From NCBI RefSeq assembly GCF_022376445.1, contig NW_025954962.1, positions 620,001 to 684,000 on the forward strand: 64,000 bases of DNA, written 5' to 3'. The DNA comes from Fomitopsis serialis (Eukaryota > Basidiomycota > Agaricomycetes > Polyporales > Fomitopsidaceae). This document shows positions 1-64,000 of this stretch, one piece after another. Made by a program: the position numbers and the translations under genes. Position 1 is the first letter of the stretch. Every line of letters starts with the position of its first letter. Below the pieces are notes generated by a model. The model was not told the DNA's origin and made no database searches. It worked only from the letters and a program-made list of their open reading frames with translations.

Positions 1-3000
1 GCCGCGTTGCGTCCTTCAGCATGTCGCGCAGAGATGCGATCTCGCGCTGCAGTGCCTCGACCTTCTCCGCGTGACCCCGAGTAAGACGATCCTCATCACT
101 CTTCAGGTCACGGTGAGAGTCAAGCAGCTCGCCCAAGCTTCCGGTAGTAACAGCACGAAGCGCGTCTGACTCCTCGCGAGATTTGGCCCACGAGTTCTCG
201 AGCTCCAAGATGCGAACGCGAGCATTCTCGACTTCGGTCGTACGCGCCTCCAACTCGCCGCGAAGGTCCGCAAGATCTGCCTCGAGCTGACCCGCCTGCT
301 CGCGTGCATGAACGTGCTGGCGGTCGACTTCGGAGGCCCGGGCAGATGCAGCCTCCATGGCCGCTCGCGCCTGCTCAAGGGCTCGGATATGCTGTTCATG
401 CGAAAACAAGAGCTCCTTGAGCTGGGTCTCGGCCCTTAGGTGGTCGGCCTCGCGTTGCTCGATGATGGAGCTCTGCGCAAGGAGACGATCTTCATGTTCC
501 CTCAGCATAGATTCAGTGTTCGCGTGCTTCTCCTGCAAGGTCCTGAATGCTTCCGAATGACGATCGTGCGACTGGGACAACAGATCAGCCCGTTTGAGCG
601 CATCGTCGGCGCGTGCCTCTGCCTGCTCCGCGATCGAAGTCTGGAGAGCAAGAGAGTTGGCGAGATCTTTGTTCTCCGTTCCCGCTCGGCCTGCTCAGCG
701 AGAGCTACTGAAAGCTGCCGTTCAAGCTCAGCGGCACGATCTCGCTCCACACGCGCGATGTCCGATCCAGAACCGCTCTCCAAAGCAGCAACCTTCGCGC
801 GGTAGAAAGCGGCTTCCTGCAGAGCACTAACCCGCATAGTCTCGGCGTCTTGAACGCGCGCAGACGCTGCGTGAGCCTGCTCGATGAGGCTTGCCTGATC
901 ACCAACGTCAGCACCCACAAAACGTCATGATCGACTGGATTCGTCCTCACCTGCAACTTGGCATGCAGCTGCTTAAAGCTGACGATCATCTCCGCGACCT
1001 TCTGGCCGTCGATGTCGTCCTCGTCCGCACTCGCAAGCACGTCACCTTCCGACTGGTCGTACATGAAGCCCGAGCGCGCCGCCTTGGACAGGGCCGCGCG
1101 CATCCACGCCTCCCGCCTTTTGATCGCTTCCATCTCTGCCTCCTTCTGCTTGAGGTCCCGGATGAGATCGGCCGTCACGTTGCCCGTCGAAGGCTTGCCA
1201 TACGGCGACCCGTTCGGAACAGGCGAGCCAGACTTGGCCGCGTAGAACGCGTCCGTAGGCGCCCTGCTCCTGTCCACGCTCGGGGATGGACTTCGCCCTG
1301 TGATGCCATTCCTGCTCATCATCGCAGTTGCCATGCTGATGGGTTCCTGACCATCGCCAGGTCCAACAGGAGATGTTCCACGACTGGCAACAGTATAAAG
1401 CGGTGGACTCTTCGCACGGCCTTGGACTTGATCTGGCGTCCGAGCACGCTCTCGCACGTCGGTACTAGACTGCTCAGGGCTGCTGTCGCCGCCGTCCATA
1501 TCGTCATTGCCCCGCCTCATCTTGCCCTGGGCAACGCTTGACAACGCCTGTTGTGTCACGCCGTTGGGGGTCCTTGATCTCGTGTTCGATGGAGACAGCG
1601 CCCTGCGGACCTCCTCAACATCGGACATCTGTTGCTCAGGGGAGATTGGTCGGCTTCCGTTGACAGTCGAACCGATAGCCGCCTGCGGGCCTGTGAGCGA
1701 TATCTTCCGAGCTGGTGCTCCACCAGTAGCAGCCGCAGCGGCGTTAGCCTTGTCCGAATTGGGATACTTGATATGCTCTGGACACAAGGCAGTCAATATT
1801 GACGCCTCAGCAAGCCATCTTGGAGACCCACTCGTATCTAGGACATGGACGAGGGTCGGGTCTTCTGGCTTAGCTGGGTTCCCGAGCGACTCGCCGCCTA
1901 AGCCTCCGAGCACGAATACGCGAGAGCCCATTGATGCCATGGCATGCCCAGAGCGAGGAGTCGGTGCAGGTCCCATCTTCTGGAACATATACCATCGTTG
2001 GTCTATGCCGATGTCAATCACTGAACACGAATGTGTATTCGGAAGGCACTCACTAGAGATCTTGAACGCGCCCAAGTCACCGAGATCTTTCCCATCGACG
2101 CCTCTACCACCGAACACATATATGACATCGTCAACTAGAGCAGCAGCGTGGCCCTCCCTTGGAGATGGGATGAAGCCTATGCACGTCAGCTCCGACCACA
2201 TATGAGTGATGGTGTCGAAGACCCATGTATCGTTGTAATGATATTGGCAATCAGTACCGCCGAAGCTAAAGAGGGTATTGGGTCAGAGCAGTGACACCTG
2301 ACCAATCAGAAGCAGACCGACAGGAAAATCTTGTTCTCGAGGGTCACGCAGACGTGTCCCGTTCGCTGTGCGGGGCGTGGAGAACCCTCTGCGGGCTCAA
2401 CAAGTTCCCACATGGCCTTGGTTCGGACTACAAAGAGTTGAGCTTCGACTGGGCTCAAGCTGGGTGTGACTTACGGGAATTGAGATCGAACGCCCAGAGG
2501 TCGTTCAAGAATTCACCATCCACTTGGCCACCGAACATGTAGAACTTGGATCCGACCATAGTGACAGCATGACCATACCGGCCAACGGGACCAGGGCCAT
2601 ACGTCGCTACCCGTGTCCATTCTCGCGACACTACACATCGCGCGCAACGTAAGTGCTGGACCGATGTGATGACGATGGCCGAATACGTACCAAGGTTCAG
2701 CAGATACAACCCATCATCCTGCTTATCCCCAGGCTTCGCCTTCCCACTTGTCTTCGTGTCACCGCCCCAAACAATGAGAACACTCCCAACAAGCGCGCTT
2801 GCGTGTCCGACGCGGGGGCTTGGCACTTCTCCCGCTGTCTGCAGGAGCGTCGCTGACAAGTCCCTGGTCGACAGCAGATACAGGTCGTTCCTGACGGTCT
2901 CTCTGACAAGGCCGCCAAACAAGAACAGTTCGCCTGTCGCGGTGGCCGTAGCAGGCAGTGCGTGGCCGTACCGAGGGAAGGGTGATGGTGATGGGTTCGT

Positions 3001-3336
3001 TGGGGGAGCGACGCCCGGCTTCGGGATGGTGACTGGAGGTGGGAGCAATAGCCGACGTTGCGACCATGGATAAGCAGGTCGCTGCTGCTGCTGCTGCTGT
3101 TGCTGGGCCGGTTGCTGCTGGCCAGATGGGCCTTGAACGGGGGGCTGTGGTGCGGTCTGCTGGACGCCCAAAGGACTACCATTGACAGAGTCAACGTTCA
3201 CACTACCGTTCCGGCCCTGGCGCTCGCGCTGGACTTGCGGAGGCACGCCATTCATGGCGACGTTCGGGCTGCCTCGTCCATTGAGGGCGCTACGTGATTG
3301 CGTTAGAAAAGGGTTGGGTTTCCGAGACGTCGACAT
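1..3336 (-). CDS. Tea1-like Kelch-repeat cell-polarity protein, 3' end beyond window
   Basis: Kelch-repeat plus coiled-coil protein of the Tea1 (tip elongation aberrant) type; in fission yeast Tea1 rides microtubule ends and marks growth poles. The start is the ATG at 3336. An N-terminal Gln/Pro-rich stretch is followed by Kelch repeats with recurring FGG or WGG and RxGHA motifs (LFLFGG, IVWGG, MFGG, VFGG, VLGG). A Ser/Pro-rich linker comes next, then a long heptad-type coiled coil that still runs at base 1. Exons that splice in frame on the minus strand are 3336-2691, 2630-2475, 2427-2322, 2265-2054, 2002-1832, 1777-951 and 894 to beyond 1. Near 678 the coiled-coil frame shifts by one base with no intron signal; one extra G restores the coil. 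Family assignment is firm and orthology to Tea1 itself is inferred. A GAG|GTGAGT-like donor near 3430 could be a 5'-UTR intron. Confidence 0.85.
3081..3105. repeat. CTG/CAG microsatellite coding polyglutamine
   Basis: Near-perfect GCT/CTG triplet run with one GTT interruption. On the minus strand it encodes a run of eight glutamines in the N-terminal region of the Tea1-like protein. Expected to be length-polymorphic. Confidence 0.8.
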
Positions 3337-5120
3337 GGGATACGATGCGGAAGGGTGCAAGGACGTAAAATGATATGAAACCCGAAGCGCGGATATAGCC
3401 CTGCCACGAAACGCGGAGACGACACTCACCTCTCGTAGCTGGTCTCCTTCGCGAGCTGTTTCGCCGGGCCTTGGGGGTTCGGCGGCTGCTGGAGCTGGGC
3501 GAGGGCTGCGCTGGGGCTCTGGACGACAGAGACGGTTGCGACCTGGGGTGGGGGATTGTGCTTCTTCCGTGAGAAGAAGGACATTCTTCTGGATCTGGAG
3601 CCTAACAGGAACTGTATGGCTGCAGAGGGCGCGCGGTGCGCACGGCGAAGAGAGGGCGGTGGTGGAGGGAGAAAGGGGAGGACGGGGGCCGATGAGGATG
3701 ATGCTCAGCAGGCCCGCCTGTATGAGCGGTGGACGGTGCACGAAGTACCTGGCCTTCGCGACGCGCGCTTGTTGGCAACCGCCTCGCGCTGATTCCGTTT
3801 GCGCCTGTTTGCGCGCCGTCCCGCCGGCGTCTACGCCCAGCGGCACCGACGACTCGTCCCGCCAGTCTGCTCTCGGGCCTGCAGATGCACTTTAGCCTTT
3901 TCATCTCATCTATTCGTCTGGCGAAGGTCACATCGTGCTGCACCCTGGCCGTATTGGACGCAGATCTCGATCGTTAAGGCATCCCCGCCGCAGTGCGGCA
4001 GCTCTGGCACCGTAAACCGGTTAACATATTGGGAGTAGTCCGCCAGCGGCTGCGCGTTCTCGAGATCGCCGAGCGTGTGCATCAATCTACTTACGTGACT
4101 GGAATTCGACGAGGGAGAACGGGTCACTCCAGCCCTCTTCAAGATAAATTGGCTACTAAAATCGAACTCGTATGACACTACCCAGCTCAATGGGAGGACA
4201 GCCATTGAGCTTGAGGACTGTGCGATGGACTCTCCAGAAAGCTTCGGCGTTCGCTGTGCGGTGGCCTCGGATCTCGTACATGGGAAAGGAACTTCTTGTG
4301 TGGAGGTACCAGTACTGACCCTATTACCTTACGCACGGCCACCCTGTATATCTGGCACGCCTTGGGTCCGAGACGGACACGCGCTGTCCAGGAGGCTCAA
4401 CAGCGCTCTTTCTGTCCCCGAGATGAATACCTTCTCCCATGAGCAGGTGGAAAGAACCCTCACAACAGAATACATGGAGGGGCATTGGCGATCCGCCTCA
4501 ACTATGCGCCCAGAATACGCATTGAGGTCTACTCGTTCCAAGTGATAACGTCGGTCGTTTCTCCCGAGTCGTGGTCGCGTTTCCGGTGCGCCATAAGGCG
4601 GTCACGGTTAGGAAACAGTCTGTTGCACTTATCGAGTGCGCAGATGTATATAGGTGTGCTACAAGACAGGTCAGAGGGTTAGACTCCGCACAGGCAACCC
4701 GGCTTACTCGTTTGAGTTAGTTACTCGAGCGAGGCCAGTCTCCAGCTGCTGCGGTGTCGTCATGACTAATACCACTACCTCAGACACCGGCACAATATAA
4801 AGCTTGACAGCATACCATCCTGAAGAGCAGGAGAAGAAGGCAGCACAGAAGGCAAGGTCGGTTGCTGGCTCATACTGGGAGACGACCAGACGAGGAACTC
4901 GAAAGCAGGCGACGCGCGAGTAATCGCGTGACGTCACAGGCGTGACCCTGCGTCAGTGCTCGTCCGCACCCGCTGGCAGCGAAGGCGAGCCCGACGGCCT
5001 TATGGACGGCCATGCACACCACAACGACGGCCAGCAGCGTCCCGCAACCCACTCACCTCCCGCCTCCACTCCCTCTTCTCGTCCCAGCAGCCCCGCAAAG
5101 ACTCCCAACAAGACACTGAC
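3337..5120. other. intergenic region between divergent genes
   Basis: About 1.8 kb upstream of both the minus-strand Tea1-like gene and the plus-strand lipase. Only short unrelated open frames occur, with no conserved motif on either strand. It must hold both promoters. The part from 3400 to 3850 is GC-rich and probably 5' leader of the Tea1-like gene. I see no further gene. Confidence 0.5.
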
Positions 5121-7353
5121 ATGAGGCCGCCGCGCGCAACATGCGCCCCCGGCCCAGCGGGTGCCCGAGCAGGCTCGGGATCTCGCAGGCACTCGCGACC
5201 CCAGAGTTTGACCCTCTCACTCGCAGGGTCGTCGTATATGCAGACACAGAGCTCAGAGAGACCTCATCCTGTCCTCCGCTGGATGTCAGGCAAGCACTCC
5301 TCGTCCAAGTCCCTCTCATCCTCCCCAGCGCCCTCCCCGACGCATTCGTCTCCCATCGATACCCCCACCTCCTCCGTCGCGAGCACGCCCTCCTCCGCTG
5401 CCTCTGCGCTTGCAGATGCTTTCAGTGACAACCCTCTACTGGCATCCGCTCACCACTCGGCATTCAACGAGTCCTCCTCATCCCTGGTCTCCTTACCTAC
5501 GCGTCCCGAGGCTGCTCGTCTCCCTCCACATTTCCAAGCGACCCGACCACCACGCTATCTCTCCGAACTGACTAGGAGCACGCTCCCCAGTGCCTCTCTA
5601 TCCCCGCCCCTCCACCCGTACGACGACGCGGCATTCCAAAATCCGGTACGGTACACAGACCCGTTCGCACCAGACCAGCACGACTCGGACATGGAACGGA
5701 ATCTAGACATCCTCTACAGTCCTACCCCAATGCCGTTAGCGATACCACACTCGCCTGCTCCCGCGCACTTAGGACGGCAACGCTCCGGTACCATGTCGAC
5801 GTCGTCTACGCGATCCTCGCTGGACACACTCCGGTCGATCCACGAACGGGGCGGAGTATACATACGGCCTCGCCACCACAGCTCAAGATCAGCCTGCTAC
5901 CTGATTCCTTGAAGAACTGGTTTGGCGGAGAGGAGAGCGTGGACAGCAAGGCTATGCATAACATGCTCAGTGAAGAGGACCAGCAGAGCAGCAGACAAGC
6001 TGAGAGGGAGCACATAAAGAAGAAATGTAGGTTGGGCGCTGTGAATTTCTCCGCGGAATGCTCACGTAGCTATTAACAGATTATGGTCCGAAGAACCTGT
6101 CGTGTTCTGTCACGGTCTCCTTGGCTTCGACACTGTCACTGTCGGGCCCTCCATTGCGTCCCTACAAGTCACCCACTGGCGAGGCATCAAGGAGGCGTTC
6201 GAGGCCAACGGCGTCGAGGTTTTGATGACCCGCGTGCCTGCGACCAGCACACCCATCGACCGCGCGAAGGTGCTCTGCGAGAAGGTCAGCGAGGCGTATC
6301 CTGGACGGAGCGTCCACCTCATCGGTGAGTATAGACTCCCCTCGTCCCGCTAGAGTGCTTATGCAGACTGTAGGACTCGCGACATAGGACACAGCATGGC
6401 ACGTATATATCCTCTTCTGTCGTGTACGTTTGTCTAATCTCATGTGTAGGGAGGGCTCGACTGTAGATACCTAACAACCCATCTAACCGACCGACCCTTC
6501 AAAGTTCTCAGCATCACGACCATCTCATCACCTCATCGGGCTCCTCATTCGCAGACCACTTCCTGTCGACTATGGCCGGGAACGGATGCCTTCCGTTCTT
6601 TCACTCCTTGACCTTCTCCGAATGGCGGAGGTGATGGAAAGGCATTCGAGTTCTTGACGGTGGAGAACATGGCAAGTTCAACAAGGATACTCCGGACGTA
6701 CCCGGGGTGAAGTACTTCAGCTGGGGCGCGACGTATGACCCGGGACTGATTGATACGTGGAAGTGAGTGGGCTCTGTTTGAGTCCGCGTTGTACGTGCTA
6801 AGCCATGATCGTAGATGGCCACACTCCGTGGTGATGGAAAAAGAAGGCCCCAATGATGGGCTAGTCTCACTCAAGTCAGCTAGATGGGTGCGCTTTCTTC
6901 CGCTCGTTCTGTCTTTCTTTCATCATTGAGATGTGACGCGCAGGGAACGTACCTCGGCACGCTGGAAGGCGTGAACCATCTCGATCTGATCGGCTGGGTA
7001 AACACTGCGCGATACAAGTGGGCAGAGATCATGGGGCGCGAGGTCAAGTTCAAGCCTGTCACGTTCTACCTGGGCATAGCCGATCACCTGGCGAGGGTGG
7101 TGGAGGGACAAGGACAGGAGGGCGCCGGCACGAGCGGGGAGACGCGGACAGAGGGGAGAGAAGCGACGAAGGCCGGGCTCCTTCGGAAGAGAGAAGGGGA
7201 GAGACGAGCGAAGAACGGGAGGAGCGTGAGGAGATCCAGAAGGAGGGCGAGCGCGCGGAGATGGCGGATAGTCTAGGGAAAGGCGACGCGCTCGTCCGCG
7301 AAGGCAGCGAGCCTGTGGAGAGGGGCGCGGAGGGGCATAGTGAAGGACGGTGA
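5121..7353 (+). CDS. Tgl2-like triacylglycerol lipase (alpha/beta hydrolase), frameshifted
   Basis: Lipase resembling yeast Tgl2 and bacterial triacylglycerol lipases. After a Ser/Pro-rich N-terminal extension of over 200 residues come the oxyanion-hole motif CHGLLGFD (6105-6128), a WRGIKEAFEANG segment, and the nucleophile elbow GHSMGGLD, split by an intron between about 6325 and 6450. Later blocks include FLTVENM, KYFSWGATYDPGL and GVNHLDLIGW, the last probably holding the catalytic His. The start is uncertain: the ATG at 5121 gives an Arg-rich, acid-poor leader that could be a mitochondrial presequence, and the ATG at 5238 is an alternative. Single-base breaks lie near 5870, 6540, 6605, 6625 and 6675, and conserved blocks resume after each. 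The end at 7353 assumes the acidic GC3-rich tail frame; the other open frame stops at 7276. Family is confident, exon structure approximate. Confidence 0.75.
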
Positions 7354-7733
7354 CGAAGGTACCGTACATGCATTTGTTCTTGGATAGGGACTTCACGGCA
7401 CATATACAGTCTTGCTAGCAGCTCACGATGCATACGACACGATTATGATACGTCCGTATAATGCACATAATATTTGGCGCATAGAGCCTGTGGCGGAGGC
7501 GATCAGATGAGGCGATCGGGTGATCAGGCATGGAGGGGCAAGAACGGAGGTGGCCCGGCACTGAATGGAGTCGTCATCGATGTCCCCGGTCATGCTCACC
7601 CCGTTCCGTCCGGAACCCGTCTCGCTTTCTCAGCTCTGGCGCTGCACTCTCCGCCACCATCCTCTCGCCTCCCTATCCGCGAACACCCTGCGTGCCCGAT
7701 TGACGTTCCAGTTCAAATACGGTATGAGCGCCC

Positions 7734-9059
7734 TCGAGAAGCTCTCCAGCAACAAGGCCTTGGTGGCGAGCTCACCAATACAAGTTCAAGGTGGGTGGAA
7801 GGACCGTACTGACGGCGTAGGTTCGTGTCAGCTAGACCTTATCTAACGTGTTCATTACGTGCAGAGCGCCGCTCTCGGTGGACTCGATGCCAACTTCAAC
7901 CTGTTCCTGCCCCCTAATGCGGTGAACGGCAAGGTCCCATCCTGTACTACCTCTCGGGGTTGACCTGCACGGAAGACAATGGGTAGGCTTGCTACTTCTG
8001 TCCTATGGACCCTGCCATTCATAGATATTAGTGCCCAGAAAGGGAGCTTCCTCGGTCCCGCGTCCCAGGAAGGGATCGCTATCCTCTTCCCGGACACGTC
8101 CCCCCGGGCGCAGGCATCGAGGGCGAAGACGCTGACTGGGACTTCGGTACCGGTGCGTACTACAGGCTTGTCTCAGCGAGGCCGCGGGCTGAACGCGAGC
8201 CGCAACTGCTAAGGCGCTGGCTTCTACCTGAACGCGACGAACCCGAAGTATGCGAAGCACTACAACATGCTCGCCCATGTCACCGAGGAGATCCCGCAGG
8301 TCGTAGAGGCTGCTGGCCTCCCAATCGTGAGTCGGCCAGCTGCGTCGTGGATCGGTGTCCTTACCCGGCGCTCGCCCGCAGGACTTGACCCGCCAGTCCA
8401 TCTTCGGCCACTCCATGGGCGGACACGGCGCGTTGACAATCTACCTCAGCGCCGTGCTGAGCGGGCAGAAGCAGTACCGTTCCGCGTCCGCCTTCTCGCC
8501 GATCTCGAACCCCACCAAATGCCCGTGGGGCGAGAAGGCGTTCAAGGGTACCTCCAGGGCGGCATCGAGGAGGCCAAGGAAAAATACGACGCGACGGAGC
8601 TCATCGGCAAGACGAACAAGGAGCCGCTGCACGTCCTCGTCGACTACGTAAGTTGCTCCCCTCGCTGCGTCGTACGGTTAGAGGCGGGTGCTGACGAGGA
8701 CTTGGTGCTTGGTACACAGGGTACGGGCGACAACTTCTACAAGCAAGGACAGCTGCTCCCAGAGAACTTCTCAAAGGCCGCGCGCGATGCTGGGTACGGC
8801 GAAGTGCAGGTCCGGGTACGCAGCCAAGAGGGCTACGACCACAGCTACTTCTTTGTGCGTGTTCCCCCAGGTCGCCCTCACGGCATTTCCTCGGCGGTGC
8901 TGACCTTGCCCTGCCTGCGCTTCTCGCAGATTTCGACATTTGGCGCGGACCACATCCATTGTAAGTCGAATGACGATAGCTGTGCTCTTGTTCCAGCGCG
9001 GGTGCTGACTGAATGGCTGGGCTTGGCTCGCAGTCCACGCGAACTTCCTCAAGGCGTAG
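7734..9059 (+). CDS. S-formylglutathione hydrolase
   Basis: Esterase D-type serine hydrolase that splits S-formylglutathione to glutathione and formate, the last step of glutathione-dependent formaldehyde detoxification in the cytosol. The start at 7734 gives the usual short N-terminus before SSNKA. Diagnostic blocks are [18 protein letters not shown], the nucleophile elbow [10 protein letters not shown] near 8410, YGTGDNFYK holding the acidic residue, GYDHSYFF holding the catalytic His, and the C-terminal ADHIHFHANFLKA. Several introns of about 50-70 nt interrupt it. Single-base losses in short homopolymers near 7762, 7778, 7937 and 8106 break the frame, and adding one base at each restores the family sequence. 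Length near 285 residues after repair is normal. It lies head-to-tail behind the lipase and convergent with the kinase gene. Confidence 0.88.
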
Positions 9060-9535
9060 GCGGTCGGCGGACACGCACGGGGTCCGGGACGCGGAGTAAT
9101 CAGAGTGAAGTAGAAAGGCTAAGAAAGTGTACGATCTACGAAGAAGACGTAACCTTGTATTCCGGATGTACTCATACTTGGGGGACGAAACTGTATCGAT
9201 GTCAATCTCCGGCGGTTCGAATTTCCCTTTCGCGGCACTCTCAGCGCGTGAACTCTGTCAGACCGCCCGGATAGTTCATATGAATGAATGCGTCATCAAT
9301 TCACAAGGATGAATGGTCCTTTACATGGTACACTGACACCGATGGGAGGATGGCAATGACATTCGGCAAGTAGAGTGAGCGCGACAGAGCATGACAGAGG
9401 GGAATGAATGACCACAGAGTAGAACAACAGCAGAACAAGGGCGAAGACACAGCACCAGAGAAGCTTCGAGGTCCGGAGAGTTTTGTGACCGATTTGCTGT
9501 GGCGCCCGCTCAGTGGAGAAGGGTTCCGTCCGATC
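9060..9535. other. intergenic region between convergent genes
   Basis: Between the stop of the formylglutathione hydrolase and the stop of the FHA kinase. It probably holds both 3' untranslated regions. No coding or structural signal is seen. Confidence 0.5.
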
Positions 9536-11908
9536 TCAGCTGGATCCCATGCGTTCACGATAGGCGGCCTCCAGGTCGGATGCATCACGAGTGAACCAGA
9601 CGTTGCGGAGAGCAGAGTGGACGGTAGCGCGGTCCAGGGGGTCGTAGACAAGAAGATTGCCGCAGAGCGTTTGAGCTAAAGGATGCGAAAAGACTCAGCA
9701 TGTAAGCGACATGAACAATGCTCTCCTGGCGGCCGGCTACTATCTGAATGAGAAGTAGTGAAGTGCGTACCGTCAGGGATGGCACTCCATATGTACGGCG
9801 GGAATTCGACCTCGCCGTGGACAATACGTTTCTTCACCATCCGGTCGCTCTGCACGGACGACTGCGAGAGATCGCCAACTTGAGAGTTGTCGAGCACCTC
9901 CGAGGGCCGGTATGAGTACCAGTTTGACTCTCCGTCCTGTTTGTCATAGTCGAACGGATGGCCGCCGCTACATATCCACAATAAGTGAGGAGGATTGAGT
10001 CGCTGTTATTCGGACACACGATTCGCGATAAAGGACCACTTACGCGAGCATGATGTACATGATGACCCCGGCCGACCAGCAGTCAGCCGGCATGCCGACG
10101 TAGCCCAGGTGTTTGTGATCTAGGGCCAAGATACCCTCCGGGGGCAGGTATGACACTGTACCACAGACGTTGAAGGTCTCCTGGTACGCTTTTGGACGAG
10201 CCAACCCGAAGTCGGCGATCTGTATCCGGGGGTAAGGACCTGGCGTGTAGAGCAGGATATTTTCGGGCTTTGCTTTCAATTAGCATCCGATGACAGGCAG
10301 TACGCAGGACCGAAACGGCGGTAAATGTCACGCACCTTGAGATCTTGAACGTGAAGCGCAGCAAAAGTGTCCTATGGCTCTGTCATCTAAAGACAACACG
10401 TGGTGGAAACATACCACGATGAGAAATCAGTCTGTCATGAAGATACTTCAGCCCTTTGAGGAGCTGGAACATCATGTATTTGGCTTCGCCTTCGCACAGC
10501 CGGGAGTTTTCGTGACCGACTATGTACGAGAAGAGATCGCCGCCGGTGCACAGCTCAAGGAATATGTGCCTGCAAGGATTATGCCGATGAATTGATCGAG
10601 AGCGCACAGGATAAACCTCACTGACACGAAGCTATTGTCATGTTTGGCTGCCCAGACACGGTTGATATTCGGCTGCGGTATGAACATCAATTACATGCGG
10701 GCGAACAGGCGCGAACATTCGAGGGTACTCACATGGTCCAGAGCGATGAGAATATCAACTTCCTTCATCACTTTGTCGACCTTGTCCTTGCTTTTACGTT
10801 TAATCGTCTTACACGCGACTTGTCTGAATGCCGCCGTGTCCATGGCTAGGTGCACAGTAGCAAAGCTCCCGCTCCCGAGGCAATGACTTGTGACAATGTA
10901 GCGGCCGATACGCTATGGGATATGGATAGGGCTTGCCTGATGCAATTCAAATATACGCAACGTACCTTGGTCTTGAGTAACGGATTCATCGGAGGCGTTG
11001 GGTCAAATATATGCGTCTTTTGTGGAGATTTGTGCACATGGATGCACTCGAACTCTGCATGTATGCGCTTGCGAGTATAAGATGCGACGTCTCTGGATAC
11101 TTACTTTGAGAATGAGGAATCTGGATGGTATCGCCATCCATAAGGAGAACGGATGTTTTCCGGATTTTATGACCGTTGAGCAGGAGTCCGTTGGTTGAGA
11201 AATCCTGGCCAGACTGTCAGTCACACATCCCGAATACAACACCTTCCATACATGAGCGTTACCTACCGAACATGACACCAGTACTCCACCATTGCTCGGT
11301 CGGACGCTGTAAGAAGTCTTGTGAATAGGCCGCGACAAGCTCCACATTGACTGGCGCTCACGCGTAAAGCTTGCAATGAATACCAGAAGCCACGATGTCG
11401 GATACAACGTACGAGCTGCATTCGTCCAGACGCTCGGAATAAACCAGCAGCGAAATGTGGCCATGCACATACCATGCGGGATGTCTGCCAATAGTGAGTG
11501 GTCGGTCGATGCTCAACTCCAGGACTGTAGAAATCGAAGACAAATCAGCAGAATGCAACTACCATGTGCACTCTTATCACCTTCTCTGCGACCTTCCTTA
11601 TTGAATGTCGCCAACCTTGCGCATATACTCGACGAGTTGATCCAGTCAGCGGCAGGCGTGAGAGGTGAAGCTGACCAGTCATCTAATCTGCGCGTCGCAG
11701 AAGGATTTATGGACGGCATATCCAGAGGATGTGGAGACAACGCAACCGCCGTGCTCTTTACAGGTTGTCGCTGAAGTGAGGAGACGGCCCACTTGTTGAA
11801 GGTGCGGACGCGTCGCTCCCGCTCTGGACGTGAGTCATCACGTGACCGCATACAGTGGCTCTCGAGGGCGACTGTAATCTCTCCGTAGGTTTGAACAAGG
11901 GCCTCCAT
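9536..11908 (-). CDS. FHA-domain Ser/Thr checkpoint kinase, Chk2/Cds1-like
   Basis: DNA-damage/replication checkpoint kinase architecture: one forkhead-associated domain followed by a kinase domain. The FHA part (about 11513-11090) shows the TIGRHP, SGIHCKLYA and STNGLLLNG hallmarks for phosphothreonine binding. The kinase part shows a GSGSFATVHLA glycine loop, VACKTIKRK with the ATP-binding Lys, LCTGGDLFSYI, HRDLKPEN split by an intron near 10280-10390, ADFGLAR, and a GTVSYLPPE activation segment. The C-terminal lobe ends at the stop at 9536-9538, after RERMGSS. At least seven short introns are present. The start at 11908 is the first suitable ATG in the open frame; 11719 is an alternative. 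No SQ/TQ-rich stretch comparable to metazoan Chk2 is obvious. It lies 109 bp downstream of LSG1 on the same strand. No frameshift was noticed. Confidence 0.8.
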
Positions 11909-12017
11909 GGGTTGCGGACCATTCAAAGAATGCGTTAGATTTACGGCTACAGTGAGAGTACTTGCGGTAATTCGGGATGCTACACGAAAGCCACGGTCGA
12001 CCAGACCACAATGGGCC

Positions 12018-14460
12018 TCAATCATAACCTCTACCACTCCTTTGCTTCACTCGCTTTGGTCTCTTGTGGTGTTTCTTACCGTTCAGGGCTGATTCCCCAT
12101 CGGCATTTACAAGGACCGCTGCGATCCTTGCTCTTCGGCCCGAAAGGGCACTACCATCATCGGCGACGGCATTCTGATGTGGATATACCTGCATGCGAGA
12201 CACCTCCTGGCCATGTCTCGCCGAGCCCTGCACATGGGGCCTCATAGACAGCGACGAATTGCTCGCGAAGAAGGCCCGGTCGACAGTCTGAGACTTGAAG
12301 CTCGGGCCCACGTCCACCGCGGAAGGCGTGTCTGGATTCGACGTCAGTCCATTCTGAGGCACGAACGTGTCGGCGCCCTTTGCCACCCGAGTCGTCGGCG
12401 CTCGTTTCTTTCCCATTGCACGGCCGAGGGCGATCTGGCGTGTCTCCTCGTTGAACTCGTCCTCGGATACGCCAGGCGGTGGGTGACAGTATAGCAACTT
12501 CGCATTTACGTAGTCCTTCATGATGTATCTGGCGGCTCGTGCCTCGTCCGGGTTACCCTGACCAGAACGCATGAAGCCTCTGCCGACTATGTCGGACATG
12601 ATCAAGATGGAGTATAGGATTATATGTGGACAACTCACTTGCATGGGCTACGAGGAAGTCTTCTGGGGTGATCTGGCCAGACCCGCCTTCTTCGACTGTT
12701 TTGACTTGGACGTTCAGACCGTACGTCGCGTCCAGGACCTCTTTGGGTATTCTCTTAACGACGAGTCCCACAGGGCCAGTATGTTCCCTCATCTGATCAA
12801 TGGGGAGAACACCATCGCAGACGAGATCGGCTTTTGTCGTCGTGAATTGAGGGAATACCAGACCCGGACAATCGCACAGCATGAGACTGGGCGATAGATT
12901 GATCGTTTGGAAATGTTTCGTCTTTCCCGGTGTCGATGACACACTGACTTTTTTCTCGCCGAGTAAGGCGTTAATCGTGCTGGACTTGCCCACGTTGGGG
13001 TAACCCACGAGACCAACGACCAATCTCGAAGGGCGATTGCCGGATGAGTCCGTGAAGGCTGACATTCATTCAGCCAGGGGCAGACATGGCAAGAGAGGGA
13101 TGCTACTCACTGCTCAAATCAGGAGCTGTCTGCACAAATAAGTCCTCGAGTTCCAGGACCGACAGAACCTTGACTCTTGGGTCTCGTGCGTCTTCGCTTT
13201 CCTCCTCTGGAGGGAGACGGTAGAGACTACTCGCGTCTGAGCTGGCATCCGAGATCGAATCGTCGTCGGATGGCGCTCCGTCTACAGACTCGGAACTCTC
13301 GCTGCCGTCGACATCTGTATTCCCCGGGGCCACCTCGGGGATCGCGCTGGGGAGATATCTGCCGGTTTCGTGCACTTCGTCGTCCTCGTCTCCGGAATCC
13401 TCGATTGGTGCCTCGAGTTCTGTGGCAGCCAATGCCTGACGGCGGGCCTCCTGTAGCGCTGCAGCATTCGCGGCTGAGAAGAATGCATAATTGATACCCT
13501 GCGTGTCAAAATAGTCGGCCCATTGCCGCCTGAAATGAATGCAAGTCAATACTGGTTTCAAGACGAACGAGCCGCTCCGACTGCACCTTTGCTTTAACGT
13601 TAAGAGGTCAGCCTTGTTGATGAGAAGCAGACTCCGACGTTTGCCCCTTCCTGTACCAGCTTCACCCTCCGCCCCCTCAACATCTTGTACGTACGACTCC
13701 AGATCTTCGCATCGGAAGCGGAGGGGGTTCCGAGCATCGACGATCTGGACCACGAGATGGGAGCGCTCTAGGACCCGCCAAAGCTGCCGCCATACTTCAA
13801 CATTTCGTTCGAACGGGGTGAGCAAAAATCGGTCTCTATCTTGAAGCCTGGAGCATATGACGGGTGACATGATGAGTACTAGAACCGTATCAAGGCCGAG
13901 AGGAACCTACTCCGCCAATCCCCTTCTCCACTCTAGGAACGCATCTTTCTCTTGTCTGTCGAGCTGCGCTGGGGCCATGTCCTTTGTCCATGGGGGGCGC
14001 CTTGGTACGCGCAGCCGTTGCCGATTTTCGCGATGCTTCTGCAATGTGTTTGTCTCTTCTTCGTCGGAAAGAAGATATGCATTGTGCTGCGACGTAGCAG
14101 GGGAATTGATGATTGTTACGTTCCGACGTTCTGCCAGAGGCTATTGAAGAACAGAGCTTACAACTGGACAGGGAAACTTACCAGCTGTAAATTGAGTGCC
14201 GGCCAATTGAGCGGTGTTTAGAAACTCATCCAAGTCCCGTTCTTGTGTGATCGACTGTAGCCTGGTAGTGGAGTCGATGTCGGTAGTATACTGCCGTGTT
14301 GCACATCATCGTAATGCAATTCGACTGGGAAGGTATTAGGCGGCGTACCAGTCCCGTCTGACTAGTCCTGTGTGCATCTTTCGCCTGCCGATTGATGATA
14401 GCGCGCCCAAGCCCGCTCGGGTTGGGATTCTTCCCCTTAGTTGGGGGCTACAGAGGGCAT
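12018..14460 (-). CDS. LSG1: LSG1, large-subunit GTPase 1 (60S ribosome maturation)
   Basis: Circularly permuted cytoplasmic GTPase that releases the export adaptor Nmd3 from pre-60S subunits. The N-terminus carries GLGRAIINRQAK and ITQERDLDEFLNTAQLAGT, characteristic of Lsg1. The permuted motif order is visible: G4 INKADL (about 13615), G5-like FFSAANA (about 13470), G1 GYPNVGKSS (about 12990), and G3 DCPGLVFP (about 12860). An acidic Ser/Asp-rich insert lies between G5 and G1, as is common in Lsg1. The C-terminus is Lys/Arg-rich (KKHHKRPKR) before the stop at 12018. The start at 14460 gives MPSVAPP and needs one extra base in the G run at 14443-14447 to connect with KGKNPNPSGLGR. Five or more introns are present. 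It is transcribed toward the FHA kinase, 109 bp away. Confidence 0.9.
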
Positions 14461-15826
14461 GAGATTTTGAGCAGAATAGACAACATGTCACATACCATGT
14501 GTGGGGAACGGCTGCACTACTCGCTAATTCACTGGGAGCAGGTATAAGCAGATACCTTCCGGTCTGTGCCAATGAGTGGTTGTGGCTGAAGCCACTCAGC
14601 GACCGAGCGCTCCGCGTCATTTTCCAGATCTCGAGATCCCCTGACGCGATATGCCGATATGGTAGGCGTAGAAGTTCGTGTCCCGCTCCGCTCCGTCATA
14701 CTTCATGTTTCCGCGCTCTCGGAGTCGTTGCGTATTGCCTCTGATGTCGTTCTTTCCTTCATAATAGTTCACGGCATTGAATCTCCTGCGCCCTCTATCC
14801 GAAACCCTGGCAGATGTATATTGTGCGTCTTTGCGTGTCTTGTGATAATTAGCATTCTTACTGCACAGTGCACACTGTATACCGGAACATAACGTCAGAA
14901 ATACTAGCCGGTGGCACCCCCAGAATTCTACAGAAAAAAATCCGAATCAATGTACGATAACGCAGCTATTCCTTGTGATCTAATGTAATGGAGCATCTCT
15001 GTCCACAATTCATAGGTACTGTAGGCGGCGCACTCCGATTGGCCATCTGTAGGCAAAGTGGTATCTACATGGGTAGGAAAACAAAGTCGAGCGCTCTTCT
15101 CTGAACGTATGAGGCTCCACGATTGGATGGACTGAGAGGAAAGGCCCAGTCTCGACTGCAGTGGCCGCGCTCGGAATCATCTAAGCAATCGACCCTCGGG
15201 GTGTCACGCAAAGGTACCATGCAGCGCTCACCACACATTTCTGGCACCTAGTGCTTCTCGTGGCACCCAAGTCGACATTCTCAAGCATGATCACACCTCG
15301 TCGTCGGAGCTAACTAAGCAGCCCCGGCCACGCGTACGTTTCGGACTCGCGGACATTGCCATGTGGGAACAGGTAGTTTTATTTGATGGTTGCATCGCGG
15401 CCGAATGCTCACCGTGCGAAGCGCCTGGAAATAGCTGTGTCCAACGACCTAGTACGTTTGCAGATACCAGGCTTTCGGTATGTACTCACGGAAATATTTC
15501 ATGGTTCTGTGCATTGAATTGACTGTTCCTACATCAGTGGGTACACGTCCGACTGCTTGCTGATTTTCACATGCACACGGCGAGGCAAGAGAGGAAGGCC
15601 CAGCGTACTAACCTACCCGCAGTTTGCATGTGATGGGGTATCCTTAGCAGTCTATATTGCAACGATGGCTCCGCGATTTCTCCGATGCACACTGGATGTA
15701 CAGCTTCGCTGAAGGCGTAGGGAGGACCTTTATCCATGACGACCGTGTATATAAGAGGGCGACACTGGGCCCAGTGTCTCCCCATCATCCAAAGTCGTAG
15801 TCTCGACGAGTGCTCTAGCCATCAAG
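14461..15826. other. intergenic region upstream of LSG1 and GH5 copy 1
   Basis: About 1.4 kb between two divergent starts. No conserved coding frame was seen. A TATA element for the GH5 gene lies near the right end. The part around 14880-15000 is relatively A/T-rich. Confidence 0.5.
15748..15755 (+). promoter_or_regulatory. TATA box of GH5 copy 1
   Basis: TATATAAG, 72 bp upstream of the ATG at 15827. Spacing fits a transcription start about 30 bp downstream and a short leader. The second GH5 gene has a matching element at the same distance. Confidence 0.65.
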
Positions 15827-17381
15827 ATGAGGTCCGCGAAAAGTCTCCTCAGCCTGCTCACGGTGTTCGGCGCCACTCAGCATGCTCTCGGTCAGTTCGC
15901 CACCCGCTTGGGTGGTGTTAACACTGCGGGTTACGACTTCAGTGTGGTAAGTGGCACGAGAAATGCTGTGCGAAATAGCCAACTCACTGCTGACATAGGA
16001 CACAAACGGAGACTACTCTGGCACTGGTACGTCAATACATGGACAGCTACACTCGGAGCTCACCTGATGTGTTTGCTAACCAGATGCGCCTCCCCCGACG
16101 TCTCAGTATACTCATTTCACTTCGCAAGGCGCCAACCTCTACCGTATTCGTAAGTCTACGCCAGTCTATCAGACATTGTCATGATCTGACATGGGTTCCT
16201 AAAGCATTTGGTAGGAGTCATCTGACTTAGATAGATCAGCCGCCGGAATATTGACCACTTCAACAGCATGGCAGCTGATGACCCCCACACTTGGTGGCAC
16301 CATCAATTCCAGCTTCTTCACAGGGTACGACCAGACTGTTCAGGCCGCATTGAGCTCTGGCTCTGGCGTCTACGTCATTGTTGACTTGGTACGAAACTGT
16401 TTAGAGACCTGATTGTGAACGCTCATTCACAACCTTCGTAGCACAACTATGCCCGCTGGAACGGAGATATCATCGGACAAGGCGGGCCCACCAACGCCGA
16501 GTTTGCGTCTATCTGGACTCAGCTCGCCTCTAAGTACGGCTCCAACGACCGCGTCATCTTGTGAGTCCTTACGACTGATCGGCTCAGTGTGCACAGACTG
16601 ACACTGAAAGCCAGCGGTCTCATGAACGAGCCTCACGACCTCAACGTTACGGAGTGGGCTGCGTCTCTGCAATACGTCGTTAACGAGGTTCGCTCGGCAG
16701 GCTCTGAGAATTACCTGCTCCTCCCTGGTTCTACCTACTCGTCCGCTGGGACCTTCCCCACGGAGGCTGGCCCTTACTTGGTTAACATCACCGACCCTCT
16801 TGGCGGTACCGGCAAGCTGCTTTTCGACGGTAATGCCTTGCGGTATCCTCATCCGAAGCTGTACTCATCCATTTGTTAGTTCACAAGTACCTCGACTCTG
16901 ACAACAGCGGCACTCACGCTACTTGCGTCACGGTCAGCGGTCACTTCATGACCTGCTGGGATTTTGTCTAATGGTCATTTCCCGCAGAACAACGTCGATA
17001 TCCTCGAGACTCTCGTCACCTTCCTCCAGGATAACGGTAACCGCCAGGCGATCCTCAGCGAGACTGGCGGCGGCGAGACGTCCAGTTGCTACACCGAGTA
17101 CGTACCATCCCTACGCCATGTCGACTCCGCGCGCTCACGTTGCTTCGCCACTTACTAGCCTAGGCCAGGAGCTCGCCTATGTGAAGTCCGCCTACCCGAC
17201 CCTTGTCGGCTTCTCGGCCTGGTCTGCAGGCTCTTTCGACTCTACCTACGTCCTGACGCTCACTCCCTACTCCAACGGCACCGACCAGACTCTCTGGACT
17301 GAGGCCGGTAAGTGACGGTACATCACCTGTGAACACGCATCCCATTAATTGCATCGAACAGTGCTCCCTTACCTCCCATGA
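15827..17381 (+). CDS. GH5 (subfamily 5-type) endo-beta-1,4-glucanase, copy 1
   Basis: Secreted cellulase. The ATG at 15827 opens a signal peptide (SLLSLLTVFGATQHALG) followed directly by the GH5 core starting RLGGVNTAGYDF. The usual fungal CBM1 and linker are absent. Core blocks are QYTHFTSQGANLYRI, MTPTLGG, VDLHNYARWNG, GLMNEPHDLNV with the acid/base Glu near 16628, LSETGGG with the nucleophile Glu near 17060, and GFSAWSAGSF. At least seven short introns, including very small exons near 16000-16090, interrupt it. The last exon reads VLPYLP then stop at 17379-17381. No frameshift is needed, unlike most neighbours. A paralogue lies at 27612-29131 with the same intron layout. Function is firm from the catalytic motifs; the exact substrate is inferred. 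Confidence 0.9.
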
Positions 17382-17781
17382 AGCTATCGAGCCTCCCCGG
17401 GCAACGCGTAGTGATGGAGACTCGAAGAAGTGTGTAAGTTGTCGGTGTTTAGTTCGAGTTCCGGTGTATGTGTATGTTGTTTGTCTTCGTGGTTGCCGTC
17501 AGCCGCGGACTCGAAATATAGTCGTGCTGATGATTGTATGTGACAAGTAATTGGGCCTACCGGCGTTCAAAGTACGCAACCTGAGCATATCTCCCGTGGG
17601 ATCTTCAAGCACCCCCTTGACTGTGGTGTAGTCTGGAGGGACCTCGGAATCACCCTGTACACCATAGTTCTTTTTTAGTCAGAAGTGTCACGTACTCAAG
17701 ATCAGCCTTATGAAGTATATAATGGGGTTCAGAATCCCGGGAAAATGTCTCGTCGGGCGTGTATAGACGATCTTTAATCCT
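17382..17781. other. intergenic region between convergent genes
   Basis: 3' flanks of GH5 copy 1 and the minus-strand LDAH gene. No gene or strong structure is visible. Confidence 0.45.
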
Positions 17782-18990
17782 TCATAGCAGCCCGCCAGTC
17801 TGGAGCCACTCAAAGCATTGCCTCGCCAGTTCTTCGCCATGATCTGCACAGCACAGGGCGAGTAATGAGCACTGCTGGACCTACGATCGAGATTCTCAAA
17901 GACGTACTGATGCAGAATGCGTGTGGAATATCCGGATGTCCGTGGACTATCTTGACAGATCCGGGATCGGCGTTGAAAGCGCGCAACACTGGTCCCTTCT
18001 GCTCGCCTACCCAGTCGTCCTCGTCTGCGAAGTACATGTGTAACCGATGAGAGTACGTCTGAAGAAGCGCGATATCGAGGTCTCGTATGGTTTTCATCTC
18101 CTGGTCGGCTAGACTCAAGGAGGCATATATAGCGCTTGGTGAGTGTAAAAACTTGCGCAAAACGAGGATTTGCGGAAGCGGCCATTCGGGAAAAAGAAGT
18201 CGCAAAGCAGCCAGAGGCAGCAGCCAAGCCAGAATAGACACGCAGGAAATCAAGCGAGGAAGAGGGGCCTGAAAGAGCCACTTATAAACGAAGATTCAGC
18301 AGTGGTACAGATTGATAACAACAGCTGGCGACATACGGACAGCGACCGTCCATTAGGGGTTTGATTGATGTGCGAGAGGGTTGGGAAGAGGAGGAAGAGC
18401 GAGGAAACTAGATCTGGCTTGGCCCGCAGTACCTCATCACAAAATTCTGAAGTCAGCCGCAAATTTACAATCTTTTGATGTATCAGTCGTCGCACCTGTA
18501 GGCCGACCCAGCACCCCATGCTATGCGCCGTTATGACGAGCTTAGCCTGCGGATAGGCATCGTGTAGGGCTTGAGCGCTTCGATGGCACTTTCAACCTGA
18601 GCCGTTAGGCTTATACTGGACGGATCTCTATACCTGCCTCCGCGGGGCACGGTTGGCCAAATACCGAGGTGGCCATGAGCCAATATGGATATTTTTCGCG
18701 CACATTTGTCGTGGATGGCGGTTAGAAAGGGCGTGTAGAATTCCACGAGCCCTGGGTTACCTGCTCAGAGGATGTCATCAAGGGGTCTGACATGTTGTGC
18801 ACGGAGTGTTGGCGGTTTGTATTACCTGGTATGAAGAGAAGAATGGTGCGGGGTTGTTGGATGCTCGCAGGCCACCATAAGCATGCGCAGATGCTCCAAG
18901 CTTAGGATGAGGGAATTCCGCGTCCAAGCACAACTCTTGTATGGTCGGATCTGGAGAAACGGGACTTAGGAATGCAGGGAGTGCGGTCAT
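17782..18990 (-). CDS. Lipid-droplet-associated hydrolase (LDAH family)
   Basis: Alpha/beta hydrolase of the LDAH/C2orf43 family, associated with lipid droplets and proposed to act on neutral lipid or sterol esters. Family blocks: ILLFIPGNPGLVEFYTPFL across an intron near 18780-18830, nucleophile elbow ITAHSMGCWVG near 18520, FLLFPTLSHI near 18330, MYFADEDDWVGE with the acidic residue near 18030, and DIPHAFC with the catalytic His near 17925. A last exon reads HGEELARQC...GGLL before the stop at 17782-17784. A hydrophobic LAWLLPLAALRLLF segment near 18220 could insert in a membrane or droplet surface. The start at 18990 requires a one-base shift near 18900 to reach the conserved frame. It is divergent from SEC8, with 195 bp between starts. 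Confidence 0.82.
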
Positions 18991-19185
18991 GGTGCGGATC
19001 CGTTTCTGTGGCAGGCCTCGTGGCAGGCGTCAAACAAACGTACGTGGGATGTGTTGGGCGGAGCGTAGCATCCCAATCTACGATTGCCGCTCATCCCGGG
19101 GTGCAGCCCAATGCGGAAGGGGCAATGGTGACCGGCTGCACAGCGTCCGTTGAGCGTCCGTCTGGTAACAGGCTCTCCTCTGGTT
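18991..19185. promoter_or_regulatory. 195-bp divergent promoter region, LDAH/SEC8
   Basis: Compact space between the ATG of the minus-strand LDAH gene (18990) and the ATG of SEC8 (19186). It must hold both leaders and promoters. No TATA element was recognised. Confidence 0.45.
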
Positions 19186-22100
19186 ATGTCTCGACTGCCT
19201 CCCAATTCTTCTAACGACTACGCACGCTCGAGATCAGGCTCTGTTCGCCAGAATGTTCCGCCTACATCCCCGCCTGTCAGGCCGCTGCAGATCAACCGGA
19301 CGCCTACTGGCACGCGTCCTACCTCACCAAGTTCTATAATGTCAAGCTCATCTGCCGCTGCTAGGGGACCTATACGTCCGACACGGTCTGGCCTGAGAGA
19401 TCGACAAGTTTCTGACGTCTCAAATTCTGATCGCGCTTCAGTGGACTCGCGCAATGCTCCGAACTCGAGGACATCAGAGGACCGTCTGGAAGCCAGACGC
19501 GGGGAGCCATCTAGAATACGTAATGGTGCAGCGACGACGTCCTACAGGTCTAACGGGAGCTCGCAATTTGTTTCCTCGCCCATATCCCCCATGTCTCCAG
19601 ATTCAGCGTTGACACCTTCGTCTATGGCGGCCGTGGTCGCCTTCCAGGCGTTAGGCAGGAAGAGAGGGATGTCAAATGACAGTATGATGGACGCGGAGTA
19701 TGAAAGAGAAAAGGCACAAGAACGCGAGGCGGAGCGGGCACGGCAGCAGCGATTGAAGGACCGGGTGCCAGGAAGGAAACCTACGGGAAAGACCAAGGCT
19801 GGGGATATCGATGGTGAGTACTGTAACTAGGGCCAGTGCATTCCTTGAGCACTGTGTCAGGGTGAATGGTGCTTTGACCTGGTCATTTAGCTGTTCTTGA
19901 CGAGATCAGGGGAGAATGGGAGGTGTGCATGAATCCAGACGTGAGTCTCGCGATCGCAATGCTGCAGTCATCGGCCTGAGTGATAGTAGTTCAATCCGGT
20001 AGAACTTGCACTACAACTGCTGGATGAATCTTCGTTGGGAAGAGACGCCGACTCGTTCCGACGGACGAAAGATTTGCTTTCGAATGCTTTGAAAGGGTCC
20101 GTGGACAGTGCGTTGCTTCTCAATAGCGAAACCCGTCCGTAGCTGACATGCATCAGAGTACTACCAGGCGTTTGCTGGTGCACTACCTCATCATGCCGCA
20201 CTCGTAAGTCATCTCGGCACTACGCAAAACCATATTCGAGAAGCGCGCACCGCATTGCAAGAAGCAAAGGATACCCTAGGAAGCAAGCGTGCCGATCTTG
20301 TTCAGCTATGGTCGAGAAGCCAAACCGTTGACGAGATGATGCGCATATTGGACCAAATGTACGGTGTCGTATGCAAGCGAGTTCTGCCACTTTACCATCA
20401 AGAACTGACAATCGACGCAGTGAACGTCTGAGAGCTGTCCCGGACGCACTGGAGAGCTTGATATCTGAGAAACGACTGCTCGAGGCTGCCGTGCTACTAG
20501 TGCGGAGTCTGAAGCTGATCAACAAGCAAGACATGTTGGATGTTGGGGCAGTTTCCGATCTACGCAGCTATCTAGTCGCACAGGAGGCGGTCGGTCTCTT
20601 TTTGCTACTCCGGTCATGACTATGGGTGCTTATTGTCGCTCGCACGCAGGCTCTCCGAGAGATTTTGGTCGATGAACTCAACAGTCACCTGTACCTCAAG
20701 TCATTCTGGTGCGAGTCACGCTGGGCAATATACACTCCTGGTCAACAGAGCTGTGAGTGATGTGTGAAGTCTCGCGCCGTTTTGTGTCACGAGCAATCTG
20801 TAGTCCCCAAGCTCGATGCCTCGGACCAAGGTGGTTCTGATATGAAAGACCCGTCGGCTGCTTCGCCCATCTCCCGATCCACACCAATCAGCAAATTCTT
20901 GATGGATCTCACTGTACGCCCGAACGATCCACCGTACTTGATCGACGAGCAGAACTACCGCGACAGCACGTCTGGAGCCGTATTAGCAGCGTCTACGAGC
21001 TCTGGAGCGTTAGGTATGTCGGCTGCGGGGTCGTCGACATCCCTTTCCGGTATGCTCTCTGGTAACATGCAGGCACCGCCGCCGCAAAATCCCGAGGCAG
21101 ATTCGTTTTCTTACATTGAGACATTATTGGAAGCGCTAGCAGTTCTCGGGAGGTTAGGGAGCGCTCTCGACGTAGTCGCACAGAAACTACCGCAGGAGAT
21201 TTATTCGCTGGTGGAGTCAACCTTGGATGAGGTAGAAGAGAGAGCAGAATTCGGTCGACGAAACTCTGTGATAACTTCCGGCCCAGGTGCGGGAAGACTA
21301 GACAGTAGCCTTCTACTCACAGGCCCTGGGGCGATATCGAGCATGGCTATGGGCACTGGCATCCCGGGCGTATCGGTAGCTCCAGGCGCATACAATCCGG
21401 TTCTGGGTCCTCTTGCCGGTAGAGGGCCACCGCTAAAGGCCGCAGCCCTGCGACTGGCTGCCCTGGAGGCGTCCACCAAGGTTACTGATCAGGAAACCTT
21501 GCGCGACTTCTTCTGGACACTATACTCGAAGATGGATGCCGTCACACAAGGTCTACGAGTAGTATACGAAGTGTCGAACCGAATAGGCTCGGTGGGTGAT
21601 TTGATCGTTTTTCCATTGGACAGAAGCGTTGACCACATTCGTAGAGACGACACTTCAGTGATTCTTCAGGGGCGAAGCCCGGTTCTCTCTTCCCACTGGC
21701 CGAGGTGTGGATGCCAATACAGGCAGAGGTATGCTCCGCGTCAGTCCAGCAGAGTTCGCACCTAACGCTTATTACTATGTTAGATCAGAACCCTTATCGG
21801 TGACTATGTAACCGACGAAGAGCAAGGAACAGTGTCTGGGAGGAATCCGATCTCTTCAATCAACGAGGTCCTACGAGAAGGCAAGTTCAACAGAGACAAG
21901 AGCAAGGTTAGCCACGAATGCTACGCATCTCACATACGGCTACTCATTACTTGAGCAGCCTGTCTTCCGTTTCGCAGACACCGATGCGAAATACAGCATG
22001 AAAGCGCTCAAGCTGCACGAAGACGAGCTCACTCGAGTACTCAGGGATACGGTGCCGGGGCTGGTGCAAGGGTCTGCAGATAGCGCAGTACAAGCAACAT

Positions 22101-23922
22101 TATCTGCCGTCGGTACGGATGATCGGTTGTCCGGGACCAGCCAGCATCACCGTGTCCTGATACGTCCGGACGCATTCCACGTCAGCATCCTTTTCCAGCC
22201 AACATTAGCGTGGCTGGATCGCATAGCGGATGTTCTACCGTCCGGCTTGGAGGCTGCGCGTTCGACAAGTATGGTGCTGGAAGACTTCGTGCTGAATGTC
22301 TACTTGCCGCAACTGGAAGACAAGGTCTCCGAGTTGTTCCATCAAGCGGTAACAAGTCCGGATGCTTTCGAGCCTGACCCGGCTACGAACAAACTGTCGC
22401 CACAGCCATTGGTTAAGTTTGTGACCCGGCCGAGTACTACATGGATTTATGTTCATCTCTTATTCTTTGCAGGCGGGCGTACAGGTCATGGCCCTGATCA
22501 ACTCGCTTTGTGCCATGCTTCGGACCACGCCGTTCCACCGAGAGAACTATTCGCGACTCATCCTGACAGTCATAGGCCAGTTCTACCAGCGGTGTAGTGA
22601 CAGGTTTTACGATCTTGTCGCCGTCAGGAACAACATGCAGCCGGATGCTGGCCCAAGGATAGTGCTTGGTGCACAGTGGGCACAGAAGGCGGATCTGGGC
22701 GCATGCCTGTCAGAATTGCTGAAGATTGTTGGTGAAGACTCGGAGGCGGCTAGGAAGCTCCAACTCTGCCGACAGGAAGCGCATCTCGAGCAAGTTCTCC
22801 AGGGCGATGAGACTATCATCAAGCAGGACTTAATCTCGTCAGCACGGAACATGGCCAGCCTGGCGAGCTTGTATCGCACTGTCGTAAGTGCTGTCTTATG
22901 ATTGGAGCCAGCATGAGTTCATTATTCCCTCAGACCTGGTTCTTCAACGAGCTGGACACTCTGAAGCCGCGCCTGAAAGCGCGCTCTCACCAACAACACC
23001 GCTACGGCTGGAGCCCGTGAGCGCAGTTACCCCGTATACCCCATACCTGCCCGCGATCGCCCCCGTACAAGCGAATGAGCCTCTCAGCCTCCCGCTCTCC
23101 TCCGCAATGGCCATGCGGTTCCAGGCGTTGCATATGACATACGCCCAGTTGGCCGAGCTGGTCATGTACACCCTGCGCATCGACATCCGGTGCCGCGCAA
23201 CACACTTCATCGACCTCGCGCTGAGACATGTAGGTGCTTGTCTGCCCGTTTCATTGACAGTAGCTGATATGTTGGCACGCAGGGCATTTACAAAGTCGAG
23301 CGCGAGGTTAGTGAGCCCGACCCCAACGTGATCGACCTTAACGTCGAGCTCAGCAAGTGCGACGACTGGGCATCATCAACGCTCCCTGAGCGAGAACGGA
23401 GGTGCGCGGACCCACTTTCGAGGTTGTGCGGCGCGCTGATACATAAGAGTTATTAGATACATGTTTGAGGGTCTGCCACACCTCATGGAGCGTCTCTTGA
23501 TATCGAAGGCTCGGCACATCCGTGCTCTCAACGCCTTTGGGATCAAGAAGATGAACCGGAACATGCTCGCGCTGCAGCAAAACATCAAGACGATGACCCA
23601 GAACAGCAACGACCTCGAGTTCGACCGTGCCAAGCGGTACTACTCTTTGTTCTCCATGTCGCCGCAGGTGAGCCTTGCGCCGTAGGCAGTTCGGAGATAG
23701 GGCATAACGACTGTGACTGCGTAGGATATGCTTGACAGCATCCGCAAGAAGCAAGAGTTCAGCTTCGACGAGTACAAGGTAATGCTGGACCTGCAGTGCG
23801 GCGTCGACCCAACAAACAGCGAACAAAGCGCCGCACAGGCGACCAACCGTTCCTACAGCTTGTACGTCATCGATCTGCACGGTCTGGAGCTGCAAGACGG
23901 CGCGGACGGAGGCTCTTCATGA
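19186..23922 (+). CDS. SEC8: Exocyst complex subunit Sec8
   Basis: Sec8/EXOC4, one of eight exocyst subunits that tether secretory vesicles to the plasma membrane at growth sites. The ATG at 19186 is preferred over the upstream in-frame TTG. The first ~200 residues are Ser/Pro/Arg-rich and disordered. The Sec8 N-terminal domain begins near AVLDEIRGEWEVCMNPDFNP (about 19900-19990) and continues through KYYQAFAGALPHH and LEAAVLLVRSLKL. The long helical body includes SFSYIETLLEALAVLGRLGSA, DAKYSMKALK and MALINSLCAMLRTTPFHREN. The conserved C-terminus includes FEGLPHLMERLLISKARHIR and LNAFGIKKMNRNMLALQQN. It has about twelve short introns. One base is missing near 22966, where the frame moves from ELDTLK to APESALSP. 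The stop at 23922 lies 41 bp from the stop of the convergent LYR gene. Confidence 0.92.
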
Positions 23923-23963
23923 CAGCGCTGTGATATAAGAAGGACCGCATCAACAACTAACGT

Positions 23964-25210
23964 TTATTTATGTACTACTACCGCCTCCTGTATTGCTGTA
24001 TTCCGGAGTCTGTCCTCTTGCCTATTCCTTCTAGCCTCCTCACGTTGTCGATTGTCCTGCTCGATTGACCATTGATACCATGCCGTGTCGCTGTCGTCGG
24101 CGTCATATGTGCGATTATGCTGGTGATGGTCTGGGGAGAGCGAGACCATGTAGCCCTTGAACTGCATGTCCGTCCGGCCAGGCGGTCTCTTCCCAGACTC
24201 CGCGAGGGCGCGAGAGTAGGTCAGTATGGGCAAGCGGGCCAACAGGCTCGCGAACCGCCGTTTCAAAAACCGAGGCGACAGTTGATGGTTTGCGAACGCT
24301 GAATCCTCCGAGTTGGGCAGGCGGCCCGTCGTCGCGAGTGAGTGGACCTCTTCCATGATGCCTGCGTCCTGCAGAGCCATCGGGCGGATACCAGCTTGTT
24401 GCAGCGCCAATTTGTCCACTCGACGCTCCTGAGATTGGAGGGCTGGACCCTGCTCAACGCCTACCTCGAGGGGCGGGTAGAGCATCCGGAGGTTCTTCTG
24501 GAAGTAGTCCCGGCGGATGTGGACCTCTCTTCGTTTGCTGAAGCGACCAAATATCTGTGCATCCTCAGAGTCTGGGTCGGCGCGTTTAGGGAGGAGGTGA
24601 GGACGCCGGACTCGCGACAGATAAAGCGCCCTTTTCCGGTGTGACGCGTCGCTGATCAGCAGTGCCGTCAGCTCCGCTGAGGCTACTGGAGGCCTGGAGG
24701 TTTCGACGGAAGGGATGATGGGATCTGGGGGTGGAGAGGAAGGGTCGGTCATAATAGGCTGGCAAGGTGGGTCAGCGAACGGTGGCAACGAGAACAAACG
24801 AGAGGGTGCGGAGGAACCTCGCACCTGAAGGAGCTCCCACCTAAGCTTGCCCTTTCTGCCATACGCAAGGTCGAGGACGTGGTCAAATTTCTCCCAGACC
24901 CCGCGATTCGCCAGACGCAGCTTTTTCAGCTCCTGCACAAGTGTCAGCTACGTCGGACGCACAGTAAACTGGCACGTACATTGTGCACTCGCTTCATCTT
25001 TTTCGCACGGAGTTGATCATCATGGGTTTCCAGCAATGTCCTAGCATCGTCACTGAGCTTGATCCTGAAAAACTGCCTACAGGAAGCCGGTTACTTTGGT
25101 GGTGCACCACGAGGAAGGCATACGTGCCGGAGATAGTTTGTAGGCAAAAGGCGGATCTCCCTGTGGAATGTGCGATATAGCGAGAAGACTGCATGAGTGT
25201 CTGCAGCCAT
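23964..25210 (-). CDS. LYR-motif protein, probably mitochondrial
   Basis: Complex1_LYR family protein; members act in mitochondria as adaptors or assembly factors for Fe-S and respiratory proteins. The ATG at 25210 opens MAADTHAVFSLYRTFHREI, with the LYR tripeptide and following basic residues and Phe. After an intron (about 25070-25125) come ARTLLETHDDQLRAKKMKR and, after another, ELKKLRLANRGVWEKFDHVL. A third splice near 24760-24840 joins WELLQ to PIMTDPSSPPP. The long C-terminal part is basic (HRKRALYLSRVRRPHLLPKR) and ends in a Gln/Arg-rich helix before the stop at 23964. The length, about 320 residues, is much longer than small LYR proteins, so the specific role is unknown. Confidence 0.7.
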
Positions 25211-26304
25211 GGTGGACGAATACAGCGTTGAGAGGGCTGTCGGTCGCGGTGGGGAGCTGTTCGCGCTGGCGCCCGTCCGCAGACTCGAAGCACTCGAGCG
25301 CGACACCGAGGATGTTCCAAGCGCCCGCATGTGATAGTCTACTTTTCGACGCGCTCCCTTGTCGACAGGTCGGTATTTTCAATCGCAGTTTGAATGTACG
25401 TAGTGGATCGCAGGCGGAACCTCAAGTGTGTGGCTGAGCTTGTGGCGGGTGCGTCTGTGGCGGAAGCAAATATTGCATTGTTCTCGTCGCGTACTACTAC
25501 TAGGTCGCCGTCTTTTGCACTGCTCGTCCTCAGCTTGAAGATAGCGACTTACACCGCTATCTACCGTTTCTTTCCGCGAGGAGACGTCCTTCAGCTAAAG
25601 GTTCGAAGGTTCACCCCTTGCGCGTTCTAACAGTGTTCTTGATGTCCCGTTGCGCGACGACTCCGGACACGAGCACGCAGACAAGGATGCGTGAAGGTTT
25701 TCTCGCTCGTCCATCGAGCGCGGCATGCTCAAGAAGGCGACGCACGCACTTGAGTGAGCATTGTGTGCGCGACAAGTAGCGATTCAAAGGTCTGTCCCTC
25801 GACGCCCGTCTGCGACCTAGCGCACTTTACAGTCTGGATAGTTCATCAAGCGAGTTTGGCGTGTAGCGGAGTCACTGGAACGGCGTGTTTCACAAGCTCG
25901 CCATTCGGTTTGTCCTCCATCTATCGCCCGAGCCTCTGGTCCTTCCCACCCACACTTTCTCGTGTGCACCTACTCGGCATGCCCTCTTCTGGATTCTCGC
26001 TTGCCTCGGTATGTGTCTGCCGTCTGGAACACTGGCTGGTAGCTGACTCTGAGATCAATTGCTGGACCGACAAGGCGGCACCTCCTGGCGGCGTGCAGCT
26101 CTAGCGACACACTGTCCGGCCGCGCGAAATCAGCCACCATAGTGAAAGTCGAGCTTCGGGTACAAGATGTCAATGACCGTAGTGTGCACGGGATGAAGCC
26201 TAGGGGGAACTGCCAAGGAAGAAGGGATGGCGAAGGTAAGTACAGCAAATTCGAAGCTTCGAAGCCGAAGTACGCCCCTGCAAGCGACCGTTAACCCGCA
26301 AACA

Positions 26305-26640
26305 CATCTGTCTGCCCGCACGCGCGTCCACTCGCCCATTTAAATGCTCGTGCGCCAATCCGAACGCTGTCCCGCACGTTCGCCCGCTCGCACACAGTCG
26401 CTTACCTATCCTTGTGCTCAACGGCTTGGGCGCCCGCTCGCCCACGCGCTTGGTTGCCCGTGCGTTCGTGCACTCGATTACTCGCGCGCACGCCGCTCAT
26501 CTGCCCGTGCACTCGTCCATCTAGCTGCAAACATATCCCCTGGCTCCTCCGCCTGCGCGCTCGCCCGTCTGGCAGCCCGCCTACGGTGCCACCCGCCAGC
26601 TCGGCCACCCGACTGCCCGCCTGCTCCGTTGTATGGCAAC
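26305..26640. repeat. degenerate GC-rich minisatellite-like tract
   Basis: The elements CGCCCG, GCTCG and CACTCG recur every roughly 10-14 bases, for example GCCCGCTCG at several places. The order is irregular and many units are diverged. Six-frame translation gives only low-complexity frames on both strands, which argues against coding. Confidence 0.5.
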
Positions 26641-27540
26641 TCAGTCATTTGTGTACCTGCCTACTCGCGTGTCTACGTCTTCGTCTGCGCTCTCACCAAG
26701 CCACTCAGAGATATATTAATATTACTGTATAGTCTAATATTTTGCTGGGTTCAGTGCACCTGCGCGGTGCTGATTGATGTCATCGACACATAAGTAGCAG
26801 AGATTCTGTAAAGAGGACATGTACAGCGACATCGCGGATTGCATAGCAGAACATGTCATAACAGATTGTAATGACCGAGACGCGCCTCGGACGCGTCAGA
26901 GCGCGTTGTGCCGACGTGTTTGTACAAACTCGTGACGTGCCGAGCGGCTGATGGCGACCTCCAGACAATAGGGGGGTATCAAAAGCAGACGTTAGACAAG
27001 GATATCCGGAGCCAGCGAAGGTTGAAGGAATTGTCTACTCTGCCCACGGGAGACTAGCATGTGAGTGTCCTTCGATCGCGTCGTGACGCGTAAGCGCCCT
27101 GCCCCCTCCTCTCCCCGCTCGTGCACCGCGTCCGCTGTCTGTGCTAAATAGACTCTGCTCCCGGATTGTCTAGCCTCGGGCGCACCAATGCGATGCACTG
27201 CCTCGAGTCTTCTCATGCCTACCCACGTGTATACTCGCCCCATTCTCGAAGATACGGCTTCCAGCTCACGTTTGCACGCATAAGGGGCTCTTGTCTGTGA
27301 ACGTTTCATACCGGCATCGATGGGGCACAACAAATGGAAAAACATCGCACTCGAAATAGTACATTGGCAGTACGCTGAGTCAACTGAATACCACTCCGCA
27401 TCCCTCGTTCTCACTCATCTCGACCCTGTGCGAACGCGTCCTCGCTCGCGCGTGGTCTTTCAAAAGCCCCGCAGTTTTTCCGTGACCTGCATTCTTCTCT
27501 CGCTCATTTTTATCGCTAAGCGGGTTCAGTAGCGGTCGGG

Positions 27541-27547
27541 TATAAAA
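27541..27547 (+). promoter_or_regulatory. TATA box of GH5 copy 2
   Basis: TATAAAA, 71 bp upstream of the ATG at 27612, nearly the same spacing as in GH5 copy 1. Confidence 0.65.
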
Positions 27548-27611
27548 CGTACTCGAGCGAGATGCACAGTCGATCAGCAGGCCGCTTTGTGACAGCGAAC
27601 AGCCTACTAAA

Positions 27612-29131
27612 ATGCTCTCCGTCCTTGCGCTCCTCTCAGCGGCCCTCGCGCCGCAGCTCGTGAGCGGCCAGGTTCCTCGCCTCGGCGGTGTCAACACTGC
27701 AGGGTTTGACTTCACGGTGGTGGGTGCATTTGCCGAGTCATACAGTCGAAACGCCTGAATTTAACTGGTAAATCGCTAATAGTATACCAACGGCAGCTTC
27801 ACGAACAATGGTAAGAGGTCTAGTCGCCTGCTTCGATCACTACTTTCTCACTCAGGACGCAGCCGCGGCTCCGCCCACTTGGCAATACACCCACTTCTCT
27901 GCCGAGGGTGCCAACCTCTACCGTATCCGTGAGTAACCTTGTTTACCTTGAGTCAACTGTCTGGATGCGCATACCATATCATTTCATAGCCTTCGCATGG
28001 CAGGAGATGACACCTACCCTTGGTGGGCCCATCAACGAAACCTTCCTCTACGATGAGTACAATCCCATCGTGCAAGCTGCGCTTGCGTCCAGTCCCGACG
28101 CCTATGTCATCGTTGACGTCGTGCGTACAACACGATCTACGACTCCTTACTGCCTGTTTCAATGCTACCTTCGTAGCACAACTACGCTCGCTGGAACGGC
28201 GAGATCATTGCCCAGGGCGGCCCGACCAACGAGCAGTACGCCTCCCTCTGGTACCAGCTCGCCGGCTTTTACGGGTCGACCCCGCGTGCCCTCCTGTGCG
28301 CCCTACCTTTGCATGCCTCTATATCTGCGTGTTGACCCACCGATGTAAATAGCGGCCTGATGAACGAGCCCCACGACCTCGACATCCCCACCTGGGCCGA
28401 GTCCGTGCAGTACGCCGTCAACGCGATCCGGGCCGCCGGCGCGCAAAACTACCTCCTGCTCCCCGGCTCGAACTACACCTCCGCCGCGACCTTCCCCACC
28501 GGCGCCGGCCCGTACTTGCTGAACGTCACCGACCCACTCGGCGGCACCGAGAAGCTCATCTTCGACGGTAAGCGGCTTGCTCCTCTGCTGGAGTGCTGCG
28601 CCGTCTGACGCGTGGGTTGTAGTCCACAGGTACCTCGACTACGACAACAGCGGTACCCACGCCGAGTGTGTCACCGTACGTCCCCCCTCTGTACAGTGCG
28701 ATGGAGCGCGCGGCTGACCGACGTCCCCCAGAACAACACGGAAGTGTTCGAGACGCTCGTCACCTGGTTGCAAGCGAACGGCAACCGCCAGGCCATCCTG
28801 AGCGAGACCGGCGGAGGCAACACCGCCAGCTGCGACGAATAGTAGGCACCCCGTGTCCCATCCCCTGCCCCGTAGCACTGATTCGTTCCCCACAGCCTCT
28901 ACCAGGAACTCGCGTACATCAAGAACTCGTACCCCAGCATGGTCGGCTTCTCCGTCTGGGCCGCGGGCTCCTTCGCGACCAACTACATCCTGTCGATGAC
29001 GCCCTACGCAAATGGCACCGACCAGCCCCTGTACAACGTTGCTGGTGAGTGCATCTTATTATGTGTAACATCATGTCTAGTCAGTGCTAACCGTTACCCC
29101 AGTGCGGCCGAACTTGCCCGCTCCGGTGTAA
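27612..29131 (+). CDS. GH5 (subfamily 5-type) endo-beta-1,4-glucanase, copy 2
   Basis: Secreted cellulase paralogous to 15827-17381. The signal peptide (VLALLSAALAPQLVSG) leads straight into RLGGVNTAGFDF, again with no CBM1. Core blocks are WQYTHFSAEGANLYRI, MTPTLGG, HNYARWNGEI, GLMNEPHDLDI with the acid/base Glu near 28367, VHRYLDYDNSGTHAEC, LSETGGG with the nucleophile near 28805, and GFSVWAAGSF. Introns match those of copy 1, and the final exon reads VRPNLPAPV before the stop at 29129-29131. Exons from about 28360 to 29040 are strongly biased to C/G in third positions, more than in copy 1, which suggests selection for high expression. No frameshift is needed. Catalytic residues are intact. 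Confidence 0.9.
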
Positions 29132-29784
29132 TATTGAGCTTGCCGTAGGAGTAGTACTCGTGTGCACTTCCAATGAATTGAAGTCTGCTTTGTGCACTCA
29201 AGAGTCTTGATTTGCTACTTACTGTGACAGTGATGGTCAAGTCGAGACTACACCCTTCCGCACTCTGCGGTAATGCATGTTCGAATCATGACGCGCTTTG
29301 AAGAGAGAGCGCTTGATCGTGAGTCTGACATCCAATGAGTACCGTCATCACCTGCAGCCTGCACTGACGTCCACTCTGTAAATGTTTTCTATCCCGTTCA
29401 GCAGCAATCTCGCACCAGCTCTTTGAACAGCGCACTGGCGATAGCTTATGCACCCCTAAAAATGCACTTCATTGTACGCGCGAGTAAGAGAAGACATGAT
29501 GATACATTGATGCATGGGAGATCGAATATAAATGCTAGACGGGAAATGATACACGCAAAATTACTCCTGTAACAAGGCTACACAGAAGGTCGACGAAAGA
29601 CAGGGTGAAGGGAAGACTATGCAAGAAGATACAAATGATACATGCGAGGATATTGGTCCGTGAGTCCGTTCGTTCTAGAGTGTACATAGAATGCTGACGT
29701 GACTAGGCTGTTGCTCGAGGTCAGGGAATACATAAGACGAGATGTCCAATAGCTCAGGCGATAAATATGTGCGTGAACCTCGTT
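29132..29784. other. intergenic region between convergent genes
   Basis: 3' flanks of GH5 copy 2 and the minus-strand repeat-bearing membrane protein. Relatively A/T-rich, with no coding signal. Confidence 0.45.
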
Positions 29785-32700
29785 CTAGCGAAATCCTCCT
29801 CGATACTGACTGGCTCCGACGTTGGTGACGCGACCAGGTGATGCTGAACCAAGCATTGAGCCGACTGTGCGCAGAATTTGAGACGCAGACGTACCTCCAA
29901 ATACAAACTGCTCACGGATCCCACTGGCCTCCCTTCTGCTACCAGGAGGCATCTTCTAATGACTCGGTGAGTGGGCAGCCATGCATACGACGCGGTAGCG
30001 CTTACCTTCACCGGGCGAGGCTGAGGCTGCCCGTATCCCTGAGCCCGCATGTTCCCCTGTATGCCTGAAACTGGACCCTGAGTGTTGCCTGGGTCACGTC
30101 GCGGCGCATAGGATGTGGCGGGAGCGATGGGCTGAGAACGGGGGCCGACTGAAGGTGCGACGCTACCAGGAATGCCGCCTGCGGGGCGTTTGTGTGCAGG
30201 GCCCTGCATAGACGTCCCAGAAGAGAAACCGACGACAGTGGGGTTACTTTGTCTCGAGGCGAAATTGGACGACGGCGCCATGCTACTAGTGACGGTGGGT
30301 ACTTGCGCAACTCCTCGTGTTGATGAAGGCTGCTGACCTGACGGGGCCATCAGCAAAGCCTACATTGTGTGCGTCAGTATTCAGAGCAGAAGGAGCGTGT
30401 TCAGATCACTAACACGAGGGGGTGCATTCTGCGTCCCCGTCTTGCGCGGGCTTGCCGAAGTCGTCGCAACGGGCAAAGTCACAGCATACAGTTTGTCTCC
30501 GTGTCGGTATAGAACTTGACGCGGCCCGACGTTCTTGAAAGTCGAATGGGTAGAGGTGGCGCCTGATGGTGCGGCGGCGGGTACGGCGGGTACTTGGTTG
30601 TTGGTCGATGCGTGTAGTGTACTGCCTGAACCTGGAGCTGAGCTGAATGCACTGCTGGCCGACAGTGCATTCAGCTGAGACCCAGATGCAAGCCACGCCT
30701 GCACAAAAGCGCGACGAACCGCTGGACCGTCGACGGCTTCAGGTTTCTGGAAGGGAGAATGAGAACAGCAGACAAAGACATAACGCTGGATACTTACTGC
30801 ATCGGTACGCCTTCCAGTCATTCTCTGCGGGGTCGGTACTACAGTGTTGATGGTGCAGTCGGGGACCGACTCCGCCATCTCTACGTCTTCGTCGAGATAC
30901 GGCTTCTGATAAGTCGTGATCTCATCCATGTCGACGTCGGACATAGCTTTGCCGAGTTCAGGAGAGGCCATAACCTCATCCATGTCAGGGGAAGACATGC
31001 ACTCGTCCATTGCATGCGTAACGTCAATGCTGCGTTGCATGCACGGTGTCACCGACTCAGCGGCCTCGACCTTGCGGCGGCGACGAATCTTCCTCGCGCC
31101 GATGGTCATTGCCGTGAACACGGCAACGATCTGGTCGACAGCACTGTCCTCGTCGACGTTCTACATTGGACGGCATTAGACGAGCATCTTACGGGAGAAA
31201 AGCTGGTCAACTTACCATGCGTGCTTGTCGCGACTCAAAGTTGGCACAGGGCAAGAGCGGGGAAGCCGCAGCGTCGCAGCCTATGGTCGGTGACCAAGTG
31301 GCTGAAGCACACGAGAGTGCTGGGCTCGCCAGCAGGACACTGGCTGTCTCTCGTATCGACGTCCACAAGGAGCTTGAAGGGGCCACTGGCGACGTCGGGG
31401 TGCTGTATTCAACGAGCGGTGACATCGTCGAGGAGTCTGAGAGTTCTGGAGTATCCGGCACCATGAGGGTAGGTTCTCGCATTGTCGTCCATGCGGGAGA
31501 TGCAGACACAACGGTGGTCGCCGTCTCCTCTTTGATTGGCTTAGCCGGAGAAGCGATCTCCGTCTCCTGGAACAACTGGTATATTAGGCGATGACTAGCA
31601 TGGTTCAGGGAATGAACATACCGGTGACTTGGGTTCCGGGGGTACATCGTCGACGACGGTGGACGTATCAGACTCGAGGTCGTCAAAGCTGAACTTGGCG
31701 AGGTCCTCTGCAATGCTGTCCACCATTGGGCTAGGACTGCGCGAGCCAGGGTCGCGAAGGCTGAAATCGGTGAGGTCCTCTACTAGCTGTTCGAATGCGT
31801 GATAGGGACGCCAAAAGAGTGGAGACGTAGGCATCGTAAATGCTGCCATCGGAGACGAGTTCGACGATGCGGCGGATAGTGCTGGGCTAGAAGCGTGTGG
31901 AAGGGCATACTGGACTCCAATATCCGTGTTGACGAGATCCCGGGGGCTGTCGGGGAGAGGGATGCTGGTAGCGTTCATGAGCTCTAGGAGACCATCATCG
32001 GAGATGTCGGGCGTATAGGCTGGGGCAGAAATAGTCGCGATGTTGACGAAGTCCTGGGGACTGTCAGGGAGAGGAATGCTGACGGCGTTCATGACGTCCA
32101 GGAGATCCTCTTCGCAAGAGATGGCAGGCGTATAGGCTGTGATAGAAACAGGCATGGCGATGACGGGAGCCTGAGGGCTGTCGGGGAGAAGGATGCTAGC
32201 GGCAGTAGTGAGCTCTAGGAGACCTTCATCGGCGGAAACGTGAGGCGTATAGGCTGGGACAGCAACAGTCGTGGTGCTGACGGGACTTTGGGGGCTGTCG
32301 GGGAGAGGAATGCTGGCGGCGTCCGTGAGGCCGTGGAGACCTTCATCGTTGGAAACGTAAGGCGTATAGGCTGAGACGAAAACAGATGTAGCAGTGAAAG
32401 GGCTAGGATTGTGGAGTTCATGTCCCTCTTCGCCGTTCATGACAAGTTCGGAGAAGGTGACGACGGATGAGGATGGCGAGGCGTCGAAGGCGAGGAACAT
32501 AGGAGTGTGCGGCTGGGAGTCCAAGGTGCGTTCGAGAGGGCCTTCCTCGGACTGCTCCTGCTCGTTGAACGAAGCAGGTACAAGGATTCCGAGACCGATA
32601 ACGGCGGATGAAGTGGAGCCTTGCGAAGTGCACCGGAGACGGGGGCTAAAGTACGGTGTTTCGCCTAGGACTTCAGGTGTGTCCAGGGCAGGCGAATAAA

Positions 32701-33472
32701 ATGACGTCGATGGCGAAGAGACAGCGGACAGCGACTTGTCCGTCAGGGGGGATGCAATCGATGGCGAAGCGTCTGTGGAATCATCGAGTGTTGCGACGGG
32801 GGAAACCACGACAACGACGGACAATGAATCGTTGGCGTCGAGCAACCATGCTTGGTGGGCGTCGACAATGCTTGTGTCGGAGTCGGAGTCGCTGATGCTA
32901 AACGTCGTAGAGAGGTCGTGAAGTGATGAGGAAGCCGTCACAGCCGTCATCGACGGGGAGTTGGTCCGAGCGACTCCAACGTATGAGGATATCCTGGCGG
33001 CGATAGTCAGGCACTTCCATGCGGCAATCCTGAGGGCGAGGCACAGCGCCTCCAGGATAGCGACGACGACGATGCAAACGATATGAACTGCGATATTGCC
33101 GGCGACCATCGCACGCAACATTGAGCGGGCCACGAGCGTACCGCCGGCTGCTGCGAGGGGTCGAAGACGTCCGACGTAGGTGTCCAATGTCCCGACGAAC
33201 CTAGGCAAGATGTCGCCGGACATCGCGATGGCGATACTGACATAGGCGTCGATGATGGCGGGCGGGATGGGCGAGGTGAGCAGGAAGCTGTGGACTTGCG
33301 TCAGTGGGATGTCATCGTCGAAACTGGATACTTACTTGAGCAGACCATTCAAGATGTTCTGTACCTTTGCAACGATGTGTACACGTCCCGTGACGGTGGC
33401 GGTTGCGACCAGACCGAAGACGAGGAGGGCGAACCGGAGTGCCTGCATACCTATGGGGGGTGCAGGAGGCAT
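29785..33472 (-). CDS. Unknown membrane protein with 39-residue tandem repeats
   Basis: I do not recognise a family. The ATG at 33472 (MPPAPPIGMQALRF) opens a hydrophobic stretch, LRFALLVFGLVATATVTG, that can be a signal anchor. After an intron (about 33275-33333) a second hydrophobic segment, VHIVCIVVVAILEALCLAL, follows near 33090. The rest is Ser/Thr/Pro/Asp-rich and probably disordered. Four tandem repeats (31904-32368) carry YTPxxS...SIPLPDSP. Further exons join in frame through about 31600, 31220-31560, 31140-30810, 30745-30415, 30355-30010 and 29960-29785. A basic patch, ARKIRRRRKVE, is near 31080. The stop at 29785-29787 follows QYRGGFR. Topology suggests a short membrane-anchored N-terminus with a long acidic tail. 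Exon joins are inferred from GT/AG sites and open frames. Confidence 0.6.
31904..32368 (-). repeat. four 117-bp tandem repeats in coding sequence
   Basis: Units of 39, 39, 39 and 38 residues. Each begins YTP, carries an acidic DEG/EED core, then LPDSPQ or LPDSPR, and ends in a small hydrophobic stretch. DNA copies are diverged but aligned at 351 bp between the first and fourth TAT codon. The LPDSP core resembles a proline-directed phosphorylation site. Confidence 0.85.
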
Positions 33473-34173
33473 GGTGGAGAAGTTAACGTGAAGGCGTCGT
33501 GAGGTTGAGCTGAAGGCGAGTGCGCGCGGGGATGGGGCCTGGGAGGCGGGGGAGCGCAAGGCGGGTGGGGAGGGTAGGCGGGGTTGCTCGCCCTCTTTAT
33601 AGGTGCGCGTCGCGACGCGGTTGAACGTCTCACGTGAGGGCATTCAACAAGGAAGCAAGCACACTCGCTGTCAACGACGGCGCGCGGCGCATTGCGGCCG
33701 CTGTCACCGGTGGAGCGGGTGCCGACGCCGACGTCGCGGCACGTCGCATGCCAGCGCGCGGCCGCCGGTGCGTCGCCCTCACGCGCTGGCCTCCTGCAAA
33801 GGGACGATGCCCAGCGTTCCCCCATAGTAGACCACTTCTGCATATGCCCGCGCATGCGACGTCAGTTCCTTGCTGAGTGTTAGCAATCATACTGCGAGAC
33901 TGATCGGCACCCTCACCAGCCACCTGCTCATCGCTCGTCGAGCCTCAGCCTCACCCGCCGGTCTGACTCTGAGTCGTGCATCGCAGTCTGTGGTCCCCGC
34001 CGACCCTCCTCACCGAACCCTAACCATGCAGTAGAACCAAACCCGTGGGAAGGTACGGGAGGCGGCCATATCAGGAAGAGGTGGCCCGTCGCGACCTCTG
34101 CATCTGAGCTCACGCTGACCATCTCTCGATCTACGCGTTGCGACGCGTCCAGGCGCGTCTTGTCGCGACCGTC
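33473..34173. other. divergent promoter region
   Basis: About 700 bp between the ATG of the minus-strand membrane protein and the ATG of the Mit1-like gene. It is GC-rich with short frames in all directions and no recognised motif. Confidence 0.45.
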
Positions 34174-37100
34174 ATGACCGAGCCACCCTCAGATCCTCCT
34201 CTGCTCTTCACTCCCCCCACACAACCGTCCTCCGCGCCCCAGGAGCTTCCTGACAGCCCCGTCAGGCTATCCAGCGTTGCCGACGGTCCCCCCACCTCTG
34301 ATGATCCCATCGTTCTTCCTTCACCGCCAGCCTCGCCTCTCACTGAGCCCGACGATATTTTGCTTGTTGAAGACTCAAGCCCGCCGCCAGCCGTGCAAGA
34401 ACAGCCGTTCTACATCGAGGTCCCACCGCTCCCGGCGGACCAAAAAGCTCTATATCAGCCGAACTTTGGAGAGCAACTCATGACGTCCGGTTCCGCCTTT
34501 GACTTTGACGAATTCTCTGAGATCGCCGGGGAGTATGAGGTTGACGGGGAAATGTATTATTTTGCACGGGACTCCGAAGGAATTTTGCACAGGGTGAGTG
34601 TGTGCATTTTGCACTCGGCGCATACGATACTCTCGGGAAGCCTCTGCCGTACAAGCCAGCTTTTCTTCTTACATTCTGTCTGCCTGGTCGTATTGCGGCG
34701 CGGAAGAATCAGTCCTTTGTCTCGCTGCGGCTTATTGAATAATCTCATTGACCGACTGATTACCGTAGTTTCCCGTCGACGAGGTACAGGACATTCGTCC
34801 GGATTTGGTGGGAAAATATGGTACGCTCTTCTGATCTTCATGCATCTCTACGGCTCTCATTCTGCCCGACAGAGGAAGCAAAGGAAGCCGGTACTCTAGG
34901 CCCCTTTGATCCCTCAGCGAGCTACGTGCACATCAACTCTCGGGTCCGTCTCCAAGTACACATCAAGCGCGCTCCACCAAAAACGCGTCGTACTAGGCAA
35001 CAAAGCTCGAGCAGCGACGAGCTTGCCGCGGGCTTCCGTTCTGACAGCGGATCGCCGCGCGGGTATGGACGCCGCACCTCCACGAGTGGCAAGAACAAGA
35101 GGAGTCGTGAGCTCCCTTTCAGCCCAAAGAAGACACGCTCGCGGGGCCGCGCGGTCGTCGCCCGGGACTCGGATGCGGACAGCGACAGCGACGTGCAGGA
35201 GATCGTCGTTCAAGCCGCCACCCGTCGGTCGACGCGTACGAAGAGGTCGGCCCGGTCGAACCTCAAGGACGCAGACTTTGAGGAGGACTCCGAGAACGCC
35301 TCGGAGGAGGACGAGTATAGCGACTCGGACGCGGGGTACAGCGGGAAGCGGAAGCCTGCGAAGAAGAAGAAGCCTGCGCGGAAGAGGGGCTCGCGTGCTG
35401 CCTACGGCCACTTCCGGCCTATAGCGGACATGGAGATGGACGAGGAGGTCAGCGAAGAGAGTGCCTTCCTGCGGATACACAGGCGGACATGCGAGAAGTG
35501 TCATAGATTGCCTACGCACCAGGCCATGGTCCAAGCGAAGAAAAAGAAACCAGGTAGACGCAAGAAGAAGGGCACGGATGAGGAATCAGCGAAGACGAGC
35601 TGGCCCGACTGGAAGCCCTCGGCGGCTGGGTCCGGTGGTATGTGACGCTCAGGACCGATTCAACTGCGAAGCTTGCTCACTGTCATCTTTAGCCTGAAAT
35701 GTCCCGTCGCAGCGCACTGGAACTGCCTTGCGAAGACCCAGCGAGACGAGATACTGAAGGCAGCCTTGGAACGCGACAAAGCCGAGTGGCAGGCCGCGAA
35801 AGACCGCGCCATCGCGGAGGGCGAAGAGTTCTTGGAGCCTGCGCCAGTCAAGCGGTCGGAGCTGCGCAGTGGCAATCGACGGACTTTATCTGCACGTCCT
35901 GCATGAAGGGCGGGGTCTGCATGCCTGTCGGGAGATCGTCGTCAAGCCCGATGTACCGACTGAAGCCAAGGCGGGAGAGAAGCAGTCAAGTGCTGTCCCT
36001 GGCGCTCTCCCCGGAGACGTTGAGATGGCTGATGCCGCTGCCGGGTCCACGTCCGAGAAGCCGCTTCAGACGAGAATGACGACGAGGCGAAGGAGGAGGA
36101 CGATGACGACAAGGAGCTTGCATTCCGATGCATCACCTGCAAGCGCCTCGCGCACTACGCGCACCTCCCCATCCCGCCGACTGGGACTATGACCCTGAGG
36201 ACGTGACGCGATGATGCTCGCGAACCATTACCAGAGCACAACTAACTGGCAGTGCGGCGACTGCTCGTCCTTCGTCTATGGCGTTGAGCACATCCTGGCG
36301 TGGCGGCCTTACCCCGAGGACGCTGTCGAGCCGTCCCGTCCAGCTGGCGAGCCCGCTAACTACAAGGCGATGCTGCCGCGTGAGTACCTCGTCAAGTGGG
36401 TCGACCGGAGCTACAGGCGGACTTCGTGGGTGCCGCACGGATGGCTCCTCGCCACGTCGGGAGCCAGGCTCAAGAACTTCCTCCAGGCAGGCTCTAAAGT
36501 CCCACTTCTGCTGGAGCCTGTCGAAGCAGAGAAGGCTGAAGAACCTGACGCAAGCCAGGGCCCGACGTTCGAGATTGGCAGGGAGGACTCTATGGACGGC
36601 CAGGCGAACGAGGAGAAGCAGCAGGTGTCTGTGTTGTCTGCGAACCCCGACGCGCAGCGCAAAGTCCCGCCCGCGTGGAAACGTGTTGATCGTGTCCTGG
36701 ACGTGCTCCTCTGGTATCCGGACGCTCGACTCGAGCAGAGGCAGCAGAAGGGCGGTCGCAAGGGCAAGGGCAAAGGCAAAGGCAAGGGGAAGGGGAAAGC
36801 CAAGAAGACTGTAGAAACGGACGAGGAAGAAATCAGCGACAGCGATCCTAGGATGGTGGCAATTCATAGGGAACAGGATGCTGCGTATGACCTGGGCGAA
36901 CAGCCGAGCCAGGACCTGACCGAGACGGTCGAGGAGTATGAAGAGAGGACGGGTCTGGCGCTCGATGCGAGTGATATTGACCGCGTGGTATGGGGTTTCT
37001 TCAAGTGGGATGACTTGGGTTATGAAGATGGTATTCATTCCTTGATGCTTTGCGTGAATCAATGTCTCATAGATTGTTTCCAGCATCTTGGGATTCTCCA

Positions 37101-40100
37101 CCACGCCCTGAGTTGCCTAGTTACTCCGCGTTTGAGACGGCGTTCGAACGCTATGCTGCAGCACGCGAAGTCACCGTTCCGGTGAAATCAAAGATCGAGA
37201 CGGAGTTCTTCGACCTGAACCGTCCCAAGAACGCGTGGAGGAAGAAGTTTGCCTTCACCCACGAGAACCAACCCGACAACGGTCAGGACTCCCAGTTCAA
37301 ACTGATGCCATTCCAGGTTGACGGCGTGAACTGGCTGTGCGACAACTGGTGGAACCACCAGAATTGCATCCTTGCCGACGAGATGGGTCTGGTAAGACAA
37401 CTTGTGAGTCACCCTGAGCTGCAACTGACCGCACGACTCGCAGGGAAAGACAGTGCAGATCGCGTCGTTCATCGGGCATGTGGCCTCGCAACAGAAGGCG
37501 TTCCCGGCCCTCGTTGTGGTTCCTAACTCGACGATCTCGAACTGGGTGCGCGAGTTCGAGCGCTGGGCTCCGAAACTTCGCGTTGTGCCCTTCTACGGAG
37601 AGGCGAAGGCTCGAGAGATCATCAAGAAGTACGAGCTCTTCCATCCAAAGGACAATGTCTTGCCGAAGACCACCGGGGCGAAGTATCACGTTCTCGTCAC
37701 CACGTACGAGATGATCACTAATCCGAAAGACTTCACCCCGGTCTTCAAGAACACGCCTCGGTGGGAAGTTCTTGTCGTTGACGAGGGTCAGAGACGTAAG
37801 TGTCGTCTCAAATATACGTATGCGGATAGCTGAGGGTAGGGCAGTCAAAAACGATACCAGTCTCATCTTCAAGAAGCTCAAGGAATTGAACACGATGCAC
37901 CGCGTCATCATGACCGGGGTATGTTGGTGCTGTGATTGTTCTTGACTCGTTCTCATGCATCGCACAGACGCCTTTGAACAACAACATCAGAGAGCTGTTT
38001 AATCTCATGAACTTCCTGGATCCCGGACAATGGACTGATCTTGCTGGCCTGGCGAGGCAGTACGAAGAGCTCACTGAAGACAAGGTCAAAGAACTTCATA
38101 CGAAACTCAAGCCGTATTTCCTGCGACGTATCAAGTCAGAGGTGCTACAGTTGCCGCCCAAGGTCTGATTTTGCCTCACTACGGAACCACATACGCTCAC
38201 ATTGCGACCGCAGAACGAGGTCATTGTACCTGTCAGTATGGCGCCACTCCAGAAGGAAGTCTATCGATCCATCCTGAGTGAGCATCGAACAAATATGCAT
38301 GTATTTGCTTCTCACTGTTGCACTAGGTCAGAACCTGGGTGTCTTGCACAATCTCGTCGCAGGTTCTACTGGTGCTAAGGTGAATGCTGCAGTCAGCAAG
38401 GCAAATATGAACAACATTCTGATGCAGCTGCGGAAGTAAGTTGTACGGTTCTCGGCTGGCGCGCAAAGACTAAACACTTGAAATTCCAGATGTTTGCAAC
38501 ATCCTTATCTCGTCTCAGAGGAGATTGAACCCAAGGGCCTCACACAAGAGGAGACACATGCCAAGCTCATCGACGCCAGCTCGAAGCTGGGGCTTCTCAA
38601 GACGTTGTTACCGAAGCTACGGGAGAGGGGGCATCGTGTGCTCCTATTCAGTCAGGTTGGTCCTCTGGCGACACTCAACTACGTGATCTCACAGTACATT
38701 AGTTCTCCATCGCGTTGAATGTGATTGAAGACTTCCTCATTGGAGAAGGAACCAAGTATCTCCGCCTGGTACGTGTAGCCCTTGACCTTCCCTTCATCCA
38801 CGGAGAACTCAATGTGCGACCCCAAGGACGGCAACACCAAGCAAGCAGACCGACAGAAGGGCATGGACGAGTTCAACAAGCCGGATTCAGATGTTTTCAT
38901 ATACCTCCTGACGACACGCGCTGGGGAGTTGGAATCAATCTTTGGACGGCGGATACTGTCATCATCTTCGATCCCGACTTCAACCCACATCAGGTATGTC
39001 CAGCATTTCCATTCTGACCTCATGACTGACATACACGCTTCACAGGATCTTCAAGTACGATTTCTACAATTTGGCACTTCTCAGTACTAACGACAGAGAC
39101 CACAGGCTATCGCGCGAGCTCACAGATACGGGCAGAAGAAGACATGTCTTGTCTTCAAGTTGATGGTCAAAGGCTCGGCTGAGGGTAGGACGGCGTATCT
39201 CGCACCTTGACATGCGGTGGACTGATCGAGACAACAGACAAGATCGTACAGACCGGCAAGAAGAAGCTTGTACTTGATCATCTAATCGTGCAGAAGATGG
39301 ACGACGAAGACGGTTCGAAAGAAGACGTTCAATCAATCCTAATGTTCGGAGCGCAGGCTCTCTTCCAAGAGGAGCAGAACGCCGAGAATCGTCAGATACA
39401 TTGTCAGTATCCTGTTGCTCCAATTATGACACGTGCTGAGACATCAGCAGATTCTGAACATGACATCGACAAGCTCATTGAGCGGACCGAGCAGGAAGGC
39501 GACGAGTTGGAATCGGAAGCGAGTGCCAATGCGGCCTTCACCTTTGCCAAGATATGGTCTGCGGACAAGGACGAGCTCGAAGAGGTTCAAGAAGACATCA
39601 ACGGAGATCAAATGGACTCCTGGGCACAAACGTTGGAGCGCATAGCTGCGGAGCGGGCCAAAGTCCAGGCTGCTGAGATGACTGGGCGCGGTGTTCGTCG
39701 TAAGGCTGCGGCAGTGTTCCCTCAGGTATGTAGCGATACGTGGGCGATATCTGCCTCTGATTTGATGTCGTTTTTAGCAAGACCTCGGCCCAGATGATAC
39801 GGACTCGCCGCTCAAGAATAGCAAGAAGATTGGCAAACACCGAGGGAAAGGCAAGAAGACAAAGTCTCATGTCTCTGAGGAATCCGAGGCGTACGCCGCA
39901 CCTCCTAGCGCATCTGAGAGCGATAGCACTTCCAGCCATCCGTTGTCGCGGGACGATGATGTACTCGCAGAGTTCACTCAAAACACTCTACCTCCCATCC
40001 CCCCTACCGCACAGGCTTCCACCTCGAAGACATCGCCCCAGCCTGTTCAGTTGAACGCAATCCGCGATCGGAAAAAGGTCGCTTCTAGTGCGATCGAGCG

Positions 40101-41029
40101 GACGGAAAGTCCTCAGCCGCTCTCGCCCATCCAGAACACGAATGACCCTCGTTGTGGTCTCTGCGAAGGTTATCATGGAGATCAGCCGTGTAATATGACG
40201 GAAGACCCTGAGAATTTGGTCGAATACAGGCTTATGCTGCTTACACATGCTGGTGAGGAACCGCTTGAGGATCGTGTACGTCCCTCTTCTTCCCTGTCAG
40301 ATCAAAATCTGACACCTCCTTCCTGGCCAGCGCGCCGCAATCAAGGCCATTGACGAGACACTGTATAAGCGTGGAATGATCCACCTGATTTACGGTCAGC
40401 CTCTGCACCTGCTAGAGCGACCGGCCAAGGAGGGCAAGCCTTTGCACAAGAAGCCCAAGCTGGAGGCATCATTACCCAAACGCAAGTCAATGCCCGTCTC
40501 AAGTCAGATGGGCCGCGAGTCTGGCAGCTCAAAGCCTTCCACGACTGCCAACAAGTCCCTTTCGTCGTCCGCAAAGGCCGAAGCAGGTACGGATCCTCTC
40601 GGACACGCTGAAGGAGAGAAGCGTATGGTATCTTTGCCTCGGACGCGGCCGTCTGGGAATGCCCATGCTGTCGCAGGACCTTCCAAGCGCCCTTCGTCGC
40701 CTCTACTATCCACAGAACCACCCAAGGCAAAGAAATTTAAGAGTACCGATGCCTTGGGTTGTCCAGTGTGTGGTGGGATGGTTCATCATCTAGTTAAAGA
40801 CTGCCCAGAAGTCAAGGCGGGTCCGAAAAGGTGTGTGACGGCTTATTGAAACCCGTACTCCGAAAACTGAACAGAGTGCAGGGTCAAGAAAGCCATCAGG
40901 AGACTGGAAGATGATCCCGTCCATGCGGCTACGGTCAATGCGCTCAGTAACATACTCGTCAAGCAGCAGAGGAAAGCCCTGGCGAACGTGGCTCCCGCAG
41001 CGCCTTCTGCGATTGAACTCAGCGACTAG
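34174..41029 (+). CDS. Mit1/Mi-2-like chromatin remodeler (PHD, chromodomains, SNF2)
   Basis: CHD3/Mi-2-type ATPase most like fission yeast Mit1, the remodeler of the SHREC heterochromatin-silencing complex. The ATG at 34174 opens MTEPPSDPPLL. In order: a basic, acidic-patch N-region; a PHD-type zinc cluster (CEKCHRLP near 35490, RCLKCPVAAHWNC, FICTSC near 35900, then more Cys pairs); a chromodomain-like block, EYLVKWVDRSYRRTSWVPHG (36385-36444); a KG repeat; a second block, FFKWDDLGYEDASWD (about 37000-37100); and the SNF2 core with ADEMGLGKT, motif II VVDEGQRLKN, MTGTPLNNN, LLFSQ and ARAHRYGQKK. The C-terminus has two CCHC-like knuckles (CGLCEGYHGDQPC at 40153 and CPVCGGMVHHLVKDC at 40761). 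One-base breaks lie near 35590, 35885, 35930, 36075, 36184 and 38925. Nuclear function is inferred from family. Confidence 0.85.
36757..36807 (+). repeat. hexamer repeat coding a Lys-Gly tract
   Basis: AAGGGC-like units coding alternating Lys and Gly, between the two chromodomain-like blocks of the Mit1-like protein. Probably a flexible basic linker and a likely site of length variation. Confidence 0.75.
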
Positions 41030-41374
41030 TAATAGTATTCACGCTAATATCGCTTTATCTTACGACCGCATGTAGTTAGCATAACATTCATCTTGTGCAC
41101 TCATACATCTTGCTAGTATTGCTACGATATAGTATTCTGGTTTGGACGCAGTCGTCCGGAGTGGCGGGTGCCGCGAGTCGCGTGGGAGCTCGGCCACGCA
41201 GGGCCACGCATGAAGTGAACGTGTGGCCGGGAGCGGACCCACAAAAACAACTCTAAACTGCACCATAACGAGCCCTCGCCACTCCCTCGCCCGGCAGATT
41301 GGACCAGTCGGACAATCGCCATCGACACAGCTGGCGATTCTTTGATGGTGAAGGCGCAAGTCAAAGGCTATAGC

Positions 41375-42621
41375 ATGCAGTCCGATGCACAGAAATGGTC
41401 GACCCCCCCTGCAGGTGCGTTGTACGCCTCGTCAGCGCCGTCCATCCAGTTCTCACACAACCTTCGCAGATGGCACGTGGTCCCCCACAACCTCCGCTGC
41501 AGGCCCAGCAGCTGCAAAGGCTCCCCATAACCCAGGCTTGAAGCGCCCACGCTCTTCGTCCAACGCCATGGAGTCCCTTCCTCCTGCGCCCAAACTGCGT
41601 GGCGACATCATCTTAGAGGTCTTCACGCACAAGAGTCTGCGTTTCCCTGGAGCACCGATCGACGAGGACTCGGAGTTTGGCGACAACGAACGGCTGTCTA
41701 TACTGGGGGAGAAGGTGCTTGAGCTCGCCGTGACTTCTGCGCTGTTCAGCAAGAGGCCGATGTTGAAAGCAGAGGACATAGAGGTGGGCCACACATGAGC
41801 TTGTATGGAGCTTTGTTCTGATCAGTCGCGATTCCAGATACAAAGGCATGAAACACTGTCGGACGCAAACATCGAGAACTGGGTCGCCGCTTACAAGATG
41901 AGAGAGAAGGTCCGCTGCAGTGCCGATGCCGTGTTGTCGCTCTCCACTCCGAAGGTGGCGTAACGTTTCTCAGTGCACAAACTCGCTCACATCTGATCTC
42001 GGATATAGGAAGCACGTCTTCTTTTCCACTCGTACGTGGGCGGCATCTTCGCCCAGAACGGCATGAGCACCATCCAGAACTGGATAGGACAGTTGGTGGA
42101 TCCTAACTACGAGCCTGATTCCGGGCAGGCATTTGAGTCCGAGGTGTACAACGCATACAAGAAGATCAAGACTGAAGCTATGGCCTCGCCGCCTCCTCCG
42201 CCCATGCCGCAGCCGCCGCCGCCTCCTTCGCAGCCGCCGCCGCCAATGCCAATGCCGACCATGAACCCTCTCGCTCCTGCTCAGCCGCAGACCGCGTTCT
42301 TACCGCTCTTTAACCAGACTGCCAACCAACGCAGGTTGACGGTTGAATACCCCGCTACATTTACTGGTCCTGCTCACGCTGGTCGCTGGACCGTACAGTG
42401 TGTCGGTACGTTACTGATTCTTCTCGCGCGGGTTGCCGTTCCACTCAACGGCCTGTTCAGTGAACGGTATGCCCAAAGGTGAAGGCGCCGGTGCTAGCAA
42501 GCAGCTTGCTAAAGAGGAGGCTGCCAGACAAGCTTACTATGCCATGGGCTGGGCGCCACGTACGCAATGGCGTTTATTGTTGCCGCATTGTACTGACTCG
42601 CGGGTTTCTTAAGGTGCCTGA
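41375..42621 (+). CDS. RNase III-like (degenerate) plus dsRNA-binding domain protein
   Basis: The ATG at 41375 opens MQSDAQKWSTPPA. A short intron (about 41416-41470) leads to a linker with KRPRSSS. The RNase III-like domain follows: LEVFTHKSLRFPG, NERLSILGEKVLELAV where active enzymes have NERLEFLGDAVL, and HSYVGGIFAQNG where they have FEAYVGG. The first Glu is kept. The second Glu of the signature is Ser, its Asp is Glu, and by my alignment the later catalytic Asp and Glu are Leu and His, so cleavage activity is doubtful. A poly-Pro segment (42190-42265) links to a dsRBD-like end: RWTVQCVVNGMPKGEGAGAS and KQLAKEEAARQAYYAMGW. The stop at 42619-42621 follows a last small exon. It lies 345 bp behind the Mit1-like gene on the same strand. 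A dsRNA-binding scaffold or mitoribosomal-type role is possible. Confidence 0.75.
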
Positions 42622-45440
42622 GCTCGACAAATTTTTCTAAGATGTGATCGCTCGTCAAGGTGTAGTTGTACCATCACATACTAGCATGGCCGACCCCGAG
42701 TCAGTGTCATCGCTCTCCCGAGTGTGGTGGCGCTGACGCGGTCTCGTGGAATAAATATGGGCGTTCTTTGCATCCATATTCTGTGACCCATGCTAGTTTG
42801 CAATGGTTCAAATTTGAGCCAGTCTCATGAGCAGCAAGATATGGTACAACCTACTGCAACCCGCTTACCTGACTAGTCCGCATAAGTGAGATTCGTTCGA
42901 ATGCGGGCAAGGGAGAGCGGCCAGGCGTGACAGATGATGAGTGCGTTCGAGTGCATCTCACTTATGCATCTTACTCAGGCGAGCGGATTGCGGTGGATTG
43001 GCCCAACTTGTGAGCTGCATGAGTGGCCAATTCACTGCTCGCCCCCTTGTCGTTCCTTACCGCACTCGAAATGCAGACCCCAAGCGCCTGGTGCGCTCTC
43101 AGTTATCGCGTGCAGTCTTGCCATCGCCATGCGCTATGCTATCATTCCGTCCTCAATCCTTGTATTCTGCGACAGATAGGGTGTATCTCTTGTTGTATGA
43201 CTTCCAAAATCGCTCTCAATGTTCCACCTTTGTAGCTTTCAATTGTACCGTGCTTCTTGCGCTTTATAGTACTAGAACTTTTCGTGCCTGCCTCGTGGCT
43301 TCCTCGCTGTGTGATGATATGCGGACTGCGATGTTGATCGGTCGTGTGGTTAAAGAGCGGTAAGAACCACGGTCTGTGATTGACCAGGAGAACAGGACCT
43401 TGGACCGCTTGCTCACCGGTGAAGGCGGCTGCATAGGAGATGGTTGGAGCCGCATGGTCGGAAGAGGTGACGAGCCCGTAGGCCCAGTCTTGATCTTCTA
43501 TGCGTTGTGCGCTTTGGGCTCAAATGTTTGACTAGGACCGGGCTCGTGCTTAGGGTTTATCGGTTGCCCTATCCGCGTCTGAGCTGTGGCCTTGTCTTCG
43601 GAGCGTACATGCGGTCGTGGGCGAGTGGACTCAAGGCATGCTTTCAATACCCAATCGACACGAGCGAGTCGCAGGACACACGGAGATGAGGGTGTGTCGA
43701 GGCCTGGGACACGTCTCTGGAACGGCTCGAACGTGATTTAACTTAGGTGAGGATACTTCTTTACTACATTGGGTCTTGCTGATATAGACTCGTTGAATGG
43801 GCGACCCTATGTCAGAGTCTGTCTGTACTGCGCTCGACGACATCTCTATTGTGGAGACACTCACTGTCGAACCCATGCTTGGAGCGACACGCTTCAGGTA
43901 TTGCGGTCGACAAAAACATGTCCTAATCGTACTTTACCGGTCCCATACGGAGGGCAGTGTAACGAAGTTACGAACTACATGTGTCCTGGATCATGAATTG
44001 GCACAGCGCGCACCAGTACCACAGCTTGGTCATCGGCGCCGCGCAGTCCTCGCGCTGACTACTTGTGCTGATAAAGAAAAGTCATACCTTGTTTGACCTC
44101 GAAACCGCCGGTCAATTGGCGTCGACAGAAGTATGTTAGCCTGGGCATCATAAGGCGTCCACCTGGCCAGCTCGAGGCAATCTGACTCAATCTGTTCTCT
44201 GCGGTGTTTGCCAATCAGACCTACTCCGAGGAAGCCACGGAAGCATGGCGAACCGCTGCGAACAGGTTTCAAAACATTCGACGAAGCGGGGATGGAAAGG
44301 AAGAAGACATAGTGGGCGCACATGGGCAGGCTGGCGGAGAGGTCGTGTTCAACCTTGTCGACTGCAGTGGTCAGACGTGATGGAATGGGGGTTATTGAAT
44401 CACACTAGTCTCACCTCGACTCATCGTGCATCGCCCTACAGTTGATGAACGTAGGAGCGTCTTTATTGCGAAGACATTCGGCGTTAACTTGGACCGTGGA
44501 CTGGCCTCGACCAAAACGCAAAGTGCATGCGGTCTATATTGATTTTCATCTTGCACCTCGCTAGCATGGGATACCTACATAGCACAATGCACTGGGAAGT
44601 GTTTCTCAGCATGCATTTCATGACAGGACCTGGGGAAGGGGACGACAAAGTCGGACGGTGTCTGGACGTGAGAGAGGAGATTGTACGCCTCTGCACAATC
44701 GCCCAGCTACGGGAGTTGAAAATTGACCACGCGTCAATCTGAGCCCTGCTGCCAGAAATGTTGAGACGGGCTGTACACACCAAACTCTGAGCTATTAGCA
44801 AGGCTCAATCGTCCTGGGTCACATGCCGTTGGCACTGCAACAACGTCGCACGCACCGGGCAAGCGAGGAGTGTGGATAGCTGCGTGAGTTCGCGGGGACA
44901 GGAGAGCGGGATGACAGATGAGACGGGAGTCTGACAAATGCACCGGCATACCGATAGGGAAGTGGTTTGGCCGAAGCCCTTTGGCCGGATTATGAGGTCC
45001 TCGACCTGTGTCAACCGCGGATCTCGGTGCAATGACTAATGGGCGTCGTTGCGACAATTAGAGTCGCGGTGGCGAGGATGCGGGTCCTCCCGCTTCCACC
45101 CTACTCCTCCAACTAGCGGGGCCCTACCCTCCACGCCTGCGCACCCTGCCACAGCAGACCACCGCATCGCCCGTCGAGCACACAGCAGGAGTCACAGAGC
45201 CAAAAGAGAAGGAGACCTGTCGGAGCCGCAGGAGACACAAAAAGGGAGAGGTGAGACTTTTCTCCCCGTTGTCCGGGCTGCTGAGTCACGTGTGGCCAAA
45301 GCTCAGGCGCTCGCTCGTCGAGCTCAACTTGTCCTCTGTACTTGACTTGAACGGGTCCGTCCTCGTCGTCGCAGACGGGCTTCTCTCTTAACCGCTTCCT
45401 TGACGACCTCTGCCGCCACCTGCGACTCAGCGGGAACACA
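42622..45440. other. 2.8-kb gene-free gap
   Basis: Open frames of up to 140 codons occur here but none shows a recognisable motif, coding bias or consistent splice sites. A hairpin-type inverted repeat lies at 42880-42967. The right 400 bp must carry the promoter of the SNF2-RING gene. This is the largest stretch of unexplained sequence in the window. Confidence 0.5.
42880..42967. repeat. imperfect inverted repeat (hairpin)
   Basis: Arms GCATAAGTGAGA (42880-42891) and TCTCACTTATGC (42956-42967) are perfect reverse complements. Pairing extends inward imperfectly through TCGAA to about 25 bp per arm, with 21 of 25 positions matching by eye. The spacer is short. It could be a miniature element end pair or a structured transcript. 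Confidence 0.6.
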
Positions 45441-48400
45441 ATGCCGTCTCCGGGCTCTACCAGCACAGCCTCACATGAGACATCTCACTCGGCTCTGCCG
45501 TCCATGCAGTCCTACTCTCGGTCGAATCCCATTGACCTGACGCTCGACGACGACGACCGTGACCCATACCAGCCTCAGGACAGGCTTCTCAAACGACCGT
45601 GTACAAGCACGCGCAGCTTCAATGCCTCTTGTGAATCTATCTTGGAGGAGCGCGCGCGCTCTCAATCGCAGTCCTCTGGCCTTACACCTGTAATGTCCGC
45701 GTCTGCAATCCTTCCTCCCGTAGGGCAGCCAAACATATCCTCGCACCTATCTCAGTGGCAGCACCATTCGCCTTTCCAAGGGCCACAGCCTCCTATACCA
45801 TCTTCTATTCGTCCGCCACCATTCACCGGCCCGTCCACTTCCTCTGCGTTTTTCCCTGACCGCACCAAGTCTGAATCCATGCAGCGGCCTCCTATGCTTG
45901 CCCCATCTCCTTCGCGCCACGGACTTGAGCGGTCAAATAGCTCATTCCGACAGGTGATTGATTTGACGAGTTCTCCTTCCCCTCCGCCATCTCGTCCCCT
46001 ACAACCCCAGCAGGGCAACCTGCCGCCCGATTTACCTCCCAAGACACCCGTATGTATCGGACAGCTGACTGTCACAGCGCTCGTCCTGTACCCGATACCA
46101 TATCTCTCCACCCAAGAGCATGCGGACACCGAGTGGGCGCCGGTACGGTTGACTTACGAACATACGCCGCACAAGGCGGCAGGGTCGGAGACAATACATA
46201 TCAAGACGCCTAATGGCAAGTCCCCCGCGGGCGAGGTTCTGCAGGGCGAGAGCTTCGCCTTCGTAGAGCAGAAGGCCGCCACTTTCTTGGGCCCCATGTT
46301 GGGGAAGGGTCTCATCCGATTAGATGCTAAAGTGCGGCGTGGCATGCCGAATGTAAGTCCTCCAGTATCGCATCATTGTCTTGTCTAATGGGGCCTGCAA
46401 GCTCCCCATATTGCCTTTGCAACTGTTAGTTTACACGCCCAAGGGCAACATACCCGTCGTCGCGAACTACCTACAGCAATCCGGGTTCCTACTGGATCAC
46501 CCGACGCTGCCCGGAGACATCCACCGCGTAATGAACTCCTATTACTACAACCCACATAATCCTCCGGCCGGAGGACACAGTCGAAACAACCACCATAATG
46601 GCCGCATGGGCTACTCCGGGCCAGGAGGCAGCAATATGGGTCGATGGGCCGCTCCCGGAGTACCCGGCAAGAGCGTGGAAATTCAGCGGAGCCAGGTGGA
46701 CGAGTTGTTCAAGAGCTTACAAGACGGTGAGGAGCTGCAGGAGACCGATCCTCGTGAGTGAACGCGCCCTATATTTTTTCATGGGATCCTTGGCTGACTT
46801 GGTCCATAGCACCTGAGATAGCGACGACGCTTTATCCTCACCAGAAGAAGGCGCTGACGTTCCTCTTGGAAAGAGAACGGGAGCGCCCCGGCTCAGGGCC
46901 GTCGGGCAACTATTCGTCGCTGTGGCAGGAGCGGAGGAATCCGATTACTGGTCAACGCTCGTGGCTGCATCTCATTACGCAGCGGGAGATTCATCAGGAA
47001 CCTCAGGAAGCTAAGAGCTCGATACTTGCAGATGACGTGCGTATCAAACGCTGTCTGTATGCTCCTGTGCTGATTGTTTCGTCGGTGAAACGTAGATGGG
47101 TTTGGGAAAGACCATTACATGCGTCTCCCTCATCGCTGTAACGTTATCTTCGGCACGTCAACATGCCGCTACGCCCGTTGTGCGGCCGAGTGCACCCCCC
47201 GAGCCTCCGGGGCCTCCACTATCTGCCGATCATTTTGCCGGAAGTGTGTGGGGTATGCCGACGCAGCACGGACAAGGCAGCTGTTCAACTTCCAAGGGCA
47301 AAGCGAAGTCTTCCCGGGACCAGGATCGCGAGCAGGCCGGGTACACGAGGGCGTGTCGCATCAAAGTCCGAACGCGGGCCACGTTGATCGTCTGTCCGCT
47401 CTCGACAGTCGTCAACTGGGAGGACCAGTTTCGAGAGCATTGGCGGGCGAAGTCCAGGTCGTGGGCGGTGGCGGCGGCAGTGCAAGTGGTGCTCCCAGTG
47501 GGACTTCTACGCCCTGCGGCAGTGCCTTCATCAACGGCCCTGGAATGTACACCTTTCCTTCCAGCTCATCGTCGATTCCGGTGAAATCGGAAGCGCAAGT
47601 GCCCCCTGGGCGCGTCCGCGAAGGAACGCCACTCCGCGTCTATGTCTACCACGGCAATGCACGACGCCCCGATCCCACTTTCCTTGCGGACTTCGACGCC
47701 GTAATTACCACGTACTCGACTCTAGCTTCGGAGTTTTCGAAGCAGTCAAAGAGTATTGCTTCCGCGGGGGATGATGATGACGAGGATGACAATAGCTCGG
47801 ATGGCGAGCGTCTTGAGGTCGACGAAAGGGGAAATCAATTCATCAAGCTCTCGAAGCCGAAGAAGGCTGGCAAAAAGAGAAAGAAATGCGGCGTCAACGG
47901 CGTGGAGGCGACGAGTCCCTTGCAGAGCGTGGACTGGTTTAGAGTCGTCCTCGACGAGGCGCAGTGAGTGTTCTTCGTTTATCTCCTCAACGGCATCGGC
48001 GTTTATTGACCCGCGAACGGCTAGCTCGATCAAGGAGACGAGTACCGTCGCCTGCCGCGCTTCTTGCGATCTCGTCGCCGATCGTCGACTGTGCTTGACG
48101 GCACACCAGTTCAGAATAAGCTGGATGACGTGTTTGCGCTTGTCAAGTTCCTCCGCTTAGACCCGCTCGATGACAAGGGCATCTGGACGGAGTTCATCGG
48201 CACGCCTGTCAAGTACGGACAGCCCCTCGGTGTTGCTCGTCTACAAACGATCATGAAGTGTATTACCCTCCGTCGAACCAAAGAGTCGACGGCGGAGGAC
48301 GGTCGCAAGATCCTCTCGCTACCTCCCAGGAAGGATGAACTGCGGTATCTCAAGTTCGACCCTGAGGAGCAAGCGATATACGACCAGTTCTTCACCGAGT

Positions 48401-49874
48401 CCAAGGCTGAGTTCAACGAGCTCTCGAACAAAAACGAAGTGATGAAGAACTACGTCGGCATCTTGCAGAAGATCCTTCGTCTCCGCCAGATCTGTGACCA
48501 TTTCGAGCTCGTACAGAACAAGGGTCTTGGCCTCCTCGGTGATGCGCAAGGTCAGGCGGTGTCGTACGACGACATCATAGCCACGGTTGCTCGAGAGGGT
48601 TTGAACCTACAGCGAGCCACCACGATATTCGCTCTTCTCAAGGAAGCGGGCGTCACGCAGTGCGTGGAATGCGGGGGCGAACTTGCCAGCTCGCAATATA
48701 GCCTTGACGGTGGTCTTGGCGAGGCGGAAGGTGTTGCGGGCTCAGGAAAGCGCGGAAGGAAGCCCAAGGCATCGTCCTCCCGAGCCTCGACGCGTCAGAA
48801 TAGCCCGTCTGCGCCGCATCCTATCCTCACCCGCTGCCAGCATCTGTTCTGCCTCGGCTGCTTCCGCAATTCTGTCGCTCCTGGGTGGCCTAATGTACCG
48901 CAAGACGCTGGGCGTTGTTGTTCTGTGTGTCAGACCGGGCTCAACTTCTTCGACGTCGTCGAGGTCAATCCCGAAGGCGCGCTACCGGACGCACTTACGA
49001 AGAAGAAGGCAGTCAAGAAGGAGAAGAGGCAGAAGGGTATTCTGATGGAGAACTTCCATCCATCCACAAAGGTGAAGGCGCTGCTGTCCGACTTGATGGA
49101 GATTTCGCGAGCAAATCCGTACTCGGCGAATTATGACCATCGTCGATTGAAGTACAAATGATCGACGGCGACGGCAACGCCATCGAGAACGGTGTGGTCA
49201 AGACGGTGGTGTTGTGAGTACCTCCTTTTTCATTATCGATCCCTCGACTGATGGTCGACGTAGCTCGCAATGGACAACAATGCTCGATAAGTGAGTCTGG
49301 TCGTTGCATCTATTGAGCGGAGAGTTTTGACATTATGTCAGGGTTGAGGACGCATTGGAAGTCACGGGCATCCGTTACAGTCGGTTGGATGGAACGATGA
49401 AGCGTGATGAACGAACGCGAGCCATGGATTCCTTGAAGCACGACCCTAGCTGTGAAGTTTTGCTTGTCAGTCTGAAGGCTGGCGGAGTGGGTCTCAACCT
49501 CACTGCCGCTCAGCGTGTATACTTGATGGATCCGTATTGGTATGCTCGTTCTTCTATGTCGGACGCTCTCGCTGAACTTGACAATCAGGAATCCTGCTGT
49601 GGAGAATCAAGCCGTGGATCGTATTGTATGCTCCATCTCATTTGCTCGTCGTGCGTTCAGTTCTAACGACCTTTGCCCGTAGCATCGCCTTGGTCAGACG
49701 CGTCCTGTCCTTACGGTCAAATACATCATCGAGAACTCAATTGAGGATCGACTGCTGGAGGTGCAGAGGAAGAAGACCGAACTTGCAAACATGACTTTAG
49801 GAGGTTCGAGCTTCAGCAAGGCGGAGATGCTCCAACGTCGTATGGAAGAATTGAACCAGCTGTTCGGGAGTTAA
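45441..49874 (+). CDS. SNF2 ATPase with embedded RING, RAD5/Uls1-like
   Basis: DNA translocase and probable ubiquitin ligase of the RAD5/RAD16/Uls1 group. The ATG at 45441 opens a Ser/Pro-rich region with two SUMO-interaction-like motifs, IDLTLDDDD (45531-45557) and VIDLTSSPS (about 45956-45982). A folded segment (TVTALVLYPIPYL to GFLLDHP, about 46060-46500) could be a divergent HIRAN domain. The SNF2 core follows: SILADD/MGLGKT across an intron near 47037-47098, VVLDEAH, CLTGTPVQNKLDDVF, FRxRRTK-type CITLRRTKES, VVFSQWTTMLDK, KAGGVGLNLTAAQ, and DRIHRLGQTRPV. A RING lies between the lobes (CVECGGEL near 48661, then RCQHLFCLGCF and CSVC near 48830-48940). Frame breaks lie near 47446, 48100 and 49137, each repaired by one base. 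The stop is at 49872-49874. Confidence 0.83.
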
Positions 49875-50033
49875 GTAACATATTCATTATGATATTCTGC
49901 TAGACGATTCAGCTCTATGAGCATCTTGTACCTTAGCTTCTCAGGATGTAATGGCTGTCGCGCTTTGAAATCGATTGTCACTGTTCCATTGCTCTCGAAG
50001 TACCCGCTTAGCCCTAGACGCAGCGTAGCTCTA

Positions 50034-53000
50034 CTAGAAGCCAAAATGACCACCAGACTTCCTGCCGCCCCAGGAATAGACGAGCATGGCAGCAAGGAAG
50101 AGGCCTAGTGTCACACCAATTCCGACTTCGATCATGCGTACACCCAAGTCGAAGCTGTTGCTGTACTCCTGTGAGGACGAGTTGTAGCTACCGATGAGCC
50201 CACCATTGTTTCCGAGCGCTGACTACAATCATGTCACTCGTTTGTCAATATGCCGATAGACGGAGTAGGAGTAGATGGCGTACGCACCGGGACCAAGAAC
50301 AAGACGCCGGTCACCATGACTGTGAAAGCCGTGCCTCCGCCGAGTCGGGACCAAATGTTCCCGCAAACGCCAATCACGACTGAACCAACAGCAGAGACCA
50401 TCTCCGGCCGATCCGAGAAAACGAGGTTGGCACCTCTGTTGGCGGCATACGCAGCACACGAGAAAAAGACCATGGCCGCCATTTGCGCACTCTTGATAGA
50501 CTGAAGATTCGCCAGTGACGAGCAGAACGAGTAGATCGGCACCAGAAAGAATGCGGTCCACCAAGGGAACGGCTGCCTCCACCACGGCCAAGTCGGATCA
50601 CGGTAACATCCTGAGCAGGTGTATGATAAAGACCTTCTGACTGGACACCTAGGTTCGGAAACTACTGACCTTTGATGACGCGACTCTGCGCCTGACTAAT
50701 ATCCGTGAACGACCACATGCCAGCCGTCTGCTCTACCGGTATGGATGCGTTGTTGTTCAGCAAGTAGCCATGATAGGCATGACTTTCGAGTAGCGTAGTG
50801 ATGTCCTGCATTTTCCGAGCTTCGGGGACGATGACTAGGAAGAGCTCGGACCCGATCGTCAAACCAAATCCCTGACACAGGTGAGTATGTCGTATGACCT
50901 AGAATCTATGGACACACCAAAAATAGCGTATAGATGACCGCGTAGACCATTCTGACGGACCCGCACATGATGTTCTGCGCTGTAAGTTCCAGCGCAGAAA
51001 CCACTGACGAATAACAGCATAAGGAGTCGTTCAGGAGAAATAGGTGCATTACTCACACACTGTGAATCCCGGAAGCACAAGAACGACGCCTCCTGAGGAA
51101 ATAGCGCTAAAACAGAAGACCTGATTGGGAACGGTTCCGAGGCCACGAGCGACAAAAGATACGATGATGGAAACGGAGATCCTACGAGGTTGGCATTAGA
51201 CAGCGCATCGTCCCATTAAATATTCGACCACTCACTCGTAGACGTTAGCGTATACAGAGCTCTTCGACGCTGCCCGCAAGCCGAGTATTTGCAGTATTGA
51301 TGCAGCCGCACCGGCGAGGAACATGTCCAGGAGGGACCCACCAAACGCAACTACGCAGATAATCGACGCGCATATGAACGCCAGCAGACACCGGAGGTAT
51401 ATCGAATAAAGGGGCTTCGCATGGAGAATCTCATCCAGTCTTGATATGCCCTCGTCAGTGCTGATCCTGTCATGGAGGACGTCTCGGTACACTGTGTGAA
51501 CCCTGTGCAACGACGTGAGCGCGACCCGTCCACTTGCGCGGATGAAGTGGATCTCGTTCGTATTTCCAGACTGACTCTGGAACGTCGTCATGATCATGTT
51601 CGGGAAGTGAACGAAGCGCGCATTGAGGCGGAGGACGTGCGAGGCGGACTGTAGCTGCGATTCGATCCGGTGTGAGGGAGCACCGAAGGCCAGAAGCGCC
51701 TTGGCAAGCTTCATGACGAACTTCTCCCGTTTGATACTCACTGCAAAACGAGGCAATGGGATATGTCAAAATAGTAGAGTGACCAGAGGCACTGCGGACT
51801 TACTCGTGGTGTTCCGCTTGCAGCTCGGACGAGGATTTCTTCGGCGTTCTTCATCATCTGAACTTTCTCTCGGTATGCATGCTTGGACCGCCCTGGCGGG
51901 CTCTCCTTGACCACGTCCTTACTCTGCTTCCTGCCGAAAGGCCAGAACACCCGCGAGTCTTTCCTTTCGCCATCATTGGACTCACCTCGTTCGAAGGGGC
52001 GACAAGCGTGGCCGACGATGTGTTCAGAGAGTTGCGGGCACAGAAGTCGAAGTGCCTCCTTCTTGCGCATTGAACCTCCGTACCCATTCGGCGGTCTACG
52101 CGCTTCCTCCCTTGCTGCGCATACGTCGTGGTAAAGCTGTCGAGAGGTGTAGACTTAGGCGACACTTCTTCATGGATATTGCCAGTATCCCGGCCGCCCG
52201 GATATTCCGCTTCCTTGAACGAGAAGTAATCTGCATCATCGGTGGACCGTCCAATCTCGTACCCGTCGAAAAGTCCAGGGGATGATTGAGATCCTGGCGA
52301 ATATTGATGTGCAGAATCTTCATCTGCTCCTTAGCATCGTGGCAGTGTGAACGGCCCAAGGGCCTTCTTCGCCGGGCTGGACGCAAGACGATCGCCGTCC
52401 CTGCAGGTAGCCACCTGGCGTAGGAGCCTCGTCGTAGCGCCTGCCGAAACCCCTCCTCGTCCCGCTACCGGTAGGTGAGTCCGTCCCGTGTACGCCGGTA
52501 TCAGGCGGCTTGGGTGGTCCGCTCAGCGGTGCGGAAACCTTGGATTCCGAAGTGGGGATGATGAACGCATCGTCCGCAGACCTGTTCGTCTCTATGCTGA
52601 GTGGAGACACTGTCTCGATATCCGCCACGATGAGGCTAGACCGGCTTCGTCCTAGTTCGGAGAACGGTCGGTGGTCTGGAGGGGAGAACTCATCGTACTG
52701 GCTGCTCTCATCCATCCCGAACCCACTGCTAGCTCGGGAGTCTACGGTGTAGACACTTGGAGGCGACGGTACCTCTGGGCCGGAGAAGTCATGAGCTCCT
52801 TGCACATTGTCGAGTCCCCTTTCCGCGTGGATAGAACCACTAGCGCTGGACCGGTCGATAGTGGGGTTTCTAAGGGATGTGTTCGGAAGAGGGCGAGCGT
52901 CGAGATGCCTGGACTCGTAGGGCTGATCGAAGCTGTTTCTTCGACTCCCGGTACCAGTAGAGGCCCAGACATCAGGGGTGTTGGCGTTTCGAGACCTCGC

Positions 53001-53039
53001 AGTACTACTGCCAAGTGAAGATGAGCGGGTGGATGGCAT
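50034..53039 (-). CDS. ThrE/Prm10 family multi-pass membrane protein
   Basis: Member of the putative threonine/serine exporter family that includes yeast Prm10. The ATG at 53039 opens a Ser-rich cytoplasmic region (MPSTRSSSLGSSTARSRN). The ThrE domain begins with EKFVMKLAKALLAFGAPSHR and RFVHFPNMIMTTFQ (about 51730-51570). Membrane segments follow: LAFICASIICVVAFGGSLL, GGVVLVLPGF, VRMVYAVIYTLFLGFGLTI, FFLVPIYSFCSSL, AMVFFSCAAYAA, and near the end GVRMIEVGIGVTLGLFLAAML. The stop at 50034-50036 follows SGGHFGF. Small introns are present. One-base breaks are inferred near 52065 and 52240, and one splice phase near 51740 does not close. Substrate is unknown. It converges on the SNF2-RING gene, 159 bp apart. 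Confidence 0.8.
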
Positions 53040-53846
53040 GGCGAGAAATACAGGAACAAGCGGCAGCGACGTCGAAGGCGTACGGTGCTAAGGATGTGTC
53101 GAAGACAAAGTGGAAAGGCCAGCTTTCGGTATGATAGAGGGCACAGCACTCTGAGAGGAAGCAAAGAAAGGGAGAGAGCAGCCGACCGAGTTCTAAGTGC
53201 GTAGGGAGTGGGGCGAGGGAGGGGGCTGACATGTTATCCTCAGCCTTGCAGTCGAGGCTGCCGGTTGAGATTCGGATAGATCAGAGGTCCACCCTGTCAG
53301 CATCGATACGGCTGCGTGAATGAGTACGTTGTGAGAGGCGCAGGAAAATACCAAGTGGTGTGGATGTGACAACACACCAACGATGCGCACAGAAGCCTAC
53401 CAACATAAACACTGAGAGAAGATGCGTGTCGCGTACAGAGGACTGAGCGCGAATCCACGTGATCGTGTTGCGCCCACCGCGCGCGTCCCGCCGTGATCGA
53501 TAAGTGCGAAGTAGACGACTGGAGGCCTTGAGGAGGGACGATGAGAGTATCTCTTTTTGGTCAGCAACGGAGACTAGGGGGATCACCTGTGTGAGTGTTA
53601 TCAAAGCATTATCGATCCCAAAGAGCAGTAGAGCGTATAGAAAGGCATGATACCCTGACATACAAGGTACCCGCGTCTCAACAGCAGTCGACTTACCCTA
53701 CAGTAAAACGGCGCCCCAACACGGGCAAATACACCCATCATCATACTCGTGACAACCACACACTAGGCTACAAAGCGTCTCTGAAGCAGTCCTTCCACAA
53801 AGACACAAGGGGTATCATGAGCCACCACCCAGGGTCCCAGCGCGTC
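53040..53846. other. intergenic region
   Basis: Upstream of the ThrE-family gene and downstream of the methyltransferase gene, both on the minus strand. Short frames only; nothing recognised. Confidence 0.45.
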
Positions 53847-56424
53847 CTATGACACGCTGTCTATCCGCACCTTCGTCCCTACCATGACTCTGATCGACCG
53901 GCTGAACCCCATCAGATCCTCCTCCTTCGCGTGTCTCCGCGCGTCCAGGATATCCTGCCGGAGCCGCTCCTCCTCGAGCGTCTCCGCCCGTGTGACGGGG
54001 TCCCGGCGGGGGTACTGCCACCCGTTCAGGACCATACTGTACCAGAGCGACACTCGCGCACGGACATCGCTACGGACGACCGATGTCAGCCAAGAAACCC
54101 CGCGGAACCCCGACTGCAAGGCAACCGACGCACCTCCGATACCTCTCCACCCACCCCTCAAACTTCTCGCGCAACGCGGCCTGCGCGAAGTCCGCCTCCT
54201 CCCAGCCGCACTCCTTCCTTAGCCGCCGCGCCTCCTCCGGCTTCTCCACGCGCGCCTGCAGCTCCTCCCACATCGCCTCCTTCACGCTGAGCACGAACCC
54301 GAGCGCGCGGAAGAGCTGCATGTTCAGCTGTGCTCCGGCAGCGCAGGATCGTCTCCATCGGGAGGAGCTGCACGTCCCCGAGCGACGCGCCGTCCGTGCG
54401 CAGGTCGCCCGCGGGCACGCTCGGCCGGTCCGTCGCGCTCGACCCGGACGTGTGCGAGATGGAGTACGAGTCGCGGTGCGGCCCGCCGGTGCGCGAGTCG
54501 CGTTGCGAGTTGAGCGAGGGCCGCGAGCTGCTGCTTCCGCGTGTGCTACGCGTCGACTTCATGCTCGGGCTCGGGCTCAAGGGCGCAGTCGCATGTGAGC
54601 CCTGGGCTGCTACTGCATTTGCATTCGAGTGTGACGGTGGACTGGTGTTCGGAGGGCTAGTATGCGGAGTGGGATTATGGTGTAGACTATCTGTCGAGTC
54701 TGCAGACTGGTCTGGCTGGATAAGAGGAAGGTCGCTCATCGACGAGCGTGCGCTATGTGTCGTTGGCTCCGTGCTCACGACGGAATCCAGCGTCGGCGTG
54801 CTCGTGGTCGGCAGGGACTGCAATGCATCTGTTGCGCTATTTGCCGTGGATGGGAGAGAATCATAACTCCCTCGTGGTGGCTCTCGCTCACGCGTAGGCT
54901 CCGACGCAGATGAGGTGACCGAAAGATGTAGCTGAAGTCCTTCCAGCCCGGCGGGGAGAGGCGCAAGGGGTGCAAGCGGGGGCATCGGGAACTGGAGGAC
55001 TGGCGGGGAAATGACCTGTCCGAAGATCGCGGAGAAGTAATTAGGCAGACATGCTTCCGCGCAAGTCAGCTGCAGCACATTACATAGAACCGCCCACGGA
55101 GACTCACAGCTCGGAACACGGTTGATGAACCGATTTTCAAACACGTCTTGGAAGAGGCTCTCGAGGAACGCGTGCTCGTGCGGTTCTTCTTGGGATTCTT
55201 CATCGCGCTCATAGCGCTCGAGCGTCGGCAATGGCGGGGGAAAGCGCGGAGAGCCGCCGGGGCCAGGGAAGTGCGCACCTGGCCCACGGATGTGCGCGTG
55301 TAGCGGCTCCGTGAACCATCGGGGCAGCACGGGGAAGATAGCGTCTGAGCATGCGGCGATGAGAACGAGCGTGCATGGTGTGGGGACGCGCGCCACTTAG
55401 TCAGTTGCCAGTATTGCGTGCGCAGAAGCCGGGTGTGGGCGCACCTTCCTCAATCTGCTCAATGGTCCCACCTGTGCTCAACACACGTCGGATATCCTGG
55501 GAACGAGAGGTGTGTGATCATTGTTGGCGCGGTGAGAAGGGCGCTGAATTACCTCGTAGAGCGACATCCACTGGCGTGATAGAAGGAGCAGATTGAGTTC
55601 AATGGACGCGGGCGCGACGAGGGGGAGGAGTGACCTTGTTCTCTGGGACCGCGAACGCGAGCCCATTGATGTGCACGAAGTCGAATTCCTCGTCCTCGAA
55701 TGGCAGGCGTTGTCTGAGACTGAAGTTGGTTGTGAGAAGCGATAAAAAAGGATACACGAGACGGGCTACGCACAAGTTACCGTGTTTCCACTCGATGCGT
55801 TTGGCTATGTCATCTTCCAGTACCCATGTTGGGATCTGTACGTTCATCAGGTCATAGCCCACCTGCGCACACTCTCAGTTGTGGGCCTTTTGAGACCATA
55901 CCACTGACGTACGAACGTGCAGTCTGGCCAATCTCTCGCTGCGGCGATTGTCCAGGCACCCATCTAGCGCCTTGGCTCAGTTTAGAGCTCTTGCGCCGTC
56001 TTGCGCTCATACGCACCCCGCATCCAAGGTCCAGACATCGTTTTGGGTATCCTCCCGGGAAGTCTGTGAACGTACCCGAGCCGTGCTTGGCGGTGCGGAT
56101 CAGCTCGTAATCGAGAAGGACACTGGGCAGGCGGAGGTGTGAGTGGCATGCGCGCGGAGATCATACGCACAAACGGACTCACAGCTCGAGATCTTCGCGG
56201 TTATAGCTCGCCGGATACGGGGCCTTGTCGCGGTTATAGCTATGCAGTTTCGAGCCGTACTGGATGAGAAAGCGTTCCTCGCGGGGAGGATGACTCCTGG
56301 ATTCGTTCGAGTCGGAGGGTGGTAGGTAGGATTCTCGGTAAGGGCTGTCGCTCCGACGGGGTTCGGAGGACGGGGGAGAGGCAGCGGGATGTTTGAGTAC
56401 CGAAGGCGTAGGGCGGACGAGCAT
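53847..56424 (-). CDS. SAM-dependent methyltransferase with long disordered insert
   Basis: The ATG at 56424 opens MLVRPTPSVLKHPAASPP, a Ser/Pro-rich leader ending in FLIQYGSKLHSYNRDKAPY. The Rossmann-type core follows: ELIRTAKHGSGTFTDFPGGY, then CLDLGCG with GAWTIAAARDW across an intron (motif I), GYDLMNVQIP, and LPFEDEEFDFVHINGLAFAV (about 55700-55640). After GTIEQIEEDAIFPVLPRWF, over 250 residues of low-complexity Ser/Thr/Pro sequence lie at about 54920-54360. A helical C-terminal segment resumes with LFRALGFVLSVKEAMWEEL and VSLWYSMVLNGWQYPRRDP, ending at the stop at 53847. A one-base break lies near 54347 between the two parts. Methyl acceptor unknown; the fold assignment is good. It is divergent from GNL1. 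Confidence 0.75.
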
Positions 56425-57001
56425 GGCGGGTCGGGGAGGGATGGGGGACAGAAGAGAGTGGAGGGCGTCTCAGGCTGGGTCGGGGGATAGATGCTATAAG
56501 GTACGACGGATCGGGGGAGACTTCCACGGGTCGGCCGCTTCGCGCTCGATCAGCCAGGCCGTGGTGGCACACCCTGATTTCTGGCGTCCACTTTCTCCTC
56601 GGCTCTTCAGATGCATGCAGCGCGCTGCCGCCTGCATCGAGGCGGCAGCGCTGCTAGTAGCGGTCCTCGTGTCGCGCGCGGGAGCAGGCGGGGGACCAGA
56701 TACAGCACCCGGTCTGCGTTCGTGGGGCGATCCGCGGGCGCGTCGCTGGGGAAGTCGAGGGGCATCCAGAGAGGCGTCGCCATGTTTGGCAGGGGCAGAA
56801 GGGGATCATGATGCTCATCGCCAGCGACGAGGACACTGCCAGCTGATGGGGAGCGCATTCCTGGGTGTGAAGCCCGGTTGGATCGCAGCCCCGCGCACGT
56901 CTTGCCTTATCCGGCACTCCGCTCAAGCTTAATTGGGCGTCTATCGAGATCCCACCGCCTCAGATTGTGATCGTACCGGACGCCTCCCAGCCACCGCCCC
57001 C
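56425..57001. other. divergent promoter region, methyltransferase/GNL1
   Basis: 577 bp between two divergent starts. GC-rich, with no recognised element. Confidence 0.4.
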
Positions 57002-59324
57002 ATGGCCCACCACAAGAAGCCGTTCTCTGCGAAGAGGCGCAAGGAGCAGCTCCAGCTCAAGCGCGCAGTCAAGCGCGGCGAGGCCGAGCCCCCGCCCAAG
57101 CTCGACCGCCACGGCCGCCTCAGAAAACCCCACACGGCTGGGCAGCGCGTCCGAATCTCAGCCTGCCGCGGACGCGTCCCGCCGCCTCCAATCATCCTTC
57201 GTTAAACTATCCGCCGACTTCCTGAACGATACCCGCACACTTGCGTCCGACCTCGCGCTCACTAGGCCGATCCCGCCCCAGGCCGCGATCTGGCCAGAGC
57301 GATCCGTAGGATTGCCGGCGAAGCGAATTTGACCTTGACCTGTCCGAAGCGGCCAAGTGGCGGTATGACATGTCGAAGAAGGAGGTCGAGGCGAACGAGG
57401 AAGGCCTCTTCAGAAAGTGGCTTGCGCAGACCGATGATGCTGTCAATCACCGGGCTACTGCAATCAGCCAGCCGGATCCCGACCACCCCGCCCCCGCAGC
57501 CAAGATGCCCAGCGCACCCACGTCCTTCGAGCGCAACCTCGAGGTCTGGCGGCAGCTGTACGTCCACCATCCTTCTCTCTCTGCAGCCTACATACTTAGC
57601 TCGCATCCAGTTGGCGCGTGACCGAGATCTCCCAGATCCTCCTCATCCTCCTCGATGCTCGCTGTCCCCTCCTGCACTACCCGCCTGCTCTATCTTCTTA
57701 CCTCGCTGGCCTCCCCTATGCTTCGCGCAGGCGCGTTGTGCTGGTTCTCACAAAGGTCGACATCGTAGGCCCCGCACGCGCCGATGCGTGGGCCGCGTAT
57801 CTGCGCGAACAGTACCCAGGCACGCGCGTCGTCCAAGTCGAGTCGTACACCGTCTCGGACGGCGAACCTGCCCCCGCGCAGGGAAAGAGGGCACCGGAAT
57901 CGCGCCTCTCTTCCGTCTTCCGCCATACGCTCGTCGAGACGCTCAAGGACGCGCACGCGGAACTCCTCACGCCGCCCGAGGACGTGAGGAGCGACGCGGA
58001 GAAGCTCGCGCGGTGGAGGCCCCGCGTGCGGCGCGAGGTTGACTGGAAGGCTGTCCTCGAGGCAGAGGGCGAGCGCGTAGGGAGTGTTGTCGGCGGGACG
58101 GCGGCGCCTCGCTCGGCCACTCATCCACAGGAAGAGCACAACAGATTGAAACAGGGAAAGCCCACCGTTCGATGACGAGGGCAGCGAGGAGAATCAAGGC
58201 GGAGATGCCGTGGCACCGGAGTTCCTAACAATTGGCCTCATAGGTTCGTCTTCCCATCTATCATGCCTGACCCACGAGCCACAGCCAGTCACAGGCCAGC
58301 CAAACGTAGGGAAGTCATCCCTGTTAAACGCGCTCTTCGGCCAACACAAGGTGAAGGCGTCTCGGACGCCGGGCAAGGTGCGTCCCGACGACCGCGGCCG
58401 GATAGGCCCATTCCGTCTCAGCTCACCCGGTATCTCTATGCCCACAGACGAAGTATTTCCAGACGCTCTTCTGGACGCCCGAGGTGCGCCTCGTCGATTG
58501 TCCTGGGCTGGTCATGCCTAGCTTCGTCCCCATGGAGACTCAGGTGGGCAGCACTACTCGTCGCCTCCTTCCCTCCATCTACCGCGTCTCCTTCGCTACA
58601 CAAAGTGACCGGGCGCCCCGGCCATCTAACATGCTCTCACCAGGTCCTCTCCGCAATCCTGCCCATCTCGCGCGTCTCCGCCGCGGCCCTCTGCACGTAC
58701 CACGCCGCGCAGCTCCTCCCGCTCGAGCGTGTCTTCCAGCTCACGCAGCCCACGCTCGCCTCCCCGCTGCCCGAGGACCGCCGGACGTGGCGCGCCGGGA
58801 TGCGCCCGCGCACGGAGGCTGACGGCGAGGCGCAGGAGCGGGCGTGGACGGCGATGGACGTGCTGACGGCGTACGCGCTCCGCAAGAGCTGGATGACCGC
58901 GAAGGCGGGGCGGCCGGACGTCAGCCGCGCGGGGAACGCCAGTGAGTGTTTGCTGTTGTCGACTGAGATACATCGCGCTCAGGAATGCCGTGTCGTGTCG
59001 TTAGTCCTGCGCGCCCTCGCAGAGGCTCGGATCCGCTGGGCGTTCTGGCCGCCGGGGACGGACCCGCACGTCGTGGAGGAGCACATGGGGCGTCGAGGGT
59101 GCCGGAATATGGATCCCTACTTCCGCTGATCCTGATCACGATGTGGACATGGAGAGCGATGATGACGCCGCGGCACAGTCGGATCGCGAGGAGTCTGCCG
59201 CGGAGGATGCAACGGAAGACGAAGAGGAGCTAGGAGACCCGACGCCAGCTGTCAGCGGTGCTTCCAGTCGGTTTGCAGCTTGACGATGGAGGACGACTCG
59301 GAGTCAGAAGCGTCGGATGACTGA
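57002..59324 (+). CDS. GNL1-type circularly permuted GTPase
   Basis: Homologue of human GNL1, a nucleolar/nuclear HSR1-MMR1 GTPase. The ATG at 57002 opens MAHHKKPFSAKRRKEQLQLK, a basic leader typical of the family. Then come SFVKLSADFLNDTRTLASDL, PKRPKWRYDMSKKEVE, and FERNLEVWRQLWRV. Permuted motifs follow: G4 LTKVDI (about 57752), G1 GQPNVGKSS (58293-58319 after an intron), the TPGK switch then TKYFQT, and G3 VDCPGLVMP (58490-58516). The tail is strongly acidic (DMESDDDAAAQSDREE). Breaks lie near 57130, 57353, 59125 and 59275; each needs a base or two. Without repair the frame would stop at PYFR (59127-59129). The stop at 59322-59324 assumes repair. Confidence 0.83.
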
Positions 59325-60049
59325 GCCTGTTCTCGCATCCAGTGTACTGCCAGTTACTCACGCGACACATTGGCCCGGACTCGGGTACAACACTCCATGT
59401 ACTATTATAGACAATCAATGCATACTTGGCACCGAATGTACTTGCAAGATGAGGACGAGAACGTATGTCATCTATAAGCGAGCAAGCATGCAAAAGACAT
59501 CAACGTATGGACTTGAACAAGAACAATAAACACAAAAACAATGTACTGATAGGAACGAGGAATGCACAACGAAATAACTTGGGTTGAAACAAAGCAGAGT
59601 TCATATAAACACCCGACCGGTCAACCGCATCCAGAACCACAGGGTAGCATTGTCACAGCCACGATTCGCTGAACATTTGACCTGTGGCATATCGGAGGCT
59701 CACAGCACTCGTGTGGGCGAGAAGACACGACTAGCGACGTCCACGAGAAGATGAAGCAGAAGCGCACAGCGTCAAGGAGAATCACGAACAACGGGTGCAT
59801 TCTCACCGGGTAAGTAGGGGAAATACGGACACGGGGAGGGTCAGGGAACAGGGAGTAAGAGCAAGCACGGAAGGGGCGCGGAGGATGGGCAGCCTCGGCG
59901 GGCAAGGGCCGGAACAACAAAGTAATAAGGTATCTTGAATAGCTCTCCTGCGTTCATATCCATACACAGCGCCAGCAACGGCGACACCGGGACCAACGGT
60001 CTTCTACCTGCGCCGAAACGTGGTCCCTCCGCAGCAGCCCTGACGCGGC
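59325..60049. other. intergenic region between convergent genes
   Basis: 3' flanks of GNL1 and the Ser-rich surface protein. A-rich around 59515-59550. No gene seen. Confidence 0.45.
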
Positions 60050-61231
60050 TCAGTACCGCACCTGGCCGGCCGCAGCACTGTTGTAGTCGTAGCCGCCCTG
60101 GTACACCGGCACTCCATACGGGTCGTAGTTCGCGCGCCCCATGCTCGGGCCACGCTGGAGCTCACCCATCTGCGGGCCCGGGCTCGGGCCACGCTGAAGA
60201 TTGGCGTAGCCACCGACGGGGCAAGCGCGTTCGGGCCGGCGGTGAAGTCGTGGTCCGGGATCGGGTTAAGCGGCGTGGTGTTGTTTCCGTGACCGTGGCC
60301 GCTGTCGGAGCCATGGTACCGTCGCCGTGGCCGGAGCCAGATTGGAAGGACCGTGCGACGCGACTGAAAGGCGGCGGTGTCTCGGGAGCCCATCGTCGTT
60401 GTCGACAGTCGGCTGCCAGTCGATGGGGGCCATGCGGTCGTCGAACTCCTTGGACGGGCGGAGCTTCCACTTGCGGAAGAGCGTCCAGGCGACGGCGATG
60501 AGACCGATGGAGCCAGCGACCGAGATGATTACGACGAGGGTAGTCTTCGTGACCTTGGACGTGCTGGACGCAGACGTAGCGTTGGCAGCCGCAGAAGCGG
60601 TCGGCGTCTGGAAGACGGTGCTGGTGACGTGGTGGGAGGAACCAGTGGCAGAGGCGTCCTGGGTATCATCGGTGGCAGTTTGAGACGCAGCATCAGTGGC
60701 CGCATCTGAGGTCTGAGCTGCAGATGTAGCACTGGTCTTCGAAGCAGTGTCAGTGGTGCTCGAAGCAGAGCTGGTGCTCGAGGCGCTGGAAGAGCTCGAC
60801 GAGGCGCTCAACGACGATGCGCTTGAAGACGACGAGCTCGACGATGCCTATCAGAGCGGCATTGTGTAAGTGTCGGGATTAATGCGGCTGACAACTACAT
60901 ACCGAAGAGCTAGCGCTCGAGGAGGCAGAGCTCGAAGCACTCGCCGAGGTGGAGGTTGCGGATGACGCAGAAGTGGCCGCCGAAGCTGCACTGCTTGCGG
61001 CGTGGAGGACGCGCTTGCAGTTGCGATAGAGCTGGTCTTCGTCGGGGGGTCGTCACCGAGGCCGAAAACACCAGCCAGGTCCGGGGAGCGCTGCTTGATC
61101 ATGCGTCGTACGTCGACATGGTCGCGACGTTGAGAGAAGTCATTGGCCTCTGAGATAGTGGCCAAGGCGAGGATAGCGAAGCAAAGGAGCGTGAGGGTTG
61201 TAGTCTTCTTGGATTTTGTAATGAACATCAT
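60050..61231 (-). CDS. Ser/Thr-rich single-pass surface protein (Mid2/Wsc-like architecture)
   Basis: The ATG at 61231 opens a signal peptide (TLTLLCFAILALATISEA). A short region with DVRRMIKQRS follows, then a Ser/Ala/Thr-rich stretch, probably heavily O-mannosylated (about 61030-60580). One transmembrane helix, TTLVVIISVAGSIGLIAVAW, lies near 60545-60485, followed by RKWKLRPS on the cytoplasmic side. The cytoplasmic tail carries FDDRMAPIDWQPT and ends with NYDPYGVPVYQGGYDYN and GQVRY before the stop at 60050-60052. An intron lies near 60845-60905. The frame shifts near 60985 and near 60215; at the latter one extra C restores VGGYANLQRGPSP. The architecture matches fungal wall-stress sensors and SKG6/Axl2-type proteins, but no cysteine-rich WSC head is present. 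Function as a sensor is inference. Confidence 0.65.
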
Positions 61232-61828
61232 GGCGTGGATCCGTACCGGCTGACGTGTTCACTGGTGGGCGGGCTGGAAACGGTGTCAGCGGTGTCGTTA
61301 CAAGCAAGGAAAGAGAACGATGGGGGGATAGACAGGGACCAGCCGGGGATGTGGGGGAAAGAAAGCTGGGAGAGCTGGGAACGCGGAGGAAAAAGGGCTT
61401 ACATGGCACTTGCAGGCGGACGGAGGTGGGAGGAAGGAGCGAGGGAGAAATGAGCGAGATAAGGCGAGACACGCCGTCGGAAGTGCTCAACGCAATGTTC
61501 GTCGGGAGGAGGAGACGGGGTCGTTGCTGCGAGACCAGAAACCAAACATCCCGACCAAATAGGCGCTTCTTTCGGCGCCTCCTTCGACACCACAGCCGCG
61601 CGCCAGCCGAGGTCAGCCTCTCCCCCGCAACGCCCACCCGGCCTCACTCACGCCGCATCACAATCAGCACTCAGCAGGCAGGGAGGTATATATGCGATTC
61701 AGACGACACACCGTCCAGTAGAGTGTAAAGAACTAAAACCGCTACACATTATGGTAAAAAATTCATCGTCCATCACTGTCATGAGGGTCCTACACGAGTG
61801 CTCGAGGTAATAACTAGGTCCCTGTCCA
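61232..61828. other. intergenic region
   Basis: Between the surface-protein start and the stop of the heparinase-like gene, both minus strand. GC-rich left part, A/T-rich near 61720-61770. Nothing recognised. Confidence 0.45.
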
Positions 61829-64000
61829 TCAATTGCTCGCCCCCTTCTCGCCGTGGCTCGACAAGGTCCAGTCCGACACCGACACCGACGGCGGCGACGT
61901 CGTGTAGTCGCTCGACGACATGTCCGGCCACTGCGGGCTGAACAATATCTGCAAGCTGTACTGGCCTGCCGGGAGGTCGATCATGATGACTGTCACGCCA
62001 GTGTTCGGCAGGTCCGCCTGGCCCGAAGGCAGAGGAGGATCCGTGCTAAGAGGCCCAGCGGGAGTCTGAGTGCTCAGCGTGTAACCAGTCGACGGACTGA
62101 CAATCGTCATTTCGAGCTTCTCGTTGCCGATCTGCAGCGTGAAGCCATTCGAGTTCTTGGTCACAGTCGCATTTGTGTGCATACGCCATTGAATGCCCGC
62201 CGACGCCGTGATGTCGTCCTGCAGCAGCACCTGCTTCCTGCTGTTGAGCATGCGGATACCACGCTGGTACGTCGTCCTGAGAATCTAATGTCAGCAAGAA
62301 ACATGCGATGGACACGCCACATCACTTACACGTTGGCATAAGCACTCGTGAGATCAGCCGTGAAAAACGCCGTCGAGCCATCTGGGACGTCGAAGACAGT
62401 AGTTCCGCCCGTCTGCGTGACACCATCTGTGCCATTGGTGATCGTCGGCTGCGCAGTGACAAGTTGGTTGGCAGCGCCTACGACGATGGCGTTTTGACCC
62501 TCTGTGCGCTTGCGGTAGTACAGCCAGCGCTGACTGTCTTGCAAGTCGTTGCTGAAGTACCCGGTGACGAGGTAGTTCTCATCTCCGAGCTCACCAGCCC
62601 ACCGCGTGCCGAGCGCGTCGAGCACGAAATCACCACAGTCGAGGTCGTTGTGTGTCTGGTGGCCCTGGAGGGTACCCGCCTTCATCCCGATGTAGAGAGC
62701 GTCCTCGTCCGTCCAGCTGGAGCGCATCGACGCCCACTGATCGGTGTGGTTGGTGAAGAACGCATCCAGGGGCAGACCATCCCAGAATGCACCTGAGACA
62801 GCGGGGTTGTACCAGAACATACTCCAGGGCTCGGCAGCGTCGTGTTGGTCGCGCTGGAACAGTTGATACTCCGGGTGGTTGTAGACATCACCGTAGAAGA
62901 GCATGGCGTTAGCGGTCGTGGAGTACAGGTTGACACCATTGTCACCCCACTCGAACATCGACGCAGGGCCGGTGACATGCATGTGGAATTGACCGGTGAG
63001 TTCGAAGCCAGGGTTCGTGGTGAGCATGCCGAAATCGGAGCCAGTAGCGGTCATCAAAGCTGAGACCATCTCTGCGTTACCGGTCACACCGAAGTACCAG
63101 TAGTTGGGGGTCTCTTGCCAGGTCCCATCAGAGGAGACAGCCTGAGCGCAGTTGAGAAGTGCGTTGGGGACGGTATAGCCCAGAATTGCTTCTGCGGTAC
63201 CAGTGGGATCATCGCCCAGGATTGCGAGCGCACCCAACGTCAAGCCGCCATTGCACACACAATTCCAGTTGCCCTGCGTGTAGTTCGTCCACCACCCGTA
63301 GTACTGCGGGTCGCCCGTGGCGTAAGCGGACATGCCGGCGTCGAGACCGTAATTGAGCAGGGTCCACATGATTTGGGACTTCTGCTCATCGGTCCAGGCA
63401 TCGTACATCCAGTCGTACGCAATCGCGAACGCGTTGGTCAACTCTGCAGTGTCGAGGAAGTGAATTGGGTTCCACCGAGTAGCGTCGTCAGGTCCAAACG
63501 AGCTGCCCGTCAAATTGCCGGCGGCGTTCTACGACGCAATGAGCGCTCAGACAACCTCTATATCGACATATAACATACCTGCAACTCCTTGTATGCCCTG
63601 TCAACCCATTTGGTGTTGTTCGTCATGCGGTAGGCATACGAGAACGCCTTGATCTCATCTTGATCTGACGAGCGGGATCGAGGATACCGTTGCCACTGTC
63701 CAGGATGTACGGGACGACAGGCGGTTGTAGTAGTCGGTAGCATTGCCGAAGATCGAGTCGTTCCAGTGCTTCAAGTACGGCTCGTTCGGGATGAGCGTCT
63801 GAAGGGCGTCCCACTTGTACTGGGGTGCGATAAGGCGGGGCGATCAGGGCGTACTTGAGTCGGAGACGGGTTGGAAGGCACCCAAGTCTCGGTGGGCCAG
63901 CTGACACCGGACGCCTGCGCCTGGAACGTGGGCGAGGAGAAGGCTGCAGAATTGGTCTGCTGCTTATCAGGAGAAGCTCCGAAGCAGAGGCAAGTCTTGA
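61829..64000 (-). CDS. Heparinase II/III-like polysaccharide lyase, 5' end beyond window
   Basis: Polysaccharide-lyase-type protein with an (alpha/alpha) toroid and a beta-sheet C-terminal region. Visible blocks: WVPSNPSPTQVRPDRPALI (about 63885-63830), FSYAYRMTNNTKWVDRAYKE near 63640, NPIHFLDTAELTNAFAIAYD near 63465-63405, WNCVCNGGLTLGALAILGDD, GTWQETPNYWYFG with candidate catalytic residues, and GHQTHNDLDCGDFVLDALG (about 62670-62610), a hallmark HNDxDCGxF of the C-terminal domain. The end is SSHGEKGASN at 61829. Introns lie near 62288-62330 and 63526-63580. One base is missing near 63656 and the frame shifts again around 63720-63830. Substrate unknown; uronic-acid polysaccharide is the family expectation. 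The N-terminus is not in the window. Confidence 0.75.

Follow-up and report, generated by a model that had tools for sequence, protein, structure and literature searches.

Conserved genes with interrupted reading frames are known from quite different settings. In the genome-wide frameshifting of Euplotes the frame must shift for the conserved protein, and the shifts fall at stop codons (PMC10235951). Indel-type consensus errors of long-read assemblies are dominated by single-base losses, are enriched in homopolymers and give rise to gene models with false introns and wrong-frame ends. Uncollapsed haplotigs, in turn, arise when heterozygous or dikaryotic fungi are assembled. Here we analysed a stretch of 64,000 nucleotides (the window) within contig C112 of the Fomitopsis (Neoantrodia) serialis assembly, which shares features with all three. 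We conclude, at a probability of roughly 95%, that its frame breaks are consensus errors in a partly haplotype-split assembly of a heterozygous strain and that the genes are intact in the living fungus. We favour assembly error because copies of the same locus carry different frame-breaking gaps while their substitutions are mostly synonymous.

Results

Frame breaks were called by frameshift-tolerant spliced alignment to homologs of an S-formylglutathione hydrolase (n = 20), a mit1-type chromatin remodeller (n = 6) and a GNL1-type GTPase (n = 10). All three genes tested in full against close relatives were broken, with 18 breaks (5, 7 and 6, respectively) over some 8.6 kb of coding sequence. 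The homologs in the relatives are full-length proteins. According to the spliced alignments and frames, introns and the conserved protein between the breaks are kept. A first-pass annotation had listed 14 sites in the window where a base appeared to be lost and had judged at least 13 of 19 genes to be affected; all six that lie within these genes were confirmed, and the other 12 of the 18 breaks had been missed by it.

The hydrolase gene (7724 to 9056, + strand, seven introns by spliced alignment to fungal homologs, the best of which are 85% identical) contains five one-base losses at about 7761, 7777, 7937, 8105 and 8546. Every cluster was called by 20 of 20 fungal homologs, and 98 of 98 calls were losses. 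The listed sites 7762 and 7778 appeared as two single losses in 18 homologs and as one two-base loss in the remaining 2, site 7937 was called by all 20, and 8105 and ~8546 were new.

Six breaks were detected in the GTPase gene (57002 to 59315, + strand, spliced alignment to 10 homologs), at about 57130, 57312, 57356, 58150, 59088 and 59278, called by 9, 10, 10, 10, 9 and 4 of the 10 homologs. Only the third had been listed (as 57353, 10 of 10); ~57130, ~57312, ~58150, ~59088 and ~59278 had not. At ~57130, two bases are lost according to 7 of 9 homologs, and at ~57312 five homologs call one lost base and the other five call two extra bases. One extra base was called at ~58150 by 8 of 10 homologs and at ~59088 by 6 of 9, the remainder calling two lost bases, which has an equal effect on the frame. 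A plain loss of one base is thus not evident at these four GTPase sites, and we lean towards gains for ~58150 and ~59088. The earlier statement that nearly all changes are losses applies to the hydrolase and to the remodeller (36 of 39 calls over its seven clusters), and not clearly to the GTPase. The deposited GTPase model (P0122) has a false intron at 57306–57357 that spans two of the breaks, and it is truncated, with its start and end in wrong frames. The prediction that automated gene calls would be truncated or given false introns is thus borne out in this one deposited model.

The remodeller gene (34174 to 41026, + strand, 20 introns by alignment to P0243) is broken at about 35586, 35865, 35924, 36061, 36180, 36209 and 38923, supported by 6, 6, 6, 5, 4, 6 and 6 of the 6 homologs. 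The listed sites were 36184 (4 of 6) and 38925 (6 of 6); 35586, ~35865, 35924, ~36061 and ~36209 were added here. Contig comparison revealed a second copy of this part of the window in another contig, C528, where C528:1–1385 corresponds to 23934–25334 (+ strand) and C528:1378–21958 to 27057–47660 (+ strand, 99.06% identical). Only one of the two copies carries a 1.7 kb mobile element. Within 23934–25334, 11 single bases of the window are missing from C528, and the reverse case did not occur. For window positions 47661–64000 no second copy was found, apart from a short repeat.

Five of the seven remodeller breaks are absent from C528, among them 38925, where the frame is kept; C528 carries others of its own. 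Homologs called an extra base at C528 position 12219 (6 of 6) and two extra bases at 9103 (4 of 6), both close to introns that differ between the copies. Between the exons of the two copies there are 13 gaps, each one or two bases long and never a multiple of three. In every case the homologs mark the copy that has fewer bases as the broken one, four adjacent C528 gaps appearing as a single net homolog call. Substitutions followed another pattern: 31 were synonymous and 5 non-synonymous over 1,822 aligned codons (a further 6 lie in exon parts outside the alignment and were left unclassified), and 30 of the 36 classified lie in the third codon position. To judge from these sequences, the remodeller is a gene under purifying selection that has been badly read. 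The window and C528 share two breaks, 35924 and ~36180, so these two may be real or may reflect a systematic error. Calls at ~36180 are the weaker ones, with 4 of 6 homologs in the window and 2 of 6 in C528. That both are real recoding or mRNA-editing sites masked by ordinary errors is, in our estimation, very improbable.

We then counted the sequence context of the 56 one-base gaps between the window and C528. Runs of at least 3 identical bases held 23 of them against about 12% expected, an approximately 3.3-fold enrichment, and runs of at least 2 held 38 (40% expected); 18 lay outside any run. The earlier description of the losses as usually sitting in short homopolymers is right in part, and homopolymer undercalling explains only part of the gaps because these 18 lie in no run. 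The gaps were also patchy rather than uniform. Six of the seven remodeller breaks fall inside 568 of 5,725 coding bases (p ~0.0004 by simulation). In block 41057–43057 we counted 3 substitutions but 16 one-base gaps, versus 22 and 0 in block 39057–41057; substitution density and gap density do not track each other. Two other contig pairs showed 1 one-base gap in 5,707 columns and 4 in 4,424 columns, and the density seen here is therefore not that of the whole genome. For one pair, C563 and C446, a MAFFT alignment (215 substitutions in 6,044 columns) was replaced by a BLAST alignment (29 in 5,707), which leaves the first ~334 bases unaligned.

The remaining listed sites were assessed by other means. 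In a Rad5-like SNF2/Helicase_C gene (45441 to 49874, + strand, from Pfam and RAD5 matches, ends set by eye), which has a weak RING match and a part that we take to be HIRAN, breaks lie at about 47446, 48100 and 49137. At 47446 the frame is intact in C528. When the frames flanking 48100 were joined by an X, a single unbroken RAD5 alignment ran across the join with 109.4 bits, versus 89.9 bits for the downstream frame alone. The two flanks of 49137 are in different frames but align to one and the same RAD5 chain, with a gap at the join of exons that were joined by eye, which supports this site as well. The exons of the LSG1 gene (12080 to 14460, − strand, from its yeast match, ends by eye), likewise joined by eye, match yeast Lsg1 with an E value of 2.8e-136, and doubt is confined to the start region at 14443–14447. 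In the SEC8-like exocyst gene (19186 to 23924, + strand, ends by eye, Pfam Sec8_C at 20761–21765), the frame downstream of 22966 gave a weak PDB match to exocyst EXOC4 (E = 0.0035), and the pieces on either side of this site had no Pfam match. At 6540, Pfam placed a hydrolase domain upstream and found none downstream.

Sites 678 and 60215 were approached with a codon-usage hidden Markov model (HMM) with intron and indel states, which called 8 losses and 5 gains. It placed a lost base at 680–681 in a kelch/coiled-coil gene (5 to 2201, − strand; Pfam kelch domain at 705–2282) and another at 60191–60192 in a gene at 60050 to 61231 (− strand), both genes being outlined by this model. Codon bias thus points, weakly, to both sites, since the model split true genes and, of the 18 breaks confirmed by homologs, recovered only about 3, two of these (57122 and 58155) as gains.

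Discussion

The assembly-error reading is strongly supported by two copies that differ in their frame-breaking gaps, by intact relatives and by one damaged gene model. We suggest the following course of events. The strain would be heterozygous, probably dikaryotic, and its two haplotypes would have been assembled apart in part. Patches of consensus would have received wrong base counts, mostly single losses, within and beyond short homopolymers, probably through long-read consensus error where quality or coverage was locally low. Such counts would break the frames of genes that the living fungus carries intact, and automated annotation would then add a short intron, start in a wrong frame or end early.

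The many frame breaks seen in neighbouring genes, and the two that the remodeller copies share, would fit a decay of the genes in this strain or region. We nevertheless regard real pseudogenisation as highly unlikely, given that synonymous substitutions predominate between the remodeller copies, that introns and conserved protein between the breaks are intact and that the copies are broken at mostly different places. Moreover, a genome search with hydrolase piece 8200–8800 found no further copy that could replace it. Programmed or tolerated ribosomal frameshifting would account for breaks that recur in several genes and for a conserved protein that resumes past each of them. However, C528 lacks five of the seven remodeller breaks, and at 38925 and 47446 it can be translated without any shift. 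A slippery heptamer within 15 bases was found at none of the 18 breaks, which, with about 0.3 expected by chance, means merely that the sites are without one. Frameshifting is the least probable reading considered here.

We also weighed the narrower mechanism proposed by the first-pass annotation, homopolymer undercalling in an unpolished long-read or flow-based assembly, here taken to act at an equal rate everywhere. It fits the dominance of losses in two of the three genes and the enrichment of runs of at least 3, and it would fit the lack of any homopolymer of at least 8 in 106 kb (the window, C528 and flanks, part of which is one locus counted twice), although an order-2 Markov model, the reference used here, expects fewer than one in the window. 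Runs of up to 7 occur at roughly the frequency that the second-order model predicts, with no clear shortage. Together with the gaps outside any run, the clustering of breaks and the few gaps in the other contig pairs, this makes a uniform rate unlikely, yet considerably less so than decay or frameshifting.

For patchy consensus errors in a haplotype-split assembly, the consequences are practical. Users of the gene content of this genome may find that exons of conserved genes are missing, split or invented, and partial retention of both haplotypes inflates assembly size. Among 12 genomes, N. serialis is reported in PMC11678574 as the largest and the one with most scaffolds, as well as most biosynthetic clusters, PKS and NRPS genes. 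Part of these numbers could stem from uncollapsed copies and broken genes. The approach can be applied again elsewhere: contig pairs within one assembly can, without reads, separate real variation, seen as mostly synonymous substitutions, from errors, seen as frame-breaking gaps.

Compared with genome-wide frameshifting of the Euplotes type, the locus differs in that most tested breaks are absent where the assembly holds the locus a second time, and that slippery-site context is lacking. As in heterozygous or dikaryotic fungi, short contigs (C528, C563 and C230) are near-identical to parts of larger ones; set against known haplotigs nothing here is unusual, the mobile element carried by one copy included. 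The breaks resemble the usual long-read consensus errors in kind, and they depart from them in being patchy, with a third of the one-base gaps outside runs, and in that two separately assembled copies judge each gap within one assembly.

Frame breaks in three genes

We aligned relatives' proteins to the unaltered window DNA by spliced alignment tolerating introns and frame changes, using the best 20 (hydrolase), 6 (remodeller) and 10 (GTPase) of the 120 matches listed per gene, leaving out P0122, a deposited F. serialis model of the GTPase, and P0132. The S-formylglutathione hydrolase gene (7724-9056) contained five breaks, each cluster being found in all 20 homologs, and all 98 calls were losses; at its first two sites, 18 homologs indicated two single losses and 2 homologs one loss of two bases. 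In the mit1-type remodeller gene (34174-41026), seven breaks were detected, at 35586, ~35865, 35924, ~36209 and 38923 (6 of 6 homologs each), ~36061 (5 homologs) and ~36180 (4 homologs). Losses made up 36 of the 39 calls in these breaks and gains of two bases the other 3; single-homolog calls at 36103, 38133 and 40847 were not counted. The GNL1-type GTPase gene (57002-59315) contained six breaks, counted without single-homolog calls at 57098 and 58414: ~57130 (9 of 10 homologs; two bases lost in 7, one extra in 2), ~57312 (10 of 10; one lost in 5, two extra in 5), 57356 (10 of 10; one lost in all), ~58150 (10 of 10; one extra in 8, two lost in 2), ~59088 (9 of 10; one extra in 6, two lost in 3) and ~59278 (4 of 10; one lost in all 4, the remaining six alignments stopping at or before 59280). 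Together, this amounts to 18 breaks in ~8.6 kb of coding sequence, or one per 480 bases. The first-pass annotation had listed 14 sites of frame loss, and the six that fall within these three genes were all recovered.

Among the remaining sites, joining the two frames at 48100 by an X gave a single RAD5 alignment through the join (109.4 bits versus 89.9 for the downstream frame alone). The two flanks of 49137 align to one and the same RAD5 chain, each in its own frame, leaving an unaligned stretch in between. At 678 and 60215 codon statistics suggest a break, and support at 22966 was weak. A hydrolase domain was found upstream of 6540, and no hydrolase domain match on its downstream side. For LSG1, whose exons were joined by eye, residues 7-273 and 346-546 of the 553-residue query matched yeast Lsg1. 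The doubt about this gene is confined to its start region (14443-14447), and calling LSG1 broken is therefore premature.

Elsewhere in the window, 33-45 bases of 53538-53578 have matches of 87-100% identity on 31 other contigs, a candidate short repeat or transposon end. The genes at 15827-17378 and 27612-29128 are paralogous (~67% identical over some 860 bases) and presumably resemble GH5-type cellulases.

A second copy of the region

Genome searches with segments of the window revealed a second contig, C528 (21,958 bases), which matches 23934-25334 at 98.6% and 27057-47660 at 99.06%. The alignment comprised 132 substitutions, some of them alignment noise beside gaps, 56 one-base gaps (14 with the window shorter, 42 with C528 shorter) and 11 longer gaps. 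At 38925 and 47446, both listed by the first-pass annotation, the frame is lost in the window and kept in C528. Five of the seven remodeller breaks were absent from C528, which in turn is broken elsewhere, where the window is intact. The break at 35924 is common to both contigs (6 of 6 homologs in each), and that at ~36180 is probably in both (4 of 6 in the window, 2 of 6 in C528).

Of the remodeller substitutions between the copies, 36 in exons could be classified, 31 as synonymous and 5 as not, with 30 at third positions; a further 6 lie in unaligned exon parts and 48 in introns. The exons also contain 13 gaps, each one or two bases long, and in each case the homologs call the shorter copy broken at the same place, four adjacent C528 gaps (five bases together) showing as a single net call. 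In C528, 6 of 6 homologs call one extra base at 12219 and 4 of 6 call two extra at 9103; both sites are close to introns in which the copies are not alike. The intron 37919-37967 has 7-base and 4-base gaps between the copies near its donor, and C528 has an extra-base call there. That two alleles of a gene so selected should differ by 13 genuine frame breaks is very unlikely; the exon gaps are best interpreted as errors.

The window also holds a 1,722-base element (25335-27056) that is absent from C528. It is flanked by an 8-base duplication, and both of its ends begin TAGTCT; no longer terminal repeat was found among the listed matches. Three further full-length copies (99-100%) and many diverged ones exist in the genome. 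The element looks like a recently mobile DNA transposon, perhaps non-autonomous, segregating between haplotypes; we take it to be hAT-like.

Distribution and cause of the gaps

Gap counts do not track substitution counts along the alignment: 41057-43057 has 16 one-base gaps and 3 substitutions, 39057-41057 none and 22, and 33057-35057 one and 36. The errors are therefore patchy. Within the remodeller, six of the seven breaks fall in 568 coding bases (p ~0.0004, simulation). When two loci on small contigs were used as queries, each proved to have a partner, with one one-base gap and 29 substitutions in 5707 columns for C563/C446, and 4 and 59 in 4424 columns for C230/C796; the gap density of the C528 alignment is therefore not that of those places.

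The first-pass annotation had attributed the breaks to homopolymer undercalling, and this held in part. Of the one-base gaps, 23 lie in runs of at least three (~12% of bases do) and 15 in runs of two, but 18 lie outside any run. Up to a length of 7, homopolymer runs occur about as often as expected under a second-order Markov model, and none of 8 is present in 106 kb, a spectrum that says little unless set against a finished relative. Undercalling is probably one part of the cause, not the whole.

Might the breaks be biological instead? Decay into pseudogenes is contradicted by the mostly synonymous substitutions between the remodeller copies and by their being broken mostly at different places. 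Programmed frameshifting is contradicted by C528 as well, and a slippery heptamer was near none of the 18 breaks (~0.3 expected by chance). A biological reading is left only to the breaks present in both copies, 35924 and probably ~36180, unlike the other five of the remodeller; for these, shared reads or systematic error are more likely. That the two remodeller copies differ in frame-breaking gaps and have mostly synonymous substitutions strongly supports assembly error.

Consequences for gene models and the assembly

The best match in the GTPase protein search was P0122 itself, which aligned to the window without a frame change, at 574 of 590 aligned residues. Its intron 57306-57357 encloses two breaks, where P0123, a relative's GTPase, aligns without an intron. 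Its start is in a different frame from the conserved start, which the window also encodes, and it ends at 59126, ~190 bases short of the P0123 alignment end. The predicted damage to automated gene calls is thus visible in this one model. No F. serialis name appeared among the best 120 of 7999 hydrolase or 120 of 165 remodeller matches (names are shortened and some missing); this would fit absent or fragmented models but is no proof of them.

Fomitopsis, Neoantrodia and Antrodia serialis are, we assume, names of one species. The assembly searched has 66,186,262 bases in 806 contigs, the window's contig C112 accounting for 1,827,906; the window is its stretch 620001-684000. The small contigs C528, C563 and C230 are second copies of parts of C112, C446 and C796, and the 66 Mb size therefore includes uncollapsed haplotypes. 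Extracts of PMC11678574 give Neoantrodia serialis Sig1Antser10 as GCA_022376445.1 (66.7 Mb, 893 scaffolds, GC 56%), and extracts of PMC8955403 list Antrodia serialis Sig1Antser10. The assembly searched is presumably GCA_022376445.1 minus a number of small contigs. The frame breaks were well observed and are an ordinary artefact; they should not be followed as biology, but serve as a warning on the F. serialis assembly.
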